Below are positions 1 through 64,000 of a stretch of DNA of 64,000 nucleotides, one piece after another. Both the position numbers and the translations under genes were made by a program. The stretch is from Tenacibaculum pacificus (GTDB taxonomy: Bacteria; Bacteroidota; Bacteroidia; Flavobacteriales; Flavobacteriaceae): contig NZ_CP115917.1 of the NCBI RefSeq assembly GCF_027941775.1, positions 1,625,001 to 1,689,000 on the forward strand, in the 5' to 3' direction. How positions within the stretch are numbered: the stretch's first letter is position 1; each line of letters opens with the position of its first letter. The notes beneath the pieces were generated by a model. It ran no database searches, was not told the origin of the DNA, and saw nothing but the letters and a program-made list of their open reading frames with translations.

Positions 1-840
1 TTTTGAGTATTCTTTATCAAAAAACTGAATAGTTTTTACTTTTGATTTTGTTCCTGATGGCAATACTGTAATAGTATCTCCAACAGATAAATCACCTCCA
101 TAAATTTTCCCAGAATATCCTCTAAAATCGTGATATTCTTCAGTTTTAGGTCTGATAACTGTTTGTATTGGAAAACGTGTTTGAGACGCTTCGGCAACAT
201 CATCAAATTCTAAAGTCTCTAAATGATTTAATAAAGTTTCACCTTTATACCAAGACATTTTATCTGATCCTGTTACAACATTATCACCTTTTAAAGCAGA
301 AATAGGAATAAACGTTAATTTCTGATTTTTATAAGCACTTTTACTTGCTAAATATTCTATTTCTTTTTTGATTTCATTAAATTTTTCTTCAGAAAAATCT
401 ACTAAATCCATTTTATTAACAGCAATTACAACATCTTTAACTCTTAGTAAAGTGTTGATAAAAAAGTGACGATACGTTTGTTCAACTACACCATTTCTAG
501 CATCAATTAAAACAATTGAAGCTTGTGAATTAGATGCTCCTGTAACCATGTTTCTAGTATACTCAATATGCCCTGGTGTATCAGCAATAATGAAACTAGT
601 TTTTGGTGTAGAAAAATAAATATGTGCAACATCTATTGTAATTCCTTGTTCACGTTCAGCTACTAAACCATCAGTTGCTAATGAAAAATCTAAGTAATCA
701 AAACCTCTTTGTTTACTTTTTTCTTCAATTGCTTCAAGCTTATCATCTGTTAAAGATTTGGTATCATATAAAATACGACCAATTAAGGTACTTTTACCAT
801 CATCTACACTTCCTGCTGTTGCTATTTTTAATACGTTCAT
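1..840 (-). CDS. cysN: Sulfate adenylyltransferase subunit 1 (CysN), 3' part beyond window
   Basis: This is the GTPase subunit of ATP sulfurylase, which drives formation of adenosine 5'-phosphosulfate (APS) with CysD. I translated it by hand because the gene runs off the left edge. 280 codons are present, starting at the ATG at 840-838. The G-domain motifs are all visible: P-loop GSVDDGKST near residue 10, the EREQGIT switch, DTPGH near residue 87, and NKMD near residue 142. The EF-Tu-like second domain starts near residue 210. It is the last visible gene of the met/cys block, 98 bases after cysD. Whether the missing C-terminus carries a fused APS kinase (CysNC) cannot be seen; this matters because CysH here looks PAPS-dependent. 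Confidence 0.95.
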   Translation of the reverse strand, partial: MNVLKIATAGSVDDGKSTLIGRILYDTKSLTDDKLEAIEEKSKQRGFDYLDFSLATDGLVAEREQGITIDVAHIYFSTPKTSFIIADTPGHIEYTRNMVTGASNSQASIVLIDARNGVVEQTYRHFFINTLLRVKDVVIAVNKMDLVDFSEEKFNEIKKEIEYLASKSAYKNQKLTFIPISALKGDNVVTGSDKMSWYKGETLLNHLETLEFDDVAEASQTRFPIQTVIRPKTEEYHDFRGYSGKIYGGDLSVGDTITVLPSGTKSKVKTIQFFDKEYSK

Positions 841-938
841 TTTATTATGCTATTGGCTTTTAGTAAACTATAAGCCTAGTTTGTATTCTTTTTAATTATA
901 TACTAACAATTATCAGTAAACTTAATAGTTACTTTCTA

Positions 939-1844
939 TTAAAAATAACCTTGTTGTTTACGTTTTTCCATTGCTGCTTCTGATCGTTTATCATCAATTC
1001 TAGCACCTCTTTCAGAAATGGTAGAAACTCTAATTTCCGATACTACTTTATCAATACTAACAGCGTCAGATAATACAGCTGCAGTACAAGACATATCTCC
1101 TACAGTACGGAAACGAACCATACGTTCTTCAACAACCTCATCTTCTTCACGATAAACAACATCATCCTCAGCAGACCAAATCATACCATCACGAACAAAT
1201 GTTTTTCTTTTGTGAGCAAAATAAATTGAAGGAATTTCAATAGCTTCTTTTTGTATATAACTCCAAACATCTAATTCTGTCCAATTTGAAATAGGGAAAA
1301 CACGTACGTTTTGACCTAAATCAATTCTTCCATTTAAAATATCAAATAACTCAGGACGTTGATTTCTTTCGTCCCATTGTCCGAAATCATCTCTTACAGA
1401 AAAAATACGTTCTTTAGCTCTTGCTTTTTCTTCATCTCTACGAGCACCACCGATACAAGCATCAAATCCGAATTCTTCAATTGCATCTAATAACGTTTCA
1501 GTTTGTAACATGTTTCTACTTGCGTATTTACCTGTTTCTTCTTTAACTTTTCCGTTATCAATATTATCTTGAACGTTTCTTACTATTAATTCAACACCTA
1601 ATTCTTTAGCTAAACGATCTCTAAATTCAATTGTTTCAGGAAAGTTATGTCCTGTATCAATATGCATTAAAGGAAAAGGTATTTTAGCAGGATAAAATGC
1701 TTTTTGAGCAAGTCTTACTAAAGTAATACTATCTTTTCCTCCAGAAAATAATAATACTGGTTTTTCAAATTGCGCGACAACTTCTCTAAATATATATATA
1801 GCTTCGCTTTCTAATGCTCCTACTTTTATTGTATCTGTATTCAT
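939..1844 (-). CDS. cysD: Sulfate adenylyltransferase subunit 2 (CysD)
   Basis: This is the catalytic subunit of ATP sulfurylase, which adenylates sulfate to APS with CysN. The PP-loop motif FSGGKDS lies near residue 34. The family blocks HIDTGHNFPET and GGARRDEEKARAKER follow, and the protein ends in the typical EKRKQQGYF. At 301 aa it matches family length. An in-frame ATG lies nine codons upstream (1871) and would overlap cysH. I chose 1844 because the protein then begins MNTDTIKVGALE and sits 10 bases after the cysH stop. It is co-directional with cysH and cysN. Confidence 0.96.
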   Translation of the reverse strand: MNTDTIKVGALESEAIYIFREVVAQFEKPVLLFSGGKDSITLVRLAQKAFYPAKIPFPLMHIDTGHNFPETIEFRDRLAKELGVELIVRNVQDNIDNGKVKEETGKYASRNMLQTETLLDAIEEFGFDACIGGARRDEEKARAKERIFSVRDDFGQWDERNQRPELFDILNGRIDLGQNVRVFPISNWTELDVWSYIQKEAIEIPSIYFAHKRKTFVRDGMIWSAEDDVVYREEDEVVEERMVRFRTVGDMSCTAAVLSDAVSIDKVVSEIRVSTISERGARIDDKRSEAAMEKRKQQGYF

Positions 1845-1854
1845 AATAATATTA

Positions 1855-2481
1855 TTAGATATGTAAACCACATTCTCTGTTACTTTCTACTTTTGTTGGA
1901 TCAAAATACTTAAACTCATTAGGTATTTTATTTTCCACTAAATAACCGTCTAAATCTTCATCCGACCAATTATAAAATGGACTTACTTTTAAAGTTCCAT
2001 CATTACTTTTAGACACAATATCAATACTATCTCTAAAAGCTGTTTGTCCTTTTCTTAAATTTGTAAACCAAACATCTGGTTTATGAATTTTCATTGCTCT
2101 TTTAAACGGTTCTAATTTTACTTGTTCAGTAAAAAGAACATGTTTAGGATCATCAATACTAGGCAAACCTAAAGTAACATTTCTATATGCTACTGTTTGT
2201 TTGGGTACATATAATTGAATGTTTAAACCTAAGCTGTCAATTAAAGTTTCAGCATGTTTATATGTTTGAGGTGTATTATAACCTGTATCACACCATATAA
2301 CCTCTACATCATTTTTAACAGAAGATACAGCTTGTAAAATAGCACCTTCGTAAGGTCTAAAATTAGTTGTTACAACTGCTTTCTTTGCTATAGAAAGTGC
2401 CCATTCAATAATTTTTTTAGGACTTAATTTACCTAAGTCTTTATTTAATTTCTCTAAATCTAACTCTGTATCTAAACTCAT
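1855..2481 (-). CDS. cysH: Phosphoadenylyl-sulfate reductase, thioredoxin-type (CysH)
   Basis: It reduces activated sulfate to sulfite. The 208 aa protein has the CysH core: CDTGYNTPQTY, a WFTNLRKGQTAFR block and the C-terminal catalytic ECGLH motif (ends ECGLHI). No Cys-Cys pairs of the kind that hold the 4Fe-4S cluster in plant/Pseudomonas-type APS reductases are present. By family knowledge this points to PAPS as substrate and thioredoxin as reductant. An ATG at 2493 is also in frame. I prefer 2481 because it forms a TAATG overlap with the frame-corrected end of the upstream DUF2061 gene, a usual coupling arrangement in this window. Confidence 0.93.
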   Translation of the reverse strand: MSLDTELDLEKLNKDLGKLSPKKIIEWALSIAKKAVVTTNFRPYEGAILQAVSSVKNDVEVIWCDTGYNTPQTYKHAETLIDSLGLNIQLYVPKQTVAYRNVTLGLPSIDDPKHVLFTEQVKLEPFKRAMKIHKPDVWFTNLRKGQTAFRDSIDIVSKSNDGTLKVSPFYNWSDEDLDGYLVENKIPNEFKYFDPTKVESNRECGLHI

Positions 2482-2733
2482 TATTTTCCCCATTTTATTT
2501 TATTCCAAGCTCTTTCAATGAAAAAAGTACAAAACCATTTTTGTGACTAACTCTATACTTCCTATAGAAAAAGCTAATGCTAATTCACCTGTTATTAACC
2601 AAGAAATTATAACTGTATCTATAGTACCTATTACTCTCCAACTTACAGATTTAACAAGGCTTCTAACTGGATTTTCAGAAATTTCGTTAGTCTTATTAGT
2701 TTTCTTACTTTTTATTAATTGCTCTATAATCAT
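2481..2733 (-). pseudogene. DUF2061 membrane protein, interrupted by a +1 frameshift
   Basis: This is a small membrane protein of the DUF2061 family, function unknown. The intact first frame gives 72 aa (RSLVKSVSWRVIGTID, then two hydrophobic segments) and stops at a TGA at 2517-2515. The typical family tail HERAWNKIKWGK is present in the next frame and ends in a TAA that overlaps the cysH ATG. Removing one base of the CATTG at 2520-2516 restores an 83 aa protein of normal length. A T6 run at 2526-2521 is a nearby alternative site. The gene lies in the cys operon, just upstream of cysH. It is either a recent mutation or a sequence error. Confidence 0.85.
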
Positions 2734-2853
2734 TTCAAAATACTATTTCCCTATCGGGTAACTAGGTTTTAATATTCGACAAATATATAAATTCATTTGT
2801 AATAATTAAAAAAAGTTGTCTTAAATTCACAAAATAATAAGATTTGTAATAAT

Positions 2854-3261
2854 TTATACTAAATCGGCAAGTGTATTATTTTTAAGGACTTGTAGTGTAT
2901 TATCTCTTACTTGAATCATTAATTTATGCACAGAGCAAGCATCTTCATCAGGGCAATCACTACATTTCTCATAGTAATTTAAACTAACACAAGGTAACAT
3001 TGCTATTGGTCCTTCTAAAGTTCTAATAACATCAGTCATATTAATTTCAGAAGCTTCTTTTAACATATAGTAACCACCTCCTTTACCTTTTTTAGCACCT
3101 AAAAAACCTGATTTTTTTAAAGTAAGTAATATACTTTCTAAATATTTATGTGAAATATTTTCTTCTTTTGCAATAGTAGCTACTTGCACTTTGCAACCTT
3201 GCTCTTGCCTAGCTATATAAGCAAGTGCTTTTATTCCATATTTTGTTTTTTTAGAAAGCAT
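2854..3261 (-). CDS. Rrf2 family transcriptional regulator
   Basis: A 135 aa winged-helix regulator of the Rrf2/CymR/IscR family. The N-terminal block MLSKKTKYGIKALAYIAR and the recognition helix region ISHKYLESILLTLKKSG are typical. The C-terminal part has clustered cysteines (MLPCVSLNYYEKCSDCPD, then DACSVHK), compatible with a metal or Fe-S site, though the exact spacing is not diagnostic by eye. I chose the internal ATG at 3261; an in-frame ATG at 3276 would add five residues. It sits 29 bases after metZ inside the sulfur block, so a role in sensing cysteine or sulfur supply is a reasonable inference, by analogy with CymR. Confidence 0.9.
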   Translation of the reverse strand: MLSKKTKYGIKALAYIARQEQGCKVQVATIAKEENISHKYLESILLTLKKSGFLGAKKGKGGGYYMLKEASEINMTDVIRTLEGPIAMLPCVSLNYYEKCSDCPDEDACSVHKLMIQVRDNTLQVLKNNTLADLV

Positions 3262-3290
3262 ATTACAAAAATACACTTTTTATTTAATTC

Positions 3291-4457
3291 TTAATTTTCT
3301 AGAGCCTGTTTTAAATCATTAATTACATCTACTACATTTTCTAAACCTACAGAACACCTAACTAAGCCATCAGTAATACCTACTTCTAACCTATCTTCAA
3401 CACTTAATTTACTATGAGTTGTAGATGCAGGATGTGTAACTATTGTTCTTGTATCTCCTAAATTAGCTGATAAAGAACACATTTTTATAGCATTTAAAAA
3501 CTTACGACCAGCTTCTATACCTCCTTTTACTTCAAAAGCAACAATATTACCTCCTAAACGCATTTGTTTTTTGGCGATTTCATATTTTGGGTGTGATTTT
3601 AAAAACGGATATTTCACTAAATTAACCTTCGGATGTGCTTCTAAAAACTCCGCAACTTTTAAGGCATTTTCACAATGTTTTTCTACACGAATACTTAATG
3701 TTTCTAAACTTTTAGATAATACCCATGCATTAAAAGGTGACATTGCAGGACCTGTATTTCTTGAAAATAAATAAATTTCACGGATTAAATCTGCCTTACC
3801 AACAGTTACACCTCCTAAAACTCTTCCTTGACCATCAATTAATTTTGTTGCAGAATGTATTACTAAATCTGCTCCAAAATCAATAGGATTTTGTAAATAT
3901 GGTGTAGCAAAACAATTATCTATTACTAATAATAAATTATGTTTTTTTGCTATTTTACCAAGTAACTCTAAATCAATAATATCTACACCTGGATTAGTAG
4001 GAGTCTCAGCATATAATATTTTTGTATTTGGCTGAATTAAACCTTCAATTTTTTCAACTTCTGTTATTTTAAAATAACTAGTTTCAATATTCCATTTCGG
4101 AAAATATTTGGTAAATAAAGTATGTGTTGAGCCAAATACCGATCTACAAGATACAATATGGTCTCCAGCACTTAATAAAGCTCCGAAAGTAGAAAAAACA
4201 GCTGCCATACCTGTAGCAAAAGCATATCCTGCTTCAGCTTTTTCCATCGTTACAATTTTATCTACAAATTCAGTTGTATTAGGATTAGAAAAACGACTGT
4301 ATAAATTTTTATCTTTTTCCTCAGCAAAAGAAGCACGCATATCTTCAGCATCATCAAATACAAAACTAGAAGTTACATATAAAGGTGTAGAATGTTCAGA
4401 AAACTGTGAGCGTTCTGTTTGGGTTCTTATCGCTTGGGTTTCAAAATTTTTACTCAT
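3291..4457 (-). CDS. metZ: O-succinylhomoserine sulfhydrylase-type PLP enzyme (MetZ)
   Basis: A Cys/Met metabolism PLP enzyme of 388 aa. It contains SRFSNPNT, the substrate/cofactor block ATGMAAVFSTFGALLSAGDH, the PLP-Asp region VIDNCFATPYLQNP and the PLP lysine in HSATKLIDGQGR. The C-terminal THPASTTHSKL...VRCSVGLEN block is family-typical. It would replace the acyl group of O-acylhomoserine by sulfide, giving homocysteine directly. A second, longer homologue (metY) lies at the head of the same operon. The acyl donor preference (acetyl or succinyl) is not readable from sequence. It follows the metX-thrA fusion by 62 bases. Confidence 0.9.
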   Translation of the reverse strand: MSKNFETQAIRTQTERSQFSEHSTPLYVTSSFVFDDAEDMRASFAEEKDKNLYSRFSNPNTTEFVDKIVTMEKAEAGYAFATGMAAVFSTFGALLSAGDHIVSCRSVFGSTHTLFTKYFPKWNIETSYFKITEVEKIEGLIQPNTKILYAETPTNPGVDIIDLELLGKIAKKHNLLLVIDNCFATPYLQNPIDFGADLVIHSATKLIDGQGRVLGGVTVGKADLIREIYLFSRNTGPAMSPFNAWVLSKSLETLSIRVEKHCENALKVAEFLEAHPKVNLVKYPFLKSHPKYEIAKKQMRLGGNIVAFEVKGGIEAGRKFLNAIKMCSLSANLGDTRTIVTHPASTTHSKLSVEDRLEVGITDGLVRCSVGLENVVDVINDLKQALEN

Positions 4458-4519
4458 ATTTATTTTTTTTATAAATCTAGATTATACAAAACCTAGTATA
4501 TTCAAATGACACTTAGTCT

Positions 4520-7500
4520 CTAATTGTTATTTTTTGCTAATCTTAAAATATCACCAAAAACTCCTCTTGCTGTTACATTTGCTCCTGCACCAGCCCCCTG
4601 AATAACAATTGGTTGTTCTCCATAAGACTGTGTATATATTTCAAAAATAGCATCTGAACCTTTTAAACTTCCTAATGGAGAACTTGTTGGAACAGAAACT
4701 AATTTCACCTCTAAACTTCCTTTTTCTTTAGATAAATCTCCTGACAAATCACCAATATAACGCAATACATGCGCTGGTTCTTGAGCTTCTTTTTTATCTT
4801 GAAAAGTTTTATTTAAGGCTTTTAAATTTAATAAAAATTCTTCAGATGGAGTTTCTCTAAATTCTTCTGGAATTAAATTTTCGATAATAATATCATCAAA
4901 TTCATTTTCTAAATCTAATTCTCTTGCTAAAATCAATAATTTTCTAGCAACATCATTTCCGCATAAATCTTCTCTAGGGTCTGGCTCAGTAAATCCTTGG
5001 TCAATTGCTTCTTGAAGCGTTTCAGAAAAGGCTACATCATCCGCAGAAAAAGTATTAAATAAATAACTTAACGACCCTGAAAAAACACCTCTAATTCGAG
5101 TAATATTTTCACCTGAATCATGTAATAATTTAATCGTATCAATTAACGGTAAACCTGCTCCTACATTTGTTTCGTATAAGTATGATTTATTATTTGCCTC
5201 TAAAGTGCTTCTTAATTCTTTATAAAAACTATGCGCTACTGTATTTGCTATTTTATTTGAAGATACTAAATCGAAACCTGCTTCAATTAAAGGAATATAA
5301 TTTTCAATAAAATCTCCACTAGCGGTATTATCAACAGCTATTAAGTTTCCTAAATGATGCTGTTTTGCAAAATCGATAATAGTATTTATAGATGATACTT
5401 CTATACTATTTTCTAAATCTGCTACCCAATTTTCATCAATTCCTTTCTGATTTAATAAAACCTTTTTAGAACCTGCTATTGCAAAAATATTTAACTGTAT
5501 TTTCTTTCTTTCTAATACAGATTTAGTGTTTTCTATAATCTGATTAATTAATGTACCACCAACTAAACCTTTACCAAAAATAGCTAAATTTATTTTTTTA
5601 GCAACTCCAAAAACTTGCCCGTGAATTACATTTAATGCTTTATTTAGTTGTTCTTTTTTTACAACTAAACATACATTTTTACCAGAAATAGTATTATTAA
5701 ACAATAAAGGAACTATCTGATTTTTAATTAAAGCATTATATGGTAAATGAAATTCACTTAAATCTTGACCAACAATTGATATAACAGAAACATCATCAAC
5801 AATCGATATTTGATTTACATCTTTTGTATAAAAATCACCTTCAAATTCTTGCTCTAATGCGTTAACAGCATCTTGAGCTTTATCTTTATTGATAACCAAA
5901 CCAATACCTCTTTCTGATGAACCTTGCGAAATAATACTTACACTAATTCCACTATTACTTAAAGCTCTAAAAATACGTGCATCTACTCCTACTTTACCTA
6001 ATAAACCTCTACCTTCAAAGTTTAATAAAGCTACATCATCTAAAACAGATAATGATTTTATCCCTTTTGAACTTGATTTAGATGTTATTAAAGTTCCTTT
6101 ATCTTCAGGTTTAAAAGTGTTTAAAATACGTAAATTAATATTCTTTTCTAATAACGGTACAATTGTTTTTGCATGTAAAATATTAGCTCCAAAATTAGCT
6201 AACTCATTAGCTTCAGAAAAAGATAGTTCTTCTATTTTTTTTGCATCAGCAACTAAATCAGGATTTGCTGTAAAAATACCATCAACATGTGTATAATTTT
6301 GTAATTCACCTGCATCTAAAAAATTTGCTAATAATGATGCTGTATAATTACTACCATTTCTACCTAAAGTAGTTGTTTCTCCTTTTGAATTAGAAGCGAC
6401 AAAACCTGTTACAATATTTATAACATCTTTATTATTTTTAAAGTAGGCAACAACATTATCTTTTGATGTATTTATAATTGGTTGTGCATTTCCAAAATTA
6501 TCATCTGTTTTTATTAACGTTCTAGCATCCGTAGCATTTGCTTCTATTCCTTTTTGTTTTAAAAGCTCTTCTACTGTTTTTATTGATAAAAGCTCTCCTT
6601 GTGCTAAAACCTCATCTTTTATTTTTTCACTAAAATCACCTAATAAACTAACTCCTTCAAAAAGTTTTTCTAAGCGAGTAAATTCTGATGAAAAATCAAC
6701 TAATGGTGTTAATTTTGATTGCTCATATTTAAAAGCTTCAAACTCCTCTTGATACGCTATATTTTTTGCTGATTTATTTAATATATTCTCTAATTCATCA
6801 GTAGCATTACCTCTTGCCGAAACTACAACAGCTATTTTTTCTTGATTATTTACTTTTTCTTCAATAATAGAAATTACATTACTAATGCCGTTATTTGATA
6901 ACGATTTTCCGCCAAACTTTAATATTTTCATTTTTCTTTTTTTTGAATTTGGATTAAAAATAGGAGTAATTATTTTTTCTAACTGCTCATATTCCATTAA
7001 AAAAGCATCGTGTCCGTGTACCGAATTTATCTCGTTATAAGTTACATTCGAATGCACTAATGCTAATTCTTTTTGAGTTTCTCTATTTTCTTCAGCTGTA
7101 AAAAACAAATCAGAATCAACACCAATAATATGAATATCCGCTTCTATTTTCTCTAAAATATCTAAATTATTTCCTCCTTTAGTAACATCAATTGTTTTTA
7201 ATAATTGATTCATTAATTTATAAGATGCTAATTGATAACGCTCTTGTAATTTTTTACTATGATGCAATAACCAACTTTCTACGTTAAATATTTTTTGTTC
7301 TTCATTTTTAGAACGATGAAAACGCTCTTTAAAAGATTTTGGCGTTCTATAACATAGCATTGCATGCATACGTGCATCATGCACAGGATTACTTGAATTA
7401 AGTAAAAACTGTTCTTGAATTTGACAATTAGCTATTAACCAATCAGTAGATTTCCAATCGGTAGCTATTGGTATTAATTTTTGTGTTATTTTCGGATTTA

Positions 7501-7915
7501 TAACAGCCATTTCCCAAGCAATTCCACCTCCTAAAGAACCACCTATTAAGGCAAATAATTCTTTTATTTTAAGCTGTTCTAATCCTTTTAAAAATATATT
7601 TGCTATATCTCTAGCTATAAAACCTTTATAATTATCTATTAAAAAACTATCATAACCATTTCCAGGAATATTAAAACATAAAATAGAGTAATCAGCCGTA
7701 TCAATAGCTTTGTTTTTCCCTATTAAATCTTTCCACCAGCCATCTTTTGGATTAGCAACATTACTATTACCTGTTAATGCATGATTAATTAATATTACCG
7801 GAGCAGTACCCAACTCTTTACCAAAAACCTCATAACTTAAAGGAATTTCATTAAAAAGAACACCACGCTCAGTGGTAAAATTTACAATTTTTATATGAGA
7901 TAAATTATTTGTCAA
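4520..7915 (-). CDS. thrA: Fused MetX-like acyltransferase / aspartate kinase / homoserine dehydrogenase
   Basis: A single uninterrupted 1131-codon frame with three enzymes. Residues 1-328 are an alpha/beta-hydrolase-fold homoserine O-acyltransferase: NHALTGNSN, nucleophile Ser in IGGSLGGG near 145, Asp in VDSDLFF, His in VHGHDAF. Residues from 329 are an aspartate kinase (KFGGKS, where many homologues have KFGGTS; VVVSARGNATDE), followed by ACT-type regulatory repeats (GLLGKVGVDARIF). From about 770 comes homoserine dehydrogenase (FGKGLVGG near 777; GVFSGSLSYLFNTF; GFTEPDPREDL...DVARKLLILAREL). An ATG at 6931 lies exactly at the MetX/kinase junction and could give a separate ThrA. The product converts aspartate to homoserine and activates it for the sulfhydrylases encoded on either side. 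Confidence 0.93.
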   Translation of the reverse strand: MTNNLSHIKIVNFTTERGVLFNEIPLSYEVFGKELGTAPVILINHALTGNSNVANPKDGWWKDLIGKNKAIDTADYSILCFNIPGNGYDSFLIDNYKGFIARDIANIFLKGLEQLKIKELFALIGGSLGGGIAWEMAVINPKITQKLIPIATDWKSTDWLIANCQIQEQFLLNSSNPVHDARMHAMLCYRTPKSFKERFHRSKNEEQKIFNVESWLLHHSKKLQERYQLASYKLMNQLLKTIDVTKGGNNLDILEKIEADIHIIGVDSDLFFTAEENRETQKELALVHSNVTYNEINSVHGHDAFLMEYEQLEKIITPIFNPNSKKRKMKILKFGGKSLSNNGISNVISIIEEKVNNQEKIAVVVSARGNATDELENILNKSAKNIAYQEEFEAFKYEQSKLTPLVDFSSEFTRLEKLFEGVSLLGDFSEKIKDEVLAQGELLSIKTVEELLKQKGIEANATDARTLIKTDDNFGNAQPIINTSKDNVVAYFKNNKDVINIVTGFVASNSKGETTTLGRNGSNYTASLLANFLDAGELQNYTHVDGIFTANPDLVADAKKIEELSFSEANELANFGANILHAKTIVPLLEKNINLRILNTFKPEDKGTLITSKSSSKGIKSLSVLDDVALLNFEGRGLLGKVGVDARIFRALSNSGISVSIISQGSSERGIGLVINKDKAQDAVNALEQEFEGDFYTKDVNQISIVDDVSVISIVGQDLSEFHLPYNALIKNQIVPLLFNNTISGKNVCLVVKKEQLNKALNVIHGQVFGVAKKINLAIFGKGLVGGTLINQIIENTKSVLERKKIQLNIFAIAGSKKVLLNQKGIDENWVADLENSIEVSSINTIIDFAKQHHLGNLIAVDNTASGDFIENYIPLIEAGFDLVSSNKIANTVAHSFYKELRSTLEANNKSYLYETNVGAGLPLIDTIKLLHDSGENITRIRGVFSGSLSYLFNTFSADDVAFSETLQEAIDQGFTEPDPREDLCGNDVARKLLILARELDLENEFDDIIIENLIPEEFRETPSEEFLLNLKALNKTFQDKKEAQEPAHVLRYIGDLSGDLSKEKGSLEVKLVSVPTSSPLGSLKGSDAIFEIYTQSYGEQPIVIQGAGAGANVTARGVFGDILRLAKNNN

Positions 7916-8014
7916 GATGATATATTTTAAATATAAAAACGAATGATTTATATGAATATAATTTTATTTCAAAAAAAATAAAATTCAATACATTCGTTTT
8001 ATAAAATTGTTATT

Positions 8015-9295
8015 TTATATGTTTGAAAAAGATACTTTTAAATCTGTTTTTAAGTCTTCTATATCTTCTAATCCTACTGATAAACGAATTAAGTCATTAG
8101 TAACACCAGCACTTTGTTGTGCTTCTTCGCTTAACTGTTGATGTGTTGTACTTGCTGGATGAATAATTAAAGATTTTGTATCTCCAATATTTGCTAATAA
8201 TGAAAAAAGCTTTGTATTATCTGCTATTTTCTTAGCAGCTTCATAACCTCCTTTTACACCAAATGTTACAATACCACTTTGTCCTTTTGGTAAATATTCA
8301 TCAGCTAAAGTTTTATATTTACTACTTTCTAAACCTGGATAATTAACCCAAGTTACTTCGCTTTGTGCTTCTAACCAATTCGCTAAATCCAAAGCATTTT
8401 CACTGTGTTTTTTTATTCTGATGTTTAAGGTTTCTAATCCTTGAATAATATTAAACGCATTTGTAGGACTTAAAGCACCCCCAAAATCGCGTAATCCTTC
8501 TAAAATTAATTTAAAAGTATAAGAAGCAGCTCCTAAAACATCATTATACACTAAACCATGATATCCTGCAGATGGCTCAGTAAATTCAGGGAATTTACCA
8601 TTAGCCCAATTAAAAGTTCCTGCATCAATAATTGCTCCACCTAATGAATTTCCTTGACCACCAATATATTTAGTTAACGAATGAATTACAATGTTTGCAC
8701 CATGTTCTATTGGATTTAATAAAGCTGGTGTAGCAACAGTATTATCTACAATAAAAGGAACTTCTGCCTTTTTAGCGTGTGCTGATATTTCTTTTAAGTC
8801 TAATACATCTAATTTAGGGTTTCCTAATGACTCTACAAAAAAAGCTCTGGTATTTTCTTGTACTGCTTTTCCAAAATTATCAGGATTAGAAGCATCAACA
8901 AAAGTAGTTGTAATACCTAATCTAGGTAAAGTAACATTTAATAAATTATAAGTTCCACCATATAAACTACTTGATGCAACTATATGATCTCCTGCTTTTA
9001 ATAACGTAAGTAACCCTGTAGATATAGCTGCTGTACCTGATGCAAAAACAACAGCTCCTGTTCCGCCTTCTAAACTAGCTAAACGTTCTTGTAAAATTTG
9101 ATTAGTTGGGTTATTTAATCGTGTGTAAATAAAACCTAATTCTTTTAATGAAAAAAGGTTTGCTGCATGATCGGAATCAGTAAAAACATACGATGTTGTT
9201 TGATAAATAGGAACAGCTCTTGTACCTCCTGTTTGTTTTACATCGTGTCCTGCATGCAACGCATTAGTTGCAAATTTTTGTGTTTGTGTACTCAT
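8015..9295 (-). CDS. metY: O-acetylhomoserine sulfhydrylase-type PLP enzyme (MetY)
   Basis: This 426 aa protein belongs to the long O-acetylhomoserine (thiol)-lyase subfamily. It has the start block TNALHAGHD, TRAVPIYQTTSYVF, LNNPTNQILQERLA, the PLP-Lys region VIHSLTKYIGGQG and the C-terminal HPASTTHQQLSEEAQ...LIRLSVGLED. It makes homocysteine from O-acetylhomoserine and sulfide. It is the first gene after the SAM-I riboswitch, so it should be repressed when S-adenosylmethionine is plentiful. The next gene (the metX-thrA fusion) starts 99 bases downstream, with no obvious terminator between them. Confidence 0.95.
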   Translation of the reverse strand: MSTQTQKFATNALHAGHDVKQTGGTRAVPIYQTTSYVFTDSDHAANLFSLKELGFIYTRLNNPTNQILQERLASLEGGTGAVVFASGTAAISTGLLTLLKAGDHIVASSSLYGGTYNLLNVTLPRLGITTTFVDASNPDNFGKAVQENTRAFFVESLGNPKLDVLDLKEISAHAKKAEVPFIVDNTVATPALLNPIEHGANIVIHSLTKYIGGQGNSLGGAIIDAGTFNWANGKFPEFTEPSAGYHGLVYNDVLGAASYTFKLILEGLRDFGGALSPTNAFNIIQGLETLNIRIKKHSENALDLANWLEAQSEVTWVNYPGLESSKYKTLADEYLPKGQSGIVTFGVKGGYEAAKKIADNTKLFSLLANIGDTKSLIIHPASTTHQQLSEEAQQSAGVTNDLIRLSVGLEDIEDLKTDLKVSFSNI

Positions 9296-9420
9296 TTTTC
9301 TTGTTTTTTGAAATAATAAAAAATTAAAACAAAAGTTGAATGCATCAATAAAAACTGATGTACTTACTAGAAAAATGTTATAAAGAATTATAGCAATTAC
9401 AGAGGAGTAATTACTTTTGA

Positions 9421-9541
9421 GTTATCTATCCAATTTTAGATAAATGAATCTAAAACTAGGTAGAATTTAGCACCTTCTTTGACTTAAACAAAGGGTTGCT
9501 AAGGTTTCATAGGGTCTAATCCCTCCACCTTTCTTGATAAC
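9421..9541 (-). promoter_or_regulatory. SAM-I (S-box) riboswitch upstream of metY
   Basis: Read on the minus strand from 9541, the leader shows the conserved S-box elements in order: AAGAAAGGTGGAGGGA, then AGACCCTATGAAACC, then GCAACC, then AAGGTGCTAAATTCTACC. The outer P1 helix is formed by GTTATC (9541-9536) and GATAAC (9426-9421). The element ends about 125 bases before the metY ATG. A small hairpin follows at about 9419-9400 (AGTAATTAC against GTAATTGCT) and could be part of the expression platform, although no U-rich terminator is obvious. It probably controls the whole met/cys block. Confidence 0.95.
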
Positions 9542-9601
9542 ATTGTCAATAAGTTATTGAACTTTGTGAACGCAAATATTCAATTATAAAAAGTTAATAT
9601 C

Positions 9602-9609
9602 CAAATTTA
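9602..9609 (-). promoter_or_regulatory. Candidate -7 element for the riboswitch transcript
   Basis: On the minus strand TAAATTTG matches the Bacteroidota -7 consensus TAnnTTTG. It would place the transcription start near 9595, about 55 bases before the riboswitch. No convincing -33 TTG lies at the usual spacing, so this is tentative. Confidence 0.3.
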
Positions 9610-9728
9610 TTTTACTGTTTTTTTTTAAAAAAAATATTTCAATTATAAAGTACCACAAAAAAAGCCTGTTATCTTAGCGTATAATCAAGTTTTTTTTCAT
9701 CAAAATTAAAGCGAAAAAAAATATAAAT

Positions 9729-9832
9729 TGTTTGAAGCAATTTCCCGCTTTCCGCACTCGCTTCTGGTTAAAAAAAGCCAGAGAGCTCAAACAATTGCTA
9801 CAATCGGGGCTAGGTATTTGTACTAATTTTAA
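9729..9832 (+). repeat. Dispersed palindromic repeat, copy A
   Basis: This is one of three copies of a repeat of about 100 bp in this window. It opens with TTTGAAGCAATTTCCCGC, continues TTTCCGCACTCGCTT, has a central hairpin (CTCTGG/CCAGAG-type pairing around an A-run), then GAGCTCAAACAATTGC and ends near ATCGGGGCTAG. The two ends are inverted repeats of each other (GAAGCAATT/AATTGC). The rest of the 9542-10063 intergenic region shows no gene I can support; a 93-codon minus-strand frame across this copy is only a reading of the repeat. Confidence 0.85.
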
Positions 9833-10032
9833 ACCACTACACAAAATGATATTTCTGCTAAATAAAAAACCTAAAAATAGTGGAAAATGACTATCTAAAA
9901 CTAAAATATTTTCTATTTTCGACTTCTTATGCTTATCATTCACGAGCAATAACAAGGAAAGAATACACTAAAAAGGAATTAAAATAAAAAACATACCTCT
10001 AATAAATAAAAATAGTTTTATCCTTTTTACCG

Positions 10033-10040
10033 TAAATTTG
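10033..10040 (+). promoter_or_regulatory. Candidate -7 promoter element for hutI
   Basis: TAAATTTG is a perfect TAnnTTTG match, 23 bases before the hutI ATG at 10064. This spacing is normal for a Bacteroidota promoter with a short leader. A weak T-rich -33 region lies about 19 bases upstream. Confidence 0.45.
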
Positions 10041-10063
10041 TATCACAAAATCAAGAAAATTAG

Positions 10064-11299
10064 ATGAAAACGTTATTCATAAATATCAAAGAATTAATTC
10101 AGGTTAGAGAAACTAGTATCAAAAAAGTTTCAGGAGCAGAAATGAATATTTTACCTACTATAAAAAATGCGTTTCTTTTAATTAAGGATAATCAAATTAT
10201 TAATTTTGGTAAAACTGAAGATTTACAAGCAGTTGATTTTGATGAAAAAATAGATTGTACAGGTAAAATGATACTACCTACTTGGTGCGATTCTCATACG
10301 CATATTGTGTATGCAGGAAATCGTGAACAAGAATTTGTTGATAGAATTAATGGTTTAACTTATGAAGAAATTGCCAATAATGGTGGCGGAATTTTAAATT
10401 CAGCAAAAAAATTACAAGAAACATCAGAAGAAGATTTATATGCGCAATCGAGTGTTCGTTTAGAGGAAATTATAAAACTTGGTACAGGAGCTGTTGAAAT
10501 TAAATCGGGTTATGGTTTAACTGTTGAAACAGAGTTAAAAATGCTACGTGTTATTAAAAAACTAAAAGAAAATTATAATCTTCCTATTAAAGCAACTTTT
10601 TTAGGTGCACACGCTTTTCCTAAGGAATATAAAGATAATAAAAACGGTTATATCGATTTAATTATCAATGAAATGTTGCCTAAAATATCCGAAGAAAATT
10701 TAGCTGATTTTATTGATGCTTTTTGTGAAACTGGTTATTTTTCAGTAGAAGATACCGACCGAATTTTAGAAGCTGGTAAAAAACACGGCTTAAGAGCTAA
10801 AGTACACGTAAATCAATTTACAACTATTGGCGGAGTTCAAGTTAGTGTAAAACATGATGCTTTATCTGTTGACCATTTAGAAATTATGAATACTGATGAT
10901 ATTAATGCGTTAAAAGGCACAAATACGATGCCTGTTGCTTTGCCATCTTGTTCTTATTTTTTAAGTATTCCTTATACTCCTGCTCGTAAAATTATTGAAG
11001 CTGGATTACCTTTAGCCTTGGCAACCGATTTTAATCCAGGCTCTACACCTTCTGGAAACATGAATTTTGTAGTTGCAACGGCTTGTATCAAAATGAAAAT
11101 GACTCCTGAAGAAGCTATAAATGCAGCAACTATAAACGGTGCTTATGCAATGGATTTATCCGAAGAAGTTGGAAGTATTACCAAAGGAAAAAAGGCTAAT
11201 TTCATAATCACAAAAGAAATTTTAAGTTATGGTGCAATTCCTTATAATTTTGGTTCTTTATTAATTGACACTGTTTTTATTAACGGAAAAGCTATTTAA
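10064..11299 (+). CDS. hutI: Imidazolonepropionase (HutI)
   Basis: This enzyme hydrolyses 4-imidazolone-5-propionate to N-formimino-glutamate, the third step of histidine breakdown. It belongs to the amidohydrolase superfamily. The metal motif DSHTHIVYAG lies near residue 77. Other family blocks are NGGGILNSAKK, GTGAVEIKSGYGL, FLGAHAFP, the metal-binding KVHVNQFT and ALATDFNPGSTPSGNM. At 411 aa it has the usual length. hutG follows after a single base, so the two are co-transcribed. hutH and hutU are not in the window. Confidence 0.96.
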   Translation: MKTLFINIKELIQVRETSIKKVSGAEMNILPTIKNAFLLIKDNQIINFGKTEDLQAVDFDEKIDCTGKMILPTWCDSHTHIVYAGNREQEFVDRINGLTYEEIANNGGGILNSAKKLQETSEEDLYAQSSVRLEEIIKLGTGAVEIKSGYGLTVETELKMLRVIKKLKENYNLPIKATFLGAHAFPKEYKDNKNGYIDLIINEMLPKISEENLADFIDAFCETGYFSVEDTDRILEAGKKHGLRAKVHVNQFTTIGGVQVSVKHDALSVDHLEIMNTDDINALKGTNTMPVALPSCSYFLSIPYTPARKIIEAGLPLALATDFNPGSTPSGNMNFVVATACIKMKMTPEEAINAATINGAYAMDLSEEVGSITKGKKANFIITKEILSYGAIPYNFGSLLIDTVFINGKAI

Positions 11300-11300
11300 A

Positions 11301-12299
11301 ATGTTACAAATTTTTTCTCAAAAAGATATAATCGATTTTGTAAATCCACGTGAAGGAGAAACAAAAATAGGACAACATATACAAACAATTTCAACTATTG
11401 ATAAACTTCAAAACTGTACGGCTAAATTTGTTATTATTGGCGTACCTGAAGATATTGGAGTAAAAATAAATTACGGAAATGGTGGTGCACATACTGCTTT
11501 TATCCCTGCTTTAAAATCATTTTTAAACATTCAGGAAAATCAATTTATAGAAGGAAAAGATATTCTTGTTTTAGGCTATTTGGATTATTTAGACAGTGTT
11601 TTAAACTTTGATGCTACTGATAGAGAAAAAGGTGATTTATTAGTAAAAGCTATCGATAAAGAATTATCTAATATCATCAAAATAATTATAGCAAACAATA
11701 AGATTCCAATTATAATTGGTGGCGGACATAATAATGCTTATGGTAATTTAAAAGGATTATCCGAAGGAAAAAATCAATCAATAAATGTTATCAATTTAGA
11801 TGCTCATACTGATTTACGTAAATTAGAAGAACGCCATAGTGGTAACGGATTTTCTTACGCTATTGAAAATAAGTATTTAGATAAATATTTTATGTTTGGT
11901 TTGCATGAAAATTACACACCTCAATATATTTTCGATTATATTCATAGTAATATAAATATTGGATATAATACTTATGAAGAGTTAGAAATATATAAATCGA
12001 TACCTTTTGAAAATGAATTATTACGTGCCAAAAATTTTATTCAAGAAAAACCTTTTGGTATCGAAATAGATTTAGATTGTATTCAAAATTTTCCGAGTAG
12101 TGCTATGACTCCTAGCGGATTTACAACGCAACAAGCTCGTGAATTTGTATATTATTTCGCTAAAAATAAAAACGCTAGTTATATTCATATTTGTGAAGGA
12201 GCGCCTTCGGTAATGCAAGATTCTTCTGCTATAAATCAAGTAGGAAAATTTATTAGTTATTTAATAACTGATTTTATAAAAGCTCAAAAACATGATTAA
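11301..12299 (+). CDS. hutG: Formimidoylglutamase, arginase family (HutG)
   Basis: It releases formamide and glutamate from N-formimino-glutamate in the last step of histidine breakdown. The Mn-binding motifs of the ureohydrolase family are present: GGGHNNAYG, NLDAHTDLR and EIDLDCI. The product is 332 aa from the ATG at 11301, one base after the hutI stop; the upstream in-frame start at 11265 would overlap hutI by 35 bases and is unlikely. The C-terminal block IHICEGAP is conserved in this subgroup. The next gene starts 65 bases later on the same strand. Confidence 0.93.
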   Translation: MLQIFSQKDIIDFVNPREGETKIGQHIQTISTIDKLQNCTAKFVIIGVPEDIGVKINYGNGGAHTAFIPALKSFLNIQENQFIEGKDILVLGYLDYLDSVLNFDATDREKGDLLVKAIDKELSNIIKIIIANNKIPIIIGGGHNNAYGNLKGLSEGKNQSINVINLDAHTDLRKLEERHSGNGFSYAIENKYLDKYFMFGLHENYTPQYIFDYIHSNINIGYNTYEELEIYKSIPFENELLRAKNFIQEKPFGIEIDLDCIQNFPSSAMTPSGFTTQQAREFVYYFAKNKNASYIHICEGAPSVMQDSSAINQVGKFISYLITDFIKAQKHD

Positions 12300-12364
12300 A
12301 AAATAATATAGTTTTTTACTGTACACAAAAAATAAGTACAAAATAATTTGAATAAAATAAACCA

Positions 12365-12997
12365 ATGACAAACGAAACATTTGGAGCTTATTACTACGAT
12401 ACTAAATCACCTACAATATTTAAAAGTGATTCTAATCAACTTTACTTTTTTCAATCTTTTATAGGAAATCAGACTATTGATGTAGAACTTGGAGATTGCG
12501 TATATTATTTTGATGAAGATTTAAAATTTGCTAAAGTAAAAAAAGGTCCTTGCAAAATTGAATCAACTCATTTAGCAACAGTAATCCGAGGATATATGCC
12601 TCCTGAAGCTTCTATATCAATGGAAGGAGTTACCACTTTACCTTACGTAAATGGCTGTTCTACAAAACAATTATTTCCACCGATAAGATTAGGCGACCCT
12701 ACATTACAATACTTAAAAATGCCTGCTTTTAGTAAAGAGCAAGAGCATCATATTCATTCAACTGTTAGAGTTGTTTTAATTATTGAAGGGTTTGGAAAAA
12801 GTATTGTTGGAATTGAAAATAAAAATATAATTACAGAATTAAAACCAGGTTCAGTTTGCATTCTTGAACCAATGTGTCCTCATCATTTTGAAACAGATAC
12901 AGAAAAGCCTTTAATTGCAATTCCTTTACATATTTTTTCTTCTGTTGGTGCGATAGAAAAAAATCATCCTATGTTTAACGGTACTATAATGATTTAA
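12365..12997 (+). CDS. Cupin-domain protein of unknown function
   Basis: A 210 aa protein without signal peptide. The C-terminal half looks like a small beta-barrel cupin. The first motif is in the region EHHIHSTVRVVLIIEGFGK (residues about 122-140), with clustered histidines and a conserved Glu/Gly. The second is LKPGSVCILEPMCPHHFE, with a Pro-Gly turn and a metal-ligand-like His. The N-terminal half (FGAYYYDTKSP...YFFQSFIGNQ) is not recognised. It sits between hutG and two unfamiliar genes, 3 bases ahead of the next one. A metal-dependent isomerase or dioxygenase, or a small-molecule sensor, are both possible. Confidence 0.7.
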   Translation: MTNETFGAYYYDTKSPTIFKSDSNQLYFFQSFIGNQTIDVELGDCVYYFDEDLKFAKVKKGPCKIESTHLATVIRGYMPPEASISMEGVTTLPYVNGCSTKQLFPPIRLGDPTLQYLKMPAFSKEQEHHIHSTVRVVLIIEGFGKSIVGIENKNIITELKPGSVCILEPMCPHHFETDTEKPLIAIPLHIFSSVGAIEKNHPMFNGTIMI

Positions 12998-13000
12998 TAA

Positions 13001-13390
13001 ATGAGCAACGAAAAAATTGATGAAATTGTTAATGTATTTCTTAAAGATTTTAATGAAATGTGTAAAACTAAAAAAAGAGATTTCCTGATTAGAGAAAAAA
13101 TTGTTAATTATGAATCGGGAACTCACTCTAAAAAACAGGTAAAATATAATGTAACTTACAAAGTAAACCACAAGAAAAATATCTGGATTATAGAAGCTGT
13201 AAATGGTTTTTGGATTTTTAAAAAGAAATTTTTACTGCTTCAAATTACTACAAAAGGTGAAAAATTTAATTTTTCAGGACTTTATACAGGTTCTATTAGA
13301 GATTTTGAAAAATCATTATTAGAAGATAAGCTAAAAATATATTTGAATACTTGTAAAAAAATACGTCATGATGCCTTTGTCAAATCTTAA
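13001..13390 (+). CDS. Hypothetical protein (129 aa)
   Basis: I do not recognise this family. The product is lysine-rich and probably cytoplasmic, with no signal peptide or membrane segment. It starts MSNEKIDEIVNVFLKDF and has a beta-rich middle (KYNVTYKVNHKKNIWIIEAVNGFW). It starts 3 bases after the cupin gene and overlaps the PP-loop ATPase gene by 23 bases, so the three are almost certainly translated from one message. The small size and position suggest a partner or substrate-binding protein, but this is inference. Confidence 0.6.
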   Translation: MSNEKIDEIVNVFLKDFNEMCKTKKRDFLIREKIVNYESGTHSKKQVKYNVTYKVNHKKNIWIIEAVNGFWIFKKKFLLLQITTKGEKFNFSGLYTGSIRDFEKSLLEDKLKIYLNTCKKIRHDAFVKS

Positions 13391-14408
13391 TAGTATTTAC
13401 TATTTATCTAAAAAACAATTATTCAATAATAAAGAAATTAAGAAAAAAGCAAATCCTATCTACTTACAAAGTTGTATTTTTTTTGGAGCTACTTTAATTG
13501 ACCGTACACAAAATTTAGATTCAGGAATTGATTTTACTATATTAGATAAAATTCCTCAAATATCAAATACATCAAAAATATTTTCAGAAATATGTAGTGA
13601 AAGAGCTTGTGAAATAATTGATACTACCCATGGAAAAATTAAGGTTTTATGGTCTGGTGGAATTGATTCTACCGTAGCATTAATATCGTTAATAAATGAA
13701 TTAAAATATATTGATAAAATCAATCGATTAACTATTTTACTTTCAAAAGAATCTATTATAGAATATCCTACTTTTTTTAATGATATTATTGAAAATAAGC
13801 TTAATTATGAAATGATTAAAACAACTATCTTTAATCATATTCAACCAACAGAAACTATTATAACAGGCGAACATGGCGACCAACTTTTTGGTAGTGATAA
13901 ACTTAAATATCCTGTTATAACAGGTGATGCTTTTAGCCCTTATGAAGATATTTTAGAGTTTATTATTTCTAGAAAATTAGGTACAGATAAATTTACTAAT
14001 CAAATTATTGATTTTATAAACCCTGTAATAAAGCAATCACCTTTTGAAATAATTACCTTATACGATTATATGTGGTGGTTAAATTTTTCTTTAAAATGGC
14101 AAACAGTATCTATGAGATTAATTCATGGTTTAGAGCGTAATCATGAAGATTTAGAAACAACTGTTTTTCACTTTTTTAAAAGTAACAATTTTCAAATTTG
14201 GTCTCTTGAAAACCATTCTTCAAAAATTAAAAAAGAATGGAATAGTTATAAATATATTGCAAAAGAATTTATTTATGAATTTCATAAAGACCCTTTTTAT
14301 CTAGAGAAAAAAGAAAAAGAACAATCATTAAAAGAAGTACTAGTTAATAAAACTAATTTTTCAGTATTAAATTTTTCTAAAAAAATATTTACACGAATAA
14401 ATAAATAA
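13368..14408 (+). CDS. Asparagine synthetase-like PP-loop ATPase lacking the glutaminase domain
   Basis: A 346 aa protein with a PP-loop ATP-pyrophosphatase signature VLWSGGIDSTVALISL near residue 95, and a second block ITGEHGDQLFGS near residue 164, as in the synthetase half of asparagine synthetase and beta-lactam synthetase. The N-terminal Ntn glutaminase domain of AsnB (Cys2) is absent; only about 90 unrelated residues precede the PP-loop. By family it should adenylate a carboxylate, but the substrate is unknown. ATG codons at 13368 and 13371 are both possible. It is translationally coupled to the previous gene. The following gene is on the other strand. Confidence 0.75.
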   Translation: MMPLSNLNSIYYLSKKQLFNNKEIKKKANPIYLQSCIFFGATLIDRTQNLDSGIDFTILDKIPQISNTSKIFSEICSERACEIIDTTHGKIKVLWSGGIDSTVALISLINELKYIDKINRLTILLSKESIIEYPTFFNDIIENKLNYEMIKTTIFNHIQPTETIITGEHGDQLFGSDKLKYPVITGDAFSPYEDILEFIISRKLGTDKFTNQIIDFINPVIKQSPFEIITLYDYMWWLNFSLKWQTVSMRLIHGLERNHEDLETTVFHFFKSNNFQIWSLENHSSKIKKEWNSYKYIAKEFIYEFHKDPFYLEKKEKEQSLKEVLVNKTNFSVLNFSKKIFTRINK

Positions 14409-14444
14409 ATGTATAGAAACATTATTAATCAACATTTATTGTCT

Positions 14445-16187
14445 CTATTCTTTAAATAGAAAATGAAAGTTTTCAGGTAATGTTTCTTTTAAATTTTCAG
14501 TTCGTCTTATTCTTAATTCTTTCATGTTAACCATTGTTTCAGGCAACGATATCGAATCAAGAGACAATAAGTTCAACTCACGTAACTTAGATAAGTTAGA
14601 AATGCAACTTGGTATTTCACCGATATTATTGAAACCGATATTTAAATGGGTAAGTTCTTTTAATTTACAAATTTGTAAAGGGAAACCATTTAAATTATTT
14701 GAAAAAAGATTTAAAACTTTTAACTCCTTTAACTCTGCTATTTTATCAGAAATATCATTTATTCTACAGCTACCAAGGTCGAGTACCTCTAGCTTTTTAA
14801 GTACAGAAATATCATCAGGTAAAATAGGTATCATACCTGTAATTTTCAAATATTTCAGGTTAGATAAAAGTTTAATTTCTGGATACCACTCTTCAGTTTT
14901 TAATTCGGTTGTACCTTCTAAATCCAATAAAGCAACTTGTAATGATAGTGGTAATTTACTATAACGTTCTTCACTAATATCTTTAGGTAAACTAGAAATA
15001 TATTCTGATATTTTGCAAGGTTTTACGACATAAACGCCTCCTCCTATTCTTTGGTAATTCCCAAAACCTTGCATTGATTCTATAAAAACTAATGGTTCAG
15101 TAATTTGTAATTCAGCAGGTATTTTAAAGGTTCGTACACCTAAATTATAAACAGAACGATAATCGTATTTTATAACATCTGGAATTTTAAAATGAATAGT
15201 TTCATTCCCTATTTTGTATTGCATATAAGCAATACCTTCTCCAGTACCTGGTACAAAAATTGGAATTCCTTTAATCGCTGCAATACCTTGCCAACCAGTA
15301 GAAGACAATTTTTGATATTTCACCAACTTTAAACCATCATTAGTAGCGTTACTATTAAACCGATAAGGTCTTGAATTACTTGTTTCTAAATAAACACTTT
15401 TAATCAAAGATGACGATTGAGGATAAGGATTTGTTAATTTATAATCTGGATCATTGTAATCAAATTTTAAAGAATAGATATAACTATCAACTCCCGTTTT
15501 TTCATTCTCTTTAAAATTACCAGCATATATATGCGAATCCATTACGGCATCAAGTAAAATATGCCATTCTTTTTTTATTTTAAAAACAACACCTTTTCCT
15601 ATATCATCGCTATATTTTGTACGTAAATTAACATATTCTGTATAATCTGATTTAGCGTATAATTCACGAAATTTATCCGCAAATTGTATTTTATTCATTT
15701 TTACATCTTTATTGTAAACACCAGCATAAGACAACTTAGTGGTATCACCCGAATCGAGCCAATTTATATAAAAATCCTGTGTAAAAAACATACCCGAGCG
15801 GTGCGAAAAATTAAATTCAGCATCAAAACTTTGTATTATTTCTCCTTTATTATTTAGTAAAACATGGCTAATTATTTCTTTTTTAAAAGGAGGAGCATAA
15901 GCATCGTAACGCCTAAACCCAAAAGGCTCTAAACGACTACAAACTAAATATTGCTCTTTTTCAGGAAAGTAAATATAATAAGGTTTGTAAGCTTTTCCTC
16001 GCATTACAGGAGCTAATTGATATACTTTACTATCTTTCTGTGCTTCTTTTTTTGAACTGCTGAATATATCATTTCTGAAGAGAAATTTATATTTATTAAT
16101 ATCCTTTGGAACAGAATTACCGAAAATTTTAAAAGCTATTACAATTAATATTAGTAACGATATTATATAGTAAATCATTTTATTCAT
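14445..16187 (-). CDS. Membrane-anchored leucine-rich repeat protein
   Basis: A 580 aa protein. An N-terminal hydrophobic segment (residues about 4-22) anchors or exports it. Residues about 40-390 form a domain I do not recognise, rich in Tyr, Phe and Lys. From about 420 to the end come leucine-rich repeats of the plant/bacterial type, with units such as LKKLEVLDLGSCRINDIS and LKELKVLNLFSNNL. The LRR part suggests protein-protein binding at the cell surface or in the periplasm. The gene is isolated: 36 bases from the convergent PP-loop gene and 90 bases from the response regulator gene upstream. Function unknown. Confidence 0.8.
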   Translation of the reverse strand: MNKMIYYIISLLILIVIAFKIFGNSVPKDINKYKFLFRNDIFSSSKKEAQKDSKVYQLAPVMRGKAYKPYYIYFPEKEQYLVCSRLEPFGFRRYDAYAPPFKKEIISHVLLNNKGEIIQSFDAEFNFSHRSGMFFTQDFYINWLDSGDTTKLSYAGVYNKDVKMNKIQFADKFRELYAKSDYTEYVNLRTKYSDDIGKGVVFKIKKEWHILLDAVMDSHIYAGNFKENEKTGVDSYIYSLKFDYNDPDYKLTNPYPQSSSLIKSVYLETSNSRPYRFNSNATNDGLKLVKYQKLSSTGWQGIAAIKGIPIFVPGTGEGIAYMQYKIGNETIHFKIPDVIKYDYRSVYNLGVRTFKIPAELQITEPLVFIESMQGFGNYQRIGGGVYVVKPCKISEYISSLPKDISEERYSKLPLSLQVALLDLEGTTELKTEEWYPEIKLLSNLKYLKITGMIPILPDDISVLKKLEVLDLGSCRINDISDKIAELKELKVLNLFSNNLNGFPLQICKLKELTHLNIGFNNIGEIPSCISNLSKLRELNLLSLDSISLPETMVNMKELRIRRTENLKETLPENFHFLFKE

Positions 16188-16277
16188 TACTTAAGTTTAG
16201 AATGTTTTAATTCTGTTCATACTGATATTCTCTTTATAAAAAAAATATATAAAGTTGTAAATATCGGTAATAAAAAA

Positions 16278-17033
16278 TCAATCAATCCAATTTTTAAAAG
16301 CTTTTACACGTTCTCTACTTACTATTATTTCTGATTCATCATAAAAATGTAACACTAATTTTAAACGAGAATTTGTATAAGATATAATATCTTTTATTGC
16401 ATTTATACGGATGATAAAAGTTCTATTTACTCTAAAAAAATGTTCAGGATTTAAATGTTCTTCCCAATATTCTAAAGAATTATCTATTAAATAATTTCGA
16501 TTTGTGTTTGCATGAATATACGTTGCTTTATTTTCGGAATACAAACAAACAATTTCATCAATAGGTATCATTTTTATATGTTGTCCAACTTTAATTGTAA
16601 ATCGTTTTTTAAACTTTCTATCAACAGGATTTATTAACAACTTTCGAATATCATCAATATTAACTTTTACATCTGATTTTTTAGGTTGATGCTCTTTGAA
16701 TTTATCAATAGCAACCTTTAACTCATCTTCATCAAGTGGCTTTAATAAATAATCTATCGAATTTAATTTAAATGCTTTTAATGCATATTCATCATAAGCA
16801 GTTGTAAAAATAATGGCTGATTTCACCTCAATTTCTTCAAAAATTTCAAATGATAATCCATCAGATAATTGAATATCTAAAAAAATTAAATCGGGATGTT
16901 TATTATTTTGAAACCAATTAATAGATTCTTCAACAGAATGTAACATTGTTTGAACTTCAATATTTAATTCAGAAAGCATTCTTTTTAAACGCCTAGCAGC
17001 TGGTTTTTCATCTTCTATAATAATAACATTCAT
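16278..17033 (-). CDS. LytTR-family response regulator
   Basis: A 251 aa two-component regulator. The receiver domain (residues 1-120) has the acidic pair IIEDE, the phospho-acceptor Asp in LIFLDIQLSDG near residue 56 and Lys in LLKPLDEDE. The LytTR DNA-binding domain occupies about 145-250 (KRFTIKVGQHIKMIPIDEI, then FFRVNRTFIIRINAIKDI). It is the last gene of a minus-strand unit with two 2TM proteins and a LytS-like kinase, and is almost certainly that kinase's partner. It starts 12 bases after the 2TM gene. Confidence 0.93.
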   Translation of the reverse strand: MNVIIIEDEKPAARRLKRMLSELNIEVQTMLHSVEESINWFQNNKHPDLIFLDIQLSDGLSFEIFEEIEVKSAIIFTTAYDEYALKAFKLNSIDYLLKPLDEDELKVAIDKFKEHQPKKSDVKVNIDDIRKLLINPVDRKFKKRFTIKVGQHIKMIPIDEIVCLYSENKATYIHANTNRNYLIDNSLEYWEEHLNPEHFFRVNRTFIIRINAIKDIISYTNSRLKLVLHFYDESEIIVSRERVKAFKNWID

Positions 17034-17045
17034 ATATTTATTCTA

Positions 17046-17351
17046 TTAATTATCATTCATGTATTCATTAATTTTACGTTCTTCCCAGTTTTTACCTAAG
17101 AATAAATTCGATCCAAAAACATTTAGCCAATGAAAACACAATCCAATTCCCCAAAATAACCAAGTAGAATAAACTGCAAAATGACTAATTACTGTCCAAA
17201 AATCATAATAACCATCGTTCATCATTCCAAAAATAACCACTGCCGATATAAAAATATTAACCACTATATAAATTGCAAAATGCGTATAAAATTTCTTTAT
17301 TTTATCAACACGTTTTTTTGCTCGTATATATTTCTGTTCTTCTGTTCTCAT
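17046..17351 (-). CDS. 2TM domain protein, second copy
   Basis: A 101 aa protein made only of a 2TM domain: a charged N-terminus (MRTEEQKYIRAKKRVDKIKK), two transmembrane helices and the family tail NWEERKINEYMND. I chose the ATG at 17351, just past the stop of the preceding 2TM gene at 17353; an ATG at 17375 would overlap that gene. It lies between a paralogue and the LytTR regulator gene. The tail NWEERKINE is repeated in all three 2TM copies of this operon. It is probably an accessory membrane component of the signalling system; this is inference. Confidence 0.85.
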   Translation of the reverse strand: MRTEEQKYIRAKKRVDKIKKFYTHFAIYIVVNIFISAVVIFGMMNDGYYDFWTVISHFAVYSTWLFWGIGLCFHWLNVFGSNLFLGKNWEERKINEYMNDN

Positions 17352-17352
17352 C

Positions 17353-17649
17353 TTATTTACCAGTTTTATTTTCATTAATTAATTCATTAATTTTACGTTC
17401 TTCCCAGTTTTTCACAAAATCCGTTTTCTTAAATGCAAAAACACTTAACCAATGCGATAAAAGTCCAATTCCCCAACCAATTAGCGAAAACCAAAACCAA
17501 TGAAAATGTGGTTCAAATTTTAAGTTTATAAAAATAATAACAGATATTACTACACAATAAATTACTGAATGTGTATAAACTCCTTGTATCTTTTTTACTC
17601 TTTTCTTTGCTAATAAATACCTTGCTTCTTCTGTTTGTGTTATCCCCAT
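17353..17649 (-). CDS. 2TM domain protein, first copy
   Basis: A 98 aa protein with the same plan as its neighbour: basic N-terminus with ARYLLAKKRVKKIQGVY, two membrane helices, and the NWEERKINELI tail. The second helix region (FHWFWFSLIGWGIGLLSHWL) is nearly identical to the one fused to the C-terminus of the upstream kinase, which suggests local duplication. The ATG follows the kinase stop by one base, so translation is likely coupled. Function unknown. Confidence 0.87.
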   Translation of the reverse strand: MGITQTEEARYLLAKKRVKKIQGVYTHSVIYCVVISVIIFINLKFEPHFHWFWFSLIGWGIGLLSHWLSVFAFKKTDFVKNWEERKINELINENKTGK

Positions 17650-17650
17650 A

Positions 17651-18961
17651 TTATTTATTTTTTTTCATAATTTCATTAATTTTACGTTCTTCCCAGTTTT
17701 CACCTAAAATAATATTATAATTATTTATTTCTAAAAAATGAAAAATCAAACCTATTCCCCAACCAAAAATGGGAAACCAAAACCAATGAAATTGTGGTGA
17801 AAATTTTAAATTGATAAAAATTAAAAAAGGAATCACAACACAATAAGATGCTAAATTCTGATATAACTCTTTCAACTTCTCTACTTTTTCGACAGCTTTT
17901 ATATACTTACTATTTTCGATACTATTATTAAATGACATATTTTTTGTTTTTGTTAATAGAGGCAGACTCACCGTAAATATTTTATTATTATTTTTAATTT
18001 CTACAGATTTATCAGTTATTAAACCGTACCTATCTGCAATATTTCTTAAACCTACTTTTGTACTTTTTCCAATAACTTCTTTAGGATGTACCGTATTTTG
18101 AATTTGCAGAAAATCACCTGATTCAAAAATTTTTATTTCTAATGGTTTTGTTGATGAAACTACATTATGTTTCACTGCATTTTCTAGTAATAATTGTAAT
18201 GATAATGGCACTATTTTTAATTCTGAATTACTTATTGTAGTAGGAATATTAAATTCTATGGCATCTTCAAATCGCATTTGTAAAAGTTCCATATAAGTTC
18301 TTGCAAATTTCAATTCTTCTTCTAACGGAATTAATTCTTTATTTCGCTGTTCCAAAACATAGCGATATACTTTTGATAATTTTGTCGTAAATCTTTCTGC
18401 TTGTTTTGGATTTTCACCGATTAAAGAAACCAACACATTTAAACTATTAAATAAAAAATGAGGATCTAACTGATTTTTTAAACTTTCAAATTTTGCTGTT
18501 TCAGTTTTTGCTACAATTTCACGTTGTGTTGTTTCTTGTTTTACTGATGCTTTCCAATTCATCATAAAACCTCTGGCATGTAAAAATGCCGAAATTGCAA
18601 AGGCAAAAATTATCCAAAATAAATGTACCCAAATCATTTTTCCAGAAAAAAAGCGTTGTGGATTTTCATCATATAAAATAACAAACAAAAAGTAATGAAT
18701 TGCCAATATTACAGGGATAGTATATAAAAAAGTTCCTATAATACCTGCCCAAACACGTTTATTTGTTTGCGTAATCCAACTCCATTTTCTACTTAAATAA
18801 TCATTTAAAAAACCATTACCTAAACCTAATCCAAAAGAATAAATTCCTGAAATAAGAAATGTTAAAAAAACACCTTTTAATGTAAATTGTTTATTTATCA
18901 ATATAAAAAACACCCCAAAAATTAAAGTAATTTTTAAACAAAGAAGTATATTTTTTTTCAT
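17651..18961 (-). CDS. LytS-type sensor histidine kinase with C-terminal 2TM domain
   Basis: A 436 aa kinase. Residues 1-140 hold about four transmembrane helices. The His-kinase region (LKNQLDPHFLFNSLNVLVSL near residue 163, phospho-acceptor His in DPHFLFN) is typical of the LytS/YehU group. A degenerate ATPase domain follows (LLLENAVKHNVV; VGLRNIADRYGL). Unusually, residues about 345-436 are a 2TM domain like the two small proteins encoded downstream (NSKYIKAVEKVEKLKELY, two helices, NWEERKINEIMKKNK). The kinase therefore has membrane segments on both sides of its catalytic core. It is the first gene of a four-gene unit ending in the LytTR regulator. Confidence 0.92.
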   Translation of the reverse strand: MKKNILLCLKITLIFGVFFILINKQFTLKGVFLTFLISGIYSFGLGLGNGFLNDYLSRKWSWITQTNKRVWAGIIGTFLYTIPVILAIHYFLFVILYDENPQRFFSGKMIWVHLFWIIFAFAISAFLHARGFMMNWKASVKQETTQREIVAKTETAKFESLKNQLDPHFLFNSLNVLVSLIGENPKQAERFTTKLSKVYRYVLEQRNKELIPLEEELKFARTYMELLQMRFEDAIEFNIPTTISNSELKIVPLSLQLLLENAVKHNVVSSTKPLEIKIFESGDFLQIQNTVHPKEVIGKSTKVGLRNIADRYGLITDKSVEIKNNNKIFTVSLPLLTKTKNMSFNNSIENSKYIKAVEKVEKLKELYQNLASYCVVIPFLIFINLKFSPQFHWFWFPIFGWGIGLIFHFLEINNYNIILGENWEERKINEIMKKNK

Positions 18962-19149
18962 CTTTTATATTATTATTTAGTTGTTATTATTTCAGTGATA
19001 AAAAATAATACGATTATAAACAGTACTATTATAAATTTCATAAGTTATTTTTTAAATGTTAATTCCTTACAAAGATGCTTTTTAAATAGCTTTTATTACA
19101 CTAAAAATAACTGACTTGTATTTTTTTTAGGATGAACTGTAACAATTTG

Positions 19150-19157
19150 TATTTTTG
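19150..19157 (+). promoter_or_regulatory. Candidate -7 element for the sigma factor operon
   Basis: TATTTTTG fits TAnnTTTG and lies 34 bases before the GTG start at 19192. The 230-base gap between the divergent kinase gene and this operon shows no gene. Confidence 0.4.
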
Positions 19158-19191
19158 AGCTACTTATAATTTACCAACTGCAGTAAACTTA

Positions 19192-19686
19192 GTGGAAAAA
19201 GAACTGGAAAATAATTTTTTATCTGATTTTGAATCAAATCAAAATGTTGTGCATAAAATTTGTAGGCTTTATACTACAAATAAAGATGCGCACAATGATT
19301 TGTTTCAAGAAATAACCATTCAGCTTTGGAAAAACTACAGCAAGTTTAGAGGTGATGCTAAATTTAGTACTTGGATGTATAGAGTTGCTTTAAATACAGC
19401 AATTTCTTTATACAGAAAATCAACAAGAACTGTAAAAACACAAGATATTACCGACTATACTTTTAAAATAAAAGCAGAGGACTATGACGATACTGAAGAA
19501 TTACAATTAAAAGAATTATACAAAGCTATTCGCAAATTAAATGATATTGATAAAGCGCTTATATTTTTGTATCTAGAAGACAAACCCTACAAAGAAATAG
19601 CTGTAACCTTAGGTATTAGCCAAGTAAACGCTCGGGTTAAAATGAATAGAGCAAAAGATAAATTAAAAAAAGTATTAAACCCATAA
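19192..19686 (+). CDS. RNA polymerase sigma factor, sigma-70/ECF type
   Basis: A 164 aa ECF sigma factor. Region 2 (DLFQEITIQLWKNYSKFRGDAKFSTWMYRVALNTA) and region 4 (LIFLYLEDKPYKEIAVTLGIS, then RVKMNRAKDKLKKVL) are clear. The reading frame has no ATG ahead of region 2: it is open back to 19159, and the only plausible initiator is the GTG at 19192. The following membrane gene begins 4 bases after the stop and may encode its regulator. The operon also has an outer-membrane-type protein gene. Confidence 0.92.
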   Translation: MEKELENNFLSDFESNQNVVHKICRLYTTNKDAHNDLFQEITIQLWKNYSKFRGDAKFSTWMYRVALNTAISLYRKSTRTVKTQDITDYTFKIKAEDYDDTEELQLKELYKAIRKLNDIDKALIFLYLEDKPYKEIAVTLGISQVNARVKMNRAKDKLKKVLNP

Positions 19687-19690
19687 ACAT

Positions 19691-20335
19691 ATGGATTTAG
19701 ATAAATATAAAACAGCATGGAATAATCAACCTGAAGAAATAAATACAGTTTCTAAGGTTGATATTTATAAAATGGCACATTCCAAGTCATCATCAATAGT
19801 CAAATGGATTTTTATTATTGGAATATTAGAATTTTCTTTTTGGATACTGTTAAACATACTTACCGCTAATAGCGAGTATATGAAAGTTTATGACCAATTA
19901 AATCTAACCTCTTTTATTAATTTCACATATTATATTCATTACATAGTTATTATTGTTTTTTTATATATATTTTACAAAAATTACACATCCATTTCTGTAA
20001 TGGATAATACTAAAGAGTTACTTAATAAAATATTTAAAGTTAGAAAAACAGTTAAGTTTTACGTGTATTACAACCTAATTACTTTTATTATTTTATCGCT
20101 AATAATAAATATTATCATTTTTAGTGATAAAAATAATTTCAAAGAAGTTTTTAATACTGAAAACTTAATTATTAATAATACTAATTTTTTTACAGTAATA
20201 CTGATTTCTCAAATCTTGTTTTTACTGATATTTTTAGTATTATTTTGGTTATTTTATCAATTACTTTACGGTATCTTATTACGAAAATTAAATAAAAACT
20301 ATAAAGAATTGACTAAATTTGAAGATTCAAATTAA
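19691..20335 (+). CDS. Four-helix membrane protein, putative anti-sigma partner
   Basis: A 214 aa protein with a cytoplasmic N-terminus (MDLDKYKTAWNNQPEEI) followed by four strongly hydrophobic segments near residues 37-57, 75-95, 120-140 and 165-190. No domain with a known activity can be seen. Position directly behind a sigma factor gene, with 4 bases between, and the cytoplasmic N-terminal tail are the usual layout of Bacteroidota ECF sigma/anti-sigma pairs. The anti-sigma role is an inference from context only. Confidence 0.7.
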   Translation: MDLDKYKTAWNNQPEEINTVSKVDIYKMAHSKSSSIVKWIFIIGILEFSFWILLNILTANSEYMKVYDQLNLTSFINFTYYIHYIVIIVFLYIFYKNYTSISVMDNTKELLNKIFKVRKTVKFYVYYNLITFIILSLIINIIIFSDKNNFKEVFNTENLIINNTNFFTVILISQILFLLIFLVLFWLFYQLLYGILLRKLNKNYKELTKFEDSN

Positions 20336-20340
20336 CTACT

Positions 20341-20823
20341 ATGAAAAAAATAATTACTCTTTGTCTTTTTTTATGCTCAGCATTTAGTTTTGCTCAAGAA
20401 TCTAACTTACTCGGTAATATCCGATTAGGAGGTAGCTTTGGTTTTAGCTTAGGAGAAAACAGCACTACTTTATCTATTACACCAAGCCTAGTTTATGATT
20501 TTAATGAAGAATTTTCTATTGGAGGTAGTATTGGTTATTTACACAACAAAAGCAAAGGTTATAGCTCGAATGTATATTCTGCTGGTATTATTACTTTATA
20601 TAGACCTATTCCTACTATAGAATTTTCTGGAGAATTACTACAATCTTATGTTAATAAAACAATTGATAAAATTAAAGAAAAATATGGTTACCCATCACTA
20701 AACATTGGAGCTGCATACATAACAGGTAAAGTTACTCTTGGAATTCAATATGATGTAATATACAAGAAAAACAGAAGTATTAACGCTAATGCTATTTCAC
20801 CTTTTATAAGAGTATTTTTCTAA
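20341..20823 (+). CDS. Outer-membrane beta-barrel-like protein
   Basis: A 160 aa secreted protein. A signal peptide spans about residues 1-18 (MKKIITLCLFLCSAFSFAQ). The mature part alternates polar and aromatic/hydrophobic residues (LGNIRLGGSFGFSLGEN; FSIGGSIGYLHN) and ends in Phe (IRVFF), typical of small outer-membrane barrels. It starts 5 bases after the membrane protein gene and is probably the third gene of the sigma operon, perhaps a target or stress sensor. Confidence 0.75.
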   Translation: MKKIITLCLFLCSAFSFAQESNLLGNIRLGGSFGFSLGENSTTLSITPSLVYDFNEEFSIGGSIGYLHNKSKGYSSNVYSAGIITLYRPIPTIEFSGELLQSYVNKTIDKIKEKYGYPSLNIGAAYITGKVTLGIQYDVIYKKNRSINANAISPFIRVFF

Positions 20824-20972
20824 TAAAATTTTACTAAACAATATTATTTATCCCCATTATACTAATTATATAATGGGGATAAACTTCTCTAATAAAATAT
20901 CCGATTTAAAAAAATTATCAAAAAACTGTTAGTTATTAATAGATCTAGCTTATTCAATCTTATTATTTAACT

Positions 20973-20980
20973 TATTTTTG
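20973..20980 (+). promoter_or_regulatory. Candidate -7 element overlapping the prfB start region
   Basis: TATTTTTG matches TAnnTTTG and ends only 8 bases before the prfB ATG at 20989. If it is used, the message would be leaderless or nearly so. No clear -33 element. Confidence 0.35.
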
Positions 20981-20988
20981 TATTGATT

Positions 20989-22083
20989 ATGATAACACAA
21001 GAACAATTAAAAAATATATCAGAACGAATAGTTAAGTTAAAAAACTATTTAGAAATTGACAAAAAGTTGATTGAAATAAGCAACGAAGAAGACAAAACTA
21101 TGGATCCTGACTTCTGGAATCATCCGAAGGAAGCCGAAATGTTTATGAAGTCTTTACGTGTTAAAAAGAAATGGGTCAATGATTACCATACTGTTATTTC
21201 ACTAAATGAAGACCTTACTGTATTGTATGATTTTTATAAAGAAGATGCAGTTGAAGAGAACGAAGTTATTGAGCAATTTAACAAAACAATTTCTTTTTTA
21301 GAAGATATTGAATTTAAAAATATGCTTTCCGAAGAAGGTGATAATTTAAGTGCAACCATTCAAATTACGGCTGGTGCTGGTGGTACTGAAAGTTGTGACT
21401 GGGTAGAAATGTTAATGCGCATGTACACTATGTGGGCAGAAAAACAAGGCTTCAACTTAAAAACATTAAATTATCAGGCAGGTGATACTGCTGGTGTAAA
21501 AACGGTTACTATGGAATTTGATGGCGATTATGCCTTCGGATGGTTAAAAGGTGAAAACGGCGTACATAGATTAGTAAGAATTTCTCCTTTTGATAGTAAT
21601 GGTAAACGTCACACTACTTTTGGCTCTGTATATGTATATCCTGTTGCTGATGATACTATTGAAATAGATATAAACCCTGCCGATATAGAAATTGTTACGG
21701 CACGTTCTAGCGGTGCTGGTGGACAAAATGTAAATAAAGTAGAAACAAAGGTTCAATTAACACACAAACCAAGCGGTATTCAAATTCAATGCTCTAACTC
21801 ACGTTCTCAACACGATAACAGAGCTACAGCTTTAAAAATGTTAAAATCGCAATTGTATGAAATCGAATTACAAAAAAGATTAGCTACCAGAGAAAATATT
21901 GAAGCAGGAAAACTAAAAACAGAATGGGGAAGTCAAATTAGAAATTATGTAATGCATCCTTATAAATTAGTAAAAGATGTACGTACAGCCCATGAAACAG
22001 GAAATGTAGATGCTGTTATGGACGGAAATATTAATCCGTTCTTAAAATCATATTTAATGCTTAACGGACAAAAAGAAAAGTAA
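20989..22083 (+). CDS. prfB: Peptide chain release factor 2 (PrfB)
   Basis: RF2 ends translation at UGA and UAA. The 364 aa product carries the stop-codon-recognition SPF tripeptide ([13 protein letters not shown]), the GGQ motif in [18 protein letters not shown] and the [13 protein letters not shown] block. In many bacteria prfB has an in-frame UGA after codon 25 that requires a +1 shift. Here the N-terminus reads straight through ([14 protein letters not shown]), with no UGA, so that autoregulatory site is absent. The ATG at 20989 is preferred over the TTG at 20983. Confidence 0.96.
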
Positions 22084-22119
22084 ATATTACTTAAATCTAA
22101 AATGCTAAAAGAAAATAAA

Positions 22120-22461
22120 ATGATTAAAATATATCATAATCCACGTTGTTCAAAATCTCGTCAAGGTATTGAGATTTTAGAAAATTCAAAAAAAGAATTC
22201 GAAGTTGTAAAATACTTAGAAACTATTCCTACAGAAAAACAATTAACTGAAATTATTGATTTATTAAATATCGCTCCTATTCAATTAGTTCGTAAAAATG
22301 AAAAAATTTGGAAAGAAGAATTTAAAAGTAAAGAGTTATCAGATGCACAAGTTATAAAAGCGATGATTGACAATCCTAAATTAATTGAACGTCCGATTGT
22401 TATCAACAATAATAAAGCAGTAATTGGTCGTCCTCCTGAAAATATTTTAACAATTATTTAA
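22120..22461 (+). CDS. arsC: Arsenate reductase-like protein, ArsC/Spx family
   Basis: A 113 aa thioredoxin-fold protein. The active-site region IYHNPRCSKSRQGIEIL has the single catalytic Cys of glutaredoxin-coupled ArsC. The RKNEKIWKE, IERPIVINNNKAVIGRPPENI blocks complete the family signature. I chose the internal ATG at 22120; an ATG at 22102 adds six residues. No ars operon genes are nearby, so arsenate may not be the physiological substrate; many flavobacterial orthologues are solitary like this one. Confidence 0.88.
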   Translation: MIKIYHNPRCSKSRQGIEILENSKKEFEVVKYLETIPTEKQLTEIIDLLNIAPIQLVRKNEKIWKEEFKSKELSDAQVIKAMIDNPKLIERPIVINNNKAVIGRPPENILTII

Positions 22462-22498
22462 ATTCGTCTTTGAAATACGAAACTAAACCACCAATAAA

Positions 22499-22813
22499 AT
22501 GAAAAAATTATTCTTATTGACTTTTTTTTTATTAGCAACAACTATTAAAATAAATGCTCAAGACAATAATTCTTATATTGAGTTTGTATCAACACAAATA
22601 GAAATTGCAAAAAAAATATCTAAAGAAAAAATAACCTCTGATTTTTCTTTTAATCAAGGTGTTGAATATCAAAATAAATACTTTTGGTATGTTACCGCAA
22701 AAGATGAAAAAAAACACTATTTTAATAGTAATAAAAATTTTACCGAAATAACTTATATAGAAGAAGATTATCGTTCTTTAATGGAATATATTATGGAAGA
22801 AAGTGATTTTTAG
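22499..22813 (+). CDS. Small secreted hypothetical protein (104 aa)
   Basis: A signal peptide is evident (residues about 1-20, ending KINAQ). The mature part is about 84 residues, charged, and aromatic-rich, with no recognisable domain. It starts 37 bases after arsC and is followed by a strong terminator hairpin. Function unknown. Confidence 0.65.
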   Translation: MKKLFLLTFFLLATTIKINAQDNNSYIEFVSTQIEIAKKISKEKITSDFSFNQGVEYQNKYFWYVTAKDEKKHYFNSNKNFTEITYIEEDYRSLMEYIMEESDF

Positions 22814-22833
22814 TATACAACTAAAAATTATTA

Positions 22834-22866
22834 AAAAGCACTCAATTTGAGTGCTTTTATTTTTTT
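22834..22866. terminator. Bidirectional rho-independent terminator
   Basis: AAAAGCACTCAA and its inverted copy TTGAGTGCTTTT form a stem flanked by A and T runs, between convergent genes ending at 22813 and 22857. Confidence 0.85.
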
Positions 22867-23822
22867 ATAAACTTAGATTGCAAGAACCCTAATCCATATC
22901 CCATAAACTGTATTAAAGTTGTTAATTTACTTAAACTAGCCACTTTTAAATTTTTGTTTTTCAGATAAGAATCTATAAAAATAGCAGTAAAATAAATAAC
23001 ATAAAAAATAAAGAACTGCCAATATTCGAAGATAAAAAGCAGAATACTCATCAGAAAACCTAAAATAAATAAACTAGGAAACCAATATGTTAATTTTGCT
23101 GTTTCAGGATATTTCGCATTTAAAATAGGTCGTGCAGTTCCAAAAGCAAACGTTTGTTTAAAAAACTGCTTAATAGTACTTCTTCGTTTATGATACACAA
23201 AAGTACTTTCAATTAACTGTGTATCAAATCCATTTTCCCATAAACGGAAAGTTAAATCAATATCTTCACCCGCTTTCATTTCTGAAAATCCTTTCGTTTT
23301 TATAAAAGCGTTTTTTGAGATACCTAAATTAAAACTACGTGGCTGAAACTTACCAATTCCTTTTTTCTTACCTCTAATTCCACCAGTTGTTAATACCGAT
23401 GTCATAGAATAATTAATTGCTTTTTGTAAATCTGTAAAACTACTATGTGCAGCATCAGGACCACCAAAAGCATCAGTATAATTATCTTTTAATGCTTTTT
23501 TTACTTCGGATAAATATTCAGAAGGAACAATAACATCGCTATCTAAAATGATAAAATAATTTCCTGAAGCTCTTTGCATTCCGTAATTTCTACTTGCTCC
23601 TGCTCCGCTATTTTCTTTAAAAAAATAGGAAATATTTAAAGTTGATTTATATTTATCTACAATTTTTTCTGAAGAATTTCCTGAACCATCTTCTACAATA
23701 ATAACCTCAAAATCTTCTGATGATTTCTCATTAAAATCTTGCTTCGTAAGACTTTCTAATAACTCCTCAATTTCTTTCGGACGATTATAAACAGGTATTA
23801 TTATTGAAAAATGTAAACTCAT
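22857..23822 (-). CDS. Family 2 glycosyltransferase, membrane-associated
   Basis: A 321 aa GT-A fold transferase. The N-terminus FSIIIPVYNRPKEIEELLES, VIIVEDGSG and the metal-binding ILDSDVIVP (DxD-like) are typical of GT2. The acceptor region has GEDIDLTFRLWENGF. C-terminal hydrophobic segments near residues 240-290 suggest membrane association. The start codon overlaps the DUF3050 stop (shared base 23822), so the two are coupled. Substrate unknown. Confidence 0.88.
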   Translation of the reverse strand: MSLHFSIIIPVYNRPKEIEELLESLTKQDFNEKSSEDFEVIIVEDGSGNSSEKIVDKYKSTLNISYFFKENSGAGASRNYGMQRASGNYFIILDSDVIVPSEYLSEVKKALKDNYTDAFGGPDAAHSSFTDLQKAINYSMTSVLTTGGIRGKKKGIGKFQPRSFNLGISKNAFIKTKGFSEMKAGEDIDLTFRLWENGFDTQLIESTFVYHKRRSTIKQFFKQTFAFGTARPILNAKYPETAKLTYWFPSLFILGFLMSILLFIFEYWQFFIFYVIYFTAIFIDSYLKNKNLKVASLSKLTTLIQFMGYGLGFLQSKFIKK

Positions 23823-24601
23823 TATGCTAAAACACGTTCATTAATTTGTTTTGTAATTCCATTCCAAAGATTGATGCGCTTCTCTAATGATTTTTTAGCA
23901 TATAATAAAACATCATTCCATTTTTGCTCATCATCACCACATAACTCTTCAATCATTTTTAATGATAAAGGACCATGCTCATCTCCATCTAACTCAATAT
24001 GTCTGTTTAAATAATAAGTTAATTTACTATAAGTAGTAGTTTCTTTTTCTTCGGTGTTTTTAACGATTTCAAAAAACATATCAGGAATAACATCTTCTCT
24101 ACCAAAGGTAAAACTAGCCGCAATAATATGTGGTGCATTCGTGTTTATAACATCAAAAGAAAATAAAACAAACTCTTTTACTTCTTTTAAAACAACAGCA
24201 GTATTTAAAGCTTCTTCTATCGTTTTCCCTTCAATAACAGCATCAATAAAAATAGCTATTTGAGTAGTACTTGCTCCTGCTTGATTCATCGCATCAATAT
24301 ACATTTCAAAATGACTTTTAGGCACGCCTAATTCATTTACATCTGTTTCTTCTCCTAAAACTATTTCGTTAATAAACCGAGCTGTTTTTGGTGTTGACAC
24401 AGGAAGCCAAGGCAAAGTAGTACAAGTTAAATTTAATTGTAAAGCTTTTAATAATGACATAAAATCCCAAACTGCAAAAACATGAGATTCCATAAAAGTT
24501 TTTACATCATTAATATTTTTTAATGATGTATATAAAGTATGTTCTTTTAATTGCTTTCTTAAAGGAGATAACTCCTTTTCTATTTGTAAAATATTGCTCA
24601 T
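23822..24601 (-). CDS. DUF3050 domain protein
   Basis: A 259 aa heme-oxygenase-fold-like protein of the DUF3050 family; function not established. Family blocks include [39 protein letters not shown] and [20 protein letters not shown]. No signal peptide. The ATG at 24601 begins [14 protein letters not shown]; an in-frame ATG at 24628 adds nine residues that run into a terminator-like region. It is coupled to the downstream glycosyltransferase gene. Histidines in the last block could bind a metal. Confidence 0.88.
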
Positions 24602-24617
24602 ATAAATAGTTCTAAAT

Positions 24618-24650
24618 AAAAAATGCAAATTTAATAATTTGCATTTTAAT
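24618..24650 (-). terminator. Terminator after fabI
   Basis: AAAATGCAAAT pairs with ATTTGCATTTT, and on the minus strand the stem is followed by a T-rich run. It lies between the fabI stop and the DUF3050 start. Confidence 0.6.
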
Positions 24651-24674
24651 ATATTTTTTTTATGATTATTAAAA

Positions 24675-25487
24675 TTACAATTCTGTAAATTTATCCATTA
24701 CGGCTGTACTAACTCCCATATTAGAGAATCCTCCATCATGAAATAAATTTTGTAACGTTACTTTTCTTGTTAAATCTGAAAATAAAGAAATCGTATAATC
24801 TGCACATTCTAATGCTGATGCATTTCCTAAAGGAGACATTTTATCTGAATACGAAATAAAGCCATCAAAACCTTTTACACCTTGTCCTGCTTTTGTTGGT
24901 GTTGGCGACTGTGAAATAGTATTTACACGTACTTTATGGTCACGTCCAAAAAAGTATCCAAAACTACGAGCAATCGATTCTAAATACGCTTTATTATCAG
25001 CCATATCATTATAATCAGGAAACACACGTTGAGCCGCCATATATGACAAAGCAACAATACTTCCCCATTCATTCATAGCTTTTTTGTTGTATAAAACATT
25101 CATTACTTTATGAAAAGAAACTGCAGAAACATCAGCACCTTTTGCTGTAAAATCGTAATTAGGATCAGTATAATGACGTTTTTTACGCACATTAACAGAC
25201 ATCCCTATAGAATGCAATACAAAATCTATTTTTCCGCCTAAAATTTCCATAGATTTTTCAACTAAAGTTGTAATATCATCCATAGAAGTAGCATCAGCAG
25301 GTATAACAACAGCTCCTGTTTTAGTCGCTAAATCATCAATATTTCCTAAACGCATTCCCGCAGGCGCATTAGTTAGCACAAATTCAGCACCTTCTTCACG
25401 AGCACGTTCAGCCACTTTCCATGCTATAGAATTTTCATCTAATGCACCAAAAATAATTCCTTTTTTACCTTTTAATAAATTGTACAT
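24675..25487 (-). CDS. fabI: Enoyl-ACP reductase, NADH-dependent (FabI)
   Basis: It catalyses the last reduction of each fatty-acid elongation cycle. A 270 aa short-chain dehydrogenase-like protein. The N-terminus [20 protein letters not shown] is the FabI nucleotide-binding variant. [10 protein letters not shown] and the catalytic Tyr-X6-Lys (YNDMADNK in [20 protein letters not shown]) are present, with [18 protein letters not shown] C-terminal blocks. It is 26 bases downstream of recN on the same strand. Confidence 0.95.
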
Positions 25488-25513
25488 ATTTTACTTTTTA
25501 CTGTATGTAATTA

Positions 25514-27166
25514 TTAATTTAATAATTCTTTTGCATGAATTAAAGCACTTTCAGACACGTCTTTTCCGCTTAACATCTCAGCTATTTCAATTATACGTTC
25601 ATCAACTGACAATAATTTTAAGTTCGATGTTGTTACGCCATTTTCTTCGCCTTTAAATACTTTATAATGTTGTAAGCCTTTAGCTGCAATTTGAGGTAAA
25701 TGCGTAATCGTTATAACTTGCATATCGACTCCCATGTCTTTCATTATTTTGGCTATTTTATTAGATACTTCTCCTGAAACTCCAGTATCAATTTCATCAA
25801 AAATAATAGTAGGAAGCTGTATATTTTCTGATAAAATCTTTTTTACAGATAACATAATTCTTGATAATTCACCACCAGAAGCAACTTTTTTAAGTTCGCC
25901 AAAATTCCCACCTTTATTTGCTGAAAATAAAAATGATAACACATCTTTTCCGTTTGAAAAGTACGTTTCCGATTCATTTAATTCAATTAAAAAACGTGCA
26001 TTAGGCATTCCTAATTCAGTTAATAAATACTCTAATTCTTTTTGTAATTTCGGAATTGCTTTATTTCTAGATTTAGTAATTAAAACAGCAAATTCATCTA
26101 ATTTATTTGTTACTTCTTTTATCTCCGAATTTTTAGCTTCTATAAGCGCCCCTGCATCTTCTACTTGCGCTACTCTTTCTGATAGTGATTCGAAAATAAC
26201 TAATAATTCTTCAATAGAATTAACTGAGTGCTTTTTCTGAAGATTATAAATTAACTGTAATCTATCATTTAACTCTTCTATTTCATTCGGATTAAAATCT
26301 ACTTCATCATTTGCATTTTCTAATTCAGCAATAACATCGTCTAATTCTAATTTAATACTTGTAACTCTGTTTGCTATTTCTTCGTAATTTTTAGAATATA
26401 TACTTACTTTTTGCAAACTATTTTCTAAGGAATAGAATGAGTTTTGAATACCAATTTCTTCATTTGAAGAAATATCTAAAGCTTCAGATAAATGTTGCTT
26501 TATTTCTTCTACATTATTTAATGTATGTAATTTCTCTTCTAATATTTCTTGCTCACCTACAATTAATTCGGCTTCTTCAAACTCATTAAATAAGTGTGAG
26601 TTATAAGCATATTGCTCTTTCGATTTTTGAGTTTCTTCTTTTAAAATTTTTAATTCCTTAATTAAAGAAGTATATTTTTTCATCCCATTTTTATAGGATG
26701 TAATTTTCGTTTTATTTTTTGCTAAAGCATCAATAATTGAAAATTGAAAACTAACATCTGACAGTTCTGATGTTTGATGCTGCGAATGAATATCAAGTAG
26801 CTTTATTTTTAAAGCCGTTAAAATTGATAAATTTACAGGAGTATCATTTACAAAAGCTCTTGATTTTCCTGAAGGAAGAATTTCTCTACGGATAATAGTT
26901 TCTTCTTCATAATCGATATCAAATTCTTCAAATAAACTGTGTAAAGAATATCCTTCAACAGCAAATTTAGCTTCTATAATACATTTTTTTTCTGTGTTTT
27001 TTAAGGAAGATAAATCGGCACGATTTCCCATTACTAAACCTAAAGCGCCTAGTAATATGGATTTACCTGCTCCAGTTTCACCTGTTATTATTGATAAACC
27101 TTTTGTAAAATCAATCGATAACTGATTGATTAACGCGTAATTATGTATGGATAAATGTCTAAGCAA
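25514..27166 (-). CDS. recN: DNA repair protein RecN
   Basis: An SMC-like ATPase for double-strand break repair, 550 aa. Walker A is GETGAGKSILLGALGL near residue 35. A long coiled-coil centre (about 160-370) follows, then the ABC signature ASGGELSRIMLS and Walker B TIIFDEIDTGVSGEV near residue 460. The C-terminal ITHLPQIAA block is typical. It is preceded by 140 bases of non-coding sequence after DUF4835 and followed closely by fabI. Confidence 0.96.
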   Translation of the reverse strand: MLRHLSIHNYALINQLSIDFTKGLSIITGETGAGKSILLGALGLVMGNRADLSSLKNTEKKCIIEAKFAVEGYSLHSLFEEFDIDYEEETIIRREILPSGKSRAFVNDTPVNLSILTALKIKLLDIHSQHQTSELSDVSFQFSIIDALAKNKTKITSYKNGMKKYTSLIKELKILKEETQKSKEQYAYNSHLFNEFEEAELIVGEQEILEEKLHTLNNVEEIKQHLSEALDISSNEEIGIQNSFYSLENSLQKVSIYSKNYEEIANRVTSIKLELDDVIAELENANDEVDFNPNEIEELNDRLQLIYNLQKKHSVNSIEELLVIFESLSERVAQVEDAGALIEAKNSEIKEVTNKLDEFAVLITKSRNKAIPKLQKELEYLLTELGMPNARFLIELNESETYFSNGKDVLSFLFSANKGGNFGELKKVASGGELSRIMLSVKKILSENIQLPTIIFDEIDTGVSGEVSNKIAKIMKDMGVDMQVITITHLPQIAAKGLQHYKVFKGEENGVTTSNLKLLSVDERIIEIAEMLSGKDVSESALIHAKELLN

Positions 27167-27306
27167 AATCGATTCTTTAAAAGAATAAAAGTACGGATTT
27201 TGTATGAATTAAATTGCTTAAAAAAGAACTGATATACATACTATTTTAAAGTATTCATAAAAAGTATTGTTCTATAAAAATAATAATTGATAAATAAAAT
27301 ACTATA

Positions 27307-28197
27307 TTATTTAATACTCTTCCATTTATCTTTATAAGTAGGGGCAATTTTATCTAAAACACCTAACATTTTCGGTGTATTCTTTGTGGGTTTTCCATCA
27401 GAAAAAACATTTAAAATTTCATCACCTTTTGCATCTAGAAAAACACGAATCATATAATTACCTATTGTAATATTGTGTAATTTATCTAAAGAAATTACAT
27501 TTTTTTCAATAGTTTCTTTAGCTATATCTTTATTATCTGCAAATTTATCAAAGCCATTTCTGTGATATTCATAATAAATACTACGCAAAGGACTAAATTT
27601 TGAAGAAAGTAAATTATCAATTAACGCAAAACGATTTTGTGCTCCTATTTTATTTTGCCAGCCTGTTTCACCACTTGATTGAGCTTGTAACATAACGTTT
27701 TCGGCCGTTTTAAAGTAATCCGTACCTGATTTTAATGCAAAAGTATCTGCGTCAATACCTAAAATAGTGTAAACATAAAAAGCTATTGTTGATACTAAAT
27801 TAGAATCGTAAGTATTTGGATTAAAAATTAAAGGAGCAAACTCACTATATCGAAAATTAAAATTAGTATCATTTATATTTAAAATAGGGCTTGCATAACT
27901 TGAATTATATACAGGTCGTGTAGATTGAACCTGTAAACTAGCGCTAAAATTATTACCATTTTGTTCGTTTATAATAATAGTAAAAGCACAATTAATACGT
28001 TCTTGTTGTTTAAATTTTTTATCAGTCCATTGTTTTTCGTTAATAAACTCTGTTAATGATTTTTGAAGTGTTTCATAAACTTGTTTATTACTACTCTGAA
28101 TTTTATCGGTATTTATAGTTACAAAAGCATTTAATTCTTGAGACTGTATTGTAAATACTGATGATAAAATAAAAATAAAAAAGAAAAACGTACGCAT
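27307..28197 (-). CDS. DUF4835 secreted protein
   Basis: A 296 aa protein of the DUF4835 family, usually encoded between coaBC and recN in flavobacteria, as here. A signal peptide covers about residues 1-19 (IFILSSVFTIQSQ). Family blocks include FTIIINEQNGNNFSASLQVQSTRP-like beta-strand sequence and GIDADTFALKSGTDYF. Function unknown; a cell-envelope role is likely from the synteny with bamD. Confidence 0.9.
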   Translation of the reverse strand: MRTFFFFIFILSSVFTIQSQELNAFVTINTDKIQSSNKQVYETLQKSLTEFINEKQWTDKKFKQQERINCAFTIIINEQNGNNFSASLQVQSTRPVYNSSYASPILNINDTNFNFRYSEFAPLIFNPNTYDSNLVSTIAFYVYTILGIDADTFALKSGTDYFKTAENVMLQAQSSGETGWQNKIGAQNRFALIDNLLSSKFSPLRSIYYEYHRNGFDKFADNKDIAKETIEKNVISLDKLHNITIGNYMIRVFLDAKGDEILNVFSDGKPTKNTPKMLGVLDKIAPTYKDKWKSIK

Positions 28198-28255
28198 CTA
28201 TTATAGTTTTAATTTGTTTGTTAGAGCATTATAGAAAAAAAGCCTTTCTAAAATT

Positions 28256-28299
28256 GCATTTTGCCTTCAAAGTAATCAAAATTACTTTGAAGGCAATGC
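28256..28299. terminator. Strong inverted repeat downstream of coaBC
   Basis: A perfect 16-bp stem: TTGCCTTCAAAGTAAT (28261-28276) and ATTACTTTGAAGGCAA (28281-28296) around a 4-base loop, extended by GCA/TGC on the outside. It lies just after the coaBC stop on the minus strand. No long T-run follows, so a terminator is likely but not certain. Confidence 0.55.
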
Positions 28300-28315
28300 T
28301 CGTATAACAGTTTTA

Positions 28316-29521
28316 TTAAATTCTTTTAATAACTTCGTTTATTATATCAACTGATACAGCTATTTTCGATTTTAAATCGAATACTGTTTCATTAAAATTA
28401 GCATCAATAATAGTTACTTTATTAGTATCCGTAGCAAAACCAGCACCTTTATCTTTTAATGAATTTAAAACAATAAAATCTAAATTTTTACGTGTAATTT
28501 TACTTTTTGCATTTTCAATTTCGTTATCAGTTTCTAATGCAAAACCAACTAATAACTGAGTTGTTTTAAGCTCACCTAAAGATTTTAAAATATCTTTTGT
28601 TGGCTCTAATTCAATTACTAACGCTGAATCTTTCTTTTTTATTTTCTGAGTAACTACATTTTTCGGTCGATAATCTGCCACAGCAGCCGATAAAATTGCA
28701 ATATCTACCATTTCATAATATTTATGACAAGCATCATACATTTCTTGAGCTGATTTGACATCGATTCTATGAATAAAAGAATGGGATACTTTTTGATGTG
28801 AAGGTCCTGCGACTAAATATACTTCAGCTCCTAAATTAGCAGCTGTTTTAGCTATTTCAAACCCCATTTTACCAGAAGAATGATTCCCTATAAAACGAAC
28901 AGGATCAATTGCTTCATACGTTGGACCTGCTGTTAATAATAATTTTTTTCCTCGAAGTGGTAATTTTGAAGCGATATCTTTTTCGATAAAAGAAACAATA
29001 TCTGTTGGCTCAGCCATACGACCTTCTCCTACCAATCCGCTAGCTAATTCACCAGAAGTTGCAGGAATTAATATATTACCAAAATTTTGTAATGTGTCTA
29101 AACTATTTTTAGTGGAAGGATGTATATACATATCTAAATCCATTGCAGGAGCAAAATATATAGGACATTTTGCAGATAAATAAGTAGCTAATAATAAATT
29201 ATCGCAAGTACCATTTGTCATTTTAGACAAGGTATTTGCAGTTGCTGGAGCAATAATCATTAAATCTGCCCAAAGCCCTAAATCAACATGATTATTCCAT
29301 ACCTCATTTTCATCTTCTTTTTCATAAAAAGTAGAATAAACAGGGTTTTTAGATAAAGTAGAAAGTGTAAGAGGTGTTATAAAATCTTTAGACGCAGGAG
29401 TCATCACTACGATAACTTCTGCGCCTGATTTTATAAATAATCGAACTAAACTGGCTGTTTTGTATGCGGCAATACCTGCGGTAACACCTAATAATACTTT
29501 TTTACCATTTAATACAGACAT
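28316..29521 (-). CDS. coaBC: Phosphopantothenoylcysteine decarboxylase/synthetase (CoaBC)
   Basis: A bifunctional coenzyme A enzyme of 401 aa. The N-terminal flavoprotein domain (CoaC, residues 1-190) begins GKKVLLGVTAGIAAYKTASL and has the active-site APAMDLDMY block. The CoaB domain follows, starting at LLLTAGPTYEAIDPVRFIGN and including HSSGKMG and AAVADYRPK. It is 1 base downstream of rpoZ, in the conserved bamD-rpoZ-coaBC-DUF4835-recN order. Confidence 0.96.
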   Translation of the reverse strand: MSVLNGKKVLLGVTAGIAAYKTASLVRLFIKSGAEVIVVMTPASKDFITPLTLSTLSKNPVYSTFYEKEDENEVWNNHVDLGLWADLMIIAPATANTLSKMTNGTCDNLLLATYLSAKCPIYFAPAMDLDMYIHPSTKNSLDTLQNFGNILIPATSGELASGLVGEGRMAEPTDIVSFIEKDIASKLPLRGKKLLLTAGPTYEAIDPVRFIGNHSSGKMGFEIAKTAANLGAEVYLVAGPSHQKVSHSFIHRIDVKSAQEMYDACHKYYEMVDIAILSAAVADYRPKNVVTQKIKKKDSALVIELEPTKDILKSLGELKTTQLLVGFALETDNEIENAKSKITRKNLDFIVLNSLKDKGAGFATDTNKVTIIDANFNETVFDLKSKIAVSVDIINEVIKRI

Positions 29522-29522
29522 A

Positions 29523-29843
29523 TTATTCTACGTCTGGAGTTCTAAAATATACTTTACCGTTTAACCATTCATCTACAGCAATAGCATAGGGTTTAGGTAA
29601 ACGTTCGTAAAATTTAGAAACTTCAATTTGTTCTTTATTTTCAAAAACTTCTTCTAAACTATCGTTATAAGTAGCAAATTCATCTAATTTATCAACTAAT
29701 TCTTTCTTTAAATCAGCATTAATTTGATTAGCTCTTTTAGCTATAACTGAAATAGCTTCATAGATATTCTCTGTTGGAGCTTCGATAGCTTCTTTATTAT
29801 AAGTAATAGTACTTAAGGGTGCTTTCGTTTCTTTATAATCCAT
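29523..29843 (-). CDS. rpoZ: RNA polymerase omega subunit, Bacteroidota type
   Basis: A 106 aa protein. The block TENIYEAISVIAKRANQINADLKK resembles the conserved omega segment that binds the beta' subunit. Length and position between bamD and coaBC match the Bacteroidota RpoZ-like proteins. It starts 3 bases after bamD and ends 1 base before coaBC, so all three are co-translated. Confidence 0.88.
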   Translation of the reverse strand: MDYKETKAPLSTITYNKEAIEAPTENIYEAISVIAKRANQINADLKKELVDKLDEFATYNDSLEEVFENKEQIEVSKFYERLPKPYAIAVDEWLNGKVYFRTPDVE

Positions 29844-29846
29844 CTT

Positions 29847-30668
29847 TTAACTTTTAACTAATTGTTCTTGTTCTTTATTTAATGCTGCTAACATTGCATT
29901 GGAATCTTCTATAAATTTAGATTCAGGAAAACTTCTCTTTAATTTATCGTATGCTTTTATAGCTACTTTAATTCTTTCAGGTTTTCTACGTTGCGTACTT
30001 TTCATTACAAAATCATGTGCTGCTTTTAAACGAAAATATAACGCTTCTTCTTTATATTTTGTACCCAAATAATCTGATAATAAATTATCAAAAGCAGTAA
30101 TTGCTGCGGTATAATTTCTAGAATCATAAGCAGCTGTTTTGTAATATGTTTTAGCTATTTCAAACGATTTTCTCTCTAATTTACCACGTAATTCAGCATA
30201 ATATTTATTTGCTTCATCTAATTTATCTGAATTAGGATATCCATCAATAAAAGCTTGAAAAGATGCTAATGCTTTATCTGTATCCGTAGGGTCTAAACTA
30301 AAACTAGGCGCAGCTTTATAATAACTTAACGCTGATAAAAAAGCAGCTTCTTCTTTTTTTGAACTTTTAGGGTAATTTGTTGTAAACCTATTAAAGTAAT
30401 ATCCAGCTAAACTATAATTTTTTTCATTAAAATTAGATTGAGAAACCATGTATTGGATACGCTCCATTTGAGGTTTTCCTCTGTAAGTAGGTGTAACCTT
30501 TTCAAACAAACGTAACGCTTTGCTGTACTTTTGCGATTCGTACATTTTTACAGCCATTTTATACTGCTCTTGAATACTTCCTTTGTTTAATGCTCTGTGA
30601 TATTCTCCACATGAAGATAAAACGAATAGCATTACAACTAAATACGCTAAATTTTTAATTTTTTGCAT
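29847..30668 (-). CDS. bamD: Outer-membrane assembly lipoprotein BamD
   Basis: A 273 aa lipoprotein of the BAM complex that inserts beta-barrel proteins in the outer membrane. The lipobox is VLSSCGEYH, Cys about residue 20. The rest is tetratricopeptide repeats (YKMAVKMYESQKYSKALRLFEKV; YFNRFTTNYPKSSKKEEAAF). The GEYHRALNKGS start of the mature protein is typical in this phylum. First gene of the bamD-rpoZ-coaBC unit; 123 bases separate it from ferritin. Confidence 0.94.
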   Translation of the reverse strand: MQKIKNLAYLVVMLFVLSSCGEYHRALNKGSIQEQYKMAVKMYESQKYSKALRLFEKVTPTYRGKPQMERIQYMVSQSNFNEKNYSLAGYYFNRFTTNYPKSSKKEEAAFLSALSYYKAAPSFSLDPTDTDKALASFQAFIDGYPNSDKLDEANKYYAELRGKLERKSFEIAKTYYKTAAYDSRNYTAAITAFDNLLSDYLGTKYKEEALYFRLKAAHDFVMKSTQRRKPERIKVAIKAYDKLKRSFPESKFIEDSNAMLAALNKEQEQLVKS

Positions 30669-30791
30669 TTGGCAAAATTAGTGATTAATTATGGATTATT
30701 AAAACGATTTCTTTCTATCTAGATAGAGTATTGCAATAAACTATAAAATCTGATATAAAAATCACGTATAATATATAATTTTTTGTTAATC

Positions 30792-31310
30792 TTATTGAGC
30801 AGTGTTAGCAGCAGCTCCTTGTGCTACAATTTGTTTAACATCATTATCAAATAAATATAAACCTCCTTTATCGTCACCAATTAAATTAATTTTATCTAAA
30901 ATATTTCTTGCCAACGCTTCTTCTTCTATTTGTTCAGAAACATACCATTGTAAAAAGTTATGTGTAGCATAATCTCTTTCTTGTAAGGTAATATGAACTA
31001 AATCGTTAATTGATGCTGAAACCATTACTTCACGGTCAAATAATGTTTGAAACATATCTTTAAACGACCCAAATTCACTTGGTGGTGCTACTAATTCTGA
31101 AACTTTTGCATGTCCTCCTCTTTCATTTACAAACTTTACTAATTTTAACATGTGCATACGTTCTTCATCGGAATGTGCATACATAAATTGTGCTACTCCC
31201 TCAAAACCTTGATTTTCTGCCCAACACGCCATTGATAAATATACTTGTGACGATTCTGCTTCTATTTTTATTTGTTTATTTAATGCGCTTTCTATTATTT
31301 TTGATAACAT
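30792..31310 (-). CDS. ftn: Ferritin, non-heme (Ftn)
   Basis: A 172 aa iron-storage protein. Ferroxidase-centre ligands are recognisable in the QIKIEAESSQVYLSMACWAE helix, in HSDEERMHMLKLVKF (Glu/His) and in the LQWYVSEQIEEEALA helix. The length matches bacterial ferritins without heme. Solitary gene between dapA and bamD, with a terminator on its upstream side. Confidence 0.95.
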   Translation of the reverse strand: MLSKIIESALNKQIKIEAESSQVYLSMACWAENQGFEGVAQFMYAHSDEERMHMLKLVKFVNERGGHAKVSELVAPPSEFGSFKDMFQTLFDREVMVSASINDLVHITLQERDYATHNFLQWYVSEQIEEEALARNILDKINLIGDDKGGLYLFDNDVKQIVAQGAAANTAQ

Positions 31311-31378
31311 ATTTTTGTTTTTTTAAAAAAATTAAAGTTTCTTTTCTTTTATATAAAAAAGATTTTAAACAAAGATGC

Positions 31379-31412
31379 AAAAAAAAGGCTACAATTAAAA
31401 AACTGTAGCCTC
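31379..31412 (-). terminator. Terminator after dapA
   Basis: On the minus strand AGGCTACA pairs with TGTAGCCT around a 10-base loop and is followed directly by a T-run. It lies between the dapA stop and the ferritin start. Confidence 0.85.
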
Positions 31413-31440
31413 TTATAAATAATATTTTTGTTTAGACAAA

Positions 31441-32316
31441 TTACAAATTATCTGTAAAGTCTGAAATTTTTGTTTGTAATTCTTCTGTTGCTTTTACTAA
31501 AGGTAAACGAACTTCGTCTAAACAAATTCCTTTTTTTAATAATAAAGCTTTAATTCCTGATGGATTATTTTCTTCAAAAATATAATCGATAACATCCATT
31601 AATTTATAATGAATTTCATAAGCTTCTTGGTTTTTCCCTTCCAAACCTAACTTAATCATCTTTGAAAATTCTTTTGGAAATCCTTGTCCTATTACAGATA
31701 TAACTCCTGATCCTCCTGCTAAAACAACTCCTAAAGCTAAATCATCATCTCCAGAAATAATCAAAAAATCTTTTGGTTTATCTTTTAATAACTGTAAATA
31801 TTGATATTGATTACTGCCCGCTTCTTTAATTCCTATAATATTTTCAAAATCATTTGCCAAACGTAAAACAGTAGATGGCTCCATGTTCTTAGCCGTTCTA
31901 CCAGGTACATTATATAATATAATTGGTTTAGAACTTGCTAAAGAAATAGCTTTAAAATGCTGATAAAAACCTTCTTGAGTTGGTTTACTGTAATAAGGAG
32001 CTACTGATAATATTCCATCAATATTTGATAAATCTGTCGATTTTAACTCATCAATTACAACTTGTGTATTATTTCCTCCAAGACCTAAAACTAAAGGTAA
32101 TCTTCCGTTGTTTTCTTCAACAATAACCTTTATTATTTGTTCTTTTTCTTGCTTTGTTATGGTAGCACTTTCAGCAGTTGTTCCATTAATAACCAAATAA
32201 TCAGTTCCATTATCAATGTTATAATTTACTAACTTTTTAAGTGCATCAAAATCTACACTTAAATCTTCGCTAAAAGGAGTTACCAAAGCGACACCAGTAC
32301 CAACAAATTTTTGCAT
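31441..32316 (-). CDS. dapA: 4-hydroxy-tetrahydrodipicolinate synthase (DapA)
   Basis: It condenses pyruvate with aspartate semialdehyde for lysine and peptidoglycan synthesis. A 291 aa TIM-barrel aldolase. The family start [44 protein letters not shown] with the catalytic Tyr in [10 protein letters not shown] and the Schiff-base Lys in [10 protein letters not shown] are all present. The ATG overlaps the stop of DUF6913 by one base (TAATG). Confidence 0.97.
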
Positions 32317-32828
32317 TATATTTTTTTTAGTATTGTTAAATATTTTTTTAATTCTTGATTTAAAACTGCTTCATTTAATCCTTCGTCAGATATAACAAGA
32401 TCATACAATCTATCATCAATCCCTGCAAAACTAGCTTTTAAGCTTGCTTGCGACAACAAAGTTATTGTATTCGTATATAAATTTGGAGTTTTTACATAAT
32501 TAATAAGCAAATCATAATCGTTTTTAACGAAGTTTTTTAAATTGTCTGATTTTAAACTTGCTTTGAATCCAAATTCATTATTTGTAAAAAAATTAGAAGC
32601 TAATTCCTCTTTTTTTGAATACTCTTTATATATAAACACTTCAATATTTTCCTTTTTAAAAGGAAGTGTATTAATTAAATTAGGAATCACAATATTTTCT
32701 AAAGATTCATTATCTAATAAAACAACAACTTTATTTATTTTAGTAGTATTCTGATCTTTATTTACTCCATTTACAATAAGTTTATCGTAATTTTTTTGAA
32801 TTGATTTTTCTTTAAAAGTCTCTATCAT
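32316..32828 (-). CDS. DUF6913 family protein
   Basis: A 170 aa cytoplasmic protein. It is probably the flavobacterial family usually found directly upstream of dapA (DUF6913); the assignment rests on position, size and general features ([39 protein letters not shown]). No known motif or signal peptide. Coupled to dapA through the TAATG overlap. Function unknown. Confidence 0.75.
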
Positions 32829-32852
32829 TTTAATAAGTGCTAGTGCTCATGG

Positions 32853-33929
32853 CTATTCTGTTTCAATTTCTAACAATAAAAATTGTGTCAACTGCTTTCC
32901 GTAGGCTTGAAAATTATCATCAGAAACCAAAATTAAAGAACGATTTCCGTTTAATAATTTAGGTCCAAAAGTAATTCCTTCAATATTATCTATAATTGAA
33001 TCGGTTAATTTATGTTGAATTGATGAAAAATCAAACAATAATTCTTTTTTTAACGGAATATATTTTTCTTTTTTTAATGATAAGATATCTAATGTATTTG
33101 TTGATGTCTTATCAATAGAGGCTTTAAAAATTCTGATAGTATTTCCTAAAGTTCCATATCCACTTTGATAAATTCTTTCTATCACAAAAAAATTATTCTT
33201 TTTATATTCTAAAATAGCTGTAACACCGTTTAAATTGATATTTCCTTTTGCTGGTTTATTAATTTTTTCTAGTTGATAAACAAATTGCTTTGTTGCTTTT
33301 TTTGATTGATTATCAAAATAGGTAATTCGTATTGGCGATTGTGTTTTATGAAACGTAGGTTCTTCTCCATCTGCTTTTAACGGCGCTTCCATCCCTATCC
33401 AAAAACCTTTTTTATTTATACTTTTTGAAGAACTTTCAAACGTAGCATTATGTTTTGGTTGTGATACAGAATTTGCTTTAAAATAAGCTGGAGTTTTTAT
33501 TTCGTTCTGATATTTACCTAAACTATCTACTATAAAAATAGTTGGACTTTTACCTTTTCGGATACTTCCTTCACTTATCAAATTCATTTGATTATCAGCA
33601 ATAAAAATGCCTTCTAAATCTAAAAAATTACTTTGACAAAATGAACTTACAGTATCTAGTTGAATTACTTTTTTAAAAGTTACTTCTTTTATAGCGTTTT
33701 CTTTTATCAAAATATCACCAACTAAAACTCTTGGATTTCTAGCATCGTCAACAACCATAAAATATTGATTATTACTAAAATCGATTCCTGAAATACCACC
33801 AATAATAGTGTTATCTAAAATTAAAGAATCTTTAATTATAAATTCATTTAAAAATTTTAAGTTAATTTTTTCTGTTTCACATCCTGATAAAACTAAAAAC
33901 ACTGCGATATAAAGAAATCTTATTTTCAT
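32853..33929 (-). CDS. Esterase-like phytase-family lipoprotein
   Basis: A 358 aa beta-propeller protein resembling the 'esterase-like activity of phytase' family. The lipobox is VLSGCETEK, Cys about residue 17. Family-type blocks are IGGISGIDFSNNQYFMVVDDARNPR, FLDLEGIFI, RKGKSPTIFIVD and NIEGITFGP near the C-terminus. It is expected at the cell surface or periplasm. Calcium or phosphate-ester hydrolysis is possible but unproven. It starts the dapA-ward minus-strand block and is divergent from doxX. Confidence 0.85.
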   Translation of the reverse strand: MKIRFLYIAVFLVLSGCETEKINLKFLNEFIIKDSLILDNTIIGGISGIDFSNNQYFMVVDDARNPRVLVGDILIKENAIKEVTFKKVIQLDTVSSFCQSNFLDLEGIFIADNQMNLISEGSIRKGKSPTIFIVDSLGKYQNEIKTPAYFKANSVSQPKHNATFESSSKSINKKGFWIGMEAPLKADGEEPTFHKTQSPIRITYFDNQSKKATKQFVYQLEKINKPAKGNINLNGVTAILEYKKNNFFVIERIYQSGYGTLGNTIRIFKASIDKTSTNTLDILSLKKEKYIPLKKELLFDFSSIQHKLTDSIIDNIEGITFGPKLLNGNRSLILVSDDNFQAYGKQLTQFLLLEIETE

Positions 33930-34000
33930 CCTGTAAAAATACTATTTAATATAATTGTAAGGAGATAAAAAAAGACCGTCTAAAATAAAAACAACTACAA

Positions 34001-34390
34001 ATGAACAAATATTTCCCACTATTATTAAAATTAATTGCTGCTATTATAATGCTTCAAACATTATTTTTTAAATTTACAGGAGCTACAGAAAGCATTGATT
34101 TATTCACAAAAATAGCTAACGAAAACGAAGCTTTTATGAGGATTGGAACTGGTTTTTTTGAATTAATAGCCGCTATCTTATTATTCATTCCCAAAAAGAC
34201 TTGGTTAGGAGCAGGTTTAACCATTGGATTAATGGGCGGTGCAATTATGGGACATTTGACAATATTAGGCATTGAACACAATGGTGATGGTGGAAGTTTA
34301 TTTTTCTCAGCAATAATTACGCTAATTGCTGCTGTAATATTATTATATTTAAATAGAAAAAACATTCCTTTTATAGGAAACAAGTTATAG
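34001..34390 (+). CDS. DoxX-family membrane protein
   Basis: A 129 aa protein with four transmembrane helices in DoxX-like order (LLLKLIAAIIMLQTLFFKFTG; IGTGFFELIAAILLFIP; LTIGLMGGAIMGHLTIL; ITLIAAVILLYL). DoxX relatives are linked to redox or respiratory functions, but no specific role can be assigned here. It is a single gene, divergent from the phytase-like lipoprotein and closed by a terminator shared with priA. Confidence 0.85.
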   Translation: MNKYFPLLLKLIAAIIMLQTLFFKFTGATESIDLFTKIANENEAFMRIGTGFFELIAAILLFIPKKTWLGAGLTIGLMGGAIMGHLTILGIEHNGDGGSLFFSAIITLIAAVILLYLNRKNIPFIGNKL

Positions 34391-34414
34391 TTTTATATAT
34401 TGATTTTCTCATTA

Positions 34415-34453
34415 AAAAAAGCGGTTTTAGATGTTCTAAAAATCGCTTTTTTA
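34415..34453. terminator. Bidirectional terminator between doxX and priA
   Basis: AAAAGCGGTTTTAGA and TCTAAAAATCGCTTTT form a stem with one wobble pair, with A and T runs on both sides, between convergent stops. Confidence 0.8.
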
Positions 34454-34476
34454 TTAACTATATTAATTGCAACTAT

Positions 34477-36918
34477 TTAATAAGCATCCACATCCATAAT
34501 AAAACGGATTGATCTAAAATCTTTCACACCTTCAAAAGAATTTTTAACTTTACCTATTAATTCTTTTGTTTTTCCTAGCGATTGTTTTGGCGGAATTTTA
34601 ATCACTAAATTTTTAATATATAAATTTCGAATACGTGATACTGCTGGGGTTGTTGGTCCTAAAACATTTTCGCCAAAAGCATTTTGTAATGATTTTACTA
34701 GCCAATTCACCCCTCTTTCAACACGAACTGGATCTTTATGTTTTAGCGTAATTTTAATCAATTTATAATAAGGTGGATAATGAAATTGCCAACGATCTTG
34801 CAATTGTTCTTTATACATTTCAGAATAATTAGTCGTAGAAACTTGCTGTAATATTTGATGATTCGGATTATAAGTTTGTATAGCTACTTTCCCTTGTTTT
34901 TTGCTACGTCCTGCCCTACCCGAAACCTGAACCATTAATTGATAAGCTCGTTCATGCGCTCGAAAATCTGGGAAATTCAACATAGAATCGGCATTTAAAA
35001 TACCTACTAATGATACATTTTCAAAATCTAATCCTTTTGATAACATTTGTGTTCCTACTAAAATATCTATTTCTTGAGCTTCAAAAGCTCCAATTATTTT
35101 TTGATAACCATATTTACCTCGTGTGGTATCTAAATCCATTCTTCCAATATTATGATTAGGAAATAATGTTTTTAATTCTAACTCAATTTGTTCTGTTCCA
35201 AAACCTTTTGTATCAAGAGTTGTACTTCCACAAGCACCACAATTATTAGGCATAGCACGTTGATATTGACAATAATGACATTTTAATTCCCTTCTAAATT
35301 TATGAAATGTTAAACTCACATCACAATTTGGGCATTGTGGAGAAACTCCGCAAGTAGTACATTCAACAACAGGAGAAAAACCACGACGATTCTGAAACAA
35401 AATCACTTGTTCTTTTACCTCTAAAGCATCATTAATCATTTTTAATAAACGGTCTGAAAACAAACCTTTCATTTCCTTTTTTCGTTGTTTTTCTTTTACA
35501 TCGATTAGCTCTATTTTGGGCAATTGAATATTTCCAAAACGACGAGTTAATTCAACAAAACCATATTTATTTTGTTTCGCATTAAAATAACTTTCTAATG
35601 ATGGAGTTGCAGAACCTAACAACACTTTTGCTTTATGTAAATGTGCTAAAACAATAGCCGTATCACGAGCATTGTATCTTGGTGATGGCTCAAATTGTTT
35701 GTATGATGTTTCATGTTCTTCATCAACAACAATTAAACCTAAGTTTGAAAAAGGTAAAAACCCTGATGAACGAGCGCCTAAAATAATTTGTGCTTTTGGT
35801 TTATTTTCTAATACGTTATTCCAAACTTCTACACGTTCATTCATTGAATATTTTGAATGAAAAACGGATATAAAATCGCCAAAATAACGTTGTAATCGTG
35901 CAATTATTTGAGTTGTTAAAGCTATTTCTGGCAATAAAAACAATACTTGTTTTCCTTCTGCAACAACTTCTTTTATCAGTTTTACATAAATTTCTGTTTT
36001 TCCTGAACCTGTAACTCCGTGTAATAATGTTACATTTTGAGTTTTAAAAGATGTTTTAATTTCGTTAAAAGATTGCTGTTGAAAATCATTTAATTCTTTT
36101 ATTTGATTAGTTGCTCCTTTAAAATTGATTCTATCTGTTTGAATTTGATAAAATTCAAAAATTTCTTTATCAACTAATGCTTTTAATATTGATGATGATA
36201 CGCCTGATTTCTCTTCTAAATCTTTTGCTTTTATTGGTTTTTTAGCAATTGATAATTGAAAATAAGTAAGTACTGCTTCTCGTTGTTTTTTTGCTCTTGA
36301 TAAATTTTCTAATAATTTTTGAAGTGCTTCATTAGATTGATGCATCGCATTTAAACGAACATATTTTACTAATTTTGGTTTATATGTTTCGTAAATTTCT
36401 TCTTTAATAAAAGCAGCTTCTTTATTAATTAAAGTATCAATAATAGGTAAAACATTTTTTTTATCGATAATATTAGCAACTTCATGAATAGTTAATTGAG
36501 AACTATTTTGTAGTGCTTCAAAAATTAAAAACTCTTCATCTGTTAAAGAATTTTCATCAGTAAAAGTTTCATTTTTATAAATAATAGTTTCACTTTCTAG
36601 TATAAATGCCGATGGCAAAGCTGCTCTGTAAACATCACCTAACGAACACATATAATAACTCGAAATCCACTGCCAATGTTTTAACTGTAATTCGTTTACA
36701 ATAGGAAATTCATCTAAAATTTGATTAATATCTTTTGCTTTATAAGATTCAGGTGCATTTTGATGAATATCAAAAACAAGTGCCGTATAAATTTTACTTT
36801 TTCCAAAAGAAACAGCTACTCGCATTCCTTTTTTAAGAAATGAAAATTCTGCTTCATTTACAGAATACGTAAATGTTTTTTTTAAAGGAATAGGTAATAT
36901 AACGTCGATGAAATACAT
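34477..36918 (-). CDS. priA: Primosomal helicase PriA
   Basis: An 813 aa replication-restart helicase. The N-terminal DNA-binding part starts with IDVILPIPLKKTFTYSV. Walker A is HGVTGSGKTEIY near residue 302, DEAH-type box VVDEEHETSYKQ near 395. Zinc ligands follow in the helicase insert (VECTTCGVSPQCPNCD, then CHYCQYQRAMPNNCGACGS). The C-terminal helicase motifs (GTQMLSKGLDFENV; VSGRAGRSKKQG) are intact. Transcribed alone, with terminators at both ends. Confidence 0.97.
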   Translation of the reverse strand: MYFIDVILPIPLKKTFTYSVNEAEFSFLKKGMRVAVSFGKSKIYTALVFDIHQNAPESYKAKDINQILDEFPIVNELQLKHWQWISSYYMCSLGDVYRAALPSAFILESETIIYKNETFTDENSLTDEEFLIFEALQNSSQLTIHEVANIIDKKNVLPIIDTLINKEAAFIKEEIYETYKPKLVKYVRLNAMHQSNEALQKLLENLSRAKKQREAVLTYFQLSIAKKPIKAKDLEEKSGVSSSILKALVDKEIFEFYQIQTDRINFKGATNQIKELNDFQQQSFNEIKTSFKTQNVTLLHGVTGSGKTEIYVKLIKEVVAEGKQVLFLLPEIALTTQIIARLQRYFGDFISVFHSKYSMNERVEVWNNVLENKPKAQIILGARSSGFLPFSNLGLIVVDEEHETSYKQFEPSPRYNARDTAIVLAHLHKAKVLLGSATPSLESYFNAKQNKYGFVELTRRFGNIQLPKIELIDVKEKQRKKEMKGLFSDRLLKMINDALEVKEQVILFQNRRGFSPVVECTTCGVSPQCPNCDVSLTFHKFRRELKCHYCQYQRAMPNNCGACGSTTLDTKGFGTEQIELELKTLFPNHNIGRMDLDTTRGKYGYQKIIGAFEAQEIDILVGTQMLSKGLDFENVSLVGILNADSMLNFPDFRAHERAYQLMVQVSGRAGRSKKQGKVAIQTYNPNHQILQQVSTTNYSEMYKEQLQDRWQFHYPPYYKLIKITLKHKDPVRVERGVNWLVKSLQNAFGENVLGPTTPAVSRIRNLYIKNLVIKIPPKQSLGKTKELIGKVKNSFEGVKDFRSIRFIMDVDAY

Positions 36919-36984
36919 GATAACTTCTAGTAATTTTTCGGTTGAAAATTAACAAAAATACAACGATATTTATTATAAATAAAT

Positions 36985-37030
36985 GTAAAAAATTTACACC
37001 TCACAATTTAAAATTATGAGGTGTAAATTT
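36985..37030 (-). terminator. Terminator between VF530 gene and priA
   Basis: A perfect 13-bp stem (AATTTACACCTCA with TGAGGTGTAAATT) and a T-run on the minus-strand side. It would end the VF530 transcript before priA. Confidence 0.75.
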
Positions 37031-37062
37031 ATATTTATAAAAAATATTTTATAGTTAGCAGA

Positions 37063-37160
37063 AATTTCTAGCCCCGATTGAAGCATTTGTTTGAGCTCTT
37101 TTTTTGATTTTTCTTCAAAAAAAAGCGAGTGCAGAAAGCGGGAAATTGCTTCAAATAATT
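37063..37160 (-). repeat. Dispersed palindromic repeat, copy B
   Basis: This is the reverse complement of copy C with very few differences (for example CTGCAC for CCGCAC, and AAATGC for AATTGC). It contains the GAAGCAATTTCCCGC start, the poly-T/poly-A central hairpin, GAGCTCAAAC and the ATCGGGGCTAG end, plus the tail AAATTTCTGCTA shared with copy C. It lies just downstream of the VF530 stop. Confidence 0.9.
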
Positions 37161-37175
37161 TAACTAAAAAATAAT

Positions 37176-37394
37176 TTAGCTTATAAACTTTAAATACAAT
37201 GCTTCTACTTTAGTTCTAGCCCAAGGAGTTGTTCTTAAAAATTTTAAGCTAGATTTATAAGTAGGATTGTTTTTAAAAGCATTAATTTTTAAAATTTCAC
37301 CTAATTCTTCCCAACCATATTCTAAATATAGTTCTTCTAACATGGTGGCTAATTTTATTCCGTGAAGCGGATTATTTGGTTGTTGTTGGCTCAT
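37176..37394 (-). CDS. VF530 family DNA-binding-like protein (DUF2132)
   Basis: A 72 aa protein of the VF530 family. The family signature [21 protein letters not shown] and the [17 protein letters not shown] end are clear. Structures from the family show a double-stranded-DNA-binding-like fold, but the role is unknown. It is a single gene between two repeat copies and divergent from gcvT. Confidence 0.92.
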
Positions 37395-37558
37395 ATTTTA
37401 TGTAAAAAAGCAAAAATAAAGGTTCTAGTTGATTAATTAGTCTAATTACCTTTTAAGTTTTATAGTATTTGAAAGTTTGAAATATTAAATAGAATCAGAC
37501 TATTTATTTGTCATTTTTTCAATATTTTAGCAAATACTTTAAAACAAACAATTTTAGA

Positions 37559-38641
37559 ATGAAAAATACTGCATTAACACATATTCACGAAGCTTTAGGA
37601 GCAAAATTAGTTCCTTTTGCTGGTTATAACATGCCTGTACAATACGAAGGTATCAATATAGAACACGAAACTGTAAGAAAAGGAGTTGGAGTTTTTGACG
37701 TAAGTCATATGGGTGAGTTTTTCTTAAAAGGAGAAAATGCTTTGGCTTTAATTCAAAAAATTGGAACAAACGACGCTTCAAAATTAACACCTGGTAAAGC
37801 GCAATACAGCTGTATGCCAAATGCTGATGGAGGAATTGTTGATGATTTAATTATCTACATGATTGCTGAAAATGAGTATATGCTTGTTGTAAACGCATCT
37901 AACATCGAAAAAGATTGGAACTGGATTGCTAGCCATAACGACTTAAATGTTGAAATGGAAAACCGTTCTGATGACTGGTCTTTATTAGCGATTCAAGGTC
38001 CTAAGGCTGCAGAAGCTATGCAATCGTTAACTTCTGTTAACTTATCTACAATTAAATTTTACACGTTTGAAATCACTGATTTTGCTGGTTTACCAAATGT
38101 AATTGTATCGGCAACTGGTTATACTGGTTCTGGTGGATTTGAAATTTATGTAAAAAATGAAGACGTAGAAGCTGTTTGGAAAAAAGTTTTCGAAGCTGGT
38201 GCTGAATGGGGAATTAAACCAATCGGTTTAGCTGCTCGTGATACTTTACGTTTAGAAATGGGTTACTGTTTATATGGTAATGATATTGACGATACAACTT
38301 CACCATTAGAAGCTGGTTTAGGTTGGATTACTAAATTCACAAAAGACTTTGTAAATTCTGAAGCTTTAAAGGCTCAAAAAGAAGCTGGTGTTACTAAAAA
38401 ATTAGTTGCTTTTGAATTAACAGAACGTGGTATTCCTCGTCATGACTATGAAATAGTTGATGCTGAAGGTACTGTAATTGGTCGTGTTACTTCTGGAACT
38501 ATGAGTCCTTCTTTAGGAAAAGGAATTGGTTTAGGATACGTTACTAAAGAAAATTCAAAATTAGATTCTGATATTTTTATTCAAGTTCGTAAAAAACAAT
38601 TAGCTGCAAAAGTGGTTAAATTACCTTTTTACAAAGGATAA
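37559..38641 (+). CDS. gcvT: Glycine cleavage system T protein (GcvT)
   Basis: This aminomethyltransferase transfers the one-carbon unit of glycine to tetrahydrofolate. The 360 aa product has the family start [20 protein letters not shown], the folate-binding [21 protein letters not shown], the [15 protein letters not shown] block and [19 protein letters not shown] chose the ATG at 37559 (MKNTALTH); an upstream in-frame ATG at 37508 adds 17 atypical residues. gcvH and gcvP are not nearby. A terminator follows. Confidence 0.97.
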
Positions 38642-38660
38642 GCTTAAAATATTTAAATGT

Positions 38661-38690
38661 AAAAAGCAACTCTTAGGAGTTGCTTTTTTG
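38661..38690 (+). terminator. Terminator after gcvT
   Basis: AAAAAGCAACTC and GAGTTGCTTTTTT with a 4-base loop, 20 bases after the stop. Confidence 0.9.
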
Positions 38691-38711
38691 TTTATGATAA
38701 TATCTAAAATT

Positions 38712-38811
38712 ATTTGAAGCAATTTCCCGCTTTCCGCACTCGCTTTTTTTTGAAGAAAAATCAAAAAAAGAGCTCAAACAATTGCTTCAATCGGGGCTAG
38801 AAATTTCTGCT
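38712..38811 (+). repeat. Dispersed palindromic repeat, copy C
   Basis: TTTGAAGCAATTTCCCGC start, GCACTCGC, a central hairpin (GCTTTTTTTTGA against TCAAAAAAAGAGC), GAGCTCAAACAATTGC and CTTCAATCGGGGCTAG. With copy B it forms an inverted pair around the VF530 and gcvT genes. Copies B and C are nearly identical; copy A is more diverged. Confidence 0.9.
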
Positions 38812-38844
38812 ATTTACATTTTTTTTATTACAGATTTTTAAATA

Positions 38845-39951
38845 TTACTTTTTATCATCTTTAGAAGCTTTGTTCCAAATTTTTATTTCATCATCTTTGG
38901 TTACCCCTTCTAAAACCTCAACATTTATACCATCTGAAGTACCTAATTTCACTTCCTTTTTTTCAAATTTATCATCTGAAATTTTAACTTCTACATATGG
39001 TTCTTCTGTTTTTTTATCAAACCTAAGCAACGCTTCTTTTATTGATAAAACTGAATCTTTTTTAACTAAAACGATATCAGCATTTGCACTATAACCAGCT
39101 CTAATAAAATATTCATCATCTAAAGTAACATCTGCTTTAATTTTAAATTGAACAGCTCCTCCTTCATCAGTTCCTTTTGGAGCTATAAAGTTTAAAACAG
39201 CAGGAAATTTTTTATTTTCAATAGCACCGATTGCAATTTCAATATTACTTCCTTTTACTAGTTTCCCTACTTCAGATTCATCTACTTTACCTTCAAAAAT
39301 CATTTTGGTCATATCAGCAATACGAGCAATTGTAGTACCTGCGTTAAAATCATTTGCTTGTGTAACTTGATATCCTTTTTTAACAGGAATTTCAACAATC
39401 ATACCCGATGTAGTTGCTCTAATACTTGTATTAGCAGCACTTCCTAAACCTGATGTTGTTCCTTTTTTAATAATATCCATATCAGATTTGGCATTTGCTA
39501 ATGATAAACTGGCATTATTATAAGTTAGTTCAGCATTTTCAAACTCTTGACGAGAAATTACTCCTTTATCAAATAGTTTTTTGTTTCTATCAAATTGAAC
39601 TTTTGCATTATTAAATGATAATTTTGCATTTTTCACAGCACCATTTGCTCTATTTAAAGAAGCTACATTTGGTACAACTCTAACAGTTGCTATTAAATCT
39701 CCTGCTTTTACGATAGCTCCTTCTTCAACTAAAATCTTATCAACAATACCTGCTATTTGAGGTTTAATTTCAACTTCTTCTAAAGGTACTACTTTACCTG
39801 TTGCTACCGTTTTTTTAACTATTGTTGTTCTAAACGGTGTTTCTGTTTCATACGTTACAATATTTTTTTTGTTCTTTTGCCCGAACCATATTAATGCTAC
39901 AGCAAATAATATTGCTATAATACCTAAAATAATTTTTGCTCTTTTACTCAT
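38845..39951 (-). CDS. HlyD/MacA-type periplasmic adaptor of an export system
   Basis: A 368 aa membrane-fusion protein. One N-terminal membrane helix (about 7-24) anchors it. The lipoyl halves (VEIKPQIAGIVDKILVEEGAIVKAGDLIATV; SGMIVEIPVKKGYQVTQ) flank a coiled coil (about 85-165). A beta-barrel domain follows. It is the last gene of a set with two MacB-like permeases and an ATPase, so it completes a tripartite pump together with an outer-membrane channel not encoded here. Confidence 0.92.
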   Translation of the reverse strand: MSKRAKIILGIIAILFAVALIWFGQKNKKNIVTYETETPFRTTIVKKTVATGKVVPLEEVEIKPQIAGIVDKILVEEGAIVKAGDLIATVRVVPNVASLNRANGAVKNAKLSFNNAKVQFDRNKKLFDKGVISRQEFENAELTYNNASLSLANAKSDMDIIKKGTTSGLGSAANTSIRATTSGMIVEIPVKKGYQVTQANDFNAGTTIARIADMTKMIFEGKVDESEVGKLVKGSNIEIAIGAIENKKFPAVLNFIAPKGTDEGGAVQFKIKADVTLDDEYFIRAGYSANADIVLVKKDSVLSIKEALLRFDKKTEEPYVEVKISDDKFEKKEVKLGTSDGINVEVLEGVTKDDEIKIWNKASKDDKK

Positions 39952-39966
39952 AATTAGTTGATTGAT

Positions 39967-41208
39967 TTATTCTTCTCTTAATGCTTCGATTGGTTTTACT
40001 ACTGTTGCCATATGTGCAGGTATTAATCCGATTAAAGTACCTAACACTACTAAGGTTGTAAATGCTATTAATATAATAGGAATATTTACTGTTGGATTCA
40101 CTAATGTTGCATCTGGACCTTGCCCAAAAGCAGCATCTATTATAAACAATACTAATGCTCCGAATATAATACCTAACATACCTGCTACTGTCGTTAAAAA
40201 AACAGATTCTAATACAATTTGTTGTCGGATACTTTTAGGAGTTGCTCCTAAAGCTCTTCTAATTCCTATTTCTTTAGTACGTTCTTTTACAGTAATTAAT
40301 AAAATATTACCTATTGCAAAAACACCTGCTATTAAAGTTGCAATACCTACAAACCATGTTAAAAATTGCATCCCTGTTAAAAAGCCAGTAAATTTTGCTA
40401 TTTCTACACCTAAATTTACGCTTCCGAAAGCTCTTTTATCATCAGGATGTACTTTGTGTAAACTTTTTAATGTTAATAAAACATCTTTTTCTAATTGTTT
40501 AATATCTACTCCTTCGTTGGCTGTTATCATCATCCAATGAATTTTATCACCCATATTATATACTTGCTGAAAAGTCGTAAAAGGTATGTAAGCACAAGCT
40601 CCATCAAAATTAATACTACTCGATTCTTTATAAACACCTATTACCTTATAATTGATATTGTTAATTTTGATGTATTGTCCAATCGGTTCTTCTTTTTTAT
40701 CGAATAATTGCTTATAAATATCTTCAGCAATTACAACAACTTTTGCTTTTGATAAAATGTCATTTTCGTTTAAAAAACGTCCATAAATCAAATTCTTTTT
40801 CTGCACCTGATCTAAAATAGGATAATCACCACTAATTTGAAAACTTCCTGATTTAAAACCTTTAATTATTTGCCCATCAGATTGACTTCTTGGTGCTAAT
40901 AATTTTATCTCTTTAAATTCTTGTTTTAATATTTTAACATCAGTTAATGTTGGTAAAAATCGCCTTCCTTTTTGAAAACCTTTAAAAGGAGTATCTGTTG
41001 ATTGTGCCCAAATAAACACACTATTGGTGGCAAAATTTCCAAAAATTTTCTTGAAATTATTTTCCATCCCTCTAGATGCTCCTAACAAAACAACTAATAA
41101 AAATATTCCCCAAAGAACACCTATAATAGTTATTGCGGTTCTAACTTTATTTTTACGAATACTTCCGTAAATTTCTTGCCAAGTGTCTGAATCAAATAAA
41201 AATTTCAT
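39967..41208 (-). CDS. MacB-like ABC transporter permease, second
   Basis: A 413 aa permease with an N-terminal helix, a large periplasmic domain (residues about 45-280) and three C-terminal helices in the FtsX/MacB arrangement (FVGIATLIAGVFAIGNILLITVKERTKEIGIRRALGATP). The block VKERTKEIGIRRALGA is the signature of the FtsX domain. It lies 2 bases downstream of its paralogue, with which it probably forms a heterodimer. Confidence 0.92.
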   Translation of the reverse strand: MKFLFDSDTWQEIYGSIRKNKVRTAITIIGVLWGIFLLVVLLGASRGMENNFKKIFGNFATNSVFIWAQSTDTPFKGFQKGRRFLPTLTDVKILKQEFKEIKLLAPRSQSDGQIIKGFKSGSFQISGDYPILDQVQKKNLIYGRFLNENDILSKAKVVVIAEDIYKQLFDKKEEPIGQYIKINNINYKVIGVYKESSSINFDGACAYIPFTTFQQVYNMGDKIHWMMITANEGVDIKQLEKDVLLTLKSLHKVHPDDKRAFGSVNLGVEIAKFTGFLTGMQFLTWFVGIATLIAGVFAIGNILLITVKERTKEIGIRRALGATPKSIRQQIVLESVFLTTVAGMLGIIFGALVLFIIDAAFGQGPDATLVNPTVNIPIILIAFTTLVVLGTLIGLIPAHMATVVKPIEALREE

Positions 41209-41210
41209 AA

Positions 41211-42440
41211 TTAATCTGCTCTTAATGCTTCAATTGGTTTAATATTTGCTGCTCTTTTTGCAGGTAAATAACCTGCTATTAAACCCGATAATATTAAAAC
41301 AATGGTTGCTCCTATTACAATCCCTGGGCTTACGCTTGGATCTTTTATAAAATATTTTTCTAAACTATCGCCAATTAAACTTAAAATATAAGTTCCTAGC
41401 GAGAGTCCTAAATAACCTGCAATTGTAGTTATCAATACAGATTCTTGTACAACCATTCCTATAATTGATGAAGGTTTTGCTCCTAATGCTTTTCTGATAC
41501 CAAATTCTTTGGTACGTTCTTTTATTACAAAAATCATAATATTACTAATACCAATAATACCAGCGATTAAAGTTCCTGAACCTACAAAAATCACAATAAA
41601 GTATAAGGCTAACATAAAAGTTCCGATACCTTTATTTGCTTCCGCCATGTTACGTACCGAAAGTGCACTTTGATCATCAGGATGAATACCTAAATTTTTA
41701 CGTAAATCACGTTCCATTTTATTACCAAAAGCAATCGCCTGATCTAAACTTAACTTAGGCTCATACCCTATAACAATCTGATTTAAATGGTCATTATTTC
41801 CATAAATCATTTGTGCTGTTGTTACAGGCATATAGGTTTGTCTTTCTTCTCTATCACCTCCTGCATCAGAAAAAAGACCTATTATTTGATAAGATATTCC
41901 ACCTACATTTACACGTTTTCCTAAAGCTGGTTTTTCACCAAATAAATCTTCTTTTACTAAACGACCAATAACAATAACTTTTGCTTTTTCTCTTAAGTCT
42001 CGTTCATTAATATATCTACCTTCATCAATAATTGTTTTTTCTAAAAATTGATGATCTGGATGAACAGCTCTTAAACTGTAATTATCTGATTTATTTTTAT
42101 AAGAAATACTTACATTATTATAAATACGCCCTGTTAAATGCTGAATTTTATCTTGATACTCTTTTTCAATAAAATTGAAGTCTTTGTTTTTAAGTTTAAT
42201 TTCTCTTCCTGTTTGCAAGCCTTTATAAGGTTTTGAGGTTTTCCAAACTCTTACCCTCATTGTGTTCATTGCATCATCAACAAAAGCACCTTTAAACGAA
42301 TTACTTAATCCGCTTACAATACCAAAAAGTAGCGTAAATAATAATATTGCAAAAGCAACCGTAAAACCAGACATTACAGAACGTAATTTGTTTTTATTGA
42401 TGCTTTGAAATATTTCTCTCCAACGATCTAAATCAAACAT
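41211..42440 (-). CDS. MacB-like ABC transporter permease, first
   Basis: A 409 aa permease with the same plan: N-terminal helix, periplasmic domain, and FtsX-type core (VIKERTKEFGIRKALGAKPSSIIG). It differs from the other permease over most of the periplasmic domain. The start codon follows the ATPase stop by 2 bases. By analogy with MacB these systems export peptides, lipids or small toxic compounds by a mechanotransmission mechanism. Confidence 0.92.
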   Translation of the reverse strand: MFDLDRWREIFQSINKNKLRSVMSGFTVAFAILLFTLLFGIVSGLSNSFKGAFVDDAMNTMRVRVWKTSKPYKGLQTGREIKLKNKDFNFIEKEYQDKIQHLTGRIYNNVSISYKNKSDNYSLRAVHPDHQFLEKTIIDEGRYINERDLREKAKVIVIGRLVKEDLFGEKPALGKRVNVGGISYQIIGLFSDAGGDREERQTYMPVTTAQMIYGNNDHLNQIVIGYEPKLSLDQAIAFGNKMERDLRKNLGIHPDDQSALSVRNMAEANKGIGTFMLALYFIVIFVGSGTLIAGIIGISNIMIFVIKERTKEFGIRKALGAKPSSIIGMVVQESVLITTIAGYLGLSLGTYILSLIGDSLEKYFIKDPSVSPGIVIGATIVLILSGLIAGYLPAKRAANIKPIEALRAD

Positions 42441-42442
42441 AA

Positions 42443-43153
42443 TTAAATTGCTTTAGAATTTACTTTGTCTTCCGTTTTTTCGGTTAACTCATCACTAATA
42501 ATAACCCCGTCTTTTAAACGAATAATTCTTTTTGTTTGCTCTGCAACTTCCTCTTCATGAGTAATTACAAAAACCGTCATTCCTTCTTCGTTAATTCCTT
42601 TCAATAAATCCATAACAGAATCCGTAGTTGTAGAATCTAAAGCTCCTGTAGGCTCATCAGCTAAAACAACTTTAGGTTTAGTAACCAAGGCTCTTGCAAT
42701 TGCAACACGTTGTTTTTGTCCTCCTGAAAGTTCGTTTGGTAAATGATGCGCCCATTCTTTTAAACCTACTTTTTCTAAATACTCTAAAGCGATAACTGCT
42801 CGTTCTTTTCTAGAAACACCTTTATAATATAATGGTAAAGCTACGTTTTCTAAGGCTGTTTTATATGATATCAAATTAAACGATTGAAAAATAAATCCTA
42901 AAAATTTATTACGTAAAACCGCTGCTTTTGTTTCATTTAAATCTTCAATTAATTGACCATTTAAATAATACTTTCCTTCATCATGAACATCTAATAAACC
43001 TACAATATTTAATAAAGTTGATTTTCCTGATCCTGATGAACCCATAATCGATACAAATTCGCCTTCCTTTATATGTAAGTCTAATCCTTTTAAAACATGA
43101 AGTGAGTCTTTTCCGATTGGGTACGATTTGTGTAGGTTTTCTATTCGAATCAT
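42443..43153 (-). CDS. ABC transporter ATP-binding protein, MacB/LolD type
   Basis: A 236 aa ATPase. Walker [19 protein letters not shown] near residue 39, Q-loop IFQSFNLI, signature [15 protein letters not shown] and Walker [15 protein letters not shown] are all intact. The MacB/LolD subfamily is shown by the PTGALDSTT pattern and the separate FtsX permeases encoded next. First gene of a four-gene unit. In E. coli MacB the ATPase is fused to the permease; here it is separate, with two permeases. Confidence 0.95.
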
Positions 43154-43313
43154 TGTCTTGGCTAATTTTAAAAATCTAAAAGTAAATACTGATACTTAGT
43201 CTATTACTAATTTTATGTTAAATCATTATTTACTTCCTTACAAGACGACTAATTTTGATTTATGTTACAAAATATTTTTATATTTTTAAAAACCGCTCAT
43301 CAAAAATAAATAA

Positions 43314-43727
43314 ATGACTGATTTACATACTGATAAAAAAATAATTCTGTTTGATGGAGTTTGTAATTTCTGTAATAGTTCGGTATTAAAAGCGATTAAA
43401 TTTGATACTAAAAATCAATTTGTATTTGCAAGTTTACAATCGGATATTGGAAAAAAAATAACAACTCATTTAGGTATCGATACAACTAAAATTGATTCGA
43501 TTATTTTGTACGAGCCTAAAGTTGCTTATTATATTAAATCTACAGCAGCTTTAAAAATTATGGCTTCTTTTGGCGGTATTTGGAATTTAACTGTTATTTT
43601 AAAATTTATTCCTGAAGATTTTAGAGATTATTGTTACGATTTTATTGCAAAAAACCGATATAAATGGTTTGGTAAAAAAGAAACTTGTATAATTCCTTCT
43701 AAAGAAATAAAAGAGAAATTTTTATAA
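43314..43727 (+). CDS. DCC1-like thiol-disulfide oxidoreductase family protein
   Basis: A 137 aa protein of the DCC (DUF393) family. The Asp-Gly-Val-Cys-x-x-Cys start motif (ILFDGVCNFCNSSV) gives the family its name and resembles a thioredoxin-like redox centre. The C-terminal FRDYCYDFIAKNRYKWFGKK block is typical. Single gene, with a TAATTTTG match to the -7 consensus at 43250-43257 and a terminator behind. Its substrate is unknown. Confidence 0.92.
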   Translation: MTDLHTDKKIILFDGVCNFCNSSVLKAIKFDTKNQFVFASLQSDIGKKITTHLGIDTTKIDSIILYEPKVAYYIKSTAALKIMASFGGIWNLTVILKFIPEDFRDYCYDFIAKNRYKWFGKKETCIIPSKEIKEKFL

Positions 43728-43762
43728 AAAAATCCCACTTAATATATAAGTGGGATTTTTTA
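43726..43762. terminator. Terminator after the DCC gene
   Basis: AAAATCCCACTT and AAGTGGGATTTT form a stem around an AT-rich loop, with T and A runs on either side. It lies between convergent genes. Confidence 0.88.
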
Positions 43763-43812
43763 TTTATAAACTTACTTTTGATAAATTTATAATTGGGGGA
43801 TTTTTTTAATAT

Positions 43813-44901
43813 TTAATTGTTAAAATAAATTTTAGAAGCTCCTAAACCTACAGGTGAAGAATATATTTCTGATTTAGTATTTATATCAAAAACTTTTAAT
43901 TTACTTAATTTAGTAAAAGTATATTCTACTGTAAATAATTCATTTTGTCTTACATTCATTCCATAAATTAACCCAACATTTATACCTTCAGTCGCTAAAT
44001 TAGATGATGTATTAGTAATATTATAAACGGTAGTATTACTTCCTTGATAATAGTAAACTTTATTATTATCGAAACTCATATAAGTTGCTCTTTTGTTTTC
44101 AGGAAAAACTAATTCTTTTACTATTTTATTAGTAGAAGTATTAATAAAGCTTATTGAAGAGGTTGTTGAAGTTAATACTTTTGTATAATCATCATTATAA
44201 GTTAAAGCCTTACCTTCTGATAAAACGATTAAGTTTCCTGAATTATCAAAAGCTATATCATCTGGATTATCTTTTACAGTAATTGTTGAAACTGTATTAT
44301 TAGCATTTAAATCTACTACAGATATAATATTATTTGAAGACCAAGCGCCCTTATGAGAAACATATAATTTATTATCTTTATTTAAAATTTGTTCAACACC
44401 ATTTGCTAAAGAAATTGTGTTTGCTTCTATTTTATTTGTTTTTAAATCGATAATAGCTAAATAATCATCATTAACATTTCCTCCTTCACCCCAATTGGTA
44501 ACATATCCTTTATCACCTACAACAGTCATATATCTTGGGTTATTTAAACCTGTAGTTATTGCTGATTTTTTCTTAAATGTTATTTTATCGGCAATAATAA
44601 TAGTGTTTACATCATTTAAAATAATATACGCATCGGTATCAGAAAAAGAAATTGATTGAATTAATCCACCTAATTGAGCATCATTTTCTCCTGTATAAAC
44701 AAAATTGGTTGCTACGTTTGATAAAGCACTATCCACATAAGCAATAGAACCATCTTTATCTCCATAGTTTCCTTCTGAACTTATAATTAATCCATTATTG
44801 TATTTACCAGGAAGTTCATTCAAAGGTTCATCATCACTAGAACAAGAAGTAATAAGTATAGTAACTAAAAAAAGTTGTAAAAGTAATTTTGTAATTTTCA
44901 T
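43813..44901 (-). CDS. YncE/BtuG-like beta-propeller surface lipoprotein
   Basis: A 362 aa lipoprotein. The lipobox ILITSCSSDDEP (Cys about residue 20) is followed by acidic residues, a known surface-export signal in Bacteroidota. The rest is a repeated-strand beta-propeller (YMTVVGDKGYVTNWGEGG; ISVVDLNANNTVSTITVKDNP). It is co-transcribed 4 bases behind a BtuB-type receptor under a cobalamin riboswitch. In Bacteroides the adjacent surface propeller lipoprotein BtuG captures vitamin B12 for BtuB. The same role here is inferred from fold and context. Confidence 0.85.
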   Translation of the reverse strand: MKITKLLLQLFLVTILITSCSSDDEPLNELPGKYNNGLIISSEGNYGDKDGSIAYVDSALSNVATNFVYTGENDAQLGGLIQSISFSDTDAYIILNDVNTIIIADKITFKKKSAITTGLNNPRYMTVVGDKGYVTNWGEGGNVNDDYLAIIDLKTNKIEANTISLANGVEQILNKDNKLYVSHKGAWSSNNIISVVDLNANNTVSTITVKDNPDDIAFDNSGNLIVLSEGKALTYNDDYTKVLTSTTSSISFINTSTNKIVKELVFPENKRATYMSFDNNKVYYYQGSNTTVYNITNTSSNLATEGINVGLIYGMNVRQNELFTVEYTFTKLSKLKVFDINTKSEIYSSPVGLGASKIYFNN

Positions 44902-44905
44902 TTGT

Positions 44906-46786
44906 TTAAAATTTATAATTTATATTGATGTTAAAATTTGTTCCAGGCATAGGGCGTAAGTTTGAAAAATAATATACTTTATTAAATATATTATTAACCG
45001 TTACCCCAATTATTGGAAGTATTGTTGTTTTAGTTGATAAATTTAAATTTACGCCTATATTTTGCACATTAACTGCATCTAAAGAATAAAAATTTAAATT
45101 TGTTTCGTTAGTATATGTTTTACTTTGGTACAAACCTTGTAAAAAAACATGTACTTTTTTATACGTATAACTAGTCGTAAAATTTAATAAATGAGAAGGA
45201 GCATAAGGCAATGTTTTACCTGTCTCTTTATTTGTCGCTTTTGTAAAAGTGTAATTAGAAGATGTATTTATTATATGTTCTCCTATTTCTTTTTGATAAC
45301 TAATAAATGATTCTACTCCTTTATTTATTACATCATTTACATTTTTAGGTCTCCATAAATTACCACCTGCTGGTAACCATAAAATTTTATCATTAGTATG
45401 AATATAAAACAGTGTTGATTTCAATACTAAATCTTTCTTTTTATAAGAAAGCCCTACTTCTCCTTGAATAGCATTTTCTGGCACTAAATTTAAGCTACCT
45501 ACAATAGGCCAATAAAGTTCATTATAAGTTGGAACTCTATAATTTGTTGAAAAATTAGCTGTTAATTTTAATTTAGGTAATACATTATATTCACTTCCTA
45601 TAAATACAGAAAATGGCACATTAAAATCAGAATTAAGTTCTTTTCTTACCTGTAAACTTGTTACTATTTTTTTTAAAGGTTGATATTTTACACTTCCTAT
45701 AAAAGCAGTTGATTTTCTTGTTTTTGTAGTTGTTTCGGAATTACTACCCGCAATATTTTCAAAAATAGTTTTATAATTAAATGATAAAGTATTAGATGGT
45801 TTATAAGTTAAAGAGTAGTTAATTTGTGTAGTTCTAGATTTACCAAAACTATAATTAATAGCATCTTTATTATCATAATATCTATACTCTTGTGTTAAAT
45901 ACGCAATATTTATTAGCTGTTTAAATTGTGAAGAATAATTATAATTCCACTTTAATAAATTACGTTGATTAAAATCTTCATTACGTTCACTTCCTGCTGA
46001 TGGATTTGGTAAACCATCTGAAAATAAACGATCTCCGTAATAACCTGTAGTAAAAAAAGCTATTTTATTTTTTGAATTAAACTTATGAGCTATATTAAAA
46101 TTAATACCATAGTTTTTATAAGAACCATTATCATTTTTCAATAATTTTCCGTTACTATCTTTATACCTATCATCTATAAAAGTATAATCATTATCAGAAT
46201 AATTAATTGTTGATGCTAACTTTACACTCCATTTTTCATCACCAAAAGAACTTTTAAAAAAATTAGAAGTTGTATTAAAACTTCCATATGAAGAAAATAT
46301 GTGAATTTTTTTATGTTTCTCAAAACTTATTTCATCATTTAAATGTACAGTACCACCAATAGCTCCTGAACCAAACTCGGTGCTATTTCCACCACTTTGA
46401 ACAACTATATTATCACTAATACTTGCTGATAATGAATTAAAATCTGTTTGACCACTACCAATTGAATTAATAGGAATACCATTCCATAAAACCAATGTAT
46501 TAGAAGCTGATGTTCCTCTAAAGCGAGCTGTACTAACTCCTCCATTTCCATAATCTCTAAAAGCAATTGGGCTATTATAGCGTAACAGATTGGTTAAATT
46601 AATAGGGTTTTTAACAAGTTGTTTATCTGTTATTTTTATTGATTTTACACTAATCTGATTAAATTTTTTATTTTTTATTTTTCCAGCAACCTGTACCTCT
46701 TCTAAAACATTCGTTATAGAATCTTTTTGAGCAAAAGAATAAAATGTAACAATAAAAAATACTGTAAAAAGTAAGTGTTTTCTCAT
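44906..46786 (-). CDS. btuB: TonB-dependent vitamin B12 receptor (BtuB-like)
   Basis: A 626 aa outer-membrane receptor. Signal peptide about 1-19 (VTFYSFAQ). The plug domain (residues about 30-150) includes ARFRGTSASNTLVLWNGIPI and VVQSGGNSTEFGSGAIGGTV. The barrel follows and ends with the C-terminal aromatic NINYKF. Assignment to cobalamin rests on the riboswitch directly upstream, the BtuG-like gene downstream and cob genes close by. The barrel itself is not substrate-diagnostic by eye. Confidence 0.9.
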   Translation of the reverse strand: MRKHLLFTVFFIVTFYSFAQKDSITNVLEEVQVAGKIKNKKFNQISVKSIKITDKQLVKNPINLTNLLRYNSPIAFRDYGNGGVSTARFRGTSASNTLVLWNGIPINSIGSGQTDFNSLSASISDNIVVQSGGNSTEFGSGAIGGTVHLNDEISFEKHKKIHIFSSYGSFNTTSNFFKSSFGDEKWSVKLASTINYSDNDYTFIDDRYKDSNGKLLKNDNGSYKNYGINFNIAHKFNSKNKIAFFTTGYYGDRLFSDGLPNPSAGSERNEDFNQRNLLKWNYNYSSQFKQLINIAYLTQEYRYYDNKDAINYSFGKSRTTQINYSLTYKPSNTLSFNYKTIFENIAGSNSETTTKTRKSTAFIGSVKYQPLKKIVTSLQVRKELNSDFNVPFSVFIGSEYNVLPKLKLTANFSTNYRVPTYNELYWPIVGSLNLVPENAIQGEVGLSYKKKDLVLKSTLFYIHTNDKILWLPAGGNLWRPKNVNDVINKGVESFISYQKEIGEHIINTSSNYTFTKATNKETGKTLPYAPSHLLNFTTSYTYKKVHVFLQGLYQSKTYTNETNLNFYSLDAVNVQNIGVNLNLSTKTTILPIIGVTVNNIFNKVYYFSNLRPMPGTNFNININYKF

Positions 46787-46829
46787 AATATACTAAAAAC
46801 CTTTATCCCGAAAGTTTGAATTATTTAAA

Positions 46830-46975
46830 ACCTAGGCAGGTCTCCTGGCTTGCGTCTTGTAATTGGTCTTCCCGCTTAAAAACAGTGACTTAAAGAGTAA
46901 TTACAAGCTTAATAGCTTACAGTTGCGGGAACAGCTTCGGTATTTAATCGAATTCCCTTTTAATTTGATGTTATA
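46830..46975 (-). promoter_or_regulatory. Cobalamin riboswitch upstream of btuB
   Basis: On the minus strand the leader has the conserved elements in order: AAAAGGGAA, CCGAAGCTGTTCCCGC, AACTGTAA, GTCACTG, GCGGGAAGACC, and the B12 box GCCAGGAGACCTGCC. It lies about 45 bases before the btuB ATG. It should reduce btuB and btuG-like expression when adenosylcobalamin is present. The exact outer P1 boundary is uncertain by 10-15 bases; the arms TTGATGT/ACATCAA just upstream may extend it. Confidence 0.95.
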
Positions 46976-47022
46976 TTTTTAAACATCAAAACCTAAATTT
47001 CGCGCAAATTTATGATATTTTA

Positions 47023-47961
47023 TTAAGAATCTAGCATCAATAAATCATTATAGTTCGAAAACTTAACAGTAAGCTCACTTGATACCGAAAAATAATTCGG
47101 ATGAATCATTGCTGATAAACACTCAATACCATCGACTAAAGTACTTGCTGATGATTGTGTAAACATAGCAAAATCAGCAATAAAAACCTGTTTATTTTTA
47201 ACGGCTTTTAAAGAACTCCATTCTGGTTTATCTTCTAAAAATCGCATATCTTCCATTGTTCGTGAAATTCCGTAGCCACACGGAGCAATTATTAATATCT
47301 CTGGATTATATTTTACAATTTTACCCCAAGAAATAACAATACTATCTCCTGACGGATGCGATAATAAATCGATACCACCAGCATATCCTATTTGATGAGG
47401 AATCCAATGTCCGCAATTAAATAACGGATCAATCCATTCTAACAACATTACACTTTTAGATTGTATGCTGTTTGCTCGTTGTGTATCGACTATATTGTAA
47501 ATACGATTTTTAAGTTTTTGTACATATTTAATTCCTATTTCTTCTTTTCCCATTGCTTTTGCTATGGTTAATGCATTCTCAAAAACATCGTCTAAAGAAT
47601 TTGGAGTTATAGAAATTAAAGTTGGTTGTTTCGCTAATTTAGAAGCAGATTTTGCAACAGATTCTGTATCTATTTGACAAACATCACATACATCTTGTGT
47701 AAAAATAATATCTGGAGCAATACTTTCTAAAACAGGTTCATCAACATAATACAACGTACCTCCTTCAGCTTTTGTTTTTGAAAAAATGGTGTTAATTTCA
47801 TCACTAGTTAAAGTTTGTCCTTCTAACTTATATTTAACAGCTACCTGTTTTTCTTTTAGTGCAATTGCAGGACATTCAAATGTAACACCGTCTAAATATT
47901 CTTGTAATCCCATATCATAAATCATTTGGGTTACTGCTGGCATAAATGAGGAAACTTTCAC
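47023..47961 (-). CDS. Cobalamin-binding BtuF-like protein without signal peptide
   Basis: A 312 aa periplasmic-binding-protein-fold (class III) protein of the BtuF type. The start MKVSSFMPAVTQMIYDMGLQ, VTFECP, FTQDVCDVCQID and LLEWIDPLFNCGHWIPHQIGYAGG blocks match the 'cobalamin-binding protein' subgroup. There is no signal peptide or lipobox, so it appears cytoplasmic unless the real start lies elsewhere. It is divergent from cobU and its 3' end abuts the riboswitch. Transport partners BtuC and BtuD are not in the window. Confidence 0.87.
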   Translation of the reverse strand: MKVSSFMPAVTQMIYDMGLQEYLDGVTFECPAIALKEKQVAVKYKLEGQTLTSDEINTIFSKTKAEGGTLYYVDEPVLESIAPDIIFTQDVCDVCQIDTESVAKSASKLAKQPTLISITPNSLDDVFENALTIAKAMGKEEIGIKYVQKLKNRIYNIVDTQRANSIQSKSVMLLEWIDPLFNCGHWIPHQIGYAGGIDLLSHPSGDSIVISWGKIVKYNPEILIIAPCGYGISRTMEDMRFLEDKPEWSSLKAVKNKQVFIADFAMFTQSSASTLVDGIECLSAMIHPNYFSVSSELTVKFSNYNDLLMLDS

Positions 47962-48075
47962 TGAAAATATATTTTGAACGGCTAAATTACATAGTTATCG
48001 AGTATTATTCTCTTTTTCTAAAAAATCTTTACAATCTTTGCCGTTTAATTTATTTCTTTATTATAATTATTAATT

Positions 48076-48579
48076 ATGATGTACTATATCTCTGGCGGAG
48101 AACGTTCAGGAAAAAGCAGTTATGCACAACAATTAGCCGAATCATTATCAGAAAACCCTTATTATTTAGCCACTTCAAGAATTTGGGATGCCGATTTTAA
48201 AAAACGTGTAGACAGACATATTTCTGATAGAGATGAACGTTGGACAACTATTGAAGAAGAAAAAAACATCAGTAATGTAATTCCTAAAAATGCAACCGTA
48301 GTTATTGATTGTGTTACTTTATGGCTAACTAATTTTTATTTAGATACTAAAAATGATGTACAAAAAAGTTTAACCTTAGCAACCAATGAAATTGACAAAC
48401 TAATTGAAATTGATGCTACTATTATTATTATTTCAAATGAAATAGGAATGGGTTTACATGCCGATACTCAAATTGGCAGAAAATTTACCGAATTACAAGG
48501 ATGGATAAATCAATATATTGCTAAAAAAGCTGATAAAGCTACATTTATAGTATCTGGTTTACCACTAACTTTAAAATAA
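48076..48579 (+). CDS. cobU: Adenosylcobinamide kinase / guanylyltransferase (CobU)
   Basis: A 167 aa bifunctional enzyme that phosphorylates adenosylcobinamide and attaches GMP. The P-loop YISGGERSGKSSYAQQLA lies near residue 6, followed by YLATSRIWDADFKKRVDRH (His nucleotidylation site in RHISDRDERW) and VVIDCVTLWLTN. It starts a four-gene nucleotide-loop assembly cluster. ATG codons at 48076 and 48079 are both usable. Confidence 0.95.
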   Translation: MMYYISGGERSGKSSYAQQLAESLSENPYYLATSRIWDADFKKRVDRHISDRDERWTTIEEEKNISNVIPKNATVVIDCVTLWLTNFYLDTKNDVQKSLTLATNEIDKLIEIDATIIIISNEIGMGLHADTQIGRKFTELQGWINQYIAKKADKATFIVSGLPLTLK

Positions 48580-48584
48580 ATAAA

Positions 48585-49626
48585 ATGTACTCTACGGAAA
48601 TAACACCACTTTCAAACACGCTAAAAACAGCACTTCAAGATAAAATTGATTTTAAAACAAAACCAATTGGTTCGTTAGGAGTTTTAGAAGAAATTGCCTT
48701 ACAAATAGGACAAATTCAAAACAGCCTTTCTCCTACTTTATCTAAACCAAGTATTGTTGTTTTTGCTGGTGATCATGGTATTGTAAAATCGAAAGCTGTA
48801 AGCCCTTATCCGCAGGAAGTAACACAACAAATGGTGTTAAACTTCTTAAATAACGGAGCTGCAATTAACGTTTTTTGTAATCAGAATGATATCAATTTAA
48901 AAATTGTTGATGCAGGTGTAAACGCTGATTTTGAACCAAATATTAATTTGATATCAGCAAAAATAGCTAAAGGAACAAAAGATTACAGTATTGAAAAAGC
49001 AATGACCACAGAAGAGTGTTTATCGGCTTTAGATAAAGGAAAAAAACTAGTTACAGAATTACATAAACAAGGAACAAACACCATTGGTTTTGGTGAAATG
49101 GGAATTGGAAACACTTCTGCTGCTGCTTTATTAATGACTTATTTTACTGATATTTCTATTGAAAATTGTGTTGGAAAAGGAACTGGTTTAGATGATTCTG
49201 GAGTTCTTAAAAAAGCTGACATTCTTAAAAACGCACTTAATTTACATCAAAAAAATATTCAAAATCCAATAGATGCTTTGGCTACTTTTGGTGGTTTTGA
49301 AATTGTAATGATGTGCGGAGCTATGCTAGAAGCGGCATCTTTAAAAATGACTATTTTAGTAGATGGATTTATTGTTACTTCGGCTTTATTAGCTGCACAG
49401 GCTATCAATAAAAATGTTTTAGATTACTGTATTTTTTGCCATACATCAGGCGAACAAGGTCATTGAAAAAATGTTGCAATTTTTAAATGCAAAACCGCTG
49501 TTAAATATTGGTTTACGTTTAGGCGAAGGAACTGGTAGTGCGATTGCTTTTCCTATTGTAAAATCGGCTGTTAGTTTTTTAAATGAAATGGCAACTTTTA
49601 AAAGTGCAAATATATCTGAAGCTTAA
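48585..49626 (+). pseudogene. cobT: Nicotinate-nucleotide:DMB phosphoribosyltransferase (CobT), one surplus base
   Basis: It makes alpha-ribazole phosphate for the lower ligand of cobalamin. The first frame (293 aa) has DFKTKPIGSLGVLEE, VVFAGDHGI, GEMGIGNTSAAALL and the C-terminal HTSGEQGH, then stops at TGA 49464-49466. The remaining 53 residues ([20 protein letters not shown], then [16 protein letters not shown]) continue in the next frame to TAA at 49624. Deleting one T of CATTG (49461-49465) gives the expected GHEKMLQ and a 346 aa protein of normal length. Either a mutation in the strain or a base-calling error. Confidence 0.93.
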
Positions 49627-49629
49627 TTT

Positions 49630-50406
49630 ATGAAAAATCAAATTCATTATTTTTTAACTGCTGTCTTATTTTTCACGAGAATTCCTTGCCCAAAATGGGT
49701 CAATCATTCTCCTGAAATTTTAAATAAAAGCAGTCGATATTTCTCGTTAGTTGGTATTCTTATTGGCGCAATTTCAGCATTGGTTTATGTTGGCGCTTCC
49801 TTTTTATTCACCTCAAGTATTGCACTTGTTTTTAGTTTGATTGCTTCTATTTGGACAACAGGTGCTTTTCATGAAGATGGTTTTGCTGATGTATGCGATG
49901 GTTTTGGTGGCGGATGGACGAAAGATAAAATTTTAACCATCATGAAAGATTCTAGATTAGGAACTTATGGTGTTGTGGGAATTGTTGCACTTTTATCAAT
50001 AAAAACATTAAGTTTATACGAACTGTTACAATTCAATAATTCGATTAAAACAATTCCTTTATTATTGATTTCTGGACATGCAATTAGCCGATTTATCGCA
50101 ACTATTTTATTATATACACACGAATATGTAAGAGATATTGATACTGCTAAAGTAAAACCGACCACAAAAAAAATGAGTACAAAAGCACTAATTATTTCTG
50201 GTTTCTTTGGAATACTGCCTATTGTATTTTTTCAAGATATTAGAGTATTTGCCGTTTTAATTCCATTATTATTGACCTATTTATATATGAGTCGTTTTTT
50301 CAAAAAATGGATTGGCGGACAAACTGGCGATTGCGCTGGGGCATTGCAACAAGTATCCGAAGTTATTTTTTATTTATCAATACTTATTTTATGGAAATTA
50401 TTTTAG
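49630..50406 (+). CDS. cobS: Adenosylcobinamide-GDP ribazoletransferase (CobS)
   Basis: A 258 aa integral membrane enzyme that joins alpha-ribazole to adenosylcobinamide-GDP. The catalytic acidic block TTGAFHEDGFADVCDGFGGGW lies near residue 77 and several membrane helices follow. The GGQTGDCAGALQQVSEV motif near the C-terminus is family-typical. It starts 3 bases after the frame-corrected cobT stop and its 3' end overlaps cobC by 16 bases. Confidence 0.95.
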   Translation: MKNQIHYFLTAVLFFTRIPCPKWVNHSPEILNKSSRYFSLVGILIGAISALVYVGASFLFTSSIALVFSLIASIWTTGAFHEDGFADVCDGFGGGWTKDKILTIMKDSRLGTYGVVGIVALLSIKTLSLYELLQFNNSIKTIPLLLISGHAISRFIATILLYTHEYVRDIDTAKVKPTTKKMSTKALIISGFFGILPIVFFQDIRVFAVLIPLLLTYLYMSRFFKKWIGGQTGDCAGALQQVSEVIFYLSILILWKLF

Positions 50407-50918
50407 TCAGACATACGACTCCAAATATTGAAAAAGGAATCTGCTACGGACAAGCTGATATTGGTGTTATCGATACTTTTTCAGAAGAAATACAGCCAAT
50501 TTTAAAAGAAGTTCCTGTAAATGATACTGAAACTGCTTATTATTCAAGTCCTTTAAAACGTTGTAAATTATTAGCAGAACAATTATCTGATACTATTATT
50601 TTTGATGATAGATTAAAAGAACTTGATTTTGGAGATTGGGAACTGAAAAAATGGGATGAAATTAATGATCCTGAATTAGATATTTGGATGAACGATTTTG
50701 TAAATATTACGGTTACAAATGGCGAGTCTTATATTGATTTACACACCAGAACTGTTCAGTTTTTAAACGAACTCAAATCGTTAAAAAAACAACGTGTTGT
50801 TATCGTTACACATGCTGGAGTTATCAGAAGTTTATGGGCTTATGTAAACAATATTTCTTTAGAAAACTCTTTCGATTTAAAATTAACGTACGGAGATATT
50901 ATCAAATTCACACTATAA
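50391..50918 (+). CDS. cobC: Alpha-ribazole phosphatase-like histidine phosphatase (CobC)
   Basis: A 175 aa phosphoglycerate-mutase-type phosphatase. The catalytic RHT motif is in EIILVRHTTPNIEKGICYGQ; YSSPLKRCKLLAEQL, LKELDFGDWE and the second histidine block VVIVTHAGVIRSLW follow. It would remove the phosphate from alpha-ribazole-5'-phosphate. The ATG at 50391 overlaps the cobS end; the longer in-frame start at 50307 lies deep in cobS and would be implausible. Confidence 0.92.
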   Translation: MEIILVRHTTPNIEKGICYGQADIGVIDTFSEEIQPILKEVPVNDTETAYYSSPLKRCKLLAEQLSDTIIFDDRLKELDFGDWELKKWDEINDPELDIWMNDFVNITVTNGESYIDLHTRTVQFLNELKSLKKQRVVIVTHAGVIRSLWAYVNNISLENSFDLKLTYGDIIKFTL

Positions 50919-50931
50919 TTCAATCATCAAA

Positions 50932-52047
50932 ATGAAACAGTTTTTAATATTTCTTATTCTTACATTATTTTTTATCCAATGTAAAAAATCAGAAGAAAAA
51001 AACAGCCAAACAATAACAGCTAACCAAAGCCCTATTAAATATGCAAAAGGCTTTGATATTATTACTGAAAATAATCAGAAAAAATTAATCATTAAAAAAG
51101 TATTTCAAAATTCAGATAAACAATTTGAATTTACACTTACCAATAAAACTGATATTTCTAAAAATCAACTAAAAACTCCTGTTGAAAAATTAGTTGTTAC
51201 AAGTACTACGCATATACCGATGCTAGAACTTTTAAATAGTGAGGGAAAATTAGTCGGATTTCCACATGCAAAATATATTTCATCAGAAAAAACAAGAAAA
51301 AGAATTGATGCTGGAAAAATTACAGAATTAGGAAATGAACAAAGTATGAATACCGAAAAACTACTAGATTTACAACCCGAATTAGTTATAGGTTTCTCTT
51401 TACATCCAAATAGTAAATTATACGAAAATATTAAAAAATCAGAAATTCCTGTTATTTTTAATGGCGACTGGCTAGAAGAAACACCTTTAGGAAGAGCCGA
51501 ATGGATTAAATTTTTTGGTGTACTTTTAGATAAAGAAAAACAAGCCGATAGTATTTTTAATACCATTGAAAAGAATTATTTAGACGCTAAAAAAACAGCT
51601 GAAAAAAGCTCTAATTATCCAACAATTTTATCAGGAAGTATGTTTAAAGAAGTTTGGAATGTTCCTGGAGGAAATAGTTTTATCGCTACTTTTTTTAAGG
51701 ATGCACATTTAAATTATCTTTGGAAAGAAACCAAAAGCACAGGAAGTTTACAACTAAGTTTTGAAAGTGCTTTAGATAAAGGAAAAAAAGCTGATTATTG
51801 GATTGGTTGTGGCTTATACGAAACGAAAGAACAATTATTAAGTGCCAATAAACATTATAAAGAATTTGATGCTTTAAAAAACGAAAAAACTTATACTATT
51901 GGCACAAAAAAAGGAAAAACTGGCGGACTTATCTATTTTGAATTAGCGCCAATCAGACCTGATTTAGTTTTAAAAGATATCATCAAAATTACAAATCCAA
52001 AAGCGTTACCTAATTATCAGTTAACATTTTTTGAGAGAATACAGTAA
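50932..52047 (+). CDS. ABC transporter substrate-binding lipoprotein (BtuF/FhuD type)
   Basis: A 371 aa lipoprotein with lipobox LTLFFIQCKKSEE (Cys about residue 17). The mature part has the two-lobe class III binding-protein fold: VEKLVVTSTTHIPMLELLNS, LDLQPELVIGFS, IPVIFNGDWLEETPLGRAEW, and a long helix between lobes. Such proteins bind cobalamin or ferric siderophores. Position at the end of the cobUTSC cluster, 13 bases after cobC, favours a corrinoid ligand. Followed by a strong terminator. Confidence 0.87.
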   Translation: MKQFLIFLILTLFFIQCKKSEEKNSQTITANQSPIKYAKGFDIITENNQKKLIIKKVFQNSDKQFEFTLTNKTDISKNQLKTPVEKLVVTSTTHIPMLELLNSEGKLVGFPHAKYISSEKTRKRIDAGKITELGNEQSMNTEKLLDLQPELVIGFSLHPNSKLYENIKKSEIPVIFNGDWLEETPLGRAEWIKFFGVLLDKEKQADSIFNTIEKNYLDAKKTAEKSSNYPTILSGSMFKEVWNVPGGNSFIATFFKDAHLNYLWKETKSTGSLQLSFESALDKGKKADYWIGCGLYETKEQLLSANKHYKEFDALKNEKTYTIGTKKGKTGGLIYFELAPIRPDLVLKDIIKITNPKALPNYQLTFFERIQ

Positions 52048-52060
52048 ACTTATTAAAAAT

Positions 52061-52091
52061 AAAAACTCCTGTTTATAACAGGAGTTTTTTT
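52061..52091 (+). terminator. Terminator after the cob cluster
   Basis: AAAAACTCCTG and CAGGAGTTTTTTT form a stem with a short loop, directly after the binding-protein stop and before the convergent lipoprotein gene. Confidence 0.9.
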
Positions 52092-52111
52092 AGTCGAAAA
52101 TTTAAAAATAG

Positions 52112-53305
52112 TTAGTTTCTAAACTTATTTCTTGTAATAATATTTTTAAGTCTTTCTTTTAAATCGGTTCCTGTATCGTACACCATTTGTTCGTTTGAAG
52201 GAAAATTCATCGATTGCAACTTTGTTAAATTGAAAAAAACATCATCTAAAGCTCTTCTATCTCCATCGTAATTAGCGTAAATATGCTCAAAAGCAAATTC
52301 ACTTTCAATAGGAAAACTCTCTACTAATTGATCTGATGAATTTTCAAAATACTTAACCAAACCACTTACTTTACTACTCTTAAATTGTGTAAAACGATAC
52401 AATCTACATCTAATAGTTCTAAAATTATCTACTTTAATTTTAACACCTAAACTATCTTTTACATAACCGCCGTTATTATTTTTCAGATATTTAAAGCCAT
52501 CTTTAATTTGTTTTTCTTTAATTATTTCTTTTTCACGAATTTGTTCAGGAGAAATATCAATACTTCTCAAATTTAACTCTAAATCAAAATCATACTTCAC
52601 AAAGTTATTTTTTTTAGAATGATACACTGTCCATAAATCATTTAAACCATAAGTATCCATCGCTAATAAATCATCTTCTAATCTTCTAGGTATTATTTGA
52701 TTTGTTTCATTATTTACTGATAAATAAACATAATCTGTTCCTTTTACGTGGGCTTCTTCAAGTAATTTTATAGTATTTTTATAATTTGGAATTAATTTAT
52801 TTAGATGTGTAAAAGCATCAAAAGCACTTCTATAATTCATCTTATTTTGAGAACCAGATTTTAATAAATCCACTCCATTATTGTACAAATAATTTGCATA
52901 ATTTTCTTTTGCTTGAATAATTTTATTGTCATAATTAACCAAGTTAAAATTAACATTTTCACCTGTCGAAACATCATTTAAAGGCAGTAACGGCTTAATT
53001 TTTTCTTGTCTATTTTTTAATCGATGATAAAGTGTATAAATAGCTTTTAAATTTGCCGAATTATTCTCTTTTTCTAAATATGATATTTTTGCTAAATCTC
53101 TTTTCGTTGCTTTAAAAAAAGCATTCTGAAGCATTATAACATACGGTTGATTTTTTTCTTTATACTTGTTTTTGGACAATTTTTTAATCGATAAAGAAAT
53201 TGCTTTATCATAATCGCCAGTATTAAGTGCTTTTTCGGTTGTTTTAATACTGTTACAAGAAAGTATTAACACTGTAAAAAACAGTAATAAAGTAATTTTT
53301 TTCAT
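52112..53305 (-). CDS. Hypothetical TPR-like lipoprotein (397 aa)
   Basis: The lipobox VLILSCNSI gives Cys about residue 17. The N-terminal half looks like degenerate helical repeats (ALNTGDYDKAISLSIKKLSKNKYKEKNQ), and the centre and C-terminus contain predicted strands and helices I do not recognise. Tyrosine and asparagine are frequent. The gene is isolated, convergent with the cob cluster and 72 bases from the M1 peptidase stop. Function unknown. Confidence 0.75.
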   Translation of the reverse strand: MKKITLLLFFTVLILSCNSIKTTEKALNTGDYDKAISLSIKKLSKNKYKEKNQPYVIMLQNAFFKATKRDLAKISYLEKENNSANLKAIYTLYHRLKNRQEKIKPLLPLNDVSTGENVNFNLVNYDNKIIQAKENYANYLYNNGVDLLKSGSQNKMNYRSAFDAFTHLNKLIPNYKNTIKLLEEAHVKGTDYVYLSVNNETNQIIPRRLEDDLLAMDTYGLNDLWTVYHSKKNNFVKYDFDLELNLRSIDISPEQIREKEIIKEKQIKDGFKYLKNNNGGYVKDSLGVKIKVDNFRTIRCRLYRFTQFKSSKVSGLVKYFENSSDQLVESFPIESEFAFEHIYANYDGDRRALDDVFFNLTKLQSMNFPSNEQMVYDTGTDLKERLKNIITRNKFRN

Positions 53306-53377
53306 AAAGTTTGGGTTTCGTCAGAAATGACAATTATTATGCCAATAACTAATACTTTTTAAATTAATTTCATTTGT

Positions 53378-55826
53378 TTATTCTAATAATTGAGCCATTG
53401 CTATTTTAACAATTTCAATATTTTTAAGTTTCGTTGTGTGGTTTGCTTTTTTCTGCCTTTGTACAACTTGACGCAACAAATTTACACCTACTTTATCAAA
53501 ACTATATTTTTTATACTGAATTCCTTTAGATACAATATCATCTGCTAAATTTTTGATAGCTTCCGTATTGCTACTTTTTGCTATTTTATCATAAGCTTTT
53601 TTATATAATCCTTGTGTTTTTTTATCTTGACTTAAATACATTCCCGACATTACGTTACCCGCAATAAAACTTAATTCATCTTCATCATTTTCTTCTAAAT
53701 AAATACGTGTTAAAGGATTTGCTATAATTTCTTTTACTTCTGATGGTAATGTTTTTGATTTTTGAATAGCTAAAGTTTTATCGACATAATACATTCCAAC
53801 TAAAGATTTTCCTAACACAGCATACGATTTACTTTCTAAACCTTTTTGAAAAACCGATTTTAATTCAGGATCTGTTAACTTTCCTAATGTTTCTATCGCT
53901 GCTGCTTTTACTAATGTTTTCGGGTCATTTATTGCGATTTCTTTAATTTTTGAAATCACTCTTTTTTTAGAATTTTTATTTACCAAATTGATATTCTCTA
54001 AAGCTGAAATTCTAATTTTATAAAATGAATCACTCATTGCTTCAGCTATTGCATCAAATGCTTTTTTATCATCTTGATTTTTAGCAACCTCAACTAAAGC
54101 TTCTTTTTTATGTTGATAATTATCAGCGTGTTTTAATTGATAAATATAATCGCTTAAAACTTTATTTTCGAAAATATCGCATAATAAAACTCCATCAGCA
54201 TTTACCTGAATAAACTGAGGTTGTTTTATAAAAGGAAACGTAAACGAAGCATCTTTACTCTCTACAAAAACAGTATGACGTGTTGATTTGTTATCTTCAA
54301 AAACATCAATAGTAAAAGGAAATTTAAATTCATTTTCTTGATTCTGAATAATATTGATAGTAACTGTTTTTCTTAATTTATTAAAATCGTAAGAAACATC
54401 TAACTTCGGATGCCCACTATTAAAAAACCATTGATTAAAAAACCAATTCAAATCTTTTCCAGTTACCGTTTCAAAAGCCAATCGCAATTGATGCGCTTCT
54501 GCTGTACTGTATTTATTAGTAGTTAAATACTTGTTTAATCCTGCATAAAAAGCTTCATCACCTAAATAATTACGTAACATATGTAAAATTGCGCCACCTT
54601 TATTATAGCTAACGCCATCAAACATATCTTCTTTATCATTATAATTAAATCGAACTAAATGTTTATCAAAATTTTGTCCGTTTTTATAGCCCTCAATAGT
54701 TTCTAATAAATGAGCATCGGCATTTTCTTTACCGTATTTATATTCCCTCCATAAATATTCACTGTAATTTGCAAAACTTTCGTTAACGGTTAAATTACTC
54801 CAACTTTCGGCAGTTACATAATTCCCGAACCAATGATGAAAAGCTTCGTGAGAAATTGTATCTTCATGTGTATTTTCATCAATTAATTGCCCTGGCATTT
54901 GATACGCTTTTTCTCCATGAATTACAGCCGTTGTATTTTCCATTGCACCACTTACATAATCTCTACCTACAATTTGCGCATATTTATTCCAAGGATATTC
55001 AATTCCTGAAATTTTAGAAAAGAAACCTAACATTTCAGGAGTATTTCCAAAAATCTCTTTTGCATACGGAGCATATTTTTTTTCAACATAATAATCAACA
55101 GGAATATTTTTATAAGTGTCTTTTATTATTTCATATTCCCCTACTCCCATAAAAAATAAATATGGTGCGTGTTTTTGAGTAAAATTCCAATAATCGGTTC
55201 TTGTACCGTTGTTATTTTTTTGTTGATTTTCTAACTTTCCGTTAGATAGCGTTACATATTTTGTAGGAACAGTAATATAAATTTCTTGTGAAGTTTTTTG
55301 ATTAGGTGCATCAATTGTAGGAAACCAACAACTACTTGCTTCGGTTTCTCCTTGTGTCCAAACTTGGGTTGGTTTATTTTTATCTAAACCTGTTGGATTT
55401 ACAAAATATAAACCTTTTGCCGATGTTATAGCTTTACTTCCTTTTTGTTTTACTTTTTCAGGACGTGCCGTATATTTTATATAGATAGTAAATTCTTCAT
55501 TCCTTTTATAAATACGAGGTAAATCGATAATCAATTTAAAATCATCATAATTATAAGGTAAAGATTGTTTATTCATTAAAACTTCATTAATAAGCATTGC
55601 CTTTGCATCTAACGTTACTTTAGCTGTTTCATAAAAATGAGGTTTCACTGGTTACCCATTCTTCTCCGTTTAATTGCTGATTTTTAAAATTAAAATCTAC
55701 TTTTAATTTAGTGTGAATTAAATCGTGAACTTTAGCTGTTTCTGCTCTGTAAACAGTATTTGATTGTGAAAACAACGTAAGCGTAAAAAAAACAACGAGA
55801 AAAGTAAGAACTTTTTGAAACTTCAT
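53378..55826 (-). pseudogene. M1 family aminopeptidase, one surplus base near the N-terminus
   Basis: A secreted zinc aminopeptidase. The first segment (55826 onward) has a signal peptide and the M1 N-terminal block LKVDFNFKNQQLNGEEWVT, then runs to a TGA at 55631-55629. The main frame (756 aa) continues as KPHFYETAKVTLDAKAMLI. It carries GAMENTTAVI, the zinc site HEAFHHWFGNYVT with the distal Glu in NESFANYSEYLW, and C-terminal HEAT-like repeats. Removing one base at CAGTG (55650-55646) rejoins an 815 aa protein. The smaller downstream ORF alone lacks a signal peptide. Catalytic residues are intact, so this is either a recent lesion or an error. Confidence 0.9.
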
Positions 55827-55898
55827 AAAATATTTTCGTTTAAGCATCAAAAGTAAGAAAATCTATTGGGAGACTTGTTAATGAGCCGTTAAAAAGAA

Positions 55899-55955
<57 letters not shown>

Positions 55956-55962
55956 TTTTTTT

Positions 55963-56500
55963 TTAAATTCCAAAAAGACTGCTAAACTTTTCAAAATCTA
56001 AATTATCACTATTTAACTTTGCATTTTGTAACATTTCCATAATTTTAGTAATATTCATTTTATCACCTAAAATACGAGCAATACCAACTCCCTTTTCTTT
56101 ACCATAACCAAAAGCTATAATTTCATCAATAGCATCTGCTTTTCCACTATAATAAAAAGATACATGCATATTTTCTTCTTTAAAATTTATTAGTTTCTTA
56201 TAATCAGAACTTTTTAAAATTGCTTTTAATTTCTCTTTTTCTATTTCATAAGTAACTTCATCTGAAGTTTTATAAGGTAAGCCCGTTATATTTATTTTAT
56301 GAATACTAGCTAATATTTTTTTATCATCTTCAGATGATTTATCTACTGACAACTCGAATAAATTTGTAGGAATATTAAAATTTACAAATCCTTTTTTATC
56401 TTGACTTTCTACTAAATAGCTTTGTAATGATACTTCTTTTTTACATTGAAACTGTAATAAAGGCTACTAATAGTAACAAGTATATAAATGTTTTTTTCAT
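55963..56500 (-). pseudogene. DUF4252 lipoprotein, one surplus base in the signal peptide
   Basis: The ATG at 56500 opens a signal peptide (MKKTFIYLLLLVAFITVS) that stops two codons later. In the next frame an acceptable continuation starts CKKEVSLQSYLVES and joins the long downstream frame (DKSSEDDKKILASIHKINIT). Removing the middle base of CAATG (56448-56444) gives the lipobox TVSC with Cys19 and a 178 aa DUF4252 protein. An internal ATG at 56352 would give a 129 aa form without signal and is unlikely to be the true start. The paralogous gene lies 27 bases upstream. Confidence 0.87.
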
Positions 56501-56527
56501 TCTCTTTTTATTTTTTGATACTATTAT

Positions 56528-57034
56528 TTATTTTTTATCCTTAGAAAAAGTATCTGCTAGTTTAGACATTTTATTAATATCAATAGTTCCAGTTAATGAT
56601 ACAATTACAGATTCTGGACCGCCAGTTTTAGCATTTTTATTTTTCACAAACATTAATACTTCACTAACAAAGTCTTTATTTTTAGTCGACTTCACATAAA
56701 TTTTAACACGTGAATCTTTATCTTTAATACGCATTAATTCTGTTAAATTATTTTTACTTACAGCTGATTTTACTAAATTTTCCATTTGAGTAGAAACTGC
56801 TATTTTTTCTGTTGAAAAGACTTTTAACTCTTGTAAGTCTTTTATCATATTAAAAACTTCCATAGCTTCGTTATCATCTGAATTAACATTAAATTTCGAT
56901 AAAATCTCAAAAGCATCTTTATTTACTACTACTGATGATACCTCATCAATATCTTCAAGTTTATCAAATATTGATTGTCCGAAACTTAAATTTGCTGTAA
57001 ATACTAGTGCAAATATTATTATTATTTTTTTCAT
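56528..57034 (-). CDS. DUF4252 secreted protein
   Basis: A 168 aa protein with a signal peptide (residues about 1-20, ending NLSFGQ). The DUF4252 core is visible (SIFDKLEDIDEVSSVVVNKDAFEILSKF; EMLMFVKN-type strands; LTGTIDINKMSKLADTF at the end). Family function is unknown; Bacteroidota genomes often place DUF4252 genes after an ECF sigma factor, as here. It sits 43 bases after the anti-sigma-like gene and 27 bases before its paralogue. Confidence 0.9.
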   Translation of the reverse strand: MKKIIIIFALVFTANLSFGQSIFDKLEDIDEVSSVVVNKDAFEILSKFNVNSDDNEAMEVFNMIKDLQELKVFSTEKIAVSTQMENLVKSAVSKNNLTELMRIKDKDSRVKIYVKSTKNKDFVSEVLMFVKNKNAKTGGPESVIVSLTGTIDINKMSKLADTFSKDKK

Positions 57035-57077
57035 GATCTTCTTGTTTATTAAATTCTTGGGGTTATTCTTGTTTATA

Positions 57078-57548
57078 TTAATTTACAGTCTTTATTACTT
57101 TATCTATTGTTTCTTCGTAGGTATTCAAATATTCTAGAGCTTCATTTCCTTTGTTTAAGTTATCTGAAACGGCATATAATGCTTCGTTTCCTTTGTTTAA
57201 ATTTATTGAAACCATTTGTAACGCTGTAGTAATTTCTACGAACTGTTTCCTTTGTTGATGCTCTTTATATTTTTCATTACCCACAAATAAACTTAATAAC
57301 AAAACTATTGACGCTGCTACCGATAACCATTTCCAGTTCTTCTTAGGTTTCTCAGGTTGTAACTGAATGGTTTTTGTAAACGTATCGTTTTTACTCTGTT
57401 TAAAGTAACTAAATAATATACTGTATTCTTGTAAATGCACTGCTACATTATCTGAAGTAAAGTATTTTTGTAATACTTCTTCTTCTTGCAAAGTAGTTGT
57501 TGCATTTAAGTATTTTTCTACTAATTTTTCTATGTTAGTTAACTCCAT
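57078..57548 (-). CDS. Putative anti-sigma factor, single-pass membrane protein
   Basis: A 156 aa protein. The N-terminal 60 residues (MELTNIEKLVEKYLNATTTLQ) resemble the zinc-less anti-sigma heads of Bacteroidota, followed by one membrane helix (WKWLSVAASIVLLLSLFVG) near residue 75. The C-terminus holds two near-identical 10-residue repeats (NLNKGNEALYAVSD, NLNKGNEALEYLNT). Its start overlaps the sigma factor gene by 14 bases, which supports a sigma/anti-sigma pair. Confidence 0.82.
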   Translation of the reverse strand: MELTNIEKLVEKYLNATTTLQEEEVLQKYFTSDNVAVHLQEYSILFSYFKQSKNDTFTKTIQLQPEKPKKNWKWLSVAASIVLLLSLFVGNEKYKEHQQRKQFVEITTALQMVSINLNKGNEALYAVSDNLNKGNEALEYLNTYEETIDKVIKTVN

Positions 57549-58044
57549 AGTTATGTTTTTTAATCAGTTCTTGTCTTATTGTTTTTCTTGCTCTAGATAA
57601 AGCTACTCTAACAGCAGTTGGTTTCATGTCTACCATTTTACATATTTCATCAAAATCATATTGTTCCACATCTCTTAATTGAATAATAATTTTTTGTTGT
57701 GCTGGTAATTTTTCAATCAACTGATGAACTAAACTTACACTGTCATTGTGTTCTACTTTTTTATCTAAGGGTGTTTCTTTTTCTTTATAATTAGTATGAA
57801 CCAAAGTCAAATTACTTGCTTGTTTCGATTTTAATCGATCATAACAATAATTTTTTGTCATTGTCATTGCAAATGCTTCTACATTTTTATAATCAGACAG
57901 TTTTTCTTTGTTTTTCCATAATTTAAATACTAGTTCTTGTGTCGCATCTTCCGCTTCTTCTCTCGAAACTAAAAGCCTTTTTGCTAAACGAAAGACTTTA
58001 TCTTTAAATGGCATGACAACTTTTAAAAAGTCTGATTGATTCAT
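57535..58044 (-). CDS. ECF-type RNA polymerase sigma factor
   Basis: A 169 aa sigma factor. Region 2: VFRLAKRLLVSREEAEDATQELVFKLWKNKEKL, then AFAMTMTKNYCYDRLKSK. Region 4: LPAQQKIIIQLRDVEQYDFDEICKMVDMKPTAVRVALSRARK. It heads a four-gene unit (sigma, anti-sigma, two DUF4252). It is divergent from the S41 protease gene across a 154-base gap that shows no gene. Confidence 0.94.
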   Translation of the reverse strand: MNQSDFLKVVMPFKDKVFRLAKRLLVSREEAEDATQELVFKLWKNKEKLSDYKNVEAFAMTMTKNYCYDRLKSKQASNLTLVHTNYKEKETPLDKKVEHNDSVSLVHQLIEKLPAQQKIIIQLRDVEQYDFDEICKMVDMKPTAVRVALSRARKTIRQELIKKHNYGVN

Positions 58045-58198
58045 TTTTGTAGTAGGTTAGTTTTGTAAACTTATAAAACTTTATATCTAGTGGGTTTACA
58101 TAACTACGACGAGATAGTTTTAAGTTTGTTACATCAAAAATTAAAAAAAATAATATTATTCACTAAATTGCGTTGATACTATAGCCAATATATTCCTT

Positions 58199-59665
58199 AT
58201 GAAATTACTTAAAACATCTTTTAGTACCTTTTTTTACTTGTTTTTATTGATATCAATAGTTTCTTGTAGTAAAAAAGGAGAAACCCCTAATGATATTCAA
58301 ATTCAAAGTTTTGTTTGGAAAGGATTAAATGCATTCTATTTATGGCAAGATCAAGTTACTGATTTATCTGACACACGTTTTACTAACGACCAGCAATTGT
58401 ATAGTTATTTATCGGAAACAGAAAACCCTAGTGATTTATTTTCTAATTTATTATCTTATGAAAATGAATATCCAAAAAACCCTAACAGAAACTATTCTTG
58501 GATTACTGATGATTATATTGCTTTAGAGCAATCTTTTCAAAGTATTCGTTTAACAACAGGTATGAAGTTAAAGGGAGCTAATTATTTAGATGGTTCTGAC
58601 AATTATTATGTGTATGTATATGATGTTGTAAAAACTTCAGATGCAGATATTAATGGAGTAACTAGAGGAATGCTTATTTCTGAAGTTAACGGTACACAAA
58701 TTACAAGAACAAATGTTAATTCATTACTTAATAGTAATTCATTTACCATACATTTAGCCGATTATAATATGGGAAATCCTGTTAGCAACGGTAATACTAT
58801 TTCATTAACAAGCTCTCAAGTAACTGAAAATCCTATAAAAGAAGTTAAAGTAATAAACAACGGAGCTAATAAAATTGGATATTTAATGTATAATCAATTT
58901 TCTAGTTCTTTTGATGGTGAATTAAATACAGCTTTTGCTAAATTTAAAAATGAAGCAATTACTCATTTAATTATCGATTTACGTTATAATGGTGGTGGTT
59001 CTGTGCAATCAGCCGTTTATTTAGGAAGTATGATTACTGGTCAGTTTAACAAGGAATTATTTTCTAAACAAGTATGGAACAGTAAATTTATGAAGGCAAT
59101 AACACCTGATAAACTTGAAAATAATTTTACTGACAAAATATTAAATAAAGATAGTAACGGAAATATAATTTTAGATGAAACTATTAATAGCGTTGGTATG
59201 AATACGGTATATTTTATTGTATCAGAAAATACAGCATCTGCTTCTGAATTAGTTATAAATGCTCTAAAACCTTATATTAATGTGAAATTAGTAGGTACAC
59301 AAACTTATGGTAAACACGTTGGTTCTATCACTTTATATGATTCTGATAATTTTCAACGTAATGGAGCTAACTTTAAAACAAATCATACTTGGGCAATGCA
59401 ACCTATTGTTTTAGAAATTCAGAATAAACTTGGTGAAAATAAACCTAATGGATTTATTCCTGAAGTTCTTTTAGAAGAAAACTCAGAAAACTTAGGAGTA
59501 ATTGGAGACATTACAGAGCCTTTACTTGAAAAAGCTATCGAATATATTACCGTTGGAAGCAAAGGAACTAATACTTCTAAAAAAGGATTTAATACTGGTA
59601 GTAATCATTGGAATTCATCTATAACAAATATCGATTATAACAATATGTATATTAATTTGAATTAA
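58199..59665 (+). CDS. S41 family C-terminal processing-type peptidase lipoprotein
   Basis: A 488 aa lipoprotein with lipobox LISIVSCSKKGE (Cys about residue 23). A PDZ-like segment lies near 130-190, followed by the S41 protease core: GYLMYNQFSSSF, HLIIDLRYNGGGSVQSA, catalytic Ser in SENTASASELVINAL and Lys in GTQTYGKHVGS. It probably acts in the periplasm or at the cell surface. Single gene with a strong terminator behind it. Confidence 0.93.
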   Translation: MKLLKTSFSTFFYLFLLISIVSCSKKGETPNDIQIQSFVWKGLNAFYLWQDQVTDLSDTRFTNDQQLYSYLSETENPSDLFSNLLSYENEYPKNPNRNYSWITDDYIALEQSFQSIRLTTGMKLKGANYLDGSDNYYVYVYDVVKTSDADINGVTRGMLISEVNGTQITRTNVNSLLNSNSFTIHLADYNMGNPVSNGNTISLTSSQVTENPIKEVKVINNGANKIGYLMYNQFSSSFDGELNTAFAKFKNEAITHLIIDLRYNGGGSVQSAVYLGSMITGQFNKELFSKQVWNSKFMKAITPDKLENNFTDKILNKDSNGNIILDETINSVGMNTVYFIVSENTASASELVINALKPYINVKLVGTQTYGKHVGSITLYDSDNFQRNGANFKTNHTWAMQPIVLEIQNKLGENKPNGFIPEVLLEENSENLGVIGDITEPLLEKAIEYITVGSKGTNTSKKGFNTGSNHWNSSITNIDYNNMYINLN

Positions 59666-59683
59666 TTTTCTAAATTTAATTGA

Positions 59684-59718
59684 TAAAAAAAATCTAGCGA
59701 TATTGCTAGATTTTTTTA
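59684..59718. terminator. Bidirectional terminator
   Basis: AAAATCTAGC and GCTAGATTTT form a stem with A and T runs on both sides, between the convergent S41 protease and patatin genes. Confidence 0.87.
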
Positions 59719-59735
59719 TCGATTAAAGTAAACAT

Positions 59736-60698
59736 TTATGATAATAAACTATTTTCTAAACCTTCTTCTATTTCATCATCATCTAACATATCTGGTCTAA
59801 ATTGAATCATTTTTTCGGCATCTAATGTTTTAGCATAATCATAGCCTGATTTCCACCATTTTGTCATTTTTACTTTATCAAAAACTAAAGTATTAGTTGT
59901 TAAAACTGTTGGAGTATAATATAAGTTTAATTTTACATCATGATGCTTAGCTGTAAGTTTACCAATAGTAATATTGTGTTTTTCTACGTGTTCTAATAAA
60001 AAGCCAAAAACATCTAACATCAGTGAAAATGGGTTATTTGCAGGCATTCTATTTATTTGATTTACTTCTGTTTCTAAAATTACCGCATCAATTTCTTTAG
60101 CACCTCTTAAAATGGCTTCTCTTATAGGTATTAGGCTTCCAAAACCTCCATCAGCATACTGACAGCCATTTTTTTCTAGTAAACTCATAAACGGAACGTA
60201 ATTACACGAACCCCAAATCCAATCACAAAAATCTTCATAAGTACATTCAGAAATCGCTTTATACTCTATTTTATTGGCTGTTAAATTTGAAACAGTTACA
60301 ACTACTTCTTTATTACTCTGGCGAATTTCATCATACATTTCGCGAGTAACATTATTTTTTATCAATTTTCTTAAATTTTTACTTTCTCCAAAAGTTTTTC
60401 TACCATTTAAAAAATTCCATAAAGTGTTTATATGTCGAATGTAAATTACTTTTTCGCCATGAACTACCTTAATCTTAAAAGGACTGTTACTAAAAATAGA
60501 TTTTTGATTAACATTGGTATATATTTCCTTTAAAGCATCCACTTTTTTTAACGCTAAATGCGAAACCATTAAACTTCCTGTTGATGTACCTAAAAATAAA
60601 TCATAATCTTTTTTCTTTTCTTTCATCAAATACTCAACAACACCACCTGCAAATGCGCCTTTGCTTCCTCCTCCAGAAATTACCAATGCTTTTTTCAT
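59736..60698 (-). CDS. Patatin-like phospholipase
   Basis: A 320 aa patatin. The oxyanion Gly-rich turn is in ALVISGGGSKGAFAGGVVEYL, the nucleophile Ser in FLGTSTGSLMV (GxSxG), and the catalytic Asp in YADGGFGSLIP (DGG). No signal peptide, so it is probably cytoplasmic. It would hydrolyse lipid acyl esters. Single gene, divergent from the BNR lipoprotein across 48 bases. Confidence 0.94.
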   Translation of the reverse strand: MKKALVISGGGSKGAFAGGVVEYLMKEKKKDYDLFLGTSTGSLMVSHLALKKVDALKEIYTNVNQKSIFSNSPFKIKVVHGEKVIYIRHINTLWNFLNGRKTFGESKNLRKLIKNNVTREMYDEIRQSNKEVVVTVSNLTANKIEYKAISECTYEDFCDWIWGSCNYVPFMSLLEKNGCQYADGGFGSLIPIREAILRGAKEIDAVILETEVNQINRMPANNPFSLMLDVFGFLLEHVEKHNITIGKLTAKHHDVKLNLYYTPTVLTTNTLVFDKVKMTKWWKSGYDYAKTLDAEKMIQFRPDMLDDDEIEEGLENSLLS

Positions 60699-60746
60699 AT
60701 AATTTAGATTGCTTTCACTAATTTAGTTCTGTAAAAATATCAAAAA

Positions 60747-61797
60747 ATGAAACATTTCCCTATTTTAATTCTAGTCTTATTTATTTCTTTTTCAATGTCA
60801 AAAAGAATATAGCTCAAGAAACATTAAACAAGTAAATATTCATGAATTTAAAATGGATAGTTTAGATATAAGAGCTATTAAAGTTATAAATGATAAAGAA
60901 ATTTATTATGCTTCTTCAAACGGTGAACTTGGCTACACTTTTAATGGCGAAGATTTTAACTGTTATAATTACAGATATGATTCAATTACACCAAATTACA
61001 GAAGTTTAGCTTATAATGGAACTCACTTTTTTGCTTTATCAATAGGAAATCCAGCACTTTTATATAAATACAATAAAACTGATTTCGAATTAGTTTATAC
61101 CGAAAAACATCCAAAGGTTTTTTATGATGCTATAAAGTTTTTTTCTGATAAAAAACACGGTATTGCTGTTGGTGATCCTACAGAAGAAGAAAACTGTCCT
61201 TCTATAATTTTAACATCAGACAATGGTAATACCTGGACTAAATTACCATGTTCAGCATTACCTAAATTTGAAAAAGGAGAAGCTTTTTTTGCAGCAAGTA
61301 ACACCAATGTTGCTATTATTAATAACACCGTATGGATTGCTTCGGGCGGAACAAAATCACGAATTTTAAAATCTACCGATTACGGAAACACTTGGGAGAT
61401 TTATAATACGCCAATTATCCAAGGAAATGAAACTCAAGGGATTTATTCTATTGATTTTTATGATGAACTAAACGGTATTGCTATTGGTGGAGATTATTTA
61501 AAACAAAACGATAATTGCGCTAATAAAGCAATTACTTCGGATGGAGGAAAAACATGGACAGTTGTTGCCGATAATCAAAACCCGACTTATAAAAGCTGTG
61601 TACAATATGTTCCTAATACAAATGGTAAAGAAGTCTTTGCTGTTGGAAAAACAGGCGTATCTTTTTCTAATGATAGCGGATATACTTGGAAAGAAATCAA
61701 TAAAGATAGTTATTACACAATTCAATTTTCAGATAAAAATACAGCATGGTTATCAGGTCATCAAAAATTAGGGAAATTAGTATTTAACAATCATTAA
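60747..61797 (+). pseudogene. BNR/Ycf48-like repeat lipoprotein, one surplus base in the signal peptide
   Basis: The ATG at 60747 opens a hydrophobic signal (MKHFPILILVLFISFS) that reaches TAG after six more codons. The next frame continues CQKEYSSRNIKQVNIHEFKM and joins the long frame. Dropping the middle base of CAATG (60793-60797) gives ISFSC, a good lipobox, and a 349 aa protein. A T5 run just upstream is an alternative site (ISFQC). The body has sialidase/BNR-like motifs (SDNGNTWTKL; STDYGNTWEIY; TSDGGKTWTVV; SNDSGYTWKEI), as in Ycf48-type propellers. Function unknown. The intact ATG at 60853 would drop the signal. Confidence 0.88.
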
Positions 61798-61866
61798 AAA
61801 ATTTTCAATTAAATATTTTGATAAAATATTCTCCTATAAATAGCCATAAAAACAGCGAATATTGGG

Positions 61867-61874
61867 TATTTTTG
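61867..61874 (+). promoter_or_regulatory. Candidate -7 element just before the TrmH gene
   Basis: TATTTTTG matches TAnnTTTG and ends 5 bases before the ATG at 61880, which would make the transcript leaderless. No clear -33 element. Confidence 0.4.
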
Positions 61875-61879
61875 CGTTT

Positions 61880-63718
61880 ATGAAACAGATTAGCAGTATA
61901 CAAAATCCTTATATTAAAGATTTATTGAAACTTCAAGATAAATCTCGTGAACGAAAAAAGAAAGGGTTATTTTTAGTTGAAGGACAACGTGAAATTTCGT
62001 TAGTCATAAAAGGCGGATATGAAATAGATACTATTTTATTTGTTCCTGATATGTTTTCTTTTGAAGATTTAAACGCTATTAAAGTAGCTACTGCTTCTTG
62101 TATAGAAATTACCAAAGAAATTTATCAAAAAATAGCTTATCGCGATACTACCGAAGGTGTAGTCGCTGTTGTAAAAACTAAAAATTTTAGTTTAGATACT
62201 ATCAAATTTAAAACTACTACTCCACTTGTTTTAGTTTTAGAAGGTATTGAAAAACCTGGAAATATCGGTGCAATGCTTCGTACTGCCGATGCCGCTAATA
62301 TTGATGCCGTTTTTATAGCAAATCCTAAAACTGATTTATTCAATCCGAATATTGTACGCTCTAGTGTTGGTTGTGTTTTTACAAATCAAATTGGCGTTGG
62401 TACATCCGAAGAAATTATTGCTTTTTTACAAGAAAAAAACATCAATATTTATAGCGCGACTTTGCAAAATTCAAACGAATATCATAAAAATGATTACACC
62501 TCAGCTACTGCGTTAGTTGTTGGTACAGAATCAACAGGTTTAACTCAAACTTGGCGTGATAAAGCAACTCAAAATATAAATATTCCTATGCAAGGAGCTA
62601 TTGATTCTATGAATGTTTCGGTTGCTGCTGCAATTTTAACTTTTGAAGCTAAAAGACAACGAAATTTAACTGAAATAATGATAAAAATAATTATTAAAAA
62701 TACTTTTTATCTATTATTGTTAATTTCAAACGTTGCTCTTTTTGGTCAAAAAGATAATTTATCTGAAATTTCAGATGGTCCTTATATATTTATATCAGAA
62801 AATAAACTGATTCAAAAATCAATAGAAAAAGGTAATATTTTATCTAAAGAATTAGCTACTAATACTTACGATACTATTTTTTATCCTAAAAAAGCTATTT
62901 ATAAAAATGTAAAAAAAATAGCCGTTTTAAGTGATATTCATGGACAATATGATTTAGCCGTTGAATTATTAAAAAATAATAAAATAATTGATAAAAATCT
63001 AAATTGGAATTTCGGAAAAGGTCATTTAGTAATTGTTGGTGATATTTTTGATAGAGGTGATAAAGTAAATGAAACACTTTGGTTAATTTATAAACTTGAA
63101 AATGAAGCCATAAAAAAAGGCGGAAATGTTCATTTTATTTTAGGAAATCATGAATATATGGTTCTTCGTAAAGACTTAAGATATATTAGTGATAAATACA
63201 AACAAACATCTAAATTATTAAACTTAAATTACAATCAATTATATAGTAATAAAACAGTTATAGGAAAGTGGCTACGCTCTAAACCTACTATTCTTAAAAT
63301 AAATAATAATACTTTTGCTCATGGTGGTATTTCTAAATATTTTATAAATAATACTGATTTTGATATTGAAAATATAAACAATATTATGAGAGCTTCTATT
63401 GATAAAACAACAGAAGAAATGAAAACTACTAATTTTTATAATACCTATTATGGTAATAAAAGTCTAATATGGTATCGTGGTTATTTTAATGATAATTTAA
63501 AAAATACTGATGTTTCTGATATTTTAAAAGATATAAATTCCAAACATATTATTGTTGGTCATTGTTCTAATGAAACTGTTGTTGAACTGTTTAATCATAA
63601 AGTTTTTGGAGTAGATTCTAGTATCAAAAATGGTAAATACGGAGAATTATTATTGATAAAAAACAATAAGTATTTTAGAGCTACTTTAAAAGGTAAAAAA
63701 ATCCGATTTAAAAACTAA
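61880..63718 (+). CDS. TrmH/SpoU-family RNA methyltransferase reading in frame into a phosphatase
   Basis: The N-terminal 265 residues form a 2'-O-ribose RNA methyltransferase with a substrate-binding head (ISSIQNPYIKDLLKLQDKSRERKKKGLFLVEG) and the SPOUT knot (VLEGIEKPGNIGAMLRTADA; LVVGTESTGLT; IPMQGAIDSMNVSVAAAILTFEAKRQRN). Family members normally end about here. In this sequence no stop follows, and the frame continues into a metallophosphoesterase that begins with a signal peptide. I chose the ATG at 61880 over the TTG at 61862. A fused cytoplasmic methyltransferase with an internal signal peptide is biologically awkward, so a lost stop or an indel near 62663-62680 is likely. Confidence 0.88.
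   Translation: MKQISSIQNPYIKDLLKLQDKSRERKKKGLFLVEGQREISLVIKGGYEIDTILFVPDMFSFEDLNAIKVATASCIEITKEIYQKIAYRDTTEGVVAVVKTKNFSLDTIKFKTTTPLVLVLEGIEKPGNIGAMLRTADAANIDAVFIANPKTDLFNPNIVRSSVGCVFTNQIGVGTSEEIIAFLQEKNINIYSATLQNSNEYHKNDYTSATALVVGTESTGLTQTWRDKATQNINIPMQGAIDSMNVSVAAAILTFEAKRQRNLTEIMIKIIIKNTFYLLLLISNVALFGQKDNLSEISDGPYIFISENKLIQKSIEKGNILSKELATNTYDTIFYPKKAIYKNVKKIAVLSDIHGQYDLAVELLKNNKIIDKNLNWNFGKGHLVIVGDIFDRGDKVNETLWLIYKLENEAIKKGGNVHFILGNHEYMVLRKDLRYISDKYKQTSKLLNLNYNQLYSNKTVIGKWLRSKPTILKINNNTFAHGGISKYFINNTDFDIENINNIMRASIDKTTEEMKTTNFYNTYYGNKSLIWYRGYFNDNLKNTDVSDILKDINSKHIIVGHCSNETVVELFNHKVFGVDSSIKNGKYGELLLIKNNKYFRATLKGKKIRFKN
62678..63718 (+). CDS. Periplasmic PPP-type metallophosphatase
   Basis: The second half of the run-on frame. 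From the ATG at 62678 it would be 346 aa, with a signal peptide (MIKIIIKNTFYLLLLISNVA, ending LFGQ). The phosphatase motifs are in order: LSDIHGQYDLAVELL (DxH), VGDIFDRGDKV (GDxxDRG), FILGNHEYM (GNHE), then FAHGG and IVGHCS. This set is typical of calcineurin-like PPP-family enzymes, including bacterial Shewanella-type phosphatases. The ATG lies in a TAATG context, as at other coupled starts in this window. Its substrate is unknown. Confidence 0.88.
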   Translation: MIKIIIKNTFYLLLLISNVALFGQKDNLSEISDGPYIFISENKLIQKSIEKGNILSKELATNTYDTIFYPKKAIYKNVKKIAVLSDIHGQYDLAVELLKNNKIIDKNLNWNFGKGHLVIVGDIFDRGDKVNETLWLIYKLENEAIKKGGNVHFILGNHEYMVLRKDLRYISDKYKQTSKLLNLNYNQLYSNKTVIGKWLRSKPTILKINNNTFAHGGISKYFINNTDFDIENINNIMRASIDKTTEEMKTTNFYNTYYGNKSLIWYRGYFNDNLKNTDVSDILKDINSKHIIVGHCSNETVVELFNHKVFGVDSSIKNGKYGELLLIKNNKYFRATLKGKKIRFKN

Positions 63719-63735
63719 TAATTATCATTAAATAA

Positions 63736-64000
63736 ACGCTTATTAATAATCAATATTCTGAAATTTTATTTTTTTTAAAAAATCAATATTCTTTAAATAA
63801 TCATGGTTTAGAAGAATTTATTGATATTATTCAAACCAATAATTATAAAAAAGGAAGCATTATTTTACGTGCTAATAAAAAAGAAAAACAACTTAGATTT
63901 TTAAATAAAGGAATTGTAAGAGAATATTATGCTAGTTCTGAAAAAGAAATAAATATTAATTTTTATACTAAACCACAATTTATTTCTGATTTATTACCTT
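63736..64000 (+). CDS. Crp/Fnr-family regulator, 5' part, no canonical start codon
   Basis: Runs off the right edge. The open frame from 63736 reads into a cyclic-nucleotide-binding-type N-terminus of a flavobacterial Crp/Fnr regulator: HGLEEFIDIIQTNNYKKGSI, ILRANKKEKQLRFLNKGIVR, NINFYTKPQFISDLLP. No ATG, GTG or TTG occurs in this frame between the upstream TAA (63733-63735) and the edge. The true start may be non-canonical, or the 5' end is damaged; a 12-base stretch AATCAATATTCT occurs twice, at 63749 and 63781. The assignment itself is good; the 5' boundary is not. Confidence 0.65.

Follow-up and report, generated by a model that had tools for sequence, protein, structure and literature searches.

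Several genes in a 64,000-nucleotide stretch of the Tenacibaculum pacificus genome (contig NZ_CP115917.1; hereafter the window) lose their reading frame at a CANTG word, which raises the question of whether the extra base belongs to the DNA of the cell or to the deposited file. A sequence-only reading had proposed that five genes each carry one surplus base at the centre of what should read CATG, arising either from a base-calling error linked to a modified motif or from true insertion. All five words are present where it had placed them, and the frames at the sites confirm that they fall in three codon phases.

Frame breaks in the window

As CANTG is common in the window, with 103 occurrences, its presence close to a frame break is weak evidence by itself, and orthologues were used instead. 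One of the five sites is in cobT, where CATTG (49461..49465, + strand) corresponds to CATG in the sister species T. piscium, with flanks matching at 10/10 positions; the first piece of the gene (48585..49466, +) encodes 293 aa, compared with 330-350 aa for the orthologues among the matches listed. CAGTG near the 5′ end of the M1 aminopeptidase gene (55646..55650, -) coincides with a net insertion of one base, but T. piscium has no CATG at the corresponding position; the main piece (53378..55648, -) encodes 756 aa, and orthologues among the matches listed mostly have about 815 aa. In the DUF4252 lipoprotein gene, CAATG (56444..56448, -) lies in the lipobox: the signal peptide ends with ...AFITVSM* and the mature part resumes as QCKKEVSLQSYLV in another frame, whereas 7/7 of the relatives listed read through VSC or TSC in a single frame.

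The DUF2061 gene (2422..2667, -) is split over two frames in translation, the first of which stops at ...LYFFH* at the CATTG word (2516..2520, -) and the other resumes as ERAWNKIKWGK. No relative of this gene was found among the loci compared; all 52 positions of PF09834 are matched in one open frame in 15 of the 22 other Tenacibaculum genomes, and the match is absent from the remaining 7. The BNR lipoprotein gene provides the weakest supported of the five sites. Comparison of its frame pair with relatives was confounded by the neighboring gene and was replaced by an analysis of the signal peptide and mature part, whose two frames in T. pacificus part at CAATG (60793..60797, +). A sixth site had been missed, CACTG at 47959..47963 (+; central base 47,961), which reads CATG in T. 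piscium and overlaps the start codon of an ORF on the opposite strand (47023..47961, -).

Extra bases at CATG in the deposited genome

We compared the genome with that of T. piscium, with one genome per species, over 0.77 Mb of alignment, the comparison covering 1.44 of the 2.79 Mb of T. pacificus. Alignments shorter than 400 columns, or sharing over 20% with a better alignment, were excluded, as were T. piscium contigs C13, C15 and C16, which gave large repetitive matches. A single extra base was present at the exact centre of 15/498 conserved CATG sites in T. pacificus, versus 0/483 in the reverse direction and 56/46,353 for 26 other 4-mers used as controls (p ~1e-15 for the CATG excess). 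The extra bases are concentrated in one short motif beyond chance, and only part of its occurrences is affected: about 3% of the conserved CATG sites, and 16% of those reading CATGAAA. Such partial targeting matches known motif-linked errors, although the low share also counts against this origin. The insertion is not always of one base as had been proposed, since three further CATG sites in T. pacificus carry two extra bases. Longer insertions at CATG were left uncounted; T. pacificus has two, of 3 bases and 6 bases, and T. piscium has one, of 10 bases.

Analysis of 620 orthologous genes placed 38 frame breaks, 25 of which are at CA[N]TG or CA[NN]TG, and the reverse comparison gave a single break, at T. 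pacificus site 396,942, which is itself among the sites already placed. Approximately 4% of the orthologous genes tested, about one in twenty-five, are broken at the motif. The predicted enrichment of frame breaks at CATG was therefore borne out in the part of the genome surveyed.

The context YCATGWMAA suggested earlier is close, but CATGA on at least one strand, with a preference for CATGAAA, fits better and is narrower than CATG. No conserved CATG site without CATGA is hit (0/202), versus 6/219 with CATGA on one strand and 9/77 with CATGA on both; for CATGAAA the count is 10/63. These patterns were selected on the same data as those on which they were tested, and one non-conserved hit site is an exception to the rule. 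A vote of the reads of both strands would be expected to make hits commonest where CATGA occurs on both strands; a nuclease could have the same flank preference, which counts against reading the extra bases as consensus errors. The context also bears on a possible library artefact, in which cutting at CATG, for instance in an NlaIII-based proximity-ligation long-read library used in assembly or polishing, would have left the extra bases. NlaIII cuts CATG, the very word on which the errors are centred, but such a process should ignore the next base, and religated NlaIII ends give CATG back, making this origin very improbable.

We assembled 33 hit sites, 23 from nucleotide alignments in which 7/10 or more flanking positions match and 10 from the window, protein-level or other alignments, whose placement is less sure, that of 386,280 being the least so; site 2,299,596 was counted in the survey of orthologous genes and is absent from this set. 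On the + strand the inserted bases are T (12), A (11), C (5), G (2), GT (2) and GC (1). Read on the CATGA strand, T is inserted at 19/33 sites, and the rest have A, G, C, GT or GC. One motif shared by many genes might evoke programmed recoding or phase variation, with a real extra base that is bypassed or serves as a switch. Programmed frameshifting would call for one slippery codon in a fixed phase, but the motif occurs in three phases, the insertions are one or two bases long, the functions of the hit genes are unrelated, and the reverse comparison revealed nothing similar in T. piscium. We consider this the most far-fetched of the explanations.

CATG is under-represented in T. pacificus (0.55) and T. 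piscium (0.69), as restriction avoidance might produce, but GATC is rarer still (0.38 and 0.29, respectively), and under-representation thus does not single out CATG. Among the repeat copies listed, which could have offered identical contexts for comparison, a CATGA-type insertion occurs in one member of a single paralogous pair (2,097,269-2,100,537 and 2,118,838-2,122,108), whose other member shows another, less distinct difference; no further hit CATGA site was seen among these copies.

Genes affected and origin of the extra bases

The sole PRPP synthetase gene loses its frame near codon 12. This site was found by nucleotide alignment, as the gene-level survey is blind to sites near gene ends. 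Glutamine synthetase has two matches in the genome, and both genes, glnN and glnII, are broken, each with a second break away from CANTG. At the PRPP synthetase and GlnII sites, T. piscium has CACG instead of CATG, so that the break itself is observed and its origin at a CATG is presumed. The PRPP synthetase site is not in a CATGA context, and since TTG is found at the break in the downstream frame, the loss of function is likewise presumed. Genes that are probably essential for life, and whose function would be lost, are hit without decay.

Conservation does not differ between hit and unhit genes, with mean identities of the best piece of 87.5% (28 genes) and 86.0% (598 genes), respectively, and 30/34 broken genes have a single placed break. 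All 31 hit sites that could be mapped lie inside T. piscium ORFs, where about 91% would be expected from intact conserved sites (440/483), indicating no excess outside genes; rates based on T. pacificus ORFs (5/15 hits outside) were discarded as circular, because the breaks cut those ORFs. On inspection, the nine other -1 breaks are within or at most 3 bases from A/T runs of at least 5, although such runs are frequent at 28% GC and may be nearby by chance. Lastly, genome completeness is 95.52, below the 98-100 of the 8 other single-contig Tenacibaculum genomes.

These observations bear on the two origins first envisaged. True mutations would result from breakage between CA and TG in CATGA contexts, followed by error-prone end joining with the gain of one or two bases not copied from a template. 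The varied inserted bases, their position exactly at the centre of a palindrome and the enzyme-like flank preference would all suit such a process. Nevertheless, it would entail about a hundred fresh lesions, with the frame lost in the sole PRPP synthetase gene and in both glutamine synthetase genes, hit genes no less conserved than others and mostly broken once, no excess of hits outside genes, and breaks beside homopolymers in the same assembly. True insertion is therefore unlikely. The same facts, together with the one-sided, motif-specific excess and the low completeness, favor errors in the long-read consensus, probably where a CATGA-type motif is modified, an explanation to which we assign a probability of roughly 0.85. 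The pattern is real in the deposited file, and it most likely reflects misreading by the sequencer of chemically marked DNA, probably on a nanopore platform. A methyltransferase of the strain would modify DNA at or near CATGA-type sites, the modification would distort the signal, and the basecaller would insert an extra base, commonly T on the CATGA strand; the consensus would retain it at sites where sufficient reads from each strand concur. The genes would be intact in the living cell.

There is precedent for consensus errors at Dcm motifs (PMC6591954) and for motif-linked errors restricted to specific occurrences of a motif (PMC12392509). As in T. pacificus, the parts of these reports considered describe errors at some occurrences of a short motif (CCWGG or others linked to methylation) in addition to homopolymer errors. 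They mention substitutions or errors of unstated kind and no CATG insertion, whereas here one or two bases are inserted at the CATG centre in a CATGA context and the modification is putative. The part considered of a third report (PMC11649196) contains nothing decisive, and none of the literature matches listed deals with CATG insertions or with this genome.

Candidate methyltransferases and consequences

The genome encodes several methyltransferases, of the D12, Type I HsdM/HsdS, Type ISP/IIG-like and C5 classes, none of which was identified as CATG-specific. The Type ISP/IIG-like enzyme is one candidate for the putative CATGA modification. This protein, which has 1,073 aa or more, joins an N6-methyltransferase domain (PF02384) to a C-terminal specificity domain of the Type ISP family (PF18135), both above cut-off, in one chain, the architecture of Type IIG and Type ISP enzymes; for an N-terminal nuclease domain, HSDR_N scores under its threshold (E 0.0035). 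Among PDB sequences the protein matches 7lo5 best, an entry that we take to be DrdV, over the catalytic domain and a single stretch near the C terminus. DrdV is described, in the parts of the reports considered, as a Type IIG restriction-modification enzyme that recognizes CATGNAC and forms 6mA (PMC6430315, PMC10201449). The CATGA motif resembles this target, and the candidate shares an N6-methyltransferase and a C-terminal specificity domain, but CATGAAA is incompatible with CATGNAC and the match extends over part of the chain only. NlaIII-type methyltransferases target the word CATG itself, but no such enzyme was recognized in T. pacificus. The D12-class enzyme is located in a prophage-like region and matched no NCBIfam model at E 0.001, and DndC was not found in the genome.

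A modified CATGA-type motif that induces sequencer insertions, and thereby marks the target of an uncharacterized methyltransferase, is likelier than a true mutational process, and the broken genes are most likely not a real feature of the cell. About 4% of the tested orthologous genes of a single-contig genome appear disrupted at a single motif. Its annotation, pseudogene counts, completeness scores and the metabolic predictions based on it, for example of glutamine auxotrophy, would be wrong. Even with no raw signal, frameshifts can flag a possibly modified motif, and the approach could be turned into a filter for other genomes assembled from long reads.

Extra bases at CATG in the window and across the compared DNA

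The five CANTG words listed from the sequence alone were all found, in the genes for DUF2061 (2516-2520), CobT (49461-49465), the M1 peptidase (55646-55650), the DUF4252 lipoprotein (56444-56448) and the BNR lipoprotein (60793-60797), but the list was incomplete. A sixth site lies at 47,961, at the start codon of an ORF spanning 47023-47961, where T. pacificus reads CACTG and Tenacibaculum piscium RT-G24, the closest named genome found (blastn pieces totaling 17.2 kb at 83.0%), reads CATG. In cobT, CATTG aligned with CATG of T. piscium between perfect flanks. The M1 site is also a one-base insertion, at a place where T. piscium has no CATG; the top non-self match of this protein in the protein set is labeled T. 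dicentrarchi (93%). The spacing of tblastx pieces was consistent with an insertion at these three sites. The DUF2061 frame terminates as ...LYFFH* and resumes as ERAWNKIKWGK in another frame; the complete model was matched in one frame in 15 of 22 other genomes of the genus, with no match in 7. The DUF4252 break falls between the Ser and Cys of the lipobox, and the seven relatives listed have a single frame. Judged from the T. pacificus sequence itself, the signal peptide and mature part of the BNR protein occupy two frames that diverge at the site, making this the weakest of the five cases. The window, at 1,625,001-1,689,000 on the whole genome, also contains a cobalamin riboswitch (46818-47011, minus strand) approximately 1.6 kb from cobT, a SAM riboswitch (9419-9543) and two Flavo-1 RNA matches (37066-37149 and 38719-38802) on opposite strands, approximately 1.6 kb apart.

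Comparison of 1.44 Mb of T. pacificus with 1.405 Mb of T. piscium DNA (771,743 aligned columns) revealed the enrichment of extra bases at CATG that the sequence-only reading had called for. The center of CATG took 13 of 91 one-base T. pacificus insertions with flanks matching at 9/10 or better (0.11 expected), 18 of 194 at 8/10 (0.23 expected) and 20 of 341 at 7/10 (0.40 expected). Where CATG is conserved, T. pacificus was intact at 483 places and read CANTG at 15, versus 483 intact and none with an extra base in the reverse direction (P = 5.6e-5). Pooling 26 other 4-mers as a control gave 56/46,353, the highest being TATA with 10/2,903 (Fisher P = 1.1e-15 for CATG versus control). The surplus is not always the single base that had been proposed: this held at the 15 conserved sites, but three sites carry two bases (CA[GT]TG twice and CA[GC]TG once, facing CATG twice and CATA once in T. 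piscium). Surplus bases at CATG are thus present in the deposited sequence far beyond chance.

Frame breaks in orthologous genes

When 1,004 ORFs taken from five T. piscium contigs were compared with T. pacificus DNA, 586 matched in one frame throughout, and 38 breaks could be placed in 34 genes. A CANTG lay within 4 bases of 22 of the 26 +1 breaks, and two-base insertions accounted for 3 of the 12 scored as -1, so that 25 of 38 breaks, spread over 25 of 620 genes, are at CA[N]TG or CA[NN]TG. Extended to an assumed 2,500 genes, this would give on the order of a hundred sites genome-wide. The four other +1 breaks are away from CANTG, one of them inside a run of A; the nine other -1 breaks, as judged by reading, are inside or within 3 bases of A/T runs of at least 5, which are common here. 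The reverse comparison, of 1,224 T. pacificus ORFs against T. piscium, gave 651 single-frame matches and one switch, at T. pacificus site 396,942. As it is nearly free of switches, the lesions are peculiar to T. pacificus within this pair.

Sequence context and candidate methyltransferases

CATGA stands on one or both strands at all 15 conserved sites with a surplus base, the rate being 9/77 with CATGA on both strands, 6/219 on one and 0/202 on none (P = 6e-4). By extended motif, conserved CATG was hit in 10/63 cases for CATGAAA, 2/74 for other CATGAA, 3/59 for CATGAC or CATGAG and 0/100 for CATGAT. CATGAA occurs on one strand or the other at 29 of 33 listed sites; CATGAAA was the top-scoring pattern (26/33 sites versus 53/483 intact), with CATGAMM nearly as good (29/33 versus 85/483). 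Site 79,282 was the sole case noted without CATGA. On the strand bearing CATGA, T is the extra base at 19 of the 33.

Repeated DNA was also observed. A paralogous 3.3-kb pair (2,097,269-2,100,537 and 2,118,838-2,122,108 on the whole genome) differs by a CATGA-type insertion, and both copies are split over several frames. Long tandem arrays at 2,123,124-2,132,147 and 2,100,857-2,107,140 have periods of 300 and 315 bases, with copies approximately 97 to 99% alike.

Several methyltransferase genes were found. A D12-class adenine methyltransferase, of a family without a match in the three relatives searched, adjoins a thymidylate-synthase-family gene in a prophage-like region (15338-16818 of genome stretch L099; 1,824,338-1,825,818 on the whole genome); the two are possibly a phage base-modification pair. 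Type I HsdM/HsdS genes lie near 1.380 Mb. A C5 methyltransferase with an N-terminal helix-turn-helix, near 1.892 Mb, occupies two frames, with a run of eight A just ahead of the end of the first. Beside it, in the stretch 1,890,201-1,892,891 (1201-3891 of stretch L103), a 470-aa protein is its possible restriction partner; searches of Pfam, NCBIfam and PDB matched nothing to this neighbor. Neither PF01555 nor DndC had a match in this genome. Near 1.281 Mb, a protein of Type ISP/IIG-like character is encoded; its best PDB sequence match is 7lo5, which we take to be DrdV. DrdV recognizes CATGNAC and places 6mA (PMC6430315, PMC10201449). The Type ISP/IIG-like protein is a lead to a possible enzyme for the motif, not an assignment, as judged from sequence similarity.

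Affected genes and cause of the surplus bases

Real lesions should avoid needed genes or come with decay. The only PRPP synthetase gene of the genome (a second match is 24% identical over part) loses its frame near codon 12, where T. piscium reads CACG; the downstream frame has TTG at the break, and as the sequence reads, function would be lost. Both glutamine synthetase matches are out of frame: GlnII breaks at CACTG, where T. piscium has CACG, and at another +1 position, and the second gene, presumably GlnN by recognition of its sequence, carries two extra bases within CATG as well as a -1 break beside seven T. Also affected are uvrC, recQ, panB, bioB, bshA, a prenyl synthase gene, selO and comEC, among others. 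Mean identity to T. piscium is 87.5% for 28 affected genes versus 86.0% for 598 unaffected ones, and all 31 mapped sites fall inside T. piscium ORFs. Completeness of the single 2,791,743-base contig is 95.52, versus 98 to 100 in eight other single-contig genomes of the genus.

There is precedent for motif-linked errors. In a K. pneumoniae set, approximately 70% of consensus errors lay in Dcm motifs with then-current nanopore basecallers (PMC6591954), and in a second source methylated motifs were in error at specific occurrences only (PMC12392509); unlike the T. pacificus genome, neither source, in the portions available, describes insertion at CATG.

Presumably needed genes being hit, conservation being undiminished, sites lying in ORFs and the other genomes being more complete together indicate long-read consensus errors. 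We put the probability of this reading at about 0.85, rather than 0.86, because the PRPP synthetase and GlnII sites do not face CATG in T. piscium. The surplus bases are thus most likely not real biology of T. pacificus.
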